64,000 nucleotides of DNA from Asterochloris sp. CNOR1 (lineage: Eukaryota > Chlorophyta > Trebouxiophyceae > Trebouxiales > Trebouxiaceae), in NCBI GenBank assembly GCA_963969365.1, contig OZ017746.1, forward strand, positions 1-64,000, given 5' to 3'. Position numbers and translations under genes: made by a program. The notes below the pieces were generated by a model. That model was given only the letters and a program-made list of their open reading frames with translations, ran no database searches and was not told the DNA's origin. Position 1 is the first letter of the stretch. The number at the start of each line of letters is the position of its first letter. This document shows positions 1 through 64,000 of the stretch, one piece after another.

Positions 1-383
1 CCTAAACCCTAAACCCTAAACCCTAAACCCTAAACCCTAAACCCTAAACCCTAAACCCTAAACCCTAAACCCTAAACCCTAAACCCTAAACCCTAAACCC
101 TAAACCCTAAACCCTAAACCCTAAACCCTAAACCCTAAACCCTAAACCCTAAACCCTAAACCCTAAACCCTAAACCCTAAACCCTAAACCCTAAACCCTA
201 AACCCTAAACCCTAAACCCTAAACCCTAAACCCTAAACCCTAAACCCTAAACCCTAAACCCTAAACCCTAAACCCTAAACCCTAAACCCTAAACCCTAAA
301 CCCTAAACCCTAAACCCTAAACCCTAAACCCTAAACCCTAAACCCTAAACCCTAAACCCTAAACCCTAAACCCTAAACCCTAA
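1..383. repeat. Telomere, perfect (CCCTAAA)n array
   Basis: Uninterrupted 7-base units CCCTAAA run from the first base to about 383. On the plus strand at a left end this is the C-rich strand of a TTTAGGG (plant-type) telomere, so the window starts at a true chromosome end. Confidence 0.98.
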
Positions 384-533
384 CCCTAAACCCCAAACCC
401 TAAACCCCAAAAACCTGAACCCTAACCCGAACCCTGAACCCCGAACCCTGGACCCCGAACCCTGGACCCCGGACCCTGGACCCCGGACCCTGAACCCTGA
501 ACCCTGATCCCTGAACCCTAAAACCCTAAACCC
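384..533. repeat. Degenerate telomere-proximal variant repeats
   Basis: After the perfect array the units drift to variants such as CCCTGAA, CCCCGAA, CCCTGGA and CCCCGGA, then return to two near-perfect CCCTAAA units just before the first unique sequence at 534. The order (perfect, diverged, near-perfect) shows the inner telomere is old or has recombined. Reading frames across it are only translated repeat. Confidence 0.9.
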
Positions 534-695
534 TATGACCTGCACTTTGATGTCAGGGAGGCTCAGGCAGCAGTGGATGCCATGCAGACCTGGAGGCACC
601 ACCTACTGGCTAAGCAGCAGCCTGTCCTTGTGGAGGCAGCAGCTGAGCGGGGTGAAGCTGAGCTGTTTGCCTCTGATGGCAGTGACACTGAATGA
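534..695 (+). pseudogene. C-terminal piece of an unknown gene, cut off by the telomere
   Basis: A frame opens directly out of the telomeric repeat at 534 and runs 53 codons to TGA at 693-695. It begins YDLHFDVREAQAAVDAMQTW and ends with an acidic tail (ASDGSDTE). Composition looks like real protein rather than repeat translation. There is no start codon in this frame on the unique side, so the 5' part of the gene is missing. The simplest reading is that a chromosome break inside a gene was healed by telomere addition, or that this is a subtelomeric gene relic. Family not recognised. Confidence 0.45.
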
Positions 696-782
696 TTGCA
701 TCAAGACACTTTGCCCTGACAATAGCACGCTGTACATGCAGCCCTTCTCCTCAGCAGCCTTCTACTCCTCCCACAGCCCTGG

Positions 783-1150
783 GTCCATGCTGCTGCATAT
801 GCTCCTGACTACAGCTTGGTGGTCTAGCATCATGCTGCTGTGCACAGGCATGGTGCCTAAGTTGAGCTACAGCAAAACGTGCCTGCAATGTAATCCTGCA
901 CAGGACCAGCAGTCCTTCTCCTCCCATAGCCCTGGTCCAGGCTGCTGCAAATGCTCCTGACCACAGAATGGTAATGCAAGAGACATGCAGCTGTGCTCAA
1001 GCATTGTGCCTGAATCAACCTGTCGCTCACGTGCGTACACACATGCTGTGAGCAGCCCAACAGCGCAAGAAAGCAACTGCCCCTGCCCTGATCCTCGCTG
1101 CTGCAAATCCTCCTCACCACTGCTTGGTAGTGTGGCAGATGTTGTGGCCA
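783..1150. repeat. Three-copy diverged tandem repeat, about 150 bp period
   Basis: A block reading GGTCCATGCTGCTGCATATG near 783 recurs in altered form near 934 and near 1090, each followed by a CTCCTGACCACAG-like stretch and a TTGGT/ATGGT. Spacing is about 151 and 156 bp. Copies are clearly diverged, so the array is old. No coding role is visible. Confidence 0.6.
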
Positions 1151-2061
1151 GTGATGCCCACAACACTTTTGGCGCAGGCAACACTGAGTCTGCCACTGGC
1201 CGATGCATTCTCCCGGCAATCAAGCTTGCCTAATAGGCCTTTGCCTGGTTGTCAGAACTCTTATGCCCAAGTTTGACATTATCTCTGGTTGTAACGGGCT
1301 TCGCAAACACGCGCACACCTGTAATTTGCACAGCCTGTGTGCATGCGCAAGCTACTCTCAATCAGCGCAGGCACATTGTCAAGGTTACGCCATTTGCCTC
1401 TCCAATGCCTGTGGACCTTCTGGAGGGCAGACCAGCTCACCAACTGGTGCGCGCGGGCGCTGGCATTTACTTGTAGCTGAGCAGGGCATCATGGCTGCTC
1501 AAGACCACGTGAGCAATGATGCTCTTATACCCTGGGTCTGCAATCCTGCAGCGGCTTTCAATCTCGTACGACAAACCTGTCCGAAGGCCTGTGATCTACT
1601 CCTAGGCCTCCTGCCTGCACTCACAGACTGCACAGATTGCTGAAGCAGCAGCTAAGCACCCGATTTGTGAGCCAGCGGCCAAGCTCTTTGTGCAGGCTTC
1701 TTGGGAGCCAGCGGCCCAGCCTGTGGTAGCATGCAGGGGCTTGATGGACTCAGAAACTCCCAGCCTAACATAAGATCCACCTCCAGAAACGATGGCCATT
1801 CCGCCAAGCACCTGCCACAACAAGTGCCAGCTGCTATTCCATTGAGGTCCTCAGCCAGACCAAAAACAGTGCCACTGGCAGCTTTAGCAGCCTGGACAGC
1901 CTTGAGCTCCCTCCCTCGCTCAAGGTATTGGCGTGCAGCACTGCTTTGCATCAAGCAATGTTGTGTTCCTCCTTGATCTTAGGGATTGGCTGTTCCATGC
2001 CCAGGTTTTCGTGCCCCCGGACCTAGTTCATTGGGATGATCTCCTGTCCTCCTTCCATCGG
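1151..2061. other. Subtelomeric stretch with no supported gene
   Basis: Several short open frames exist on both strands (for example 1249-1476 plus and 1652-1954 minus), but none has splice signals that join in phase or a recognisable domain. I treat this as non-coding subtelomeric DNA or decayed gene sequence in front of the signal-peptide gene at 2062. Confidence 0.4.
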
Positions 2062-5000
2062 ATGTGGTGGTCCCCGCTGGTGGCGTGGAGCTTTGCTGTT
2101 GTGCTTCAAGTGGGTCCCCTGCAGAGTCGGAGGTCAAGACCTGCCTGCTGGTGACCTCCGAAGCGCTCTGCAGAGTCCTCAGCTTGCACGCACACAGTCA
2201 AGGGCGCCCCCTACAGCCGATCTGAAATTTCACTCGACCTGCTCGTATGCAGGGCCTTCATGTCTCTGGACATGCCAGAAACGTCAAGTGCGAGGCGTTT
2301 GCATATATCGCTGCCGAACAGGACTCCCTGACAGATCGCCACCTGCTTCCAGGTGAATTCCAAATTTGAGCTTCCGTGCACATGTCCTCCCCTTCAAAAC
2401 GCTTTTTAGGGTGTTTATGTCCCCTCAGATACCTGGCTGGCCTCCCCTGCAAGCCCTAGCTTGCTGCCTGCTGTACTGCCAATAAGGTGGAATGTGCCCC
2501 AAGAGAGGCAATGGCTGCTAGGACCTGAGATGTGAATACAAATGCATGCCGGCCTCCACCTCCACGTTTGTTACATGCAGTCACGCAGGACTTTGATGGC
2601 CAGCAAAACTGCACCCAGGGCGCACCAAGCCGCCATGCGGCTCAGGCATTGCCAGAGCATCGCAGGTCGCTGGCAGTGAACCGCCTTAAAACGGCCAAGG
2701 CAGACCCCAAAAGGCTGATTTGGCGCCCACCCTTCACCACAGATGGCTCACAGGGTGATGTCCTGTACAAAGGATGACCCTGAAGTGGCGGCAGGCTGTT
2801 TGTCGTGCAACTCATAGGCCCGGCTTGAATGACCGTACTCCTGCATTGCACTTGCTGGGTTGGCATCAGGCTCAGCAAACTCTACCTGCGGTATCAGCTT
2901 GGATGCCTGCCGCAAGCAGGTGTGCAGTGTGCGCACTCAGACCAGGGTCGGTGTCACACAGATCAGGCCCTGTTGAGATGCACTCCCTGCAGTTGCTGTC
3001 CTGAGCTCAATGCATGCAGTTTTGAGCTGTCCCTCATTTGCCATGCAGGGCTGGTCAACCCGGCAAGCACATTTGACCCCAACCGTGGTTGGATCACCAC
3101 TGTTGTTCATATTGCTACTCACAGATATGACGCCAACACTCAGGTCAGTGTGCCTGCCTGGGGCATTGCAGAGAGATGCCTCCTGCACAGGCTTCTAGCC
3201 GGCATCAAGAGGCTCAAGTCGCTTCAGCCAGACACAACTCTGCTTCGCCCACTGCCTCAATAGGGAGGGGTTCTGCTGAGCTGTGGCTCACTACAGGCTG
3301 AGATAGAGCGCCTTCCGTGCTTAAAGGTGAAGGGCGCATGGGGTTCCTCTGGTCGCCTGCAGGGTGGGAGGACTTGGCAGAAGGTGGTTGTGGGGTTCTC
3401 AGGCCCTTCAAGGAGCGCCATGCCCCACGTGCCGCATGTCAAAGGCGCCATCTCGCTTGCCTTTGAGCCAAGCTCATTCGCAAGGACTGTAAGGAGGACT
3501 CATGCCTCTGAGGAGGGTGGCATCAGCTTCAACAGCTACAGGTGAAATTTTGAGTTGGGCAGGCAAGACAATGCCAACACTTGCACCTACAGCAACGGTA
3601 TCTGATTCACTTGCGACATGTCTTGGAATACATGGGGCCTGCCAGACAGAAGCCTCAACCTCATAACTTCTTGCTGCAGCTCAGTCATGCGTGCAATAGT
3701 CGTTCCTCAGCACCACCTCCAAGATGCTATGTTTGTTGTTGCCAAACGCAGGCCATTCATGATGGATGGAGAGCCTCACGTCTCCTATGCAATGGCAATA
3801 TTTGATGCTTCTTTAAACCTGACCAATGCCAGCCCTAACGACCAGAAAATGCGTGTCCAGACCACGGGCATTGGCCGCCTGAACATAAAGAGCAAGCAGG
3901 TGAGCTGCATCCACTTTATCACATGACTCGGTCATCAGCAGTTGCTAGATACTTGGCATAGCTGTCGACGAGGACCTTTAGTTGTACTTCCAGCGATCAT
4001 GCTCTCACAGTATGCTTGCAAGTGCTCGTCTAGGATGTCTCATTGTACTCGGAACAACATCAGTTGTTGGTTGCCTGCCTGCAATGCAGCTGGTGAGTGT
4101 CTTTGAGTTCCTTGAGCCCCTCATCCCTCGCAGAGAGCCCCTGTGCTGCGACAAGGTGCGCTGCAGCTTGCTGCTGGCATCCCCTGCACTGCCAAATGTT
4201 GCATCACCAGCACCAGCCCAGCTCGCTGTACAAGAGCTGGCCAGCAGTCCAGCTCATGGCACGAACTGAGGCCGAAGCTCAGGCCTCCTAGCGCTGCCAC
4301 ACTGCTACCTGAGCATCTGGGTTTGGTGGTGAGAAAAGAGTTTCAGTCATACACGTTGCAGAGCTGTGACCCTCTGGACAACCTGCCACACCAAGCTTCG
4401 ACCAGTCCTTGCCTGTCAGCCAGAGCCTGTTGCCATCCCTGGCGCGGACCTGCTTCCTGCTGCTTGCCACCCCAAGCAGGGATGTCTACCTCTGCTGCTG
4501 CAGAACTGGGGCCTGCTGGAGCTGCCCACCGGCCGAGGGGAGGAGCAAGAACTCCACATTTTCTACACAATGGTACCCTGCCTCACCATTTTTGCTTACA
4601 ATCCTCGTATACCCCTCGGGGCAGACTTCAGGTCAGCCAGATGCCTCTCTCCCGCCTACAGCAACCTGGTGCAGAAGAAGACCGGCCTCGACATGCATGA
4701 CGTCAGGCTCTCTGGCCACCCTGTGGTTTCTCGCCGCCGTGAAGGCAACCAGCCCTCGGAGCTGCTGTTCCTGGTGCACCACTCCTGGAGGCAGCATGGT
4801 GGAGCAGCTCACTGGGTAGTGCTAGTCAATATCGAAACTTGGCAGGTAGGAACTACTGTCACCACACACAGGTGCATTTGCGCTCTTGTGCAAGGTGCAC
4901 TGGCGTTGCACTCCATGCAACCGGCGCAATCTCCTTTCGCTTATTGCCTGCCTTGAGCGGCCAGCCTGAAGGTGCTGGTGTTCAGCCATTTGCGTAAGAG

Positions 5001-5610
5001 CTCGTGCTAGCATGCTTCTGCTGCGTCAGTAGTTGCTGTCTTGCTGAGTGCTACGGTAGTGGACGTGCAGATCACTCACATCTCCATCAAGCCTGTCCTC
5101 CACTATGAGCAGTTCAACCTCTACAATGAGTTTGTCACCAACGTCATCGCTGTTGGGTCCTACCACCTAGATGGCAACCTGATGCGCGTCTTCTTTGGTG
5201 AGTCAGACTCTCTGCTCAAGCAAATGCAGCCAGATGTCTGGGCCACCCCACAGCCACCTGCAATAACAATCACCTTGTCAGCAGCATATGCCAGACTTGA
5301 GAACACTTGAGGAGCACCTGCAGCCTGGCTCATGCCCGGGCTCGTTCACAGCGACGACCAAAGCGTGTGACTGCCGAGGCTGGGTCCCGCAACAGGCAGG
5401 GTACCTGCACTGCTTGCAGGTGATGGCGACAAGTTTGCCAGCTATGCGGACTTGGACACGCGCTTCATCGCTTACTTCGCTTTAGACAGCTCTGAATCAG
5501 TACTGGTAGCACAGAACAATGTGATGCTGGGAGATAGAGTGAACGGTGGCACCTCACAGAAAGCCTACATGTCCATGGCTGACTGGAGGCGACAAAGACA
5601 TTTACTCTGA
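2062..5610 (+). CDS. Secreted protein of unknown family, 10 exons, 513 aa
   Basis: Ten exons join with matching phase: 2062-2109, 2253-2352, 2581-2754, 3049-3143, 3363-3541, 3680-3899, 4090-4155, 4504-4845, 5071-5197, 5420-5610. The start was chosen because exon 1 plus the beginning of exon 2 make a textbook signal peptide (MWWSPLVAWSFAVVLQ then a short polar stretch ending in Ala), so the protein should enter the secretory pathway. Sequons NCT, NLT and NAS suggest N-glycosylation. The C-terminal half alternates hydrophobic strands and aromatic/Asp-rich loops (FLVHHSW, YEQFNLYNEFVTN, DLDTRFIAYFAL), which recalls beta-propeller carbohydrate enzymes of the GH43/GH130 type; that is only an impression. 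Exon 7 (22 codons) is the least certain. TGA at 5608-5610 ends the model; a further splice cannot be excluded. Family not recognised. Confidence 0.6.
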
Positions 5611-7126
5611 TTTTGCAAGGCCTCCGCTATCTGTTGCCCATAACCACTGTTTATTACATTTTCTGGCCGCCCAGATGCCTTCCAGTAAAACAGGTGCTCA
5701 CTAATATATCGAGGCTGCGCCTGCTTGATGAAATGCAGCACATGCCGCCCCAGCTGCAGCCTGTGCGCTGAGCGCCTGATCCTGGTCACGCCCATTGCGC
5801 TGATTTCTGCCAGCAATTGCATTCCAGAAGTGTGACCACCTGTGCCTGCCTCATGTCAGCAACCCCCTTCAGTTGTGCTGCCCATTGCATCACTGTTTGC
5901 CATTGCCGCATCACTGTTTGCCATTGTCAGGAATTCCTTAACAATCTGTGATCTCGTCACTTGTACAGTATGTACCTGGCGCACAGTGGTACGGGAGCCG
6001 TCAGCTGTTCCCTTGACTGGCCCTGTGGGCAACCTCTTTGTGCTCTGAGTAAGAGGCGATCTGATCTAGCACAGGCTATAGCTAGGAACAGCCCTTGGCC
6101 TGAAGGAGGACACCTAGACGCCCCCACCTCCTGTACCTGCCTACACTGCAGGTCACTCAGAAGGTTGAAGGGGCCAGCCATGGGTACAATGCAAGTCACA
6201 CTGCACCCAGCAACAGTGCAAGCTTCTGACATTGCTGCACATCTTGGTTCTTGGCTCATTGCCAGCCAGCTGCTGCTGCTGACCATGGTCACAGTGCACA
6301 CAGACAATGCCCGTTTGCATCATGCACGCCAGCTTGGGGGTGCTCTCAATGCCACTTGTAGCTTGTGAAGGGGAAGAACCAGAAGGGGAGGGGCAGCCCT
6401 GTGGTCTCTGTCAACAAGCTGGGCTGTGTAAGATGCTCCTGTCCTCACGGCACAGACACACTGAACAGCACTCCAGCCTTTGGTGAAACCAAGCTTGTTG
6501 ATGTGCACCAACTGCAGGGCTACACTACAGGGCGGACGAGGCAGCAGACGCTGCCCATGACCACACTAGAAGTTCAGTTGGGGCATCTTGGGATCGGCAC
6601 ACCCATTGCGGCCTGCTGGCTGGTACCTTAAGAGGCCGCAATCATGGCATGCTGCAGGTCACAGGCAACGCTGATGAGGGACGGCCCCTCAGGTAACCAT
6701 GCATCCGTCAGTTACAGTCAGTTCTCCCTGCCAACTTGAACCATTAGAGTGTGGCACATCAGACATGTGGCTTGGACTGCAGGTCTTTGACATGGCTGAT
6801 GAGGTCAGCTCACCAAGTGAGGCAGCGGCAACTCTGTGGCAGCAGACCAGCCTGGGCTGTACCCGACGTGGTACCCTGAGAGTGCATGCTCAGGCCAAGC
6901 TGCTAGGCATGGAGGAATTCATTGATGCGGGGCAGGGTAGCTACCTGTTGGTAGCCAGATGAGGACTAGCCAGATGGAGGACTCGAATTACAAGGTAGTC
7001 AAAAGCACTTCAGGGCAGGACTCTAAACCACAAAGTGCAGGAAGCTAGGCTTTCGTGCGCAAAAATTTTTAGAGCCAGACTACTGCTGACTTGCACAGGC
7101 ACCACAAAAGCCTGATCAGAGAACAA
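5611..7126 (+). other. Intergenic region with an unassigned 3' exon-like frame (6782-6962)
   Basis: About 1.5 kb follows the secreted-protein gene. A frame from 6782 (after CTGCAG) to TGA at 6960-6962 encodes about 59 protein-like residues (VFDMADEVSSPSEAAATLW at the start), and nearby short frames at 6100-6360 and 6640-6695 also look partly coding. I could not join them in consistent phase, so no gene is called. This could be a decayed gene or the promoter region of the DnaJ-X gene. Confidence 0.3.
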
Positions 7127-7233
7127 TGAGCGACCCATTGGTGAGAAATCCGCGGCCCAACATGTGCTTCAGCAATCTGGGGGCCCAAATGAGTTTGAAC
7201 GCTTCCTTTGATTGAGTGCACTCTGACATCGAG

Positions 7234-10200
7234 ATGCACCTTGGGCTGCAGGCAGGCTTGGAGCAGCGCCAGCATCTCAGCAACACTCCCATTTTGACCG
7301 ATGCCAGTGATGCAGTGGGCACCCATACCAGCAGTGCTGGCACCCACGCCCCCAGCAGGGCACCAGCAGAAGACAGCCTGGACGGATCCCACTCAGCGGG
7401 CGGTCGCCATGAAGCTACACCCTACGAGGGCAGCGCTGACACCAGGAATGCCAGCACCCACGGCAACAATGATGATGAGTCAGACCAGGGCCAATCTCAG
7501 CAGGACATTGGCCTACAAGGTGGCGGCGGCTTTGGAGCGGGCGGCTCTCAATACACCGTCCAGGACTTCAAAAAAAACCCAAAGGTAAGCTGCTGAGGTC
7601 CGCACAGGCCTTGCAAGGACTTCTTAAGGGCGTTGAAACTTGAAGATGGGGATGCTGGGGAGCATGTGCCAGCCTCAGAGGCGGATGTGTTTGTGCATAA
7701 TCTCACAGTTTGCAAGGAGGCTGACTGACAGGGCCAAGCTCCAGCTGAAGTCTTGTGCTGTTGCCCTATTTCTCTGTTTGCTTCTTGCTGTTTGACAGGG
7801 AGATGCATGAGCCGCAAGCACAGCCTACTGACTTCAGCAAAAGTGCCTCTTCAGTGAATTCACAATCAGTTGGGACCTGTGGTGCCTTGAAAGCCCCTCA
7901 AGAGGTATACATTGTGCCGGTGCATGGGTGTGCCCCTCGTAGCAGTAATCACATAGAGCTGCATTGTGTGTGCCCTGCTGCAGTATATGACTCCTTTGTT
8001 GCAAATGTTTTGTTGACTGATGTGGCCTGCTGGAACTTGACAGAGGCTTTCGTCTTCTTGCAGAGCTCAATTTGCCAGGCTCGGAGACAAAGCACACCCT
8101 GCTGGACAGCTTTTTGGTGTAAATGTGCCACTCTGCTGCAGCATGTCTTGCAATTTTGTGCAGGACACGGGCCGCACCCTGATGGAAGATCTGAAGAATA
8201 CAGACCCTGAGTCGCGGCAGCAGCTGATGGGGCAGGCGTTGCGGGAGGTGGAGTCCTTGCTGGGGCGTGGCAAGTTGTGAGTGCACTTTTATGTGTGACT
8301 GGTTGTTGGCGCAGGCCCCTGTTGGTGGTGCGCTGAGGACCGAGCAGCCTGTCCAGCAACAGCAATGAACGGGTGCTTACAGTGGAGCAAGCAGGGCTGG
8401 TGTTGTAGGCAACAGGTTGCATGCTGACACACAGGAAAAGTTGTAGCTGCCGTGACTTGCTTTAGTGCTTTTGCGGCCACATTCCTGGAGCCACAACTTC
8501 TTGTCGAACCCAGTTGCCCAGTGTCTGCCCGCTATGGAGCCTGACAAGCTGCTAAACAGCTGCCCCACACAGCCCTGTCATCGTCACTTGAAGGGTGCCA
8601 ACACACTGCTCTTGGCAGTGCTCCATGCAGTATTCCCAGATGGTCAGCACAGCCCCAAGCACTCTGTGTGTGCAGGTGGTGGGCCATGGCATCATCCACT
8701 GCCTTTGCTGTTCAAACAGCCAGAGCAGGGCAAGGACCCCATGCCCACAGCCCCTGGCATTGCTGTGAGCTCCAAGCTGCGATATCCCTGCAGGTGGCAA
8801 CCGCCGTTGCCACCTCATGTGGAGCAGGGCAAGGCCTATGAGAAAGTCGTCTACATTTTTTCCCCGCATCAATATGCGTTCCCTGTGTGCAGGTGGGAGG
8901 ACTATGTAGGACAGGTGGAGATGGCCACAGCCATTGCAGCCTTCAAGGCAGAGCAGGGCGATGACCCCAAGCCCACAGCGCCTGGCATCGGCGACCGCAA
9001 GGAGATGAAGAAGCTACAGGAGGTGAGGCTGTTGAATGGGTGATCCACCTGCACTGTGCTGGCTGCTGATCAAATCCCGGATCAAACAGTAATGGGAGCA
9101 ACCATTGTACTCAGGGAAGTGGTGGCAGTCCTGCTGTATTGGGTGGTGTCTTGTATAATGCCATGGTGAACCTGATAGCTGGCAACAATGCTGATTCACT
9201 GTGCTGTCACTCTCATCTGTGCTAGCCCAGTACCCATGACAAATACTGCCAGTGCCCACTCTCAGTCACCCTCCTGCTGCCCGCTGCTTGCAGACTCGTG
9301 AAACTGCCCTTGCCGAGGTGCTGAAAGGCAAAATTGCGCAGTACGTGGGTGGCGACAAGGCTGGCTTCAGAGCTGGCATGGAGCAGGAGGCTGTGCGCCT
9401 CGCCTCCATGCCATTTGGCAATGCCATGCTGGACCATATCGGGTAAAGCTCAGCTGGGGGTTTAAACTTGTTGAACTTGTTAGGCCTTACAATGGCAGGC
9501 AGGACTCCACAAGGTAAAACTCGTAGGCTCTCTGACCTGGCTGCCAGGGTTGCACACATTTTGGTTGCGCTGCCCTGGGCTCTGGAGTGAGCCAACTGTA
9601 TCTGGAGCTGGCTGAGGAGAGGACAGATGTGGGGGGGTTCAACGTGAGGCATCAGTTCGCCAGGCCTACTGGGAGTGCTGTGTCGGACACTGGGGTGGTG
9701 TCCTTTTCAGGGGTGTAAAGCCATGCTCTCTGGCCACGCTGGCTGGACTTTGGTGGTGTTGAGATTCGTGAGTGAGCTAAAGCCTTTGGGCAGCTCCATG
9801 CTGGACAGCATCAGGTATCAGCAGTGGCTCTGACATGCAAGGGCATGTGGAGCCAGTAACATGAAGCAATCAGCTCAAGGTGCCTGGCGATGTGCCAGGC
9901 TTGAGGGATGACGCAATGTCAACATTGGAGCACGATGTTGGCTCTGTTCAGCGCTCAAGCCCCTATCTGCACAGCCAGACCCTCACCGCTGCACAGCCCG
10001 ACCTCTGTCTGGCTGGTTTGCAGACCTTATTCCCTGCTTTCTATCTGCTGCTGGTGTGCCAAACTTACCAATTGGACCCTGCATTGCACCTGCTATGGCT
10101 TGGATGTGCTGCTGTTTGCTGGCCATCAAGCGCTTTCTGTTTTGAGGGCTCATTCCTGCTTGCCCTGTGTCTTGCAGAACTGCCTATGAGCATGCTGCCC

Positions 10201-13200
10201 AGCCGGTGGCTGGCACGAGTCTGACAAAGTGGGTGCGCCGCAAGGCACACCGAGCACAGTTCAAGGTAAGCTGATGACGTTGTGTAGAAGGTGTCCTTGT
10301 CACTCATCCCTGCTGCTGCTGCTTCTTACCTCTGTATACAGCTCTGTAGACGTCTGCACTGTGTACATATGTGCCCAGGCATCAGCAATGGAGCAGTGCT
10401 GAGGCTGTGTCATAGTGCTTCCTTGCCTAAGTACCGCCTGCTGAGCAGCTCTGTGCGTGGTCTGCAGGGTCAGGCAGCTGTGGGTGGCGTCAGTTTGTAC
10501 ATGATGAAGAGCCATTACAAGGAGTTTGCCCAGCACGGCGCCAAGGGCCTGGCGGAGGCAATTGGTGAGGGAACACATGCACAGCTAGCACATTGTGCAA
10601 TTCCAGGGACAGGCACAGCTGCAAGCAGCAGCGTCATTGTTCGCTACCAAGGAAAGCCGCTTTTTCAGCGGTACCAGGCAGAGGTCGAATTAGCATGGCC
10701 GCAAGTGCACATGGGACCGCTGACATGCAAAGCTATCGGTGCTGCTGTCGAGAGTGCACGCCTGATCAACCCTGTTTCCAGCCTGTAGTTCATGCTGTAG
10801 TTCATGCTCTACTTTGAAACTGCCTTCATTGCTGACTTCTTCCACCTCCCTTGCCTGCAGAGTACTTTGAGGACCATCTGGGGCGCAATGTGTCCGGCCT
10901 ATGGCGTATCAACGTCTACGATGTGGAGACTACCATTAAAGGCGTTGTGAATAAGGTGCTGGCCAAGGACGCACACTCAGACAAAACCAAGCGGCAGACA
11001 GCTGCGCATGCCATCATGGAGATGGGTCAAATCTTCCAGGTAGGATTGCTGAGGTGCAGCATGCAGAAGCAGAGGGGTGCTGGCAAGTGCAGAGTATGCT
11101 TGTGCACGCTGAAGGACCTGGGCAGCTGCCCCTCCCAGTCTGGAAGACAGGCCAGATTCTGTTAGCGGGAACTACTGGATTGTCGTGGGTCTGCAGGCTA
11201 CAATTGCAGGTTTGGCATCTGCAGGAGGGGCTCAAGCTGCCTCAGGCTGGCCTCCTGCTGCTGTAGCCACCTTGCCATGCTGACCCTCCTTGCAGGCTGT
11301 GTTTGGGTTTAGTCACCAGCATGCTGGTCCTGTGTGTAGTTCTGATTACTCACACAACAGCAAAATCCTCACCCACGTGCTCAAGGCTGCTCGCCATGAC
11401 AGGTTTTGTTCAAGCAAACCAACTGCTGCAACATTCTCCGCTTCCCTGTGAGCCAGCTGCTGTGCGCCCTGCCTCTGCAGGATGTGGAGGAGCAGGACAT
11501 CAGGGCTGGCAGCGCCATTGGACTGACGCCTGAGCTTGAGGGCCAGATCAAGCAGGGCGCCAGCCAGGCGCAGGGCGCTCTGGGGCAGGCTGGTGGGCAG
11601 GCCCAGCAGCAGAGCGGGCAGGGGCTGGAGCAGGGCGGGCGCGAGGCTGCCAAGCGCGCAGGTGGGCATCAAGTCCGGCCATACTTCCTATCTGATGCTG
11701 TGCACCACTGTCTGAAGCAGCAGCCAAGGCATGCCTGGTGGGTATGGTGGCAGCGCTTGCGTTTACCTCATCAGGCTGCCCAACGTGCAGCTGCACTTGT
11801 TGCACTCCTGGCATGCTATTATGTGTCTGCTGTGGAGCAGATGGAAGTGCATGCCTGATCTGCTAAAATCTCTAACAAAGAGGTTCTCCTCTGCCACTGT
11901 GAAGCAGGCAGCCATGCTGGCTTGGATGTCTGTCAATTGCTGCGCTTGCTGGCTGCATGGATGCGACAGACAGCATGGCTTTTCCTTTCTGCTCATAGCT
12001 CCCCTCTTCCAGCAGCACCTCACCTGCAGGAATGTTTTCCACCTCCCATGTCCACCCATGTCACCATGTTGTTACGTGGTCAGGCACACAGCTGGGCTCT
12101 GTGGGTGTGCTGCTGATCTTTGATGACTGTTGCTGTAGGCCCTGGAGCTGAGAAGGCTGAGCAGCAGGCCATCCGGCCAGCTGCAGACAAAGTGGCCGAA
12201 AATGCTGAGCCCATGGCAGGGCGTGCCACTGACACCCTCAACCAGGGGGCCCAGAAGTTCTCAGAGCAGGCTCAACCCACAGCAGAGCGCATGAAGCAGG
12301 AGCAGGTGAGCTGTCGTCAGAAACCATCTTTGTGAAGCATGGGGCATATGCTGCAGTGCCGGCTGCTGCAATCCTGACTCTGGGCAGCACCACTCCACCT
12401 TAGCTGTGCCCACAGCTGAGCGCATGAAGCAGGTGCAGGTGAGCTGCATTCACCAACTATCCTGCTGAGGCATGGGGACATGCTGTACACGGCAACGATC
12501 AGACACTTCTGCCATTGTATAGTCAGCTGATGGCTTGGGCACTTTCACATCTAAGAGCCGGCAGCTTTTGCCATATGCATTGGGTGCGGGCTGATTTTTC
12601 TCATGTTCTGCATGTCCTGCCCTGAAGCAGGATCACAGGACAATGTGAAGCCTCTTAAATACCTGGCTTTGGTTGTCTGTGTCATATGTTGCGCCCTTCG
12701 ACTTGTGCGCCCTCCTTTGAGCCATTTATCGTCTTCACCATCAATTGGGCCCTGGTGGTCAGCCTGGTAGCAGCAGCCCTGGCAGCATGCTATGGTGTGG
12801 AAACAAGCCTGACCTGAAGGAGTGGGTGATACCAGTGGCGCACCTGCCGGGTGTAGTAATAATGGCTGCTAATCTCCTGCCCGTCTTTCTCTGAGGGCAG
12901 AGTCTTTTGATGGCAGAGTCTCCAACACATTGTCAAGCCACTGCAGCCACATGGAAGCCGGCTTTATTTGCTGCAGGTGATGCCAGCGGCACAAAAGCTG
13001 GCTGACAATGCGGAGCCTCTCGCAGAGAAGCTGATCCAGGAGGTCATCCAGCCGGCCGCCAAGGTGAGGTACCTTGGACCAGCTTGGAACTGAGCCTTCT
13101 CAACTGCCCGCTTTGCTCTAAGCTCACCCACCTGCCAAACCCCTTGATTGTGACCTGCCCAGCACTTGTTCGCCTGTGCATGCTGAATGGTGCACCAGCT

Positions 13201-16200
13201 CATTGATGAGAGGCAGCACCATCTCATGCTGCCATGGCCACCAGCAATTTTCACCCCCAAACTCCCCCCTGCCTCGCCTGCAGAAAATTGAGCAGGAGGG
13301 GCGCCCCAGGGCCCAGCAGCTGGCTGAGCAGTATGCCAAGCCCATGGGGGACAATGCCTCTAACGCTGACCAGGCTGCTGACCAGATGGTGGAAGAGAAA
13401 CTGAAGCCGGCCGCTCAGGATCTGTCCAATCAGATGCAGCCTGCAGCTGACCAGTTCAGCGAGGAGCAGCTCAAGCCAATGGCAGCCAAGGTGAGGGGCA
13501 AGGGCAGGACTGCACACAATGTGCCTGTGTAGCGCACAGGGGTGTCACGGCAACTTGGGCAAAGCTTGCTGCTCAGTACCCCGCCAACCTGCGGTGACCA
13601 GTTCAGCAAGGAGCTGATTGTGTTGGCAGCAACATGGTGAGAGGCACTGGGTGCCAGGTACCATGCCCATGCAGGTCAGGGCTGCTGGTGACGCAGTAAT
13701 CTGGGTCGATGATGCCTGGGAACTGTGTGTTTTGGGCTGTCACAATAGCAGTCCAAGGTCAGCTGTGTCTGTCTGCGCAAACAACTTCCTTGACAGCTGG
13801 TGGCGCTTCTAAGAATCCACTGCGCAGGCTCAGCAGGTCATTGAGCCCCTCCTGTGTGCAGGCGACGGAAGCCAGCCTGATACAATGGTGGGAGGAGTTA
13901 TGTTGAGAAGTTGACCCATCTAAACCTGATTCTTCTTGTCTATAGGTGGCAGATGGGGCTCCCAAGGTGGCAGCCAAGCTGAACCAGGAACAGCTGCAGC
14001 CGCGCGCCGACTACTTGGCTGACCACTTTGAGGAGAAGGCACGTGCCTTTGCCAAGCGCCTGGGCCCGCTGGCAGCTGGGCTGCCGGACTCCATCGAGAA
14101 GGCGGTCAAGAAGAACAAGGTAGGGGGCTGCACAGCTGGCCTGCAGTGTGTGGTGGTTTTGAGGCTGCCAGCCTTCTTACAAATGCATCCTGAGAGACAA
14201 TGTGGGACAAAGTCCAGCTCCTCCGCTTTGTCGAAGTCCAACATGTGGTCAGGAAGGACAGGGTGGAAGGTCGTCAGAGACTCCTGCTTACTGCGCTGGC
14301 TCATCAAGAATGCACTTAACAAGAGGTTTGGGGCCATTGCAATGCCGGGGCCCATGCACTGTCTCTGCCTGACTAAGACACCTTGGCAGCCGGGGATATG
14401 CAGCCAGGGGCCCTCCCGCTTTATTCACACTTGTCAACAGGAAGAACAGGCCAGAACCCTGCTCTAGGTGAATCACAGGTATTGAGATCCCTTTGTGCAA
14501 GTTGCAGACTCTATTTTCGCAGCCTCTGCACAGGGGAGTTGCTGAGCTGTGCCCCAATGCTGCTGCCACACAACACTGACAGCCTTGCTGAAGGCTTGCA
14601 GATCAGCCAGCGCCCTGTCTACCCAGCGCACGCTGCATTGGAGACACACGTGGAGCTCAACAGCTGCCTGATCTGCGCGCCTGCATTGTGCAGGTGCCGG
14701 ACGAGCTGAAGCGCGACCTACTGCTGATTGCGTCCAAGCTGCGCCCCATCGCCCAAAACCTGGTCCAGGCCGCAGACCAGCTGTATGAGCAGGCGCCCCA
14801 GATCCAGGCGCAGATCAAGCCTACAGCTGAGAAGCTGGGCAGTCAGCTGGAGTCAGGGGCACAGCAGGTACGGAGTGCTCATTGGCTTGTCAGCATTGCT
14901 GCAGGCCGTCAGGTTAGGCCATCAGCTCACTGCTGGTGGATGAGCACAACAGGGTGGGGGTGAAGCCTGATGTTGCATATGAGCATGTTGTTGTTCAGCC
15001 AGGCAGGCTCGACAGCCAGCTGGGGTCCAGGGCACACACCCCAGGTGGGTGCTACAGGTGCCTGAGATTGTGGGGTCAGGGCATCAACTGGAGACAGGTG
15101 CACCACTGCTGGTTTTGATTGAGAATGTTATGCGCTTGAGGCAAGAGTGTAGGGCACTGCAATTCGATCTCCAGGCTGACATGTTCAGCAGTGAAGTTGC
15201 AGCAATGTCTGTGCAGACCCCTCTGCAGGGCTGCCAGGTCTGCACATACAAGCATTGATGCCACTGCTGGGATTCTGATCGATGCAGGTGTCAGAGCAGG
15301 CGATGCCGATGGCCGACAAGGCAGCAGGAACGCTGCATGACACAGCGGGGCAGGCCGCAGAGCAGGTGCCTTCCCTGGCAGACAATGCTGGCAGCCAGAT
15401 CAAGCGTGGCGGCCAAAGGTGAGCAGCAGCCGCTTGAGTCTAGTGCCCAGCAGAGTACGTGTCATGTGCCAGGCCAGATTGCTGGGCATGTCTGCCCTGC
15501 TGGCTACTTGTAGTATGCAGGCATATGCAGCAGCATCGCTTGTATGTTGTGTCTGGGTGTATGTTGTGACTGTTGTCCTTGTCAGGTGATGTAGAGGCTT
15601 GCTGGCAGCATTCTGGAGCTGTGAATCAGCGATACTATTTGACTAGGCAGCGTTTTGGTGAATCCTGAACCCTCCTGCAGCTACACACTGTGTGGCGTTA
15701 TTCATGACATGTTGTCAAAAGGGTTTTGCACCTTTTGCTGCAGGGTGGCTGAGGAGGCGCCAGAGGGCGATGAGGCCCACCAGCGTGTCACCAACATGGC
15801 AGACAATGTCGTGGACCAGGTGGGGATCCTGTATGGCAGCCTTTGCCAACTTGATGTAATGGGATGTCTGTTGGTCAGCTCATGTGGCATGACAGGCACC
15901 TGCAACAAGGCATGCATGGGGCATCTGCCTTTGGTGTGCTTCCTGCCTGTGGTTTGGGCGATGCACTGGATCCAGTTTGCAGACTTGCAGTGACAGTAGC
16001 GGTTCATGGCTGCTGATGAGGCTTGGCTTGCATCTCAGGCTTATCTCTGCCCCTCTCATGTTGTGCAGGTGCAGCCAAGGGCAGACCAGCTCAGTGCAGC
16101 CATCCGCGGGGCTGCAACAGCAGTCAAGGAGAAGGGTGTACCTGCTGCAGAGGTGGGCGGTCGCTGTGATTCCCAAGCTGCGTGGCAAAGTATGGCTGAT

Positions 16201-19200
16201 GCGCAGCGCTGCATTTGTGGACCTGTGGCTGCGTTTATACCTGCTGGCTGTAAACGTGACCTGGTTGTCAAGTCAGCAGTAGGGGGGCAGCACTGTACCT
16301 TTGAGCCTTCCCCTCTCTTTGCAGCCCACACAGGCTTACCTGTGAGGGTTATGGCCCTTTCATGTGCCCTTTTCCACGCAGAGCAACTTCACACTTGTCC
16401 TCGATGCGGCGCAGGCTGTCTCAGACGTGGGCATCGACAAGACGGGCCAGGCTGCAGAGCGCGCTCCAGACTATGCTGACAAGGCCTCTGGTCAGATCCA
16501 GAGTGGGGCCAGGCAGGCCAAGGAGCAGGCCGGTCCCATGGCTGACAAGGCCAGCGAGCAGGTGTGCCCCCCATGCATGTGAGCAGCTTCAGCTGCCTCT
16601 GGAGTTTCCAGCGTGGATCCAACCAGCTGAGAGATAATTGTTATTGACAAGGCCACTGAGCGGGTGAGCACCCGCATGTGGACTGCTTGACTTCAGAGCA
16701 CACAAGTGCTTTCAACAGGCATGCAGCTGTTGGGGCAAGGAGCCTATCTATTAGCTCTAACCCCCTAGTAGGCCTGCATCTGCTCCAAGAGCTTGTCCTG
16801 GGCAGCTGCTGCCCACCCAAGAGCCGGCAGCCTGGGCAGCTGCCTGTGTCCCCTGCTGCAGGCGGACACTGACAATGCCAGACTGCAGCACCTCAGGTGG
16901 TGTAGTGCAGCTGCTGCACCCCCAGAGCCAGTGGCATGAGCAGCTGCATGTGTCTCCTGCTGCAGGTGCATGCCGGAGCCGGCAAGGTGCAGGAGCGTGG
17001 CCCTGAGCTTGGGGACCAGGCGTCGCAGCAGACGCAGCGAGGGATGGGGCAGGCCACCCAGGGGGCCCAGCAGGGCGTTGGCAAGGCCCAGGGTGAGTGC
17101 TGTTGCCATTTGTGTGTTGTTGGGCTGTCACAACTTGTGGGATGATCCTTACGCAGCGACTGCCTGGCAACAGCAGCTTGGTCAGGCAGAGGGTGTCCGC
17201 TGCCCTGGTGCTGAGCTCAGTGTTTGGACATGAATGGCCTGGAGTGTTTTATCATGAGGATTAGGCCAGGCCTTGCTTGATCATGCAGCCCTTGAAGCTT
17301 TGCTGCAGGTGCTGGCCAGCTCCGGCTCATGGAGGCCACTGTGACTTACAAGCAGTGCTGCTTGCCCGTGGTGAATGCAGTGACTGCTGCTGCACATTCA
17401 CATGACCGCGTCGGTGCCATGCTGCAGATGCCTCGCTAGACAGTACCAGGTCTGGCCAGCAGGGCGGCGGCTTTGGGACCCAGCAGGGCAGTGGCTACGG
17501 GAGCCAGCAGGGCAGTGGCTATGAAGGTAGTGGTTACGGGAGCCAGCAGGGCGGTGGCTACGGGAGCCAGCAGGGCGGCGGCTATGGGAGCCAGCAGGGT
17601 GGTGGCTATGAAGGCGGCCTGGGCGGCACAGGCAGTGGCGCTGGTGGCTTGGGGGCCAGCTCAGGTGGTTATGAGGGCAGCCAGGGTGACTATGGCAGCA
17701 AGCGCGGCCAGGTCAAGGAGCAGGCCCAGGGCACCAAAGACCAGGCTCAGGGAGCATATGCAGGTGCGCACGTGCTGGCCTGCAGTGTTGCTGGTGCCAG
17801 GGCAGCTGCTTGTGCAGTCGCATGAAATGGGGTGCTATTCTGGTCCAAGTTGTGCGAAGGGGTGGGGCAAGGCAGACTTGAGCACCACATCTTGAAGTCC
17901 TCACTGACTGGCGGTCCTGCAGCCTCTTCGAGAGCCTGTCAGAGCAGTAGGTTGTTCCCTCTAGGTTGTGCCCACCAGCGCTGCCACCTACACTGCCATT
18001 TGCTCCCATGCCCTGTTGATGGTTGGTGTCTGCTTCTTCAACACATCTTCAGGTTGCCGGCTGCCTCAGTGGTTTGCTTGCCTCTCCTTGCTTGTTGGGC
18101 ATCATTTCCCTACAGCAAGCTAGTCGATGCTGCCTGGATATCTGATCTATGGGCTTTTGCCAGTCTAATCTGTGCCTGCATGTGCACATGTGCTTTCAGG
18201 CTCGTAGGGGCCGGTGCTGCACGCAAAGTGGCAGGTTTCATTCGCACCCAGCATCATTTGACGCCCTTGCTGTGCAAACACATCACTGACACAAATAGCT
18301 CTCCAAGTTCTGGCTCATGCATTCCACCTTGGTGTATAGTCTTGACTCACATGCCATAATTCTGTCTGTTGCAGGGGCCAAGGAAGAGTTGCAGCCCACA
18401 GCAGAGCGTGGCCAGCAGAAAACATATGAGACGGCAGGGGTTGTACAGGACAAAGCCAAGTCAGCAGGGAATACAGTGGCTGCCAACTTCAGCAAGCTGG
18501 GAGGTGAGCACTGCCTGGTGACAGCGACTGGCAGGCTGTATGTGGGTGTTGCTGCAACCTTGACATAAATTCTTGATATACCTACAAGCAGGTTCAAGCA
18601 CTCGTGGGGGCTAGGGGACACGTTTGGTGAGGCAGAGTGCTGAGTGCCACATTGTTTGGATTTTCCTGGCCAGGCTCCCTCATCAACTGCAGTGGTGCCA
18701 TTTGATGCCATGGTAAATTGAGCCTGACTTGTCAGTTTCTCCATGTTGGTGGAGATGTTTTACAGACTCATACACTGAAGGAGTGCCATGACCAGCTGCA
18801 ATTTGGTTGTTGGATTGTTCTGCTTCAACCACAGCAGGGGCTGCAATCCTTTGTTATGGGTCACTGCATCTGAGCTGCTAGGGCACTGCTGCTGCACACA
18901 AGATCCAAGCGGATGGTGACACCAACTGCTTCAACTGAGAGCAGTACCAGTGTCTTCTTCCCTTTTCCAGCTTGAGCAAAGGTCTGCCCCTGCTGCAGCA
19001 ATCAAAAGGGTGCCGAGGATGACATGCTTGCTGGAGAGGGTTCCTACATTAGAAAACTACTGCCCTATCAATGCTGTGGCTTCTGTTGTCTGCACTGCAG
19101 TGCAAGATGCTGAGCACGCCTGCATGCCCCTGAGCCCATCTTCACCTCCCAAAGCTGGTTTCCAGGCTTTCTTTGTGCTTCTGCTGCAGACAAGATTCGG

Positions 19201-20186
19201 GAGGATGATGAGGATGACACTCCCACTGAAGACAAGGCCCATGACAAGGTAGCTGGCTTCCTGGACCGCGTGGCAAATGAGGCGGGGCCCAAAGCAGACC
19301 AGGCCATTGACAATGCAAAGGGGCAGGCGCGGGGCTTGACAGGTCAGCCTGGGCTGAGCAAAGTGTGGGTGGCGACTTGTGCATCTGAGCCCCTTCAGGA
19401 ACCTGTTCAAAGCCCAGTCTGCGCTGCCCAGCAGCTGGGCAGCAGTAGGGCCTCTGCCTGCTGCGGCCTCTTTCAGGGTTACCTGCAGGGACTTCCTTCA
19501 AGCACAACTGCACTGCCTCATCAACCCTTCCCTCATTGACCCTTTCACAGTGAGCAGGGGTTAGGAGCATGCACGCACTAGTTGGTAGCTCAAAGCATAT
19601 GTCATGAGGCACTTCCAGGCCAACCTCTTGGCTCAAGAGCAGTTCTGCTTCTCATTGGGACTTGTCTAGATGGAGGCCCATGTCGACATTGTGCCCCTGA
19701 GCTTTTTTTTGAGGATCTATGCCCTGCCCTCTGCAGAGCGTGCACAGGCGTCTGAGGGTGACAGCATGCCTGAGCGCATGGCCAACAAGGCAAAGGACAA
19801 GTCTTCAGGGGCTGCAGATGAGGCCAGCAACAGGTTGGGCCCCAAGGCAGATGCTGCAACAGACAAAGCCCGCAACGTGGCATCCAACACTCAGAGTGGA
19901 GCGCAGCAGTCCTCAGGTGGGTGCAGTCATGCTCATCAAGGTCCTGTCTGCACAGGCAACTATCCAGCCATTGTGCCTGCCCTGTTACATCTGGCTGAAG
20001 CAAGACAATGACGGATGTTGTAGGGGCCAGGCTCTCACCGCCACTGTGACCTGTTGTTCAGCAGATGCTTGCATGAGTGGGAGGTTGTGCCTGTTGCCTG
20101 CCTGCCTATGTTTGTCGCGGTGACTTGCTCTCAACTGGCTTCCTGCAACAGCCATGGGTGTTGGTGCAGGCAACTCTGGTTACTAA
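7234..20186 (+). CDS. DnaJ-X-domain protein with LEA-like helical tail, about 23 exons, 1169 aa
   Basis: Exons, all phase-consistent: 7234-7584, 8164-8276, 8893-9022, 9294-9442, 10178-10265, 10468-10564, 10861-11039, 11481-11661, 12139-12305, 12977-13063, 13284-13490, 13946-14119, 14694-14867, 15288-15418, 15744-15819, 16069-16152, 16382-16561, 16966-17092, 17428-17763, 18375-18503, 19190-19342, 19737-19916, 20170-20186. Residues 1-117 are disordered. About 155-369 match the X-domain found behind the J domain in plant and fungal DnaJ proteins (FRAGMEQEAVRLASMPFGNA, then LWRINVYDVE). No J domain or usable HPD motif was found. Residues 370-898 and 985-1164 are Ala/Glu/Gln/Lys-rich amphipathic helices with units such as PAAQKLADNAEPLAEK, like LEA proteins or apolipoproteins. 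About 905-980 is Gly/Gln/Tyr/Ser-rich. The start could instead be ATG 7127 spliced (MSDPL, donor GTGAGA) to the acceptor before GCAGGC near 7253. The end could be TGA 20009-20011 if the last intron is retained. Likely a chaperone or membrane/lipid-surface stress protein; inferred only. Confidence 0.75.
8665..8775 (+). repeat. Decayed upstream copy of exon 3 of the DnaJ-X gene
   Basis: The intron before exon 3 (8893-9022) holds a near copy of that exon with its acceptor: a GTGTGTGCAGGTGG start and the later AGAGCAGGGCAAGGACCCC, which parallels AGAGCAGGGCGATGACCCC in the real exon, followed by a CCCACAGC-CCTGGCAT block. A third weaker acceptor-like copy follows near 8790-8830. The copy does not keep the reading phase. 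Confidence 0.7.
12409..12485 (+). repeat. Decayed copy of exon 9 end plus donor (DnaJ-X gene)
   Basis: The sequence around the exon 9 donor (CCCACAGCAGAGCGCATGAA near 12279 and the following GTGAGCTG and GCATGGGGCATATGCTG) recurs about 130 bp downstream as CCCACAGCTGAGCGCATGAA, GTGAGCTG and GCATGGGGACATGCTG. Splicing the copy as a micro-exon would break the frame, so it is read as a non-coding duplicate. Confidence 0.75.
13593..13640 (+). repeat. Decayed copy of exon 11 end plus donor (DnaJ-X gene)
   Basis: GTGACCAGTTCAGCAAGGAG near 13596, followed by GGCAGCAACATG and a GTGAGAG donor, repeats the real exon 11 end (CTGACCAGTTCAGCGAGGAG, GGCAGCCAAG, GTGAGG) about 140 bp upstream. Confidence 0.65.
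15005..15060 (+). repeat. Decayed copy of exon 13 end plus donor (DnaJ-X gene)
   Basis: CAGCCAGCTGGGGTCCAGGG at about 15012 and the following GGTGGGTGCT resemble CAGTCAGCTGGAGTCAGGGG and GGTACGGAGTGCT at the real exon 13 donor (14841-14875). Confidence 0.5.
16644..16870 (+). repeat. Copies of exon 17 donor and exon 18 acceptor in one intron (DnaJ-X gene)
   Basis: GACAAGGCCACTGAGCGGGT near 16646 mirrors the exon 17 end GACAAGGCCAGCGAGCAGGT. Further on, GCAGCTGCCTGTGTCCCCTG with CTGCAG (near 16838-16861) mirrors the real exon 18 acceptor region GCAGCTGCATGTGTCTCCTG with CTGCAG (16940-16965). Both ends of the intron therefore carry duplicates. Confidence 0.65.
17455..17660 (+). repeat. Coding minisatellite for Gly-Tyr-Gly-Ser-Gln-Gln units
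   Basis: Inside exon 19 of the DnaJ-X gene a unit of 24-27 bases (GGGAGCCAGCAGGGC plus GGTGGCTAC) is repeated about five times and encodes GYGSQQGG-type repeats. The composition (Gly, Tyr, Ser, Gln) is that of prion-like low-complexity segments such as those of FUS-family proteins. Near-identical units point to recent expansion. Confidence 0.85.
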
Positions 20187-20794
20187 TTCTTCCAGCCTCC
20201 TGTCAACCCCCATACATTCAAGAGGCAGGATTGTGGCACTCGTCTTGTGACATCAAGAGTATGTGACACGAGGCAACAGCTTGATCACTTTCTGGATGCG
20301 ACTTCGTATAGATTGACTGGTTAACAATGTTTCTGCACAGTGATTCTTTTTGCTCTCGATTGGTGATCTCACTCTTGATCAATATGTGTGTGTGCCTCCT
20401 GGCTCTTGTACAAATGCTGACCCACCAGAAGCCTTAGGCTTAGTTGGGTTGCTGTATCCTGAACTCAACCTGGACTGTCAATTGCAATTAGCCAGACTTT
20501 GCCAGGATCTGCAATATGAGCTGCAAGTGGAGCTACTGCAGAGGCTTTAGATCAAGCACCTCATGGATCCTGGAAAGCTATTATGTTCATGACTGGGCTC
20601 TAGGAACACTGTTTGGGTGAGGAAGAGAGGTCTTGTGCAGAAAGCAGACAACACAATGTCAGCATAGACACACACTGACATGTTAGATGGCTGGCCAACA
20701 TGTTTCAATGCCTATTCATTGAGAATCATGCAGCTGGGTCACTTGCTCAGCTGAACAGGATGGGGGACTCTCTTGTTCTGCGCCGCAACACTTG
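20187..20794. other. Intergenic gap between convergent genes
   Basis: About 600 bp between the DnaJ-X gene end and the phosphoglycolate phosphatase stop. It is locally AT-richer than its surroundings and presumably holds both 3' UTRs. One open frame (20350-20550) is present but has no supporting features. Confidence 0.5.
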
Positions 20795-23700
20795 TTAAGC
20801 AGTCACAGCACTCACTGTTGACAGAAGCTCTGCCAAGCTATCAATGTAAAAGTCTGGCTGGATATTGTTGCTGGGGTCCAACAAGGCCTTCTCTGTTGTT
20901 ACTCCTGCAGCGCGCCGCAGGGATCGTGCACAGACTTGGGAGAGCAGCAACCAAGGCAGCCAGACAGTGACCAGCACCCTACCTGACAGCGTCAGCACTG
21001 TGGCCAGCCCCCCGTCCTGCCCAAACTTGATGTCGGTGTCTAGCCTGTCGCCGACCATGCAGATCTGGTCCCGCCGCAGGCCAAAGGTCTCGGCAATGTT
21101 GGCCAGCATGAACTCAGCAGGCTTGCCCACCACAATAGGCTCCTGCTTGGTGGAGCCTGCATGGATGACACCAGTCTGAGCCGCTCTGCACAAAATGTCT
21201 TTCACAACATTTGCAAAGCTTGTGCGCACGCAGGCATGAAGGGAGGGAACAGGCAGTGCACTCTGCCAAGCATTGCGGCTCCAAGTTGACCCCTGCGGGT
21301 GGCAGCGGCTGTGCCTGGCATGGATCTGGGACAATGCATGGACCCTAGAACAGCAATGCACTGACCTTTGATGGCCCCCACCATGGCACCATTGCCTGCC
21401 CACTCCTGTGCATCCGTGAGGTGAGTCACAGCATCTAGGTTGGTGGCAATGAACTTGCACCCCTCATTCTCCCGTATGCACAGAGTGGCAGTCTGGATCT
21501 TGTGGTAGTTCAGGTGCCTGTCAAAGCCCACCACGACGGCGCCCACCTGTCAGGCACAAGGCGGTGTCAGCATCAGGCTCTCACAGTCTGCAGCCTGCTG
21601 CACAGCGAGGGGCTGGTGGCAGATTGTGCCAGCCCTGAGATCCTGATGTTGAGGTAGGCCGACAGAATGAAAGGCAGGCGCAAAACGTGCAACGAGCTCT
21701 ATTCTGGAGAGCCTAGAGTCTGGAGAAGGCAGGCAGGCCCAACATCTCTGTGCTTGTGCAGCCAGGCAACAGGGCTCAGTGCCCCCTCAGCAATGGACTC
21801 TGGAAAGGCAGGCTGCTTGTAACCCTATCAAGAACCAAAGGCTGCATGCCTGGCATAGTGCGCTGAAGTGGAGACAGGATCACATCTGCCACAGACAGCA
21901 TTCCCATCCACAGGCAGGCTCACATCTTTGTCGTGAGGCATTGCGTAGCCAGCTTTGAGCTCGACGGTCTTGCCAGCATCCTCAGGGCCCCCCAGTGCCT
22001 GAATGCCCTTCAGCTCCAGCTCCTCCATTATGCCTACCTCACCCACCACATACACCTGCAGCAAGGCAGATGCAGAAGTTGGCTGCATGTCCCTCTGCAA
22101 GCAGGGTCATGATGGGCAGTGCTGTTCCCTCTTGGGCCCACCTCTCCACACCTGCAGCACAGCCAGGCACAACAGCTGCCTGTGCATCTAATGCAGCCAG
22201 CTGCGCCCTGCACTGGCCCCTCCACATGTAGCCCACCTGGCCCACCGCATGCACCTGTAGCAGAGCCAGGCACAGGAGTTGCCAGCAAACTAGCAAGATG
22301 GCAGCTGTGCCTGCCTAGACCCTCTGTGATGCCCACTTGGCCACCACATATGCTGCAGCACAGCCAGGCGTAGAGACATGGGACAGCTGGGCAGGCATCT
22401 GAGTGCCCTGGATAATGAGCAGCCCGCCTGTTCTTACACTGCAGCAGGCCAGGGGCACGGGTGTTGGCTGAAATGACATGGACAGCCATGCACTCCAGCC
22501 CAGAAGACTGGCCGAGTGCCTGCAGGGCACTGGTGCCAAGACACCTGCAAGCAAAGAAGTTAGCTGTACGTGACATTGGCACCCTGCCTGGCGCCTCCAT
22601 GAAGCACACTTCACCCACCATACATGCCTGTAGGGCAGGCAGGCAAGAAACTGCAATCTATCGTGCCCTGCCTGACCCCTCCATGAAGCCATTGTCACCC
22701 ACCACATAAACTTGCAGGACAGCCAGGCTCAGTTGCCAGCACAACCCATATCAGGCCTGCTGGTTTGGGATCCAGGTGGGACAGTTTGACAGCAGCACAG
22801 ATGTCCCCTCACTACAGGCACCGGGCAGCACGCCCACATTACTGGACGGCTGTCAGTGATTCTGTGACAGGCAGCAGTGTTTGCCGGATCACTGTATCAA
22901 GCTTGGCAGGTGGTGACCAAGGGCACACTGAGCCAGGTGCAGTAGCAGGTCAGAACAAGCTACCAGCGCATGTGCCTCAGTCTGAGAAGGTAAGCAGTGC
23001 TGCATGGCAGAAGCATTCCCTGCCAGGCCCAGGCCTGAGCTCTACTGAGCTCAGCTGATCAGGACTTCAGCGCGTACCGAGCAGCACACCTGCTAGGGCA
23101 CAGGCAGAACAGTGCAACGAGAGGGATGCTGAGGACATGCAGTCATGCTGTGCCGCTTGCCAGAGGAACAGCGCCTCACCTTTTTGTCCTTAGGGAACTG
23201 CTCTGCTTCCAGGAAGGCAGCTGCAGCATATGAGGATGAGTAGATCTCCTCCTGCAGCAGGAAGGCAGCAACTTGTCAGCTCCATGCCGCTGCCCAGGTG
23301 CTCCAGCCAGTGCTGCCAGTCAGCGAAGTTGGCCCTACTCTTACGTTGGGTTCATCATTAATGGTCATTTCCTGCAGCATGCAGCCCACTCACCGCTGAA
23401 ACTTTCAGGCCCAAGATCTGGAACTTCTTGAGGTACCCCTTGCGGGACTTGGTGGAGTTGTTGGTCACAAAAATGAGTTTCTTGCCCTGCAGAGCACACA
23501 GGCTGTCAGATGCATGCAGACAGAGGCTGTCTGTGCTACCAGCCGCTGCAAAGTCAGCTTGCCTGTGACCTCAGGAAGTCCAGTGTGTCGGGCACGCCAT
23601 CAATGACGGAGTCGCCCCTCCAGATCACGCCTGCAGTCCAGCAGCAAGGGTTGTCTTGGAACCTGTGCCGCCGGTCCGAGAACTGTCAGTGCAGCCTGAG

Positions 23701-24062
23701 GGTTCACCGTCGCAGTCAAAGATGAAGGCGTCCACCCTCTTGACCAGAGCTTCCTTGTCCTCCTGGGTGGCTTTGTGAGCTGCAGGCAAATGTTGGCACA
23801 CATCATGATGCAGAGCAGAATGCAACATGCTCTAAAGCTTCACACAGCAGGGGGTACAGTGGATGGCCCTACCCCGCGCAGCAGCCCCATTGCCTGCTTT
23901 GGCAGCCATCCTGTCCAGACTGAGCCTTCTAGAGTGCTGGCAGGTGTGAGTGGCTGGTGTTGTTGTCACAGGAGAAGGCAACAATTGATGCCGAGAGGAC
24001 CTCACGAAGCACTGCCTGCCCGGGCTCTTCCCAAGTGATGAGGCAGGCAAGCGAAGGTTCAT
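20795..24062 (-). CDS. PGP: Phosphoglycolate phosphatase (HAD superfamily), chloroplast, 9 exons, 363 aa
   Basis: Removes phosphate from 2-phosphoglycolate, the first step of photorespiration, in the chloroplast. Exons on the minus strand, in order: 24062-23873, 23779-23708, 23630-23563, 23486-23394, 23251-23180, 22055-21924, 21546-21366, 21156-20983, 20904-20795; they total exactly 364 codons with the stop. Residues 1 to about 63 are Arg/Ser-rich and acid-poor, as in a transit peptide. All HAD motifs are present: nucleophile loop DCDGVIW near 84-90, TNNSTKSRKGY near 116-126, the Lys in VVGKP near 280, and GDRLDTDIKFGQDGG near 305. Intron 3 appears to use a GC donor (after DFLRSQ), because the nearby GT would break the frame. 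Length fits plant PGP. The upstream region is only about 100 bp before a large palindrome begins. p-Nitrophenylphosphatase paralogues are the alternative. Confidence 0.93.
22100..22740 (-). repeat. Five decayed copies of the exon 6 acceptor region in the PGP gene
   Basis: The start of exon 6 with its acceptor, read on plus as ACCCACCACATACACCTGCA followed by GCAAGGC, recurs in altered form near 22140, 22235, 22345, 22610 and 22697. Each copy has a CCCAC/CACC core, a CTGCAG- or CTGTAG-like acceptor and a following GCCAGGCAC-type stretch. The array is most of the 1.1-kb intron. Confidence 0.7.
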
Positions 24063-24160
24063 GTTCAGAACTTTCAGTCAGAATCGCAATGCAAAACCAG
24101 AGATCGGGCCGTCAGACAGGGTCTTAGGTTGCTCAGCCTCGACGCTGAAAGCAATATTGT
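24063..24160. promoter_or_regulatory. Short PGP upstream region next to the palindrome
   Basis: Only about 98 bp separate the PGP start codon from the first base of the 24161-30206 inverted repeat. If the palindrome was inserted, it landed in or beside the PGP promoter. No individual promoter element can be supported. Confidence 0.35.
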
Positions 24161-25870
24161 AGAATTGTGACAGTATGATGACATTGTCAGATTGGGTGTG
24201 CAAGCGGGGCACTTTGGAGGGCCTGCCTGTCAGGTTTTTCTGAGCTGACAGGGCCCACCAGGGTGTGTAAGCATGCCACTTCTGGCGGGGCAGGGAACTG
24301 GTGCTGCAGGGTATGTAGGCAGGCAGCTTCTGGCCACTTCTGGTGGTTTTCAAAAGGTTTCAGGCAGGTGTGTCAGCAGGGCACTTTGGACCGGCTTCCA
24401 CCAGCTCCCAGTGTGGGCTGCAGCTGTCACTAGGGGTGGGTTGTCATCAGGGGCGACGTGTCATTAGGGGCTGCTTCCCTTCTTGGTGCATGTATGTAGG
24501 TTGGCCTGGCAGCCGGGGCTTGAAGGAAGATGTGCATGTATGTAGTCCTTGGGCGCACACTTGTGATGTGTAGGTGCAGGTGGTGGGCTGTCATTAGCTG
24601 GCTGCTGGCGGTGCATGTATGCAGGTGCAGGTCTTACAGAGGACTGGGCAGCGGCTAAAGTGTGTGTTTGTGTGTACGCCTGTGGATTCATTCAGTCCTC
24701 CTCTTGGGACTGCGAGGCCTGCCCGCCTGCCATCCACATGGACATGTGCTTGTTGAGGCGTAGCTGGCGGGCATGATACTTGGCAGTGAGATCGAAGTAG
24801 CGTGCTATGCCACTGTCAAAGCTGTTGCGAGGTGTTGGGAAAGCCAGGTCTGTCTCATCAGTTGCGGCATGTCATCCTCAAGCACCATTTTGCGCTTCTT
24901 GCTGCTCTGGGACACCCCCTTAGCCTTCATAGCCCTGGTTTTCAGCAAACATGGTCATAAGGTAGACATTTGCAAAAACTGTGGCTACCACACAGTGGCT
25001 GGGAGGCCAGAGAAGCATGTATGTACGTAGACATTGAGGGCCCTCTCGGGATGCTACCCAACAAGAAACACAAGGAGCTACGCTCTGGCAAGGACTGCAA
25101 CAAGTGGCGCAAGGGCTACGTGATGTATGCAGACTTCGAGTCCACCCTGGAGCCTGAAGGGTGCCCAGTAACATTGCACTTGGGCAGCATGGTGGCTTTC
25201 AAGCCTGCTGTGGCAGTTACATACAAGACTGCAGGGGTCATGCGGCATCTGACCTGCATGACTGTGTCAGCGCTGTTTCAAGCATTGCGTCTGCGCCTCC
25301 TCCCCAATGTCTGCCATCGACAAGGCGCCTGCACACTGCTCATGTAGAATACCTGCAGGAACACCTGCAAGTGACCAGCAGTGTGCGCCCAGCGCTTGAG
25401 GTGCAGCAAATCTCGTCATCATGTCAGGGCTGCTGTTCCTCTGTCTCCTGAAGGGTGGGCTTGGCTGTCCCTGAGCAAGGCAAACCATGTGCATGCCAGT
25501 GCCACCGGCACGGTGCAGATGAGAGATACAGGACAACAGCGCCGGGCGCCAAGACACAGGCCTTCAACTTTGTCCCCTTTCGTATGGCAGTATCTGCTGC
25601 CATATGCATGAAAGAGGATCCAGTGCTGCGCATGATGAAGACCACTCCATCCAGGGTGGCTTTTGTGGAGCAGCTGGTGAGCACTCCTTCCTTTGGATCC
25701 CCTGCCATTGCTGCCATGATGGCGTGGCTCTGCAGCACAGTCTGCACCCTGATCTTGCTCACCAGCAGCGCCTTCTGCCTGCACCCTACCAGACGTGTCT
25801 CACAGAATGCAGTCAGGTGCTGTGCTGCAACTTTGACGTCTCCTGTTGTATGCTGCAGCCTACCCCTTGT
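24161..25870 (+). mobile_element. Left arm of a large inverted repeat; fossil Polinton-type fragment
   Basis: This 1.7-kb arm is repeated in inverse orientation at 28461-30206, with most positions identical. It encodes a piece of protein-primed family B DNA polymerase: a Cys/His pair region (CKNCGYHTVAGRPEKH) followed by YADFESTLEP, which matches the Exo I region of polymerases from Polintons, Polinton-like viruses and linear plasmids. Other known parts of such elements (integrase, capsid, packaging ATPase) were not recognised, so it is a fragment and looks broken, with several breaks. The high similarity of the arms implies a young duplication of an older piece. Confidence 0.7.
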
Positions 25871-26879
25871 GCATGGTCCCACACTTCACCGAATCACCTG
25901 CATGCCTTCTGGTTGCAGGTGCGGAGGTACCTCAGGGTCAGTGCGACACATATCGCACCAGTCTGATCAGCTGCAGGTCTGGAAGCAAGAGTACGAAGTC
26001 CTGCTTTGCAAGACAGAGCAGCAGAGCTGACATACTCACATCACAGACTCTGTCTTGAGCCGAAGGTGCGGCAGGCACTCCCACCACGTCACAATCAATT
26101 GCTTGTGCCTGCAGCAGCTCAGCTTTGCTGTTAGTATCAGGGTTTGCAGCAGGTGGCTGAGGCGTGTTGACTGCTTACTGCATCTCTTGTGACAGCCCTA
26201 TTGAGCTTGTGAATGTGCGCACCTTGCTATGGCAGCATGTACCCTCTGGGCGAAACACAAATTGTTGGCTCCAGGCCTTGCTGGCAGTGCCCTGACTTGT
26301 CTGTGGCCTGCTGCAGGCTTTTGGATTTGCATCAGTGCAGTGAGAGCCTGGCCACTGCTTAGCCAGCTCACAGTAGAAGCCACCCCACTCATGTCACGGC
26401 ATTCAGCAGTGGTCTTGCCAACAGCAGGCCCAGTGGTGGAGAGCCCAAGGAGTGTCTGGGGAACAGCAGCTACAATCAATTTAGCTTTTGAGTGCAGCAG
26501 CTTCAGCTGTGCGAGTTAGATTGCATCTGCAGCCTGTGATACCTTCTTCAACTGGTTACATGATCTACATTTAGCAGCAACTGTGTGAAAGTTCCTGCTT
26601 TTGACCAATCATGCTGGAATGCACAAAACTGAGACTTTGGGGTATCTGCACAGTTCTGGGCAACCTCTGGGGCTCCACAGATTTGTATCATGCTGTGCCA
26701 GAGGCCACTAACTGCACCAGCACAGATCTAGGCTCTTGCAGGCTTTGGACAAAACTGGACAGGCACATGAATGTGCAGGTCTGCGCCTTTGCAGGGCTGT
26801 GCATCCGCCCAGTCTGGGCCAGACCTGTATGAGTGCACAACAGGCCAACAACATGCATGTGCAGGCTTTGAGCCAGGTC
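25871..26879. other. Palindrome loop, left part: no gene recognised
   Basis: About 1 kb between the left arm and the kinase remnant. Several open frames occur but none resembles a known domain and no splice-consistent model was found. Confidence 0.4.
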
Positions 26880-28010
26880 TGCAAGGGTGGCATCAGGGTA
26901 CTTCCGCATCAAAATGTCTCAGACCTGTACCCCCACTAAAAGTGCCCAGCTTTGCACAGGCCACACTTTAGAGATCGTATCCACCGTGCGCGAGATGCCC
27001 AAATCAGCCAGCACCACATTCCCCAGCTCGTCGAGCAGCAGATTGGCAGGACTGCAGGGCAGACAATGGCCTGGAGTCCACCAGAGATGGTGGGGCCTAT
27101 ATGCTGTTGCATGCATCGCTGGGGCAGGTGACAGCATATATCTGCATCCCACAGAGCAGGCCAGGTTGTCAGAACCTTAAAAGAGCAGCCTACTTGACGT
27201 CCAGCACGAGGACGCCCTCCCGGTGTTATTCTGCCAGAGCGGTGGCCGCGTCTATGCCCCACCGCAGCGCCACCTCCAGCGGCAGAGGGACTCCTGCACG
27301 TGTGCCACAGTCAACAGGTCAAGACGTACTGAGGCTGAGAAGGCACCTGCCTGCAAGGAGCGAGCACAGCTCACCCTGCTGCTGGGCCACTCGCTGTGCA
27401 GCGGAGCCCTTGTAGAGCTGCATGACGATGCAGATGCGCTTCTCCTTGATGCAGGTCCCATGCACCTTGCACACCCGCTGGCATCGCAGCGTGGCATGGC
27501 ACAACAGGTTGATCTCTTGCAGGACGCGCTGCATGACATCTGGGCCACTGCCAATATCTGGCAACCACTTGACTGCCACCTGCAGGCAGAGGGATGCAGT
27601 CAGGTCGGCGGGCAAGTGGGCCTGACATCAACTCCTTGGGCCGGACCTGATAGACCTTGCCACCCTCCTGCAGCCTGCCGGACCAGAGCTCCGCCTTGCA
27701 GTGGTCCACATGCATGCGGCTCAGCAACTGCAGCCTGGCTTGCTCGATGTCCCAGCGCATGCTATAGCACCTGAGGAGCTCAAAAACCTCAAGACAAAAG
27801 CCGCTCAGCAGCCCATTGACCTGCAGTATAAGGTCGCTGGTGACTTTAGGTCTCCAGCTGCTCAATGTTTTTTCTCCGAGAAGAGATCTGTCAAGCAGCC
27901 TGTTGGCTTGGTGGGACCCGTCAGGTTCGGCAGCAGGGGTCAGATCACGGGCTCTGAGATTCTGGCTTTTCTGTGCTGGACTAGCATGACGAAGCTGCAT
28001 TATTAAGCCA
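26880..28010 (-). pseudogene. Protein kinase remnant in the loop of the palindrome
   Basis: Minus-strand segments carry protein-kinase signatures in the right order: an ATP-anchoring lysine region (VAVKWLPDIGSG) at about 27575, an alphaC-like stretch (VLQEINLL), and downstream, at about 27010-27050, NLLLDELGNVVLADLGISR, which is the catalytic-loop/DFG region with DLG in place of DFG. A short C-lobe-like stretch (RKYPDATLADLA) lies near 26890. Substrate-recognition parts of the C-lobe are mostly missing and the gene looks broken, so it is called a remnant. It is the only recognisable cargo between the two arms and could be a host gene trapped when the palindrome formed. Confidence 0.6.
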
Positions 28011-28252
28011 CAGCTCGCACCACACTGCTGCAACATGCCTTAAGCAGGTTGTCATTGCCTGCAGGTCGCACAGCTGCAGCTGCAGCTGCAGCACGGCAGG
28101 ACAGATGTTGTCAATGGTGTGTGCTGTGCATTGCCTGAGCGCACAGAGGTGGGCACAACTCTGGATGCAGAAGACGGCCAAGGAGCAGGTCTCGGACACT
28201 GTCATGCACCAGCACCCAGTCAGGACAGTCAGGTGAATAGCTGGCCGGTTGC

Positions 28253-28290
28253 GCGGGGGGGGGCGGGGGGGGGGGGGGGAGGGGGGGGGG
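28253..28290. repeat. Long G run
   Basis: A 38-base stretch is almost pure G with single C and A interruptions. It could fold as a G-quadruplex and is a likely site of polymerase slippage or assembly error, close to the right arm of the palindrome. Confidence 0.9.
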
Positions 28291-28460
28291 AAGCCGGGCT
28301 TGTTTTGGCCGCGCAGCATCTCTGCTGCTACAGCAGACCCCTGGGCAAGGCAGCAATGTGTGCTGCTCAGCAGCTTTTCCCTCAGCAACCTTGGCTTACT
28401 ACGCAGCACATCAGCTGTGGCTATAACTGCCAGGTTGGCGTCACAAGTCACAGGCGTCAT

Positions 28461-30206
28461 AAGGGGTAGGATGCAGCATGCAACAGGAGACGTCAAAGTT
28501 GCAGCACAGCACCTGACTGCATTCTGTGAGACATGTCTGGTGGGTGCAGGCAGAAGGCGCTGCTGGTGAGCAAGATCAGGGTGCAGACTGTGCTGCAGAG
28601 CCACGCCATCATGGCAGCAATGGCAGGGGATCCAAAGGAAGGAGTGCTCACCAGCTGCTCCACAAAAGCCACCCTGGATGGAGTGGTCTTCATCATGCGC
28701 AGCACTGGATCCTCTTTCATGCATATGGCAGCAGATACTGCCATACGAAAGGGGACAAAGTTGAAGGCCTGTGTCTTGGCGCCCGGCGCTGTTGTCCTGT
28801 ATCTCTCATCTGCACCGTGCCGGTGGCACTGGCATGCACATGGTTTGCCTTGCTCAGGGACAGCCAAGCCCACCCTTCAGGAGACAGAGGAACAGCAGCC
28901 CTGACATGATGACGAGATTTGCTGCACCTCAAGCGCTGGGCGCACACTGCTGGTCACTTGCAGGTGTTCCTGCAGGTATTCTACATGAGCAGTGTGCAGG
29001 CGCCTTGTCGATGGCAGACATTGGGGAGGAGGCGCAGACGCAATGCTTGAAACAGCGCTGACACAGTCATGCAGGTCAGATGCCGCATGACCCCTGCAGT
29101 CTTGTATGTAACTGCCACAGCAGGCTTGAAAGCCACCATGCTGCCCAAGTGCAATGTTACTGGGCACCCTTCAGGCTCCAGGGTGGACTCGAAGTCTGCA
29201 TACATCACGTAGCCCTTGCGCCACTTGTTGCAGTCCTTGCCAGAGCGTAGCTCCTTGTGTTTCTTGTTGGGTAGCATCCCGAGAGGGCCCTCAATGTCTA
29301 CGTACATACATGCTTCTCTGGCCTCCCAGCCACTGTGTGGTAGCCACAGTTTTTGCAAATGTCTACCTTATGACCATGTTTGCTGAAAACCAGGGCTATG
29401 AAGGCTAAGGGGGTGTCCCAGAGCAGCAAGAAGCGCAAAATGGTGCTTGAGGATGACATGCCGCAACTGATGAGACAGACCTGGCTTTCCCAACACCTCG
29501 CAACAGCTTTGACAGTGGCATAGCACGCTACTTCGATCTCACTGCCAAGTATCATGCCCGCCAGCTACGCCTCAACAAGCACATGTCCATGTGGATGGCA
29601 GGCGGGCAGGCCTCGCAGTCCCAAGAGGAGGACTGAATGAATCCACAGGCGTACACACAAACACACACTTTAGCCGCTGCCCAGTCCTCTGTAAGACCTG
29701 CACCTGCACACATGCACCGCCAGCAGCCAGCTAATGACAGCCCACCACCTGCACCTACACATCACAAGTGTGCGCGCCCAAAGAGTACATACATGCACAT
29801 CTTCGAGCCTGGGCTGCACCTACATACATATACATGAACTCCTTCAAGCCCCGGCTGCCAGGCCAACCTACATACATGCACCAAGAAGGGAAGCAGCCCT
29901 AATGACACGTTGCCCCTGATGACAACCCACCCCTAGTGACAGCTGCAGCCCATACTGGGAGCTGGTGGAAGCCGGTCCAAAGTGCCCTGCTGACACACCT
30001 GCCTGAAACCTTTTTGAAAACCACCAGAAGTGGCCAGAAGCTGCCTGCCTACACACCCTGCAGCACCGGTTCCCAGCCCCGCCAGAAGTCGCATGCTTAC
30101 ACACCCTGGTGGGCCCTGTCAGCTCAGACAAACCTGACAGGCAGGCCCTCCAAAGTGCCCCGCGTACACATCCAATCTGACAGTGTCATCATACTGTCAC
30201 AATTCT
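28461..30206 (-). mobile_element. Right arm of the inverted repeat; fossil Polinton-type fragment
   Basis: Inverted copy of 24161-25870 carrying the same family B DNA polymerase fragment on the minus strand. On the other strand of both arms lies a second open stretch with a C-terminal-like segment (SFDSGIARYFDLTAKYHARQ), which ends near 29637 in this arm; its family is unknown. Outer ends share AGAATTGTGACAGTATGATG. Arm similarity suggests recent origin of the palindrome. The element looks incomplete and broken. Confidence 0.7.
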
Positions 30207-31173
30207 AATATATAAAAGCACCAATCAGGCATTTGGTATCTTGGCGTCCGATGACAGGAGGCGGGTGCTGGAGTTGCAGCATCTGGCTGTGTGCCAGCTC
30301 TGCCAGGAGGATGCAGCACCATCTCTCAGGAGCAGCAAGAATGCATATGACCGTCCTGAGCCAGGATTGTGAAGCAAACCAACAGTCTGTGCAGCCCTTG
30401 TGCACAGTAGAGCCAGCACGCACACAGCAGGTAGCCACCAACTGCTGCCCATCTGCTGCAGGCAGATCAGCCTCTTGCGCATCACCTTGCCTTGTATGGG
30501 CTCCTGACAGCAGGCAGACATAGCCAAGAGGTGACTCCCCAGCGACCACAAGACCAGCACGCTGTGAAGATGCGGCCGCAATGACAAGCTGCAGAGGCCG
30601 AAGGTGGCTGCCTGTGAACCAGCAAGTTGGCATGCATTTGTTTCAGCCCTGCAGGCTACCCAGTGCATGGCATCCCACAGCAGCAGCTAGCTCCCTGGCA
30701 GCTTCATGGCCAGAAAAAGCAGCTTGCAGGAGAAAGCAGCTCTGCAAAAGAGTAGCTGCTGCTACTCTGGCAAGCTGAGCAGTTCCACAACTGTCATAAA
30801 GGTGCAAGAGCTCTGAGTCCGTCTGACACGTCAATATGGGGCAGTCATGCAGCTGCAGGCCCGGCAGTTAGTGCCACCTGGCTAGTACAATTATGTTGCC
30901 TAAGCATAGCCCTGATCCTTAATGCCCTCTGCAAGGCTTGAGCGTCTGTCCGTTCAAGTTGCAGCTGAGGCCCAATAGGAGTACTGGGGCTGTTTTTTGG
31001 CAGTGCTACTGCCCCCATCAGGCAGCTGGAGAGAGCCCAGACACCCAGATCAGCACTTGGTTTTGGAACGACATGTGATAGTTTGACCAGGGCTATCCGG
31101 CACATTGATTGCTCGGCAGCCCCGCCGTGGGCCAGATTCACACTGAGAGACCTGGAGGGCGCCTCTTGAGGAT
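30207..31173. other. Intergenic stretch without a supported gene
   Basis: About 1 kb between the palindrome and the start of the coiled-coil gene. Open frames occur on both strands (30225-30668 minus, 30845-31213 minus) but show no domain and no splice-consistent continuation. It should contain the promoter of the gene at 31174. Confidence 0.4.
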
Positions 31174-34100
31174 ATGGAGGGAGGCGTTGTGACCCCTGAT
31201 CAGACTGCAGCACGGCCAGCCCTGAAGGAGATCAACATCAGACTGTCTGCATCACGCACGTGTGTGCCATCAAGTTGCTCTGATCCTGAAGTGGCATGAC
31301 CAGCTCATGCCATTGCATCCTTGCTGCCCTGCAGACCTGAAGCTTCAGAGGACAGGTTGCCATCCCCAAGCTCACAGCTCCAGCACAAACGGGAGCAGTT
31401 TCGCCAGCAAGTGGACAGGGTAATGCAACAGTGTCGTCCGGCAAGCAGTCTGTAGGTGGCTGCCTCTTGCAGGCTCCGTTGATTTTCATGCCATCTCCTT
31501 TCTGCAGGTTCTCTGCCTTGTCAACAGCCTGTCAACGCCGCCAAAGGTGCCAGGCACTGGCAAGTCTGTCAAGACTGCAGCCAGAGCGACACCGGCATCC
31601 CGCTTTGCAGCTGAGGTGTGAGACTGCCTGCTGGTGACCATGATGTTCTGATCTTCAATTGCCTTGGTGGGACGATATTCAAGCTGATTGTTTGGAGCTG
31701 CTTGCGAGGGTCAGACATTGCAGGTCCCATGCGTGGTGGCCCCTCATCCTGATTTTGATGAGAAGCGATCGGATTGTATTCCTCCTTGCAGGCTGCCAAG
31801 ACCAAGGCGTCAGCCTTTGGCACAGACAAGGAGAATGCTGGGGCGGGCAATGCAGAGAGCTCTGCATTCGCCACAGCACAGCAGGATGACACTGTGAACC
31901 TCAATGTCGAGGTCAGTGCCACCTGCACAGCACCATTGACCTGCAGCAGCATTTGTTGACCAAAGCTGAGCAGCAGAGACATGTGTGGCGCAGCCATTTG
32001 CCAAAATCGCATTTGTCTGCCACTGAACGGCAATCACATGCTGACGCAGTCAGCGTGCAAGACTCAGCAGGGTCCGCCCCTGCAGGTGCAGTACTGGAGG
32101 GACTGTGCAGAGCAGGCCTTCCGCCAGATTGAGGAGCTCAAGCAGCACCTGCAGGGGCTGGCAGCCGCCACAGCTGGGGACCTCCAGGCTGAGCCACTGG
32201 GAACTCCAAGGCAGGCTTGTGGTCTGCTGCACAAGCTTTCACTGAGCACACGGTGGCTGTTGAAAACCCCAGGATGCCAACTGCATTGTGCTCCTGTCCC
32301 TGAGGTCTCGCTGCGTAGTTGCTGCTGAACTCATCGAGTAAGCCCCTGAGTGGGGTCCCTGCAGCGTGCAGGTCCCAGCAGGGAGAGACCACGCCACGTG
32401 CTGGGGCAGGTGGAGCCACATCAGCCTCAGGGCAGCCGCCCAGCCAGGTGAACTCCTTCAGCAACCCCTTCTACGATGCTGTGCTGACTGCTGGCCTCCC
32501 GGGTGGCTCCCCATTGTCGGGCAGAGGCATGCGGCAGCCTCCCCTGCTGAAAGCGGCCAGCCCCAGTGCCAGCAGGGCACAGGCGCCGTCTCCCCTTGCC
32601 TCTGTGCTGAGGACAAGCGCAACAGAGTTGCCAGAAGGCAGTGCAGGGTGCAGCCGGCCTGAGCAGCTTGCGGAAGCGGCCTCTGGGAGCGGTGTTGATG
32701 CGGCAGGCCCGCAGGCGGTGGTGTCAGCTGCAGCAGGCAGTACACTGCCACATGTGCCTGGCAGGGGTGACATGGCAGCAACCCAGCAGGCTCAGTCTGC
32801 ACCCCTTCAGCAGGGCAGCAGCGCAGTATCACCCTCACTGGTGGTTGTGGAGCTGCTGGCAGCCTCTCGCAGCAGCACAGCAGCCACCTGTGTGGACCTG
32901 CTGGAGGAGCTGTCTGCAGAGCTGGTGGCCCAGACGTCTGCTGACATTGCAGGCCTGCAGGAGCTGCCAGCTTCTGCTGCAGCAGACAAGGCTGCAGGCA
33001 ATGCTGCCTATGACGCAGCAGCCCTGGCGGAGCCTGCAGAGCGCAGCACGCTTGCACCAGCGGGTGTCCTGCCTGGCGCAGCTGCTGCCAGCGATGCTGC
33101 TTCAGGGCAGTCTGCAGCTGAGCAGGTGGGCACAGCAGCCATGTCGCCCATCTCTACTGCCAATATGCTGACTGAGCTGGAGGCTGTGGCAGAGCATGTC
33201 GCACACTTTGATGGGCTGATTGCCAGCATGGCCTCGCGAGCAGACAGCTTCAGATTTGTGGCAGCGGAGCAGCAGCTGGCGCTGGCCAATGTGCAGGCCG
33301 TCACTGCCACTGCAGAGGCAGCTATGGCAGCCAATTGGGTGGCAGACACGGAGGTGGGTGACTGACGCACAGCTCTTGGCTGCAGATAGCATGATCAGCA
33401 ACATTGCTGCTTGGCTGTCCTGACTTCTAATCTCTTGCGTGATCAGACATGCAAGGCCTTGCGGCACATGACCCTAGATGTGGCCAGGTCTGAAGTGTAC
33501 ATCTGTGTTACAACAGGCAGAGCAGTGTTGAAAACTTCTGCCCTCCTGCTCCACAGGTGGAGACCCTGCAGCCTGAGGGTAACAGCGTGTGGGAAGCAGG
33601 CGGGGATGGCAGCAGTGAGGGGCGAGTGGTCATCCACAGTCAGCAGGCTGATCTCCTTCTGGGGCTACCAACAGCACTGGCAGCAGCAGCTGAGGTGAGC
33701 AGGCAGAACAACGCAGCTCAAAGTACTACCTGTGCTGCTCAGCTTCTGCAATGTCAAGCCACTGCACTCAGCACAATTGCAGAATTTAACATGTGACACG
33801 CCTGATATATGTAGTCTCATGCACATGCAGCAGGCTGGTGCTCTCCTGCAATGAACAGCAGGTCTGCCCAGCGGGTTCCTTCTCCCAAGCACCACCTAGT
33901 CTGTCATGCAGGTGGACTGCGCATCAGGCAGCCCCTTGAGCAGCCCCTCCTTCCAGGGCCTGCATCAGTCACCTGCCCCGCTGGTGCTAGTCCCAGACGC
34001 TGCAGCAGACGCTTACACAGTGGCACAGGCACTGGAAGGGGAGGCAGTGCCAGGCACCTTCAGGTCCTATGGGCGGCAGCTGGCAGCGCACTCAGCAGTG

Positions 34101-37100
34101 CTGGCGCATGCTGTGGTGCCAGAGGTGGTCAGCATCACTGAAGCTCGCGACCTTAGCAGCGCAGCTCAGGCAGCAGGCGGCAGCTTTGGTGGCATGGCTG
34201 GTGTCTGGGACAGGTCAGCGACAGTGCGTGAGCTCCAGTCACCCTTGTGAGGCAGCCAGGACATTTGGCATGTTCAGCAGCTGACAATTGACATAGCTAG
34301 TGTGGCCGCCCCCAGCCAAGCTGCATCAAAGTCCCAGGCATGGCCTGCTGGCAGGGTTTGCTCTGCACCAGCACACAGCTGACCCTGCACTAGCAAGCAC
34401 GGTTTGAACAGGTTGCAGCGCCTGAACAGTGGACTATGTCCAAGTTTACTGACATGACATGCCCTTGCTGCAGGGAGAACAGCCCTCACGCTTCAGCGGC
34501 AGAGGCAGACACCTCATTCACTGACAGCGACCTCAGCGATTCAGTGAACGATCTTGCCATGCAGCAGGCTCTGCTGGACAGCAGCCAGCAGCTTCTGGCA
34601 GATCAGCTTCTGGCAGATCAGGGTGGAGGGTACGCTTCTGCCATGGCTGGTACTGAAGGTAGCGACTTTGGCGCAGGCGCCTGGCAGCAGCAGTACCTGC
34701 AGGCTGGCTTGGCTGACAACAGCCTGGGCCTTTCATACGGTGAGGCTGTCAGGGCAGCAGCTGGCGCTTCTGCTGCCTTTGGCAGCAGTCCTGGTGCTGA
34801 CAGGGCCAGCAGCGAGGCAGAGGGGTACCGAGACAGGTGGCTGAGTCAGATGGCGTTGGAGTCAGAGGCCAACAGCGACACGCCTGGGCCCTGGCGGGCT
34901 GACCAGCCCAGTCGCTGGCAGCGTCTGACCGGCGCGCTGCCGCCCACCAGTCCACTGACGCTGCCAGCGTTGGACAGGCATGCCGAGGTCACCAGCAAAG
35001 CAGACCAGCCACTGGGCAGCAACTCACATCTAGATGCTGAAGAGCCTGTGGGCCTGTGGCAGCCGTCAGAGGGTGCTGAGTACAGCCGCCCTGCTGCAGC
35101 TTTCCAGCAGAGGGATGCCTCAAGCCCGCGCTCCCCGGGGTCCTGCTACAGCGCAGAGCTGCCTGCGCACAGCTTGGCAGACCTGCCAGACAATGCTGTG
35201 GTGGACCTGGCTGTTCACCTGGGGCTCAGTCCCCAGGCCTGTGTCAGGCTGCTGCGTGCAGAGGGTGTGATAGGGGTGTCAGCTGGGGGGGATGCTGCGG
35301 CAGGCTGCGAAGAGTGGGCTGATGCTGACCCTGCTGAGTTGCTGAGCCTGAGCTCTGAGGGCTCTGGGGACAAGCTGAACCGCCGCCTGGTGGCTGCAGC
35401 AGCCAGCTTGGACGAGACAGCCCTGGCAGCTGTCACACATGCTGCAGCCAAAGCAGACTCAGTGGTGGAGGCTCTAGGCTTGGACGTTGATGCAGCCCTC
35501 CTGGCTGCAGCGCCCCAGCATCAGCACCTTGCCTCCAGCACAGTGCATGGCTTAGGCAGCGCTACTGCCTCAGAGGCAGAGGCGTTGCAGGAGCTAGGCT
35601 GCTTGTCTGCGGGACTCGGCGATGACGCTGTGCCTGAAGAGTTTGTTGCTGGACTGGCGGCAGCTGCGGCAGCTGCGGCAGCTGGCGCTGCCTTGGATGA
35701 GGCTGGAGTCCATGCTGCTGTAGCTGCCGAGAATGCCACCTCTGCAGCATTGGCTGCGGACCTGGCAGTGCCTGTGCTGGGCCCTGGTCTGCTTCCGCAG
35801 GGGTTCCAGCAAAGCGTCATGGCAGATCAGAGCAGTGTGCAAGACGGACCAGATGGGGAGGCTGCTGAGGCAGCTGTGGGCATGGCTGACCTTGAAGGGC
35901 CCGACCAGAGTGATGTGCTGGCCGCCTACAGGCAGCTGCGGCAGGTGCATGGCTGCTGGTGATAACATCATATGGCTGTCAGTGATGCCTGGTGGCAAGT
36001 GACATATGAGCGTGCACTGCAATGCATCTTCCCTGGCTGGCTGCTGGATTTGCACATGGTCTGTGGATGTACCTTCATTCAGTTTGGTTGCTGTGCTGTC
36101 TTGTTGCTGGTTTCTGACGGCCTGCTATAGACTTAAATTGCCCGAATAGCATGCTACGCTGTGCAGGTGCGCCTGCAGCAGAGCCTGGCAGCGGGGCCTG
36201 AGCAGCTGTCCCTGTACGAGCAGGCGGCGCTGCAGTGTGATGCAAAGGTGGCTGCCATGAGTGAGGAGGAGCGCCGCACAGCGCTTACTGCCCTTCTGCA
36301 GCAGCAGGTGAGCCCTGCACTCAGCATCGGTCATGGCTGTCAGGACAGCACACATACGCACAGCATTGAACGCGCAGCACTAGATGCCATGCTGCGGCAG
36401 CAGGTTTGCGCAGGGGTTGATGTGAGCACAAGCAGCATGAGAAGCCAATTGCTGCCCTGCATGCTTGACTGGAAGGACTTTCCTGCGTCATTTGACAGCA
36501 GCCAAGGCCAGATCTGGCAGAACAGGCAGCAATCTTCATGAGGCTGACTATGATTTCCACCTCTGACGAAAAGCACGGTAGCTGTGACCAGTGGCTCAAT
36601 GCCTCTCTCAAGCCCGGCTGTGACCTAGTCACAGTCACTGAGAGTGCAGCGCCACCAAGATGCATGCGTGCAGGTGCACAGGGCATGCCAGTCAGATAGC
36701 CTCTGAGAGTGCAGCGTTCTCAGGTTGCCCACCTGCAGCGGAGCAGAGCAGGGATGCCATCCAGACAGTCACTAACAGCACAGCGACACCAAGCTTGCCT
36801 ACCTGCAGATGGCGGAGCAAGGCGCCGTGATGGCTGCCTTGGCAGACGAGGTGGTGGCCATGGAGGACCTGGCAGAGGTCATGCACAACAACATGAACAC
36901 TTTGGAGGTGACATGCAGCAGCGCCGCCTGCCTGTGCAGTGCACCTGTTGGTGCCTGCAGTTGAGCACTGGCTGCAACTTGAGTGTCTGCACCCTAGAGG
37001 TCAGCCACACAGCTGCCACCTCTCTGCCTGCATAGCTTCCTGGTGTTTAGACAGTACAGCTGCTGTAGCAAGCCGAGTTCCACCACAAGGTCCTGAATGC

Positions 37101-40100
37101 CCCCTCCCACCCACCGGGATTCAAGCTGCTTGTTTGGCGACTGCTTGCCCTGCTGTGGGCTGTTACTTCGGACCGGCAGCAAATCGGTGCTGGCGCAGCC
37201 GCTGTGTGAATGTCGCACAGAGATTAAGCTTCATGCAGCAGTACTGGCCGCCTGCAGGAGTCCCATGATGTGGAGTTGCAGGTGTATGTGGAGCAGGCAG
37301 CCGATGCCCAGGTGGCCGTTCAGGTCAGCACCCTGCTCACTTGCCGTGACTCAATGTCACCTCACTGCTCAGGAGCAGGACTCCAGACATCTCACAGCAG
37401 TCCCAGATGTCACTTTTGAGTCCCTCTCTGCAGGAGGCAGAGGCTGCTGCTGAGCTGGCCATGGACACCATGCACCAGATGGATCAGGTCAGCTCCATGC
37501 ATTCTGCCTCCCGGCTGCCTGCCACAGCTGCCTTGCTTCAGCATTGCAGCAGCCTTCTATTTTTTGGGTGTTGATGTCCACTGCACTCACTGGCTGCATG
37601 TGCAGCCCCTCATCGCACCCTGCTGGGTGCATCTACCATCCAAGCTATGCTTTCTGGGCCTGGATGTCTGCAAATGGCGGCCCTTTATAGTATCCTGCCT
37701 GGTTTGCGGATCAGCCAAGCACTACTTTCAAGCACGCAGGTCAGCACAGCAACCAGGAGCCTGCAGCAGGAGCTGGCACACAGGGACTCTACCATCCGAG
37801 CCCTGGAGGCTCAGGTGGCTCGACTGCAGGTAAGTGAATCACTGCCTGGTCAAGAGCTGGGCCCCGTGACAGGGGCAACTGCCACTTGCTCCCAAGCCGT
37901 GGCTGCAGTTTTGATTGCTGCCCGCTGCACCAGGCACACATGGTGTGACAGTCTGTTTCTACACGCTGTGACCCTGTCGTGTGGGCAGAGGCTGGACCAC
38001 GTGCTGGACGGCAGTGTGGCCATGTGGCTGACTTGACAGCATGGTCACTCTGTGATCTGACGTCCTCTATCATGTACAGGCCCGTGCAGGCAGCCCAGGA
38101 AAGGCTGCTGCCTTCTCACCAGCTGGATCAGTCAGGATCGACCTCAGGCAGGCGTATCCAGAGGCACAGGCAGGGGACGCGGCTGCAGGTGCCAGCTCCA
38201 GCCTGACAGCTGGCGGCTTGGGCCCAGGTCCATGTGCCAGCACTGCGGTGGCAGGCGGTGCCAGTGGCAGCACCGTGATGGAGGGTAGCGACAAGGCGCT
38301 GAGCCCGCTCAGCCTGAACCTGGGGACGGCCAGCCCAGATTGTAGGGGGCCCAGCCCGGCCAGCAGTGCCAGGGTGGTAGCCGCAGCCAAGCCTGGGCGC
38401 CGCGCTGCCAGTATGCAGTTGCCTGCCAGCAACACTCCAGCAGCAGGCGCTGAGGTTGCAGCGCAGGCTGGCCCGTGGGAGGCGGTGATGTGCCGGCAGG
38501 ATGCAGAAGGAAGGCAGGGCACGCAGTCAGCGCTTGACCCGCAGGCTGCAATGCCCCAGCAAGCTGCAAGTGGCAGGCACGACATGCAGCCAGAACACGG
38601 GCTAGCGGTGCTCCGCTGTGCTGGTGGCAATGTGGCGCTCAGCAGCAGGCCCAGTGCCAGTCCTAAGGCTGGCAGCAGTTTGACTCTTGGCAGCAGGCCC
38701 AGTGCCAGCCCCAGCGCTGGTGTCACTGTTGCTGGCGGCAATATGGTTGCTGGCGGTAGCCGCGGCGCCAGTCCGGGCGCTGGTGCCAGTGTGGCTTTCA
38801 GCGGCAGACTCAGCACCAGCCCCCGCGGTGGCACACTGCCAATGGCTGACCGGGCAGCTGCAAGTGCTGGCAGCATGCCCATCCCCATGACGACCAGCAG
38901 CGTCAGGTGTGGGTCCTGCACTTTACCAAACAATGTGACACAGACAGGGCTGTATCATGCTGAGGCTGCTGGTGTCAGTGTGCGGTTGCACTTGCATGAC
39001 AAAGGGTTGCACCGATATGCATTGGTTGTGGAAGCTGCGTTTTGAAGCTGGGCGCAAAGGCCCCAGAGTCCCTGTTTCATGCTGTCACTGTCAACAACCA
39101 TCAGCAAAGGCTGGGGACTGTCCATGATGCTACCCTACAACCACATCAGGCCTCTGTATGTACCTTGACCGCATCGTTGCCTGTGGGCTGTGGACTTGGT
39201 TTCCCCATAGACAAGCAAGCAACAATGCACTGCCCTGCAGGCCCAGCGAGCGTGGCGAGGACTGGCACAGCGTCACCAGCCACCTCAGCTCCAGCAGCTT
39301 TGCGTGGGACACCCAGAGCCAGGGGTCGCGGCAGTCTAATGCCAGTGCTGCCAGCTCACAGGTGCGCATGCAGGCAGTACACAGCAGGCTGATAGCGCTT
39401 GCCCAATATCTCAGCTTTGCTTGCATGCCCAGGCAGAATCACGGCACTTAACTTCCGCCTGTGTTGCCTGCCTGACAGCAGCACCATCGCCTGGGGCAGC
39501 AGCCTTGTGTCTTGTCAGGCATGAGCACAACCTCATGCAGGCCCTGAACACGCTGAGCGCTGTCTACTCAGTCTGTGGGACTCCACCCTGTTCGGCAGGC
39601 CTCTGCGCTATAGTGCATGCTGCTGCTTGCTTGGCCTCGCCTGCTGTCTGCAGCAGCGAGGGCCAGGTGCTTACAGTTACAGGTGCAACTGGACTCTGCT
39701 GGTTGACACTGCTCCTGCCTCAGCCTTGCTCATTCCGCTTGCAGTGGTGGGGCAACGATGGGTACTTTGCGGACAGGCGCAGCAAGCGAGGGGCGCCTGC
39801 CAGGAAGGTGGAGCCTCAGAATGTGCAGCTGATGCTGGAGCAGGGGTGGCTCGGGAACAGCGATGTGAGCATTGCCCTCTGGTGCTAGCTTGCTGCATGC
39901 TTGCCTGCTCAAACCCTGGTGGTGACTCGCTATGTGTCTGGTCAGGCAGCCTTGTCAACTGCGCACGCTCTTGCTTCTCCACGCTCATACGGGCGCGTGC
40001 TTTCTGCTGCTGGCAAAAACTGCTGCTGGCGGCAGAAAGCCGGTCTGGCCTTTCAGGCAAGTCTATGCTTCAAGGAGTGATGTTGCCAATGTCTTGCCAA

Positions 40101-40206
40101 TTTGCAGGGCAGGGAGCCAGCGCACCAAGAGGCTGCTGTCAGCATGAGAGAGGGGGTTGTCCCGGCTAAGAGTGCCAAGTCCTGGCTGCGCTGGCTTGGG
40201 CGCTAG
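31174..40206 (+). CDS. Large coiled-coil and low-complexity protein, 18 exons, 1677 aa, family unknown
   Basis: Exons: 31174-31259, 31335-31419, 31508-31615, 31792-31911, 32086-32210, 32372-33353, 33557-33694, 33912-34213, 34474-35944, 36167-36307, 36809-36907, 37258-37323, 37434-37487, 37740-37829, 38080-38906, 39241-39361, 39745-39864, 40108-40206; every junction keeps phase and the sum is 1678 codons with TAG. The donor after exon 5 is GC, or a GT seven bases on. Residues 1-175 are basic with a KEN motif (TDKENAGAG) and an RPALKEIN stretch, both reminiscent of APC/C degrons. About 130-170, 420-500 and 1139-1289 are heptad-rich coiled coil; the last is built from five small exons. About 650-1139 is Ala/Ser-rich and acidic. 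1290-1564 has SRPSASP repeats, possible phosphosites. The end is basic (SWLRWLGR). A scaffold or cytoskeletal protein is a guess; not recognised. Confidence 0.7.
36620..36808 (+). repeat. Tandem decayed copies of the exon 11 acceptor (coiled-coil gene)
   Basis: Upstream of exon 11 (36809) units of about 85-90 bp carry AGTCACTGAGAGTGCAGCGCC-like, TCTGAGAGTGCAGCG-like and CAGTCACTAACAGCACAGCG starts. Each unit contains an acceptor-like ACCTGCAG or GTGCAG and a G-rich exon-like stretch (CTGCAGCGGAGCAGAGCAGG against the real CTGCAGATGGCGGAGCAAGG). Confidence 0.65.
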
Positions 40207-40276
40207 TCACTGTCTCAGACAGCCAGCCACTTCATTCTGACGTCAGTGAACGTTTGCCATGAAATGAAGTAGTCAG
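40207..40276. other. 70-bp gap between two convergent stop codons
   Basis: The coiled-coil gene ends at 40206 (+) and the next gene ends at 40277 (-). With so little space the two 3' UTRs must overlap the opposite gene. A TGTAA motif, the usual green-algal polyadenylation signal, lies at 40309-40313 on plus, about 100 bases after the first stop and inside the other gene's last exon. Confidence 0.6.
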
Positions 40277-43200
40277 TCAGGGCTGCTCCAACAGATCTGC
40301 CATCTTGTTGTAAAAGGCAGCAAAGTCCTGATCATGCTGGCGCATGGCTTTCCGCAGGATGCCCTCATGCTCAGCTGGCACGAAATGCAGCACGGCGTTG
40401 TGGCCAATGGCTGCATGCTCCTTCTCTCCCTCAGCATGCACCTGCAGGGCAATGGAGCTGCGTCAGCCTCGTCGCAGGGCATTGCATTGTGTCAGCCTAG
40501 TCCCAGGGGATCTCGAGCCAGCCAGCTCATCTGGCGTGCAGGCCAACCACCAGCATCCAGCAAGCAAGTCCACACCTCCAGGAACATCCACTCAGTCATG
40601 CCACGCCCAGCAGGGGCCAGCACCCTCGCATTGAGGGCCTTGAAGCTGTCCAGCATCCAGGTCTTCTCATAGTCAGCCAGGTACTCGATGGCCAGGTTGT
40701 AGCCCAGTGCATAGCAGCCCTGCAGGTACACTTCATACCTTGTGATTCAAGGAAGCTAGCGGACAGCTGAGGCAATGCGCAGCATGATGAATAGAAGGAG
40801 AGCTGCTTGAGCCTGCAGCAAGGCTTTAACCGGTTGCTGACATACTGTCAATGAGGGTGACTCATTGCATGCCTTCTACCAAAGGCTCAGGGCAGACCAC
40901 AAAGTACCTGAAGGTGCAGGAGATGCCCTTGCTGGGCATACACCCAACAGCAGGAGATAAGTCTGTCACCAGGCCAGCGCAAACCATGGCAGAGCGGACC
41001 ATGCAATGCCAGCGAGTGCCTGTCTGAGCCTGCTCAAAGGTCCCCTGATGCTATGTGGGCCCCCCAGAAGCTGCTCACAGGGCACTCTGGACACAGACCT
41101 GCTCAATGGGATCCTGGTGCCCCCCGCCGCCTGAGATGTCCCGCATCATCTGCTGGAAGAGCAGCACAGCGGCGGCGGGGCGGGGCTGGGCGGCCAGGGC
41201 CTGCTCCAGGGGCCGCCGCAGGACGTCCTGGTAGAACTCCGAGAACAGGAGGCGGTGGGTCTTGCCTGCAGGGAAGACCAACACAGAAGGTCCTGTGCAT
41301 TTATGAAAAGGGCTGCCGCAGGACGTCCTGGTAGGATTCTAAAAACAGAAGGCGGTGGGTGTATGCCTGCGGAGAGGACCAACACAGAAGGCCCTGTTAG
41401 TGTGTGAAAGTAGACGCTGCTCGCAAGACCTCACGGCAGCACGTCTTGCCTGAGGTGACGACAACAGATCTGACTCTGCCTGCAGGGGCAGGAGGACCTG
41501 CTGGCTCTGCATGGCACTCTGACCAGAGCTCTAAACGGAACAGTGGGCCACGGTTTTGGCAGCTGGGGCTAGTCATGGGTCCAGCCTATCTAGACAAGAC
41601 CTGACTTGCCGGCGCCTTGCCTGTGTGTCTTCATCAGGCGGGCAGGCCAAGTCGGCGGTCTTCAGATGGGTGCAGAGAGCAGGGAGCTCTATACCTGACC
41701 AGCAAATGCCCTTCTGAGGTCCAGTTCAATCCTGCTGATGACGAATACCCAAGACTGGTTCAGCCAGCTGCTGGGCCTTGGATTGTGGCAGCTGCTTACC
41801 ATGGAGCTTGCTGCTGTGGCCTCAGTGCCATGCACACATGTGATGCAACTGTGGCAGCTGCTCCCGTGGGCCTCACCATGTGTCCTTCTTGGCTCTTTCT
41901 TGGCTCTTTCTTGGGTCTTTCAAGCCCACCCATCCAGGACACACTGAGATGCAGTTCAACATAAGCACTGCCGTTTGCTTTCCTCCTTTGCCACCCAACA
42001 GGAACTCAGGTTGTACTCTGTCTTCACGATATCCAACACGCAGGAACACAGTGCTTGTGTCTTGTGGGAAACACTGCTTTTGTCTTGTAGGAAGCACTGC
42101 TTCCATCCAGACAGTCCCCTGACTGCAAAAGCATCCCAGCCTGGGGCCACCGGTGGTGCATCCCACACCACCATGCAGGCAGGGTGCAGGACCCCACACA
42201 GGTAATGCGATCAATGCACTGCACCAGCTCACCCTGGGGCTCTCCATTGTGCATCCCGTACTCCCCTGCCAGCGGTTGAATCAGGTTTCGGAGGGCCTCA
42301 TCCCGCTGGATGTAGTCGCTGTAGCCCATACTGCACTGCACCTGCAGCAACGACAGCACAAGCTAGATGTAACAAGGCCTTAGGCATGCAGCAGCATGAG
42401 GGAGGATTGCAGCCCTGGCTGCGCGCACCTGCAGCAGTTATGGGGCGAGGCACACCTGACAGTGCACCTGGTCACCATACACAGCCAGCAGCCTGAGAAA
42501 GGCTGTCTCCTATGCTGTACTGGACCGGCACAGGCAACAAGAAGGGGCAGTCTCTGTGGCTGCATGCCAATCACTGGAGACATGCATCAGCCTCTGGCAG
42601 TCCCTGAGCCCCACCAGCTCTGAAATGCTTGGACAAATCAACCAGGATGATTAGGCAGTGCGGTGCATGCAAAGCTGTAAGGCAGCACTGCGAAGGCTGT
42701 GTAGCGGCAAATGCTTCTTCTCCTGAGAGGCAGGGTTGCCAAGACAGTGCTGTGGATGCGACACTGCTGTGAAGCTGCGCTGAAAAGATGTACATCGGCA
42801 GCGGTTGACCTTGAGGAGAGTGGCAGTAAAAGCGGGGTTGAAGGACTCCAGGTTGAAGGCGAACTCGTTCATCACTGGCAGCAACAGCTCCTCTGCAGCC
42901 AGAGCAGGATGCAGAGTGAGGCCACTCAGACCGTGGGTGTGCTGCAGCAGCAGTCCTGCACAGGCAGGAGGAAATCCTCTGCAGCCAGAGCAGGATGCAG
43001 TGTGAGGCCACGCAGGCTGTGGATGTGCAGCAGCAGATCTCCTGCAGAGGCAGCAGCAGCTCCTCTACCTAGATGCAGTGTGGAGCCATATGGGCGGCAC
43101 AGTGCAGCAGCGGACTGCTCAAAGGCTCAGTCCCATGGCTGACATCAGCCCCAGTGGCTGGTGCCGCAGGCACTGACACCCACACACCTGTAGCATCTAC

Positions 43201-44091
43201 GCATGTCGCATCTGCCCCACTGTCAGGCAGGCCCCCTGCCCTCCCCTGCAGGGCTGTGGCAGCAAATATGGATGGGGCACAGCAACAATGGCACCCTGTG
43301 TTACTGGTCACCAAGATTGCACTGCCTGCCCCTGCAGGGCTGTGGCGGCAGCAGACAGCAGCTGAGGCAATGCAGTCTGAGCGACCAGTAAGACATGGGG
43401 CAATACTGGCCCCCAGGTATTGCTCTGGCTGTGGCAGGCATCCCAGCCTGCAGGGCAGATGCTGTTGTGGGCGGTGTGCCACTCAGCCAGGCTGGCTGTG
43501 CGCCTCACGCTCATGCGGTCTTGGTGGGGCCATGCTGCAGTGCAGGCTGTGCGATGGAATCCGCGCTTTTGTAACAGCAATTTTCAGGCGGCCCGGGCAG
43601 ACTGATATGGCTCACCCCATCTGTCCGCCGGCAGGGACTCAAGCAGGTCGTTGAAGCGCCGCAGGGCTGCCATGGCCCCCCCTTGCCGCAGCTCCTCCTG
43701 CATGAGAGCCACCTCAGGGTCAACAGGTTGGCAAGGGAACGGGAGAGGATGCTTCCAGGAGGGAGGCCTGAATGCTCGTATCACTTGCTGCATGCAGAGG
43801 TTGGACTTGCAGGAACACAACAGCAGGATGTCTGCCAATCAGGAGCCTGCTGTAGGAGGTCAGGTCAGCTACATGCAGAGGTGCAGGACCTGTGGCGTCT
43901 GACAGTGGCGGTCAACAGGAGCTGGGCCCACACTTGTTTGTGCTGAAGTGTCTGCAGCTACCCTAGAGACGATGGACTGACCTCCAGTGCGCAGAGAGTG
44001 TCGCGGGTGAGGCCGCCGGGCACCAAAGCCTGTGACTGCTCGCTGATCTGCTGCGTCAGCTGGTGCCTGTGCTGCTGCAAAGACTTGCTTT
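40277..44091 (-). CDS. Probable haem-oxygenase-fold (iron-binding) protein, 5' end uncertain
   Basis: Minus-strand exons that join in phase: 44091-43982, about 43692-43616, 42892-42810, 42341-42233, 41265-41099, 40719-40576, 40441-40277 (stop). The first exon has no clear ATG and the left edge of the second could lie a few codons upstream (VALM before EELRQGG). The C-terminal half reads GYNLAIEYLADYEKTW, then MTEWMFLEVHAEGEKEHAAI, then RQHDQDFAAFYNKMADLL. The spaced His/Glu/Asp residues in long helices resemble haem-oxygenase-like proteins (TENA/PqqC/diiron type), where H-x(3)-E-x(2)-H and D/H residues bind a cofactor or iron; this assignment is by pattern only. The N-terminal third is a Gln-rich helix (QQHRHQLTQQISEQSQ). 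Faces the HERPUD-like gene head to head across about 400 bp. Confidence 0.6.
41290..41400 (-). repeat. Decayed copy of an exon start plus acceptor (haem-oxygenase-like gene)
   Basis: The segment CCGCAGGACGTCCTGGTAGA with its following GGCGGTGGGTCTTGCCTGCAG at 41216-41271 recurs about 110 bp further (CCGCAGGACGTCCTGGTAGG, GGCGGTGGGTGTATGCCTGC, then GACCAACACAGAAGG). The copy covers part of the exon, the acceptor and intron sequence. Confidence 0.8.
42893..43075 (-). repeat. Three tandem copies of an acceptor region, about 75 bp period
   Basis: CTCTGCAGCCAGAGCAGGATGC at the intron side of the exon ending at 42892 recurs near 42977 (CTCTGCAGCCAGAGCAGGAT) and in weaker form near 43053. Each copy is followed by GTGAGGCCAC and GTGGGTGTGC- or GTGGATGTGC-like sequence. 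Confidence 0.8.
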
Positions 44092-44505
44092 CTGCAGAGC
44101 CAGGCAACATGGCCTCAAGGTGCTTGTCGTGGCAAAGCGGACACGGTGGCACTCAGAGCTATAGGGGAGGACTGTAGGTCACCTGCCACAGTCTGGCTCA
44201 GACCCTGTTGCAGAGGACTCATCACGCACACTGTTGCACATCTGGCTGCCTGCAGCAAGGTGTTTGAGCTTGTGAGAGGGGCCACGGCTATCGAGCACCA
44301 GATCTGGTGACCACTATGGGTCGACTCACCCTGCAGCCTGTCCGGGCAAGATGGCAACACTTCTGCTGGTGCACGATTTTGCATGGCTTGTTTGCGGCTG
44401 TCTTCAACATGGCTGCCAGTGGAAGTGTCGCGTGGCCCCCATTAGGTTGCTACTTGGCCTCTCGCATCTCGCGCAGCACACCATTGGGCACCTGAAGCTC
44501 AGAAT
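44092..44505. promoter_or_regulatory. Shared upstream region of two divergent genes
   Basis: About 410 bp between the minus-strand haem-oxygenase-like gene and the plus-strand HERPUD-like gene; it may still include a first exon of the minus-strand gene. Presumed bidirectional promoter. No specific element is recognised. Confidence 0.4.
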
Positions 44506-47500
44506 ATGGCTGGAAGCGGTGACATTCAAGTCAGGATCAGAGATCCTCTCCTGAAGCAAGACCCTCTGGAGCTAAAGCTGCCCGGCAACACCCAGCTAGA
44601 CCAGCTGAAACAGATACTGCAGCACAAATACCCAGGAGCTCCTGAACTGTCTGCGCTGAGAGTGCGCCAGATGCCTGCATTGTTAGCTGATCCAGCGTCC
44701 CGAGCACCTGCTGAGAAGCCTCACTGCATCCTGCAGCTGATACATGGAGGGTCGACACTAAAGAAGGGAGATGAGACGCTGCTTGAGATCCTGCAGAGGG
44801 TGAGCTGAGCAGCGCATCTGTGCTCATTGGACTGCTGTTGTCCTCAGCGCACAGTGCGCCTTGCGGGCTACAGCACATGCTGCCGCGTCACACCAGTGTC
44901 CATGACCGCGGGATGTGCATCAGCAGCTGACTGGCAGGGCAGCAAAGCATGTTGTGGAACTCTGCTCACACATGGATGCGCAATGCTGCCAGTACCCTGA
45001 CACATGCACAGGCAGCAACAGCGACCTTGTGTGTGCTTGCAGGGCAACCAAGGAGCAGAGTCGCTGGACCTGTACATTGTCATTGCAGCTCAGCGGCCCC
45101 CAGACTCTCAGCCAGCATCAGTACCGGCGACCCCTGTGCCGGCGCCCAGCGCTGACACTGCGCAGCAGCAGGAGCAGCACCAGGCAAAAACCCTGAATCG
45201 AGCAGGCCAGGACGGCAGCGGCCAGGCTGCAGAGCAGCAGCAGGGAGGCGGGCAGCCTGCCGCTCAGTCTGGCTCAAGCACAGAGGGCCAGCAACAGGTG
45301 CCAGGGGCGGGGCTCCAGTGGGGGCCTGCCACTGGGAGCCAGCAGGTGCCTGTGGCAGGCCAGGTCCCTGTGCTCAACTGGAGTCAGGTGGGGTGATAAG
45401 ATTCTGACACGATGCTGCAGTGCATTGTTGGGAGTGCTGTCATCTCGCTGCCTACATGCATGAGGGGGGTTGGGGTGATGAGACTTGACCAGTGAGGGGG
45501 AAGCTGTCAGCTCGTGCTGCGTCCACGTGTGCAGCATGGGTGCTCCCTCCCTCTGCAATCATGCTTTGCATTGTGGTGTAGCCATTCTGGTTCAGGTCAG
45601 CTAGAACTTCCCATCATGTGTTGAGAGCTTAGCTCTAGCACTGCTCTGTCCTGCTTGTGCGGGCTGCAAATTGCTCCACACTGATGCCCCATCTGGTGCA
45701 GACGATGGCATCCCAGCTGAGCCGGGGCAACCCCTACTCCCAGCAGCAGGTGGCCATGCAGGCGGCCTACAGTGCTGCCCTGGCCTCGCTGACTGGCACG
45801 CAGCCAGTGCATCATGCCGCTCCTCCTGGGCCTGGGCCACAGCCAGGGCCACAGCCAGGGCCTCAGCCCACGCAGCAGCACCAGCAGCCGCCGGCGGCTC
45901 AAGCGCACCTGCCGCATATGATGGCCTATATGTCCATGCCCTATCAGGTGGGCTGCTGTCTGCAACCAGCTGTGATTGCTGAAGGTGTTGTAGATTCACG
46001 CCGGTTCAAGGCAGTACAGGGTTTCTGTGTGTACCTGTATCAGCATCCAGGCTTGCTCAGAGGAGCCACATTGACTGCTGCCAGGCAGGCCGGCTGCTAC
46101 CTGCGTGCAGCTACGGTTGCTGAAGTCACAGACACGTCCATGCCATACCAGGCGAACTGAGTTGCTGTGTTCCTTGTGCATCAGCTTTCAGCTGAGCGGA
46201 GCCAGATATTTCCTCTGGTCTTCACTTCTTCTCCTTCCTTGTCCTCTTCTAGCAAACTGTCTCTGACATGCAGCTTTGCTGGCTGGTCAGCCACGCTTGG
46301 GAGCTAGGCTGCCGCATGGAGCAGCGTTGGCATGCAGCCACAGTGGGGTCCTGTCAGGCCTCTGCAGCCTGCCTGGTTCACTTTTGAGCGCACGCATTCT
46401 GACGTGCTGCCCTCCCCGACATGCTGCAGATGCACCAGGTGCCCGTGGTGTCGTGGCCCCAGCAGTGGCAGCAGCAGTGGGGCCCCCAGCAGCCACAGGC
46501 AGCCCACCCAGCGCAGGCCTCCCCGCAGCCGCAGCCGCAGCCGCAGCAGTCCCTGCCCTGGCACCAGTGCCCCCCCCACCAGCCACCACACCAGGCTGCC
46601 GCAGGGGGCGCTCCTTTGCCGCAGCAGCCGCAGCAGCCAGCCGGGGCTGTGGCCTACATGCCGTGGCAGCTGGCTCCCGTCATGCAGCTGATGCCCTACC
46701 CCATGGTGGCCTATGCGGGGCAGGGCTTGCCTGTGGCAGTGCAGGCTGCAGCACCGCAGGCAGGGATGTACCCTCAGGCTGCAGGTGAGGGGGCTTCATG
46801 TATAGGGGGCGGCTTTGAACAAGAGCTGCTTGAGCCTGCCTCTTGGGTCAGCCAAGATTTGAGAGTGGGTCTCGTGGGCACGATTCGCTAGCCCCTCCCC
46901 TTGCCCACAGTGATGGTGCATGGCCCCGCAGTTGGGGGGGAGTGCCAAGCTACAGCTGCACACTACGCATCAGGGCTGCTCTGTGTGTCCAGCCTGACAT
47001 GCAGCAGTGGTGGTTGAACCCTAAACCTCGACTCTGCAGACTGGCAGGGCCTGGCTGCCTATGGGCAGAACCCTCATGGTCAGCAGCACCAGCAGCTGCT
47101 GCACCGGGCAGAGCGGGCTGCCAGGCGAGCGGCACGAGCGCCCGCGCCGCGCGTTCGCATGCTCCGCATCAATGTGCAGGCGCTCCTGCAGGCGCTGGTG
47201 GTCACCTTCATGCTGTGGCAGGTGAGATCACAGCCCCACCCACGTCAGAGCTGTCAGGGCAATGCGTGGGGAATCTGTTCTTCGGCTTCATTGGCCGTGA
47301 GGCACCTCTGCCAACGCTGTTATTAGCACTGAAGGAACCGTTGGAGACGAGCAAGGCTTTAGACGCTGGGGCAACAGGATCCAGCCCCCTGGCCATGATC
47401 ACAGACCCTAGCCCCGAACGTCAGGCCTCAGCTGTCCAGTGTGAGCGTGGCCCACATCTCCTGCCAGGCTGAGCCCAGGGCTGCACTGCACCATGGCACA

Positions 47501-49122
47501 GCTGCGCTGTGCTGTGCAAGTTGTGGGCCAGGTTCCCTCACATTTGCACCTCGCGGGTGCATGCAGGGGAGAGCGGTACAGCACTGTCAAGCTTCGATGA
47601 CTGCACATCAACTTGTCCTTCCAGGGGTCCAGCGCTGTGTCATGCAGTGAGCATGTTCAGTGTGAGCAGCCCCTGACGCCACATCTGACTGCAGTGCATT
47701 GTCCGCATCCTGGCGCAGACCTGCCTCTTCAGCACCTCTGCGTTGGTCATTCTGCCATGCCTGAGCCTCGCTCCCAGCACAAGTCAGTGTAGACTGTCTC
47801 CGCTTGGATGCGCTGGAGTGAAACTCAGGTGACTGCCTGACTGAACTCCACGGCAGTGCAGACCTCCCTCATGCTCCTTAGCCAGAGCTCTGCAACCCAG
47901 GTCTGTGTAATGACCTCCCCTCAACTCTGCACACTCATGGCAGCCCACTCTTTACTGATAGTCCAGCCCTGTCATACATGCAGCCAGCCAGGCTCTGCAA
48001 GCCAGGTCTGTGTGGAGACGCTCCTTTGACTCTACACACTCATTACTCTGCATACTCACGGCGGCCCACTCCGTCTTCTAGCGACCAGCTGGGCCAGGTC
48101 GTGCGGCGTTGGCAGGCTCTGCTGCCTTGGACCACTGCAGCCGCAGGCATGCCAAACGGAGCCAAGGCTGCCGCTTTAGCACATCTTCAATGCCTGACGT
48201 CCAGGCCCCTCAATGCCTGCAGCACCTCCCGCCGGGACGCCTCATGTTTGTGTCCTTCGCAGCAGCCATTGTCTGGCTGATCGGGCTGGACAACATCCGC
48301 CGCATGCTCAACGGTGTGGTGGCAGGCGCGGGACCCCGAGCCCAGCGCCCTGCAGCAGGAGCAGCAGCAGCAGCAGGTGGAGAGGGAGCTGCAGGAGGAG
48401 GCAACCCCCAGCAGCAGCAGCAGCAGCCGCAGCAGCCGCCACAGCCACAGCCGCGAGGCTTTCTGCGGTCCCTGCAGGCCGTGGTGGTCAGCTTCTTCAC
48501 CAGCCTTGTGGTGAGTGGTTATGTGGTGGTTGGATGGTCCACCAGCCTTGCGGTACAGCTGTTATGTGGCAGTTAGCTTTTTTGCAAGTGATGTGGTGAC
48601 TGACGTTCTATGTGGGACTCACAGTGGAGCTGGATTGAGGGGCACTGAGCTCGCGAGGGACCTCAGGGTGGTCACAACAGTCCCTCTTAGTGAGCGAGCA
48701 GGCAGGATGCATTCCAGCAGAGAGGCATTAGCGAGCATGTGCTGGTGGCGTCTGATGCAATGGGCCAATCTGCTGCATGCAAGGCAGGTGGCGTGCTGGC
48801 TCCTGCTACTTCTGCTTGTCAGCTTCTGCTGGGCCATCGTGACACTGAGCCCAGATGCCCAGCAGCGGTCCAGCGGCCCACCAGGCACAGCTGTGGATGC
48901 ACGACCTGCCAAGCAATTTCTTATCCTCCTGTGCTGCACAGGATCGTGGCTGAGAGTGTCACAGCACCCCTGACTCTGCATGTGTGTCTGCAGCCTGGCT
49001 GGAATGTGGACCCAGAGGAGGCAGCCGCATTTGCTGTCGCCCAGCGTGCCGCGGCAGCAGCAGATGCGCAGCCCAACCCAGGTGGCAATGCGGAGGTCCC
49101 TCCTCGGGAGCACGCAGACTAG
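44506..49122 (+). CDS. HERPUD-like ER membrane protein with N-terminal ubiquitin-like domain, 8 exons, 587 aa
   Basis: HERPUD proteins sit in the ER membrane, face the cytosol and support ER-associated degradation. Exons: 44506-44661, 44737-44799, 45043-45387, 45702-45947, 46430-46784, 47040-47221, 48223-48510, 48994-49122, total 588 codons with TAG. Residues 1-73 form the ubiquitin-like fold, beginning with IQVRIRDPL and continuing SALR/LIHGGSTLKKGDETLLEIL across a 75-bp intron. About 74-390 is a Gln/Pro/Ala-rich linker. The hydrophobic stretches INVQALLQALVVTFMLWQ and LMFVSFAAAIVWLIGL, near residues 432-475, make the membrane hairpin. Near 535-550 SFFTSLVPGWN parallels the C-terminal TFFASLLPEG of animal HERPUD2. 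The linker is longer than in animals. The 75-bp intron is a multiple of three without a stop, so retention would insert 25 residues into the ubiquitin-like domain. Confidence 0.85.
46110..46160 (+). repeat. Decayed copy of exon 4 end plus donor (HERPUD-like gene)
   Basis: CGTCCATGCCATACCAGGCG near 46135 mirrors TGTCCATGCCCTATCAGGTG at the real exon 4 donor (45931-45950). The flanking GCAGCTACGGTTGCTGAAG mirrors CCAGCTGTGATTGCTGAAGG. Confidence 0.65.
47880..48090 (+). repeat. Two-copy tandem repeat in intron 6 of the HERPUD-like gene
   Basis: A unit of about 108 bp (GCTCTGCAACCCAGGTCTGTGT, CTCTGCACACTCA, GCAGCCCACTC) is followed by a diverged second copy (GCTCTGCAAGCCAGGTCTGT, CTCTACACACTCA, GCGGCCCACTC). 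The rest of the 1-kb intron (47222-48222) shows nothing else recognisable. Confidence 0.7.
48497..48580 (+). repeat. Tandem copy of exon 7 end plus donor (HERPUD-like gene)
   Basis: ACCAGCCTTGTGGTGAGTGG and the following TTATGTGGTGGTT at the donor are repeated about 40 bp later as ACCAGCCTTGCGGTACAGCT and TTATGTGGCAGTT. The second donor has decayed. Confidence 0.75.
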
Positions 49123-49199
49123 GCCCAGCACCTGGTTGCACCCCTGGTTGCCGCCATCCAGTGACCTTGAATGTGCTTTCCAGTGTCAAGCTGCACCAC

Positions 49200-49615
49200 C
49201 CTGACAACAGCAGGTACTCGTTACAATAGAGCCGTGCAGTGGCCTCCATCAACCCACACTGGGTGTCCAAGATGAGACCAGGGTACTCGAAGTCATTGAC
49301 CTTCTGTTGGGGCTTGCTGCTGTGTGATAAATGGTACAGAATGGGCAGACTGGACAGGGCGAGCCTGCAATGCTGGAGCACCAGAGTCTTCTTGTTGCTC
49401 ACATGCTGTCTGTGGATGCTCAGTTGATGTAATGCATGCAACAGGCTTGCAGCCCCTCGGGTTGGGCGGCTGATGAGCGCCAGGTCATCTGCACACAGCA
49501 GCAAGGGCACAGCGTCTCAGTTAAGCACCTTGCAGCGGGTAGTGTCCTGCACGAGGCAGTGATAAGAATCAGACAGCACGAGGCTCAGTAGCCTCCTTTG
49601 TTACAGCCCTTGTTG
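49200..49615 (-). mobile_element. LINE reverse-transcriptase fragment
   Basis: On the minus strand, LLLCADDLALISRPTRGAAS at about 49500-49440 is the catalytic (Y/F)xDD box with its typical follow-up, and the downstream spacing to DFEYPGLILDTQCG fits the YLG motif of LINE reverse transcriptases. An upstream piece (VLSDSYHCLVQDTTRC) extends to about 49600. Only the palm region is present: the endonuclease, the 5' part of the RT and a poly(A) tail are absent and a stop interrupts the frame just before the CADD box, so it is a dead truncated copy. It lies behind the HERPUD-like gene and antisense to it. Confidence 0.75.
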
Positions 49616-50037
49616 GCATTTGAAGGGCTTGCTGAGGCCTGTCTTGAGAGTTCAGGCTTTGCCCTTGGCAAGACGTCTTACCAACAAGAAGAATCATGGT
49701 GACCTGGAGACACCTGATCAACAATCAACGAAGAGCATCATCAAGTTCAAAACATTCCTCGGTGGATCTGTAAGCGCAACAAACTGTACTAGACATTTTG
49801 GCAGGCATGTCTGCGCAGTTGCACAGGCGTCTGCGGTGTTCAGACTCCCTAGCAAAAATAGAGCTGTCTGCAGGCATTCAGAGGTGCAGCTACCTTTTAA
49901 GCGCATGCGGGCAGTGAAGTAAGCAGCAATAGCTGGTGTTTGAGTTAAGAGGCCCCTGAGACACATCAACATTCGTGAGTACTCTTACAGGGAGCATAGA
50001 GCAGTGTCCTGAAGCCAGCATCTTGACAGCGTTCAAC
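49616..50037. other. Intergenic sequence behind the P-loop ATPase gene
   Basis: AT-richer 420 bp with no gene. It contains the probable 3' UTR of the minus-strand ATPase. Confidence 0.5.
49985..49989 (-). promoter_or_regulatory. TGTAA polyadenylation signal of the ATPase gene
   Basis: TTACA on plus reads TGTAA on minus, about 50 bases after the stop codon at 50038-50040. TGTAA is the standard green-algal poly(A) signal. Confidence 0.5.
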
Positions 50038-51981
50038 TCAATCAAAGCTATTGATCAATGTTCGCAACAGCAGGAGCTCCACCTCACGCATCTGCAACTT
50101 CTCCTTGAGCAGCCGCAACAACTCTTCTTCTCACACAAGTGTGCATGCTGACCCTGCCAGCCGTCTGGCTTGATGCTGCGCAAGTCCTTCATCTTTGTTG
50201 TCACAGTGCTGATGTTGCCCACCGCGTCCTCGAACTGGCACTCCAGCAGGGCCAGCTCTGTTGTGTCAGAACCCTCCCACCTGGAGCGCCACTTCGAGGA
50301 CTGTTGTTCTTGTGCTGAATGTTGTCTGCAACAGAGCACAAGTCGTGTCAGGAGCACCTCCTAAACATGGCTGTCAAGTGAGGAGGTGCAAACCAGTCAG
50401 CAGCCTCACATGCTGCCACCACTGGCATCTTATATCAGTGCCTCACCGCAGGGAGCCCTCCTCATACAGGAGTCGCATGCTAAACAGGTGTGCGGCTGAG
50501 GGTGCTGTCACAATGCGTTCTTGATCCTCTCCAAATGCCTGTTTCGGGATGTCCCTTGCCCACTCTGCAGCGCAGGGCTGGCGTCGACTTTGATCAAGGG
50601 CTCTCCTTACGCTGACGGGGAGCACGCTCAATCTGCACATGGCCTACTTGATGCCGTCCTGTATGCCAACATGTTGGCCTTCACCATGGCGTGTACAGCC
50701 GCTGTAGCCCCCTTCCCCAGCTCTGAGCACAAGTCGTATCTGATGACTGCATTGTGGGGGCTCTCCACTAAACGCTGCACCACATATCTGTACTGGGCTG
50801 CGCTCCAGCCAGGCTGACCCCTCAGCCCTGCCTCCACCTCGCTGATGGGGCTGCTCCAGACCTTGCAGAGCGCTGTGACACAGATGGGTGACATGTCAGC
50901 AGATTGAAGCAAGACTCACAAGGCCATGCATCTAGCACGAGACACGCACCTGCTTGAACATTTTCATGGGTTTTCAGGTACCTGGAAGTTGTGATCAAGT
51001 GACCAGCATTGCCCCCACACACCTGTGTGGCAGCAGAAGGCAGTGCCTGGCACAGCGTGCACCAAACAAGGTGAACCACACTTACCTCAAAGATGCTGGC
51101 CCACTCCTTGTCACTAAGTTGTCTTCTGTTGCTCATGAGCCCTTGGAAGAATGTGCGCGCCTCTGGCTCAGGGAAGTCCCCAAGGTCCTCTGAAGATGTC
51201 CACAAATAGCTGCCCCGCAGCTCTACATGAGACAACAGATTGAGCTGGTGCAAGAGCATGGCGACCGAGGACAAAGCTTGCCTACTCACTGTTTCCCAGC
51301 CAGGCCTCAAAGGTGGAGTCAGACGTTGCAAAGATGACATGGGCTCGGGGCGATTTTGCAAAAATCTGCATAGACCACTGAAGACCTATGAATCGCTCAT
51401 GGTGATCACTAGGCAATCATGTGCAGCAGCCAGCAGGTCACTCACCTGGACAAAGAAATACAGCAGCGCTTCGACGTCACTCTGCAGGTGCCAGTCACTT
51501 CCCAGCCCATCAGCACGTGGGCGTCGTCAATGCAGATGACGGGTGGGGACCCCGAGGCCTCCCTTCTCATGGTGAGTAGCACACCATAGGCCACCATCAG
51601 CGTGTTCATAGGGCATGCGGTTGATGCTGGAGCTGGCCAAGAACCAACCCACAGCTTGTTCATGATGGCTGCTTTGGCCACATCCCTCAGCCCGTTTTGA
51701 AGCACCTCCAGGGCATCGAGGTGGGCGTCAAGGTCGCGCCACAGCCTCTCAATCAGCACACTGGGATGTGACAGCTCGGCCACTCTGCCAGTCAAGAAGG
51801 TCACTGGGGTGTCCAGCCTGTCGCTCAACAAAACTTCTCGCAGCAATCGGGATTTGCCGCTGCTGCGAGGGCCGACGATGGACAGTATCTTGTGGGGTTT
51901 ACCTTTCAGCTGGGCAAGCAGGTGGGCCTGCTCTGTTTCTCTGCCAAAGAAGGGCCCGTCATTGACAATCTGAAACAGCAT
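50038..51981 (-). CDS. P-loop ATPase of the AAA/STAND-like ATPase_2 type, about 430 aa
   Basis: Minus-strand exons: 51981-51446, 51365-51290, 51222-51086, 50861-50648, 50564-50447, 50280-50153, 50129-50038. The protein starts FFGRETEQAHLLAQL, a typical opening of ATPase_2 domains. It has Walker A GPRSSGKSR (about residue 33), Walker B VICIDDAH (about 158), a sensor-type AHVIFATSDSTFEAW, and then LSDKEWASIFE and a winged-helix-like region with TAPSAAHLFSMRLLYEEGSL. The last exon is a leucine-rich coiled coil (EELLRLLKEKLQMREVELLL). Homologues in plants and algae are largely uncharacterised. Right after Walker B the frame seems to slip by one base between AHVLMGW and SDVEALLYFFVQ: either a sequencing or assembly slip, a mutation, or an unusually short 35-base intron. 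An upstream exon may exist before 51981, where CTGTTTCAG is also a good acceptor. Confidence 0.7.
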
Positions 51982-52376
51982 GGCATCGTCTCAGCACTGG
52001 CCCCACAACCTGCCTACCTTTTGTGACTCGCCTTGGGATCCTGAGCATGTGTCGTGGTAACGAGCTGCTTCCTGAGGGCACGGGCAGGCCTGCAAAGACA
52101 AGATGCTGTTGACAGGTGCCTCTCTACCAGCCGCATAACACGAAGGTGTCACACCTTTGCATGGAGCTGACACAGCCTTCAAGCAGGCCGCGCGATGGAC
52201 ACACGACTGGACATGTGAAATGCCTCCCCAACAGGAGCTGCATTGCTTCAGTTGTGAGGAATTTCGGCAGTGACTGCCCCTCTCCGCGCTGCAAGGAAAA
52301 TTTTAGAGCTGTGAGATCAGCAAGACTTGGGGTAATTTAGGTCCTCCAGCTGGGGGGTGGTGATCAGGCAGCAACA
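51982..52376. promoter_or_regulatory. Shared upstream region of ATPase and ClpR3 genes
   Basis: About 395 bp between divergent start codons. It may include an additional 5' exon of the ATPase (open frame around 52030-52090 on minus). No element recognised. Confidence 0.35.
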
Positions 52377-55300
52377 ATGCAAACGCAATCTCTGCCCGGA
52401 TCCTGTCTGTGCAGGCATCCGCTCAAACAGACCAGGCTGTCCTGGGTTCACACCAGCCCCAGGCGCTGCCTTGTCCAGCATAGCAGTGGCCCTGTGTGCT
52501 CTCTAGGTGACCTGGTGCATTCATTTGTTCCTGTTGGCCAGCATATGCTGAATGTTGGCAAGAGTTGCGTGTATCCTGCTGCAGAGAGCCACATCGCTGC
52601 CGCCAGCAGCAGCACCCCAGCCAGCGGTCAGCTATGGGTGCCAGAGGCCGACCTGCAGATGCCAGAGGTCCGGGGGGCCGCAGGAGCCCCTGCAGCAGTG
52701 GGGTATGGCGGCAATGGTCGCCGCCCCAGGACGCCACCCCCTGACCTGCCATCCCTCCTTTTAGATGCCCGCATCTGCTACCTCGGCATGCCGGTGAGAG
52801 CCTGCAGCGGCAGTCTTCAAGAGCAGCGCCAATGCCACTGCGCAGGCTGCATTGCATCGCTGGCCTAAGCTACTGCTTCTGCTCTGCATCTCTACACTGG
52901 TCTCCAATGCAACTGAGCCACACGCTTGATTGAGAGGTCTATCACGCAACTGCGGACTTTACTGTACAAGCAATTCCCAAGCAGAGCAACTGCCAAGGAT
53001 CATGGGTCAGTTGTCGTGCTCACCCAGAACAGCTGAACCCTGCAGCCTGATGGCGGCCTTGAGCTGCACTCTTGAGCTGCGCTGCATGCAGCCACACACT
53101 GCATACTCCCTTCTGGATGCAACTTTAGCCCCATGGAGTACTTCTGTCCCACCCTGGCAATCTCTGAGCGACATGCTTACAGTCCCCTTCCCTTCTGCAG
53201 CTGGTCCCTGCAGTCACAGAGCTCATCATCGCAGAGCTGCTGTACCTCCAGTACCGGGATCGCACCAAGCCCATGTTTCTGTACATCAATTCCACAGGCA
53301 CCTCGCGTGCAGACGGCGAGACGGTGAGCCCTCACAAAGTGCAGTGTGCTGCTGCCAGGCCCGCCTGTTTGCAAGACCAGCAGCAATGTGCCTCCTTGCA
53401 GTTGAGCAAACCCTGGTAAGCTTGCCCAGCAGATGTGCGTGAGCTGGACTGTTGGCTCATCTCCTGACTGAGGCACTGCTCTGCCATGCTGTGCTGAGCA
53501 TGGACGGCTACTTGCAAGACCAGCAGTAACGTGGCTTTTTGCAAGACCAGCAGCAACATGGCTCCTTGCAGTGCTGCGAGCCTGGCAAGCTTGCCTCAGC
53601 ACAAGTGTTTGGGCTGGGCTGTCGGCTTGAGGCACTGCTGTGCTTAGCCTCTGCATGTTGTGCTGAGCACAGAGAAGCGCTGCTTTGCGCGGCACCATGT
53701 TGCACAGCTGGCCCTGTGACGCAGGTTGGGTTCGAGACCGAGGGCACTGCCATCTACGACACAATGTGCTACGTCAACAACGAGGTGCACACCGTGGGCG
53801 TGGGCGCAGCCATGGGGCAGGCATGCATGCTGCTGTCGGCTGGCCACAAGGGCAAGCGCTTCATGCAGCCCAATGCGACAGGTGAGGCCTGCATGCTGCT
53901 GTTGCCTGGCCACTAAGGGCAAGCACTTCATGCAGCCCTTGAGGCATGCATGCTGCAGTCAGCCAGCCACAGGCGCATGCGCGTGCCTGCAAATGAGTGC
54001 GACAGGTCAGGCCTGCATGCTGCTATGAGCAGGCCACAAGGGCAAGCGCTTCATGCAGCCCAACGCCACTGGTAAGGCCTGCATGCTGCTGTTTGATCGG
54101 CCACAAGGGTCCTGCACTGCTAGCCCTGCCTGCCCTGCCCAGTGCCACATGGGAGGCCTGCCTCTTGCTGTCTTGCTGCCCTTCCCTGCCAGGGTAAGGG
54201 TTACCCTTGGGCTGCCACAGCTGCAGCCTGGAATTCAGAGTGGAGCACTGCCTCTCCGTGAATTCACCCAACATCCTCATCTGCTCTGCTGGGCTTGCAA
54301 GGTGCCCTCCCAGGCCTTGCGTGGCGCCCCACATGCCAAAACCAACCTAAGGCTTGCCTGCGTGCACAGCTTGTACACCCACTGCAGCAGCGTCTCGAGC
54401 ACGCTGCAGTCACCTGTAAAGGCAGCTACCCTAGCTGGTACCCTAGTGGGGTGATCCCTGTCACTGCCCTGCAGCCATGCTCCAGCAGCCCCGGGTGCCC
54501 CCCACGGGGCAGAGGCAGGCCATCGAGATCCAGATCAAGTGGCGGGAGGTGCTGGCCAACCAGCAGGCGCTGCTCAAGATCCTGTCCAAGACCACAGGGC
54601 ACACCACTGAGAAGCTGGCCAAGGTGACCCAGCTGTCTCCAGCACCAGCAGAGCAGAGAAGGCAGATTCAGGCCTGTCCTGCTGCTTGCCGTGCTTCTCC
54701 TGTACATTCAGTAGATGCTCAGAGGGATTAAGGGCATCGTGCTGCCCTTCGTTGGGCCATACAAAATGTGACACCCCATGTTCTAGGGTGGCGCCTACCC
54801 TGTGACATGTATGGAGCAATGCTGGGGCCTGTGAAAGAAGGCGACAATGCACACCACTGAGAAGGCGGCCAAGGTGTGCAAGGCTGTAAGTTCGTGTGCA
54901 GCATGCAGGTGTCTGCTGTTTGTGGAGGTTGCTCTGGCATCCAAAGATGGGCTCTGGCACCAAAGATGGCATCACTGAATACATTCATCTGGAGTGCCTG
55001 CCTGCAGCAAGTGCAGCGGTGCAGCCCACAAAGGGGGCGGCCTTGCCTGTTGCTCATGCACCAACTGTCGCTGCTGAGGTCTTGTAGCACAGCCAGGACC
55101 AATCCCCTTCAGGCAACACGGTCCACTGACTAGGTCTGCTGCCTGCAGGATATGCAGCGCCCGCTCTACATGCAGCCCAAGGATGCTCTGGAGTACGGCA
55201 TCATTGACGGCATCGTCAAAAGCCAGAAAAAGAAGGATGGGGACCAGATCATAGATCACGTGCCTAGACTGGAGGAATACGGCAGAGATGTGAGTGGGGT

Positions 55301-55663
55301 GGTGCTGCCTGGCTTCACTTGCGCAGCGACGCATGTTCCCCCAAACAAGCTGCAAGAGAGCTGCCGCTGTGACATGACCTTCTTCAGATTTGGGCATGAG
55401 CAGTGGGGTGCACAGAACATGTGCTTCAGGGTGGACAGGCAGGCAGAGTCACGAGTTGGGGGCAGGCTCCTGATCCTTTGCTTGTTGCGGGTTTTCCAAT
55501 TTGTAGTCTGACTCTAGATGGAGGTTGCCTGGCACTGATGTGCTGGGCTGTGCTGCCTTCTGTTGTCCACTTGCAATGCTGACTGTGCTGCATTGTGACC
55601 CATAACACATCCCTGCAGTACCTTTTGACTGGACGTTCTGCTGCTGTCCAGGCTGTGAGGTGA
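52377..55663 (+). CDS. CLPR3: ClpR3-type non-catalytic subunit of the plastid Clp protease, 317 aa
   Basis: Belongs to the heptameric rings of the chloroplast ClpPR core. Exons: 52377-52506, 52585-52793, 53201-53323, 53725-53881, 54475-54623, 55149-55289, 55619-55663. Start chosen at ATG 52377, which gives a basic Ser/Cys-rich transit-like N-terminus (MQTQSLPGSCLCRHPLKQ). The Clp core begins at DLPSLLLDARICYLGMP and runs through LYINSTGTSRADGET, GFETEGTAIYDTM and YMQPKDALEYGIIDGI. Two catalytic residues are visibly absent: the serine box of ClpP is VGVGAAMGQA here, and the HQP motif is LQQPRVP, as in ClpR3 of plants (VGAAIGQAC, MIQQPRVPSS). The first intron (78 bp) is short and in-frame. The last exon (YLLTGRSAAVQAVR) is less certain; without it the frame runs on to 55511. 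Confidence 0.92.
53334..53620 (+). repeat. Tandem repeats in the intron after exon 3 of ClpR3
   Basis: GCAAGACCAGCAGCAATGTG near 53371 recurs near 53515 and 53540 (GCAAGACCAGCAGTAACGTG, GCAAGACCAGCAGCAACATG), with CTCCTTGCAG and CAAGCTTGCC blocks following at least two of them. They look like copies of one unit with drift. Confidence 0.7.
53882..54120 (+). repeat. Decayed tandem copies of the ClpR3 exon 4 end and donor
   Basis: The exon 4 end (GCATGCATGCTGCTGTCGGC, then GGCAAGCGCTTCATGCAGCC, then GACAGGTGAGG) is followed by three partial copies: GCCTGCATGCTGCTGTTGCC with GGCAAGCACTTCATGCAGCC (about 53888-53940), GCCTGCATGCTGCTATGAGC with GGCAAGCGCTTCATGCAGCC (about 54010-54075), and GCCTGCATGCTGCTGTTTGA (about 54078). 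Each is preceded by an AGGT-type junction. In-frame reading is lost in the copies. Confidence 0.85.
54846..54880 (+). repeat. Decayed copy of ClpR3 exon 5 end plus donor
   Basis: CACCACTGAGAAGGCGGCCA followed by AGGTGTGC near 54851 mirrors CACCACTGAGAAGCTGGCCA followed by AGGTGACC at the true exon 5 donor (54603-54630). Confidence 0.8.
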
Positions 55664-56104
55664 ATTCTTCGAGGGAAGGAAGACCCATGCACAATCATCC
55701 AAAACGTTTGTTGAAATACTAGGCTGAAATGCAAGATCCATTCATACGTTTGTATTGTGGAAAAGGCTGACTGGTGAACGTCCATATGGGGAAGGATTGT
55801 TGTCCTACGAGGTGTGGGGCAAGACCAGATGATGAGGCTTGCAGGAGGTGTACACATGAATCACTGAACTCAGCACTACTAAGCACCTGGACAATGAAAA
55901 GTAGGGGGAGGGGCACGCTTCCCTGACAGTGTGTGCCAGACAGAAGCAATTGAGCAGCTGCACATCGGTCCTGTTTAGGAGACACAATGGCCTCTGGCTG
56001 GGGGCGTTGCAGTGCTGTGGGGGGCAGAGGCAGGTGCATGTCTTGGGGGAGGGGCAGCATGTGTGGCTTAGGGCGTAGCCTGCAGGATAGCTCAGGGTTC
56101 TTTT
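55664..56104. other. Gap between convergent ClpR3 and BTB genes
   Basis: About 440 bp holding both presumed 3' UTRs. No RNA gene or open frame with support was seen. Confidence 0.5.
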
Positions 56105-59100
56105 CTACTCGTCAAGCTTCACATCTACGGTGAAGCGTACATGCAGGAAGCCGTCAACGACCCAGCCAGCCTGGTCCAGCAGCCGCGTCAGGTCGGCCTC
56201 GTTGCTCTCTGTGGGTAGGTCCACCTTGAAGGGGTTGCCCCAGCCCATACCCAGGCCACCACCAAAGTTCTGCTCGCGCGTCATGCTGGCCACCTGGGAG
56301 CACACAGGGAACGAGTTGGGTGGAGGCACCTGATGGCGGGGCAGCGCAGAGGCAAAAGTCGCTGGCGCCTGTCAGCTAAACAGCTGCACTGCACACAGGA
56401 GCAGGTGCAGGCAGACAACGGGTTGAAGCAAGATGGACTTCCTGTTAACAGCAGTTGTGTTCTGTGTGGCGTTGCGTGCCAGGCCCGTGCGATAAGTTGC
56501 ATCCTGCGTGCCTTGCTTCTGCTGCGAATGCATGCCCAGCAGCATGCGCAGCTGCCCAAAGGCCAGTACCCCTGCCAGCACCAAGTGGCGGCATCTGATG
56601 CCACAGCTGGCAGCAAGCCCAATGCTGAACACTACTTGCAATGGCACACCTTGGTTAAAGCCAGCCCAAATAGGGCTGCAGTGCCGCTTGAGCGCATGCA
56701 CGCCCCACAGCTGCCCATTACATATCAAGTTCAGCAGCACATAGGAGCCAGTCCAAGTTACATCATATGCATGTACTCCTTCCCCTTTGCATGTGTTGAG
56801 GGCAGATTATTTGCACAGTGGCGTCACAGCAGACAGGCATGTGCTCCTTTCCCTGCTCATCCCCCGGCAGCCAACACTTTTAAGATAGAAGGCAAACGAT
56901 CACAATCGCATACTTGCCACGCTTCTGCAGATGGGAGATTCGGTCTCCCCCAGCAGGCATCCAAACAAGCAAGATGCAGCACAGAGCCAGGCTCACATGC
57001 GCATGCTCCTCCCTGCTGGCCTAAGGTACCAGGAGGACTGAACAGAAAGAACACCAGATGACACCACACGCTGTCAGACTCACGTGCACGTACTCCTCCC
57101 CGCTGCGCTCGTTGCGCAGGCTGAGCGAGATGGACGCCCGCACGAAGGCCTCGGGCGGCGACATCTCGGAGCTGCTGCTCAGCTTGGTCGTCCAGTGCAA
57201 GTAGCAGCCCAGGGAGGTGCCCCCCGAGTTGTACTGGGTGATCAGGTACCAGTAGTACCCGCACAGGTAGTGCTCAGGAGCCACGCGCACGCTGCTGCCC
57301 TCGCCTTGGCGCCGCATGCGCCCCACACGCATGATGGGCACCTGCAGTCAGGTCACTGATAATGATCTTGCCAGTGAGCAGGAGGGCTGAAGGATGCCGC
57401 CAGGCTTGGAAACACAAACACAGAGACCGTCAATGGCAGTGAAATCACTGTCACACAACAACCCACCTTCCAGTCCATGATGCCCTGGCTGCTGCCGGTC
57501 CCCTGCGGCCGCGGCTGGTAGGCCAGCGCCTCGGGGCGGTCGTCGCTGCGCAGCTGGGCCTTCAGGTCGGCGTGGGCGCCCTTGAAGCGCGTGGCCGCCC
57601 GGAACTGGGGCCCATACTTGAGGTCCTGGGGCAGCCAGGTTGCCTGCGGGCAGCAAGGAGGCGATGTGAAGCCTGTGGGACGCTGAGCTGCATGCCTGTC
57701 CGTCAAACAGGGGAGCACTCGTGATCCTACGGTCAAGTGTAGCCTCAAACAGAGATGGCCCAACAAACAGAGATGGAGACCATCGTGCCCAGCCAGAGAA
57801 ATGCAGGCCACACTTCGGTGGCGCCAGTAGTTTCACAGGTGCCAGGGTTCCATGCTTTGCCAGAGAGGACGCACATCAGCTCCGAAGTGTGTGAGTATAC
57901 CATGCTCAGCCAGAGACGCATGGGCCACCTCCCTCCGCGGCAGGCACTTGCATGGGCACCACATTCAGTCAGTAGTGTAGAAGGCAGCCAAGTCATAGGG
58001 GCCCGTCCAGGGCCAAAAGGTGCAGAACCTCTAACCAGGCAGCAATTTTACAATCAGAAGGTATAGCACCTGGACTCACTTGCCTCTTTTCCTTGTTCAT
58101 TTTGCAATAGCAGCCTGCAGCTGTGCTTGCTTCCCAGCTCTGCACGCCTTCACAACCCCCCACACAGGGCAGGCAGCGCTGCGCAACAGTGGTTTAGCTC
58201 GAGGCAGACCCACACGTTGTGTGATCTGCAAACCTACCACATGCTGATATCCATGGCAAAAGGCAGACCCACACACAATGCCCAGTCTGCATCAAAGTCA
58301 CCACAAGCTCATGCCCACAGCCCAATGCACACAGTGCGTCATCTGCAAAGCCTACCACAAGCTCACCTGAGAAGGCCTCAGGCAGAGACTCCACACACTG
58401 TCTGTTCTGCAGACCGACCACTCAGGGTCACCTCCCTGGCCACAGGCAGACACGCCAAGTACCTGCTGTGCAATCCTGTCACACCCCTGACCTGCTCCAC
58501 CACTGGCAGACCTAGACAATGTTATGTCAGCGATGCTCACCTCCATGGCCACGAAGTGCAGGAAGTCGTTGGAAAGCATGGGCAGGCGGATGTGCATGCC
58601 CAGCTTGAGGGCGGCATCCTCAGCGTCGTCCAGCAGGCTCTGACTCATCGCGTTGTGCATCCAGTGGCTGACCGCCACAAAAACTGCAGGTACAGGGGGA
58701 GTCAGATGGGCTGCCGGAACCTGACTGCACAGGCATGCAGCAGGCAGCACAGGAAGGCCTGCAGTGTGGAGGTCTTGAGCTGGGCACCCTGGGATGGCAA
58801 GCCATCCAAGACAAGCAGATCCAGCCAGGTGTTGGCAGCTCTGCCTGGCTCCAAGGTGGTTTGAGTTGGCTGTGTGATGTTGCACCCATGCAGGGCTGTG
58901 GGCAGGTCCAGCTCCCACCAGCATGCAGTGCACAGCAGGGGCAAGCAGGCCCATACTTGAGGGGCCTACCAGCATGCACTGTATACCAACGGCAGCAGGC
59001 CCACCTGTGTTCTCTGTGGTCACTCGCAGGAGGGGGGTCGACAGCAGGATCTGCAGCAGGTGGAGGCACGCCTCAGCAGCTGCAATGCAGGGCTGGCAGC

Positions 59101-62100
59101 TGATCCAGCACAGCATGGGCAACAACAGGCAGAGCAGTCCCCGCTCAGAGTTCCTGTACCAGCTGCCGCAGGCAGAGCAGTCCCCTCTCACCCTTCCTGT
59201 GCCAGCTGACTCAGGCAGGGCAGTCCCGTCTCAGGGGCTCTGTGCCAGTTCACACAGGCAGGGCAGTCCAAACTCAGAGACTCCAGTGCCAGGTGATGCA
59301 GGCAGGACAGTCCCCTCTGAGAAGTCCTGTGCCAGCTGACGCAGGTAGGACGGTCCCCTCGCAGATGCCTGAGCCAGCGCTCCACAAGGAGCAATGCAGT
59401 CTCTCCAGGCACAAGCACGCCTCAAGAATGTGCTGGCCCTCGTGCAGATTGCAAAGAGACAGGACATTGGTGCCCACCTTCAGCGCGGCCTGAGCCACGG
59501 CCGGACGCATGTACTTCTGCACCCAACCTAGCTCTCAACCGACAGGCAACCAAATGATACCTGACCTCCCCCAGTCCTTTCCTGACTGCCCCTGCCTGCT
59601 CTGCCTGCCGGTGTACAGCCACTTCCCCAATGCTCAAGTCTCCTGAGGGCAGCAAGTGTACACCCTCTTCTGCAGCTGAGTCATGGCTCAACTGCACATT
59701 TTAGCCCCAAAAAGTCTTTCACAGCCACCAGGCAACCAACTTAGTTAGGAGTCAAGCTCCCCCAGCCTGGACGCCCCTGCCAGCTCTGCCTGCCAGTGTA
59801 CAGCCACCTCCCCAATGCCCAAGCCCCCCAAGAGCAGCAGAAGCAAGCCCCACACCAGCAAGTAAGTAAAGTGAGCGATGATAAGTCAAGGTAAGCCCCA
59901 CCTGAAGCGCCTCAAGGGGCATTGCCAGGAAAGCTGCCTGGCGCTCCTCGTCGGTCCATACCTCGTCCAAGTCCCCAAACTCCTCCACCAGGCGCGCCAG
60001 GCCCCGCTGCATGAGGCGGCTGAAGGGCTTGTGCCCATACAGCCCCGCAGGGAGGCGCAGGAAGCGGTAGCAGGTCTCCAGGCTCAGCAGGTCGTGCTGC
60101 AGGCAGCCAGCAGGAGGGCAGGTGAGCAGCAGTGCTGCTGCCATGACCCAGCAGGGTGTTTCAGTTCTTTCCTTTGTCAGCTGCAGGCAGCAGGGAACAA
60201 GCTCTAGGGATGCAATGCAGTCAGCAGCTGCCAGGGGCCCAGCAGCCATTTGCTTTCAGTCCTTTGGCTTGCTGCAGCACAGGAGAGAGGAGGGAATGAG
60301 CTCTGGGGATGCAGTGCAGTGAGCAGTGGGGCTGCTGCCACAGCCCAGCATGTTTTGGTGCAGGCAGCAGGCAGGGCAAGTGGGCTTTGCTAAAATTATT
60401 GTGCAGAGGGGCTGCTGCAAGGCTTCAGAGCTCGTGCTGCACAACAGTGAGCAGCACTGTAATGCTCAGCGTGCAGCAGGGGAGGGAGGTCCTGAGGTCT
60501 GAGGTTGCCGTGCAGTGAGCGGCAGTGTTCAGCATGTCATGTTGTGCAGCAGGAAGCGGAGCGCATCACAAGCAGCACTGTTTCACTGTGCGCTTAGCAG
60601 GTCATGCTGCAGAGGCAAGGTGTGGTGACCATTGTTAGTGGCTATGGACACATCACAATGCTGTGACGCTGACAGGCCGTTACACGGGGGCTGCAACAGT
60701 GCAGCTAGCGCTCTTGCTGGGCTCCGTGTTGGCCACACAGCATCCAGAAGGGTCTGCTCTGCCTGTGTGGTGCTTCCATGCCCTGCTCACAGTAATGAAG
60801 TCTGGCCAATGGCACCAGCCATTCCCAACAGTCAAAGCCGCGGCAGCTAACTGCTGATTGGCGCTACAATTGCCATAAGGGTGAAACTTAAGCATTTGCC
60901 CTCGCAATCAACCACAGCAAGTTTGGAACTGCTCAAGTGACGATTCAAACAGCATCTGCTCACCGGGATCTGGTTGAGTAGAGTGGCGCACCGCCGCACG
61001 CAGTCCTCCATGAGAAAGCGATCTGCCAGCTGCATGAGGCGCAGCACATCCTTATCTGCAGGCAGCAGGGTAGCGATATTGTCATAGTGTGAAGTGGAGG
61101 CACAGAGCAGAAGGCAAATCAGAGCAACCGATGCAAGTGCTGCTGCGTGGCGCACGGCCCGTGTGCACATGCAGCGCTGAGGCCTGCCACCCTTTCCAAG
61201 CCTGGGCCAAAGGGCGCCTGCAAGTGCTGCTTGGCGTACAGGCCTTGTGCAATGGATGCCACATGCAGCACTGAGGCCTGCCACCCTTGCCGAGTCTGGG
61301 CCAAAGGGCGCCTGCAAGTGCTGCTTGGCGTATACCATTGTGCACTGGATTCCACATGCAGCAATGAGCCCTGTCACCCATTCTGAGCCTGGGCCTGCGC
61401 CGCTATTTAGCTTAGTTTGCGCACCTAGAGCCCAGCCAAGATCTGCGCAGCGACTCTGCTATGGCCTCGCCGAGCATGCAGCCAGCAAGCTGCCCAGAAC
61501 TGGGTCCAACATTGCTGGCCCCTGCTGCACCCCCAGTGGCATCCTCAGCTGGCCTATTTTGTGTGCAGCAGCCTCCCTGTGCAGTCCACCTACCTGTGCA
61601 GCAGCCTCCCTGTGCAGCCCACCTCCCTGTGCGGCCCACCTCGCTGTCCAGCGGCCTCCCTGTGCCTCCCTGTGCAGCAGCCCACCTCTGTTGAAGGGGA
61701 TCTGCTTGGTGTAGCAGAAGCGCACAAGCGCCTCGAGTGTGCGCTCCTCCCCCGGGGTCACCTCGAGGTGCAGCTCCCGGCTGTCGCCATCGCTCCACTC
61801 CTCCAGCTTGCGTCTGCAGGGGGTGGGCCAAGCGTTGTGCTGCAGCAGCTCACATGGAGGCCAGGTGGCCATCTGCGCTGGAATGTCGGTCAGCTCTGGA
61901 GTCAGTTACATGCAGCAAAGGTGCCGGCGTGTGCAGTGCGGAGAGTTGAGCAGCAGCATGGCAGACTTGCTGAGGTCCCTCTGCCCTGTGTTCATCTGGT
62001 GACAGAGGTTCATGCCAGTGATCATGGCTGCTGGTGGTGAGGGCAGGTGTGCTGTGCGGGCGCTGCTGCTGTATGCTGCAAGGATGGCAGCCCAGAAACT

Positions 62101-62373
62101 GCTGGCAGCTTCTGCTGAGACATGCACTTTTCGATAATTCTTGCACACCTGAGGACCTCAGAGTTGGCTGCAAGTGTGAGAGAGTTCACCTGCACCGCAG
62201 GCGAGAGGGTGGATGACTCAGGCTGGGCTCAGCCCTCCAACAGCAGATGAACAATAGACCCAGGACCCACATGCAGGGTCAGGACCGGCTCGTCGCTGGC
62301 CAAGCCCTTGACGCCTGCCTGTCGCTCATGAAAGATGAGCAGCGTGCGATCGCTGTAGTAGGGATGGTTGAAC
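56105..62373 (-). CDS. BTB-BACK domain protein (CUL3-type substrate adaptor), 5' end missing
   Basis: Minus-strand exons in phase: 62373-62260, 61813-61686, 61055-60964, 60096-59902, 59050-59005, 58683-58541, 57643-57467, 57341-57084, 56293-56105, giving about 446 residues. The BTB part is RTLEALVRFCYTKQI followed by DVLRLMQLADRFLMEDCVRR, the usual end of a BTB fold. BACK follows: RLVEEFGDLDEVW, AFLAMPLEALQ, STPLLRVTTENTVFVAVSHW, and HIRLPMLSNDFLHFV. The C-terminal 200 residues (GYYWYLITQYNSGG, GWVVDGFLHVRFTVDVKL) look like a beta sandwich of the MATH/TRAF kind but are not assigned. Such proteins usually bring substrates to cullin-3 ubiquitin ligases. The classical HK-x-VL-x-x-RS piece of BTB was not found, so an exon between 61814 and 62259 or at the 5' end is probably missing from the model. 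No start codon could be fixed. Confidence 0.75.
58185..58540 (-). repeat. Decayed copies of an exon donor region in the BTB gene
   Basis: The real exon end at 58541 reads on plus GCTCACCTCCATGGCCACGA. Similar cores recur in the adjacent intron: GGGTCACCTCCCTGGCCACA (58433), AGCTCACCTGAGAAGGCC (58361), AAGCTCATGCCCACAGCC (58306) and TGATATCCATGGCAAAAGGC (58245). Most copies are followed by GGCAGAC and CACACA stretches, giving a ragged 55-75 bp tandem array. Confidence 0.65.
59110..59390 (-). repeat. Tandem array of about 58-60 bp units in a BTB-gene intron
   Basis: Five units share GGCAGAGCAGTCCCCTCTCA-like starts followed by CCTGTGCCAGCTGACTCAGG-like ends (near 59128, 59170, 59213, 59265, 59305 and 59345). 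Moderate divergence. Confidence 0.75.
59560..59855 (-). repeat. Direct duplication of about 190 bp in a BTB-gene intron
   Basis: CTGCCTGCTCTGCCTGCCGG and GTGTACAGCCACTTCCCCAA near 59590-59630 recur as CTGCCAGCTCTGCCTGCCAG and GTGTACAGCCACCTCCCCAA near 59775-59820. Flanking cores (GGCAACCAAATGATACCTGA against GGCAACCAACTTAG) extend the match. Confidence 0.75.
60097..60620 (-). repeat. Tandem copies near an acceptor in the BTB gene, about 120 bp period
   Basis: Beside the exon ending at 60096 (plus: GGTCGTGCTGCAGGCAGCCA) lie copies of acceptor-like GCAGGCAGC and of longer units: GGGAACAAGCTCTAGGGATG (60190) against GGGAATGAGCTCTGGGGATG (60293), each followed by CAATGCAGTCAGCAG or CAGTGCAGTGAGCAG. 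Weaker acceptor-like copies GGTCATGCTGCAGAGG (60600) and TGTCATGTTGTGCAGCAGG (60535) close the array. Confidence 0.65.
61128..61390 (-). repeat. Three-copy tandem repeat, about 93 bp period, in a BTB-gene intron
   Basis: AGGCCTGCCACCC occurs at 61181 and 61274 and in altered form near 61367; between them GGGCCAAAGGGCGCCTGCAA and GTGCTGCTTGGCGTA recur nearly unchanged. The first two copies are the most alike. Confidence 0.9.
61560..61685 (-). repeat. Short repeats built from an exon donor in the BTB gene
   Basis: The real donor at 61686 reads GCAGCCCACCTCTGTTG on plus. The 125 bp beside it are packed with GCAGCCTCCCTGTGCAG, GCAGCCCACCTCCCTGTG, CGGCCCACCTCGCTGTCC and similar units of 12-24 bp, most of which keep the CCCACCT (AGGTGGG on minus) splice core. 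Confidence 0.75.
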
Positions 62374-63143
62374 CTGCGGGCAGGGACAGATACGCATGGC
62401 TAGCTGCTCTGTAAGAGCTGCAATTGGCTTGCACGACGGGCCTTGTAGGAGACCCCACAGCGTCAGTCAGGCTGGTGCCAGGGGTTACCCAGTACAATTT
62501 CAAGAATGGGTTTGGTGACATCTCATGCTGCTTGGGAAGCAGCAGACCAGCCTTTCACAGACCTCTCTCCCCAACTCACCCAAAGGAAGTGTTTGCGCCC
62601 TGGAAGCCAGTACTCTGGCTCCTGTTGCGTCTGTGTGACCCAGTACCGATATAGTCTGCGCCTGGAGGAGAGCACGGCTCTCCAGGTGCCACTCCTGTTG
62701 CGGATCTAGCAGACTTCAAGCTAGCCATGTCTGTCAGGTCAGGCAGTCATGTAGGCTCAAGGCTAGTCTAAATCAGGCGGTCATGTGCTTGCCTGCCTCA
62801 GCAGTTGCAGGTCTGACCTGTTGCCGCAGATATGCCACCGCTGCACTTGCCTTCTGCCTTTAACATTATCATTAGACGGTCAACCATCAAAGCGCCGTCT
62901 TACATGGCTCTGGCACAGTTAAAGCCTTGACCACTGTGGCGGAGACTAGAAACATGCAGGCCGTCCTCAAACAATCAGCGGTGAGCACGATGAGATGCCC
63001 GCACTGGGATACCTGCGGCGTTGTTGCACTGGTCTTCATCAGGAAGAGCACTGCATGCAGGGTTCTGGCCGCTCAACACCACAACAACGAAGTTCACGGG
63101 ACGACATGTGCAAGGCCCATCTTCACCTGCCCCCATGGCTGAG
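62374..63143. other. Upstream of the BTB gene: no supported gene
   Basis: About 770 bp. It may hold the missing first exon(s) of the minus-strand BTB gene and the promoter of a plus-strand gene. Nothing specific could be recognised. Confidence 0.35.
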
Positions 63144-63505
63144 ATGCCCCGCCCAGTGGCTGCTACGGTGGGCCTCAAGCAGCTCTGCCTTGGACCCCCA
63201 GCCACCCAGTTGTTTACATCACTGCAGCACCTTGGCTGGCCTAGTGCAGCCTTCTTGCATGGCAGACTCTGCTGCATGAGCATGTGTAGTGCCAACACAT
63301 GCCCAGCCACAGCAGCATGGCAGAGGCCAACCCCCTGGGGGCTTGCTGTGCAGGGGTCTGACATGGCCACAGTCCAGGCCTGGGCGGATGGCGGCCTGGT
63401 GACAGGGGCAATACTGTTCAGGGCTGTGTTCCTGCAGCCCCACATGCCACTCGCCGGGATTGAGATCTTCGGGCCAGGCTACAAGGCAGTGCTCTTCATG
63501 CCAGG
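63144..63505 (+). CDS. Possible first exon of an unrecognised plus-strand gene
   Basis: An open frame from ATG 63144 (MPRPVAATVGLKQLCLGP) runs 362 bases to a donor GTAAGG at 63506, ending GIEIFGPGYKAVLFMPG in phase 2. The last 45 residues (from TVQAWADGGLVTG on) look most protein-like; the middle is Cys/Ala-rich and could hold an intron. No continuation was found before 64000. Family unknown; low certainty. Confidence 0.35.
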
Positions 63506-63871
63506 GTAAGGCTTGTCCGAAACACTTCAGCCTCAAGTGGACAGTTCTGCAGCATGCATGAATGTTGCTGTTGCGCTGGCATGGCCTGCCGGCTCACCTG
63601 CAAGCTGCGTGCTGTTGCTCACCAATATCCTGCGCGCCACAAACCTGCAGCTGACTCTTGCCCATCTCCACCTGAACTCTATCGCTGCTAGGTTCACAGA
63701 GGTTCCACCTGCCACAGTGGGCTGAAGATCCTCCCCGACCCAGGCACTTGAGAGAGCTTTGGCTGCCAAGCCGCACGTCGAAATGGCACCACTCCCGTCT
63801 GTACTGCTGATAAGCAAGATCCACCCCGCCCCAAGAAAGCCGCCCTCCATCTCCCCTTGGGCTCCCTCCTC

Positions 63872-63900
63872 ACCCCCCCCCCCGGCCCCCCCCGGCCCCC
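63872..63900. repeat. C-rich run
   Basis: About 29 bases almost entirely C, broken by GG pairs, inside a CT-rich stretch. Likely slippage-prone. Confidence 0.9.
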
Positions 63901-64000
63901 TGGGCTTTCCCCCTCCAAGGCACCCTGCCCGACATTCTGCTCAGATGATGGAGTGTTGGCCAACTTGCTTGTGGCTTGCCCACCCCAGCCAGGACTTGCT

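Follow-up and report, generated by a model that had tools for sequence, protein, structure and literature searches.

Short local tandem duplication and decayed copies of exon edges in introns of Asterochloris sp. CNOR1

Do the introns of Asterochloris sp. CNOR1 lengthen by a process directed at splice junctions, or by one that is indifferent to gene structure? The question was raised by a preliminary description of a 64,000-nucleotide stretch (contig OZ017746.1, positions 1 to 64,000; hereafter the window), which reported that introns of at least seven genes are filled with one to five decayed copies of the adjoining exon edge, and proposed that introns here grow, and perhaps arise, by duplication across AG/GT junctions. 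We analyzed a 264-kb sample consisting of the 64-kb window and five 40-kb blocks, with gene models of our own, verified in parts of no more than two genes. Relaxed gene boundaries yielded 1397 genes, mostly fragmentary, and this setting was dropped.

Exon-edge copies in named genes and across the sample

We compared exon edges of 54–101 bp at eleven junctions of the window, all located in the named genes or close to them, with 300 length-matched stretches of foreign intron. One or more copies reached p = 0.003 at seven of these junctions (8893, 12305, 22055, 41254, 42948, 53881 and 54623), with one to three copies per positive junction at p ≤ 0.05. The matched copies were 34–105 bp long, and none of nine curated junctions showed an inverted copy at p ≤ 0.05.

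In the DnaJ-X gene model (forward strand), the source exon at 8893–9022 is supported by sequence, the gene model and a Pfam DnaJ-X match on the joined exons; its start at 8893 was read by eye because the gene finder began the exon at 8794. A decayed copy of this exon start lies at 8658–8762 (71% over 107 columns, p = 0.003), followed by a second, partial copy at 8789–8836 (70% over 50, p = 0.017). The next intron carries a copy of the exon end at donor 12305 (12342–12438, 63% over 101, p = 0.003), which retains the GTGAGC donor motif and was taken in part as exon by the gene finder. A protein search with this gene gave no match at E ≤ 1e-60, and its splicing rests on the gene model. In the coiled-coil gene model, whose identity with the gene so named earlier is a guess, copies were found of the exon end at donor 41254 (41308–41354, forward strand, shift 100, 83% over 47, p = 0.003) and of the start of the modeled exon 42948–43001 (42867–42914, forward strand, shift 86, 81% over 48, p = 0.003), the latter overlapping a tandem array of 86 bp × 2.3.

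Two genes could be compared with independent protein records. For PGP (reverse strand), the exon at 21924–22055 comes from the gene model, and its junction to the exon preceding the copies agrees with record P0001. Copies of its start (acceptor 22055) lie at 22205–22254 (72% over 53, p = 0.040), 22591–22624 (78% over 36, p = 0.040) and 22664–22711 (73% over 52, p = 0.003); five copies can be seen by eye in this intron, three at p ≤ 0.05 and one at p ≤ 0.01. In ClpR (forward strand), the exon end at donor 53881 was copied three times, at 53932–53991 (76% over 63), 53999–54071 (84% over 73; absent from the JGI protein P0121) and 54075–54149 (69% over 75), and the exon end at donor 54623 once, at 54828–54873 (78% over 46), all at p = 0.003. 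P0001 reads KDKK-VYVVGE and P0121 reads FMQPNAT-AMLQQ, both skipping the copies, demonstrating that PGP and ClpR are spliced at the outermost site. In PGP, ClpR and the DnaJ-X gene model, our gene finder was misled by such copies and called parts of them exons.

The remaining named genes behaved differently. No significant copy was found in the curated test for the UBL/HERPUD-like donor 45947 or for the acceptor 19190, both of which reached p ≤ 0.01 only in a test with 60-bp edges, nor at the BTB donor 61686 (p = 0.19) and the BACK acceptor 61055 (p = 0.74); a haem-oxygenase-like gene was not found in the window. Between these BTB-BACK edges, TRF detected an array of 94 bp × 2.5 (61166–61395, no strand assigned, 87% matches), which probably lies inside a BTB-BACK intron, though the gene finder called an exon there. 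The earlier observation is partly confirmed, with copies in DnaJ-X, PGP, ClpR and, if correctly identified, the coiled-coil gene; the shared orientation was borne out.

Over the whole 264 kb, the 60-bp test matched exon edges to their own intron at p ≤ 0.01 in 21/252 cases on the donor side and 18/252 on the acceptor side, compared to 2/252 for placebo introns and 4/252 for inverted edges on each side, with matches in all six blocks. The exon-edge copies are thus real. They are 62–84% identical to their source and have decayed: indels shift the frame in 28 of 39, and 3 others carry an in-frame stop, confirming the reported loss of reading phase. Around copied junctions, identity was 0.59 on the exon side and 0.42 on the intron side, compared to a null of 0.39, so that the intron side is near noise, in some cases below simple decay (0.83 vs 0.34 at 54623), an observation that weighs against the explanation preferred below. 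Introns with a copy were longer (median 358 bp, n = 36) than those without (253.5 bp, n = 224; p = 2.4e-4), a difference partly confounded because long introns have more room for copies, and one that agrees with the proposal that introns grow by local tandem duplication.

Local duplication in all compartments

Repetition was not confined to exon edges. In the window, 85 of 1024 tiles scored at least 130 against the next 1 kb and 5 of 1024 against foreign stretches, placing local direct repetition far above chance. In the shift spectrum (40-bp windows at least 70% alike), shifts of 20–119 bp occurred at ~1100 times the far-shift background of 0.02 windows per shift, falling to ~490 times at 120–219, ~100 times at 220–319 and only 1–13 times beyond 420; together with the negative inverted exon-edge control, this places direct copies at short distance far over background. 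Duplication shifts span ~20–250 bp with a median near 100, and the broad period histogram (20–220, mode 80–100) speaks against a narrowly preferred unit of ~100 bp.

We counted 101 duplication loci comprising 166 events, a number that depends on clustering (slightly different settings gave 102, with 15 loci in block B5 becoming 16). There were 29 loci in the window and 10–24 per 40-kb block. One example of a tandem array away from a tested junction, detected by TRF, lies at 59125–59364 (no strand assigned; 130 bp × 1.9, also read as 43 bp × 5.4). Detectable loci covered 4.2–13.7% of the DNA per block, for which "filled" is too strong a word. Neither two Markov-4 simulations (blocks B1 and B3) nor 50 kb of E. 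coli yielded any event or locus, respectively. In a comparison of the duplication loci, only 3 of the 101 had a relative elsewhere in the sample, and introner-like dispersal is disfavored.

The period was a multiple of three in 26 of 27 exon-exon events, compared to 40 of 123 events classed as intron-intron, intergenic, exon-intron or intron-mixed, demonstrating a multiple-of-three filter within exons. Among the 85 of 101 loci with fewer than three events each (the other 16 were left out), 14 had a best identity of at least 0.9, with homology covering at least 0.8 of the shift in 10 and less in 4. In older identity classes the median ratio of homology to shift was 0.63–0.89, so that strict head-to-tail structure is unproven for most loci.

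Placement relative to junctions

Frequent short tandem duplication that is blind to gene structure is the best explanation of the exon-edge copies and, in our judgment, a probable one. Duplications shifting by ~20–250 bp would arise often, irrespective of gene structure, through a presumed repair or replication event. Within exons, almost only units that are multiples of three would survive, whereas copies lying entirely in intron or intergenic DNA would be neutral and fade fast because both copies drift. Where a unit reaches across an exon-intron border, splicing would stay with the outermost site (the 5'-most donor or 3'-most acceptor), leaving the protein unchanged and the intron longer by one unit, with the inner exon copy trapped in the intron to decay, presumably neutrally. 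Such relics would be recognizable longer because selection holds the exon copy, making junctions look special.

Placement of the 101 loci was close to random, with 13 exon-exon loci (12.2 expected), 17 exon-intron loci (16.5), 32 intron-intron loci (32.8) and 15 intergenic loci (17.9). Departures from this, which count against the explanation, were seen in the mixed classes, with 15 intron-mixed loci (10.7 expected), 4 mixed-mixed (1.8) and 3 exon-mixed (5.6), and among the 166 events, where exon-intron was low (22 vs 30.6) and exon-exon high (27 vs 19.6).

The strongest competing account is that DNA breakage or template switching directed to AG/GT junctions, coupled for example to splicing or to the TGCAG motif, copies exon edges into introns. 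Under equal geometry at p ≤ 0.01, exon edges matched in 16/108 and 12/107 cases, intron tiles in 17/290 and 13/290, intergenic tiles in 34/538 and exon tiles in 9/175. The edges (28/215) thus exceed intron tiles (30/580, p = 3.4e-4) and intergenic tiles (p = 0.005), by 2.52-fold (CI 1.54–4.11) and 2.06-fold (1.28–3.31), respectively, intervals that are approximate because the tile sets are partly shared, with introns tested both forwards and backwards. However, intron interior, intergenic and exon DNA also repeat locally, at 4.5–6.3%, and a junction lay inside the aligned copy at 43 loci where 36.8 were expected (sd 4.7). A simulated junction-blind process, based on shifts from 82 of our 101 loci and assuming an indel rate, exon constraint and uniform ages, gave an edge-to-tile ratio of 1.74 with a slowly changing exon and 0.99 with a freely drifting one. 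The detection bias so simulated accounts for 1.74 of the 2.52; the observed value is higher, and only its interval covers 1.74. The 2- to 2.5-fold surplus is therefore compatible with a junction-blind process and a selection-held exon copy, while a further junction preference of up to ~2.4-fold is possible. Exon edges do carry more copies than intron interior, yet duplication is not clearly a junction habit. The proposed action across AG/GT junctions is not supported, and we regard the junction-directed account as improbable.

Considerably less probable is that selection maintains the copies as alternative or mutually exclusive exons, or as decoy splice sites with a regulatory role. A minority of copied sites look usable, with 6 of 21 donors and 7 of 17 acceptors (17 of 18 being mappable) still scoring above 2 in the splice model within 4 nt, but mean scores drop from 5.4 to 0.2 for donors and from 8.8 to 1.5 for acceptors, 31 of 39 copies are frame-broken, and both protein records skip copies they could contain. 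Overall, the copies lack the intact frame and splice sites of mutually exclusive exons.

Slightly weaker still is the suggestion of intron birth through tandem duplication of an exon segment that contains AGGT (the Rogers model, supported elsewhere; PMC3443670), in which case both ends of an intron would be copied from a single site. The consensus CAG|GTGAGC and TGCAG|G does overlap AGGT. Comparing the exon on the left with the intron end, and the intron start with the exon on the right, in 235 introns, a test that detects recent events only, gave 10 and 15 cases at the 95% level (10.5 and 10.1 expected), 3 and 3 at the 99% level (1.9 and 2.4 expected) and, for ungapped matches in register, 7 and 4 (6.6 and 7.4 expected); at the strictest level the counts slightly exceeded expectation (1 and 2, each against 0.4). 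There was no clear sign of the signature among these introns. Finally, chance similarity from biased composition (CAG/CTG-rich DNA, shared splice motifs) or assembly error can be practically dismissed: CTGCAG and CAGCAG are over-represented 11–12 times, but the placebo, inverted, far-shift and Markov-4 controls argue against composition, and the copies are probably too diverged for assembly duplicates.

Junction-blind duplication offers a concrete, countable route to longer introns without protein change, and warns that exon-anchored relics exaggerate how special junctions are. A stronger reading, unlikely but deserving some credence, is that junction-spanning duplications are favored in Asterochloris beyond detection bias; outermost-site splicing would then render each of them silent, and they would act as a one-way ratchet that adds ~100 bp per event and is a main source of intron length and cryptic splice sites.

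Relation to known systems

One close parallel is the small tandem duplications formed at staggered breaks by Pol alpha-primase/CST and end joining, among which rice "natural insertions" are cited (PMC8355091). As described there for plants and animals, copies are direct, near their source and of tens of bp and more; unlike those, the sizes here reach ~250 bp, and breakpoints and repair signature are invisible because the copies have decayed. Repair-mediated capture of proximal DNA, as outlined in PMC2671141, likewise yields closely linked duplications including splice sites and partial exons; it also includes opposite-orientation copies, whereas the exon-edge copies here show no inverted excess. 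In the potato RdRp gene, a tandem duplication across an intron-exon boundary is reported (PMC4974935), again a case of tandem duplication meeting splice sites. Unlike in intron gain by tandem duplication, existing introns were lengthened here.

Introns of Chlamydomonas and Volvox are described as repeat-rich, more so near intron-exon junctions (PMC3887541); that survey concerns units of 1–50 bp, whereas most units here are longer and decayed. A literature search, weak because subscription journals are poorly covered, yielded papers on intron gain but, among the matches listed, no account of algal introns lengthened by duplicated splice sites. Introners make introns in many genes as dispersed copies of one element (PMC9860276), and the distinction drawn from them earlier agrees with the scarcity of related loci in our sample. 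No established name for a genome-wide habit was found, as had been stated, though tandem genomic duplication is a standard model of intron gain, and small tandem duplications belong to the recognized classes of mutation. What we observe corresponds to short local tandem duplication as already known, the intron-gain variant of which has long been named: an ordinary mutation type, easily seen at exon borders, and real but ordinary in kind.

Local duplication across the sample

The genome assembly comprises 56.4 Mb in 21 contigs, with the window at the start of C1; five 40-kb blocks drawn from contigs C1–C5 completed a sample of 264 kb. A TTTAGGG-type telomere repeat at 1–535 identifies the window as a chromosome end. 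At the chosen setting, a gene finder trained on this sample returned 48 genes with a score >12 and 464 introns, 260 of which passed our quality limits. All gene structure described here comes from these models except for parts of two genes. Their 9.7 introns per gene and gene length of 4.3 kb are close to the 9 introns and 4.2-kb genes published for A. glomerata, whose genome is given as 56 Mb with a GC content of 56–62% across 98% of it (PMC6652019). The word "tandem" is absent from the main text of that paper.

Local duplication is real. When dust-masked 120-bp window tiles were compared with the next 1 kb, 85/1024 scored at least 130, versus 5/1024 for the same tiles against foreign stretches. 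The shift spectrum showed strong repetition at shifts of 20–220; beyond 420, repetition was 1–13 times a background that is itself very low. We found 166 duplication events, forming 101 loci that occupy 4.2–13.7% of each block, and none in a 50-kb E. coli stretch, a check of the method that is uninformative on other eukaryotes. The period was a multiple of three in 26/27 exon-exon events versus 40/123 in the other classes compared, a clear mark of selection on an otherwise blind process. Relatives elsewhere in the sample were detected for 3/101 loci, two being arms of one inverted repeat in the window (24154–25871 and 28458–30213). These arms, about 1.75 kb long and about 2.6 kb apart, align in five pieces with 94–100% complementarity (1234 nt at 100%) and are either a fold-back or transposon-like element of recent origin or a palindrome created by the assembly.

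Duplication was densest in block C3:1500001–1540000, with 24 loci in 40 kb and copies at 8/33 donors and 5/33 acceptors. The sample also contains 957 copies of CTGCAG, 11.6 times as many as base composition predicts, and 911 of CAGCAG; no more than about half of the former can be put down to the 464 predicted acceptors.

Exon edges and the role of junctions

The preliminary description held that introns carry decayed copies of their own exon edges, and such copies were recovered: among 252 donors and 252 acceptors testable in the 260 introns, 21 and 18 matched their own intron at p≤0.01, compared to 2/252 in a placebo intron and 4/252 and 4/252 in inverted controls. These rates are probably too low, since the gene finder took copies for exons in PGP, the DnaJ-X gene model and ClpR.

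The further claim that copying is a habit of junctions is not clearly borne out. Intron middles (4/115 and 9/115) and ends (16/197 and 10/197) matched within their own intron at rates comparable to exon edges, with fewer matches for exon interiors 90–150 bp from the edge (4/108 and 0/117). At equal geometry (60-bp query, 220-bp target), exon edges matched in 16/108 and 12/107, intron tiles in 17/290 and 13/290, intergenic tiles in 34/538 and exon tiles in 9/175. The surplus at 60-bp exon edges over the 264 kb is significant (p=3.4e-4 vs intron, 0.005 vs intergenic tiles), but much of it can be explained by detection bias. Tandem duplications simulated without regard to junctions yielded 1.74 for the edge/tile ratio when the exon rate was set to 15% of neutral and 0.99 when exons drifted freely; 1.42 came from an earlier run with uneven ages. 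The observed ratios are 2.52 (1.54–4.11) vs intron and 2.06 (1.28–3.31) vs intergenic tiles. As the observed values exceed 1.74, an additional junction preference of up to about 2.4-fold is possible. Independently, in the pure compartments the 101 loci are spread as random placement predicts, and a junction lies inside the aligned copy in 43 loci (expected 36.8, sd 4.7). More scatter is seen in the mixed classes and when single events are counted (15 intron-mixed loci for 10.7 expected; 22 exon-intron events for 30.6).

Two results sit uneasily with junction-blind duplication. At copied junctions the intron side is nearly random (identity 0.42 vs null 0.39; exon side 0.59; intron side >0.55 in 3/39), and in a few strong cases it is below the simple-decay prediction; because similarity was a selection criterion for the exon side only, this is hard to interpret. 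Among 85 loci (16 with three or more events excluded), homology fell well short of the shift in 4 of the 14 most similar; older loci had median homology/shift ratios of 0.63–0.89.

A chromosome-end effect is ruled out by matches in all six blocks (window 5/64 donors and 2/64 acceptors; other blocks together 16/188 and 16/188).

Splicing and decay of the copies

Independent protein records bear on two genes. P0001, a 363-aa protein from a 1743-bp contig, is identical across the 312-aa PGP query and joins KDKK directly to VYVVGEVGIMEEL; as PGP spans about 3.1 kb of DNA, we infer that the contig is spliced. PGP uses its 3'-most acceptor and skips the upstream copies. For ClpR, P0121 reads FMQPNAT-AMLQQ, showing use of the 5'-most donor and skipping of the copy at 53999–54071, though P0121 is a gene model and not necessarily a transcript. 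Its start indicates that the first exons of our ClpR model are wrong; opposite them lies an AAA_16 ATPase domain (51442–51990, minus strand), which we take to resemble ORC4. Part of the window ClpR protein matches jgi/Astpho2/4179, presumably from Asterochloris, at 100% over 64% of the query.

Copied splice sites are mostly weakened: donors have GT within 4 nt in 7/21 (mean score 0.2 vs 5.4), and acceptors keep AG in 12/17 (1.5 vs 8.8). Frame-shifting indels occur in 28/39 copies and stops in 3 more.

A better account than a junction habit is frequent short tandem duplication everywhere. It would proceed at a high rate throughout the genome, with the reading frame filtering which duplications survive in exons; those spanning junctions would be silenced by splicing at the outermost site, and relics would stay recognisable longest where one copy is an exon.

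Intron origin

It had also been proposed that introns perhaps arise by this duplication. A recent AGGT-duplication origin would leave intron ends matching in register, and across 235 introns such matches showed no clear excess over chance (at the 95% level 10 and 15 matches for 10.5 and 10.1 expected; at 99%, 3 and 3 for 1.9 and 2.4; at 99.8%, 1 and 2 for 0.4 and 0.4). Tandem duplication is an established route of intron gain (PMC3443670; PMC4974935), and linked duplications that include splice sites are reported from vertebrate genomes (PMC2671141).
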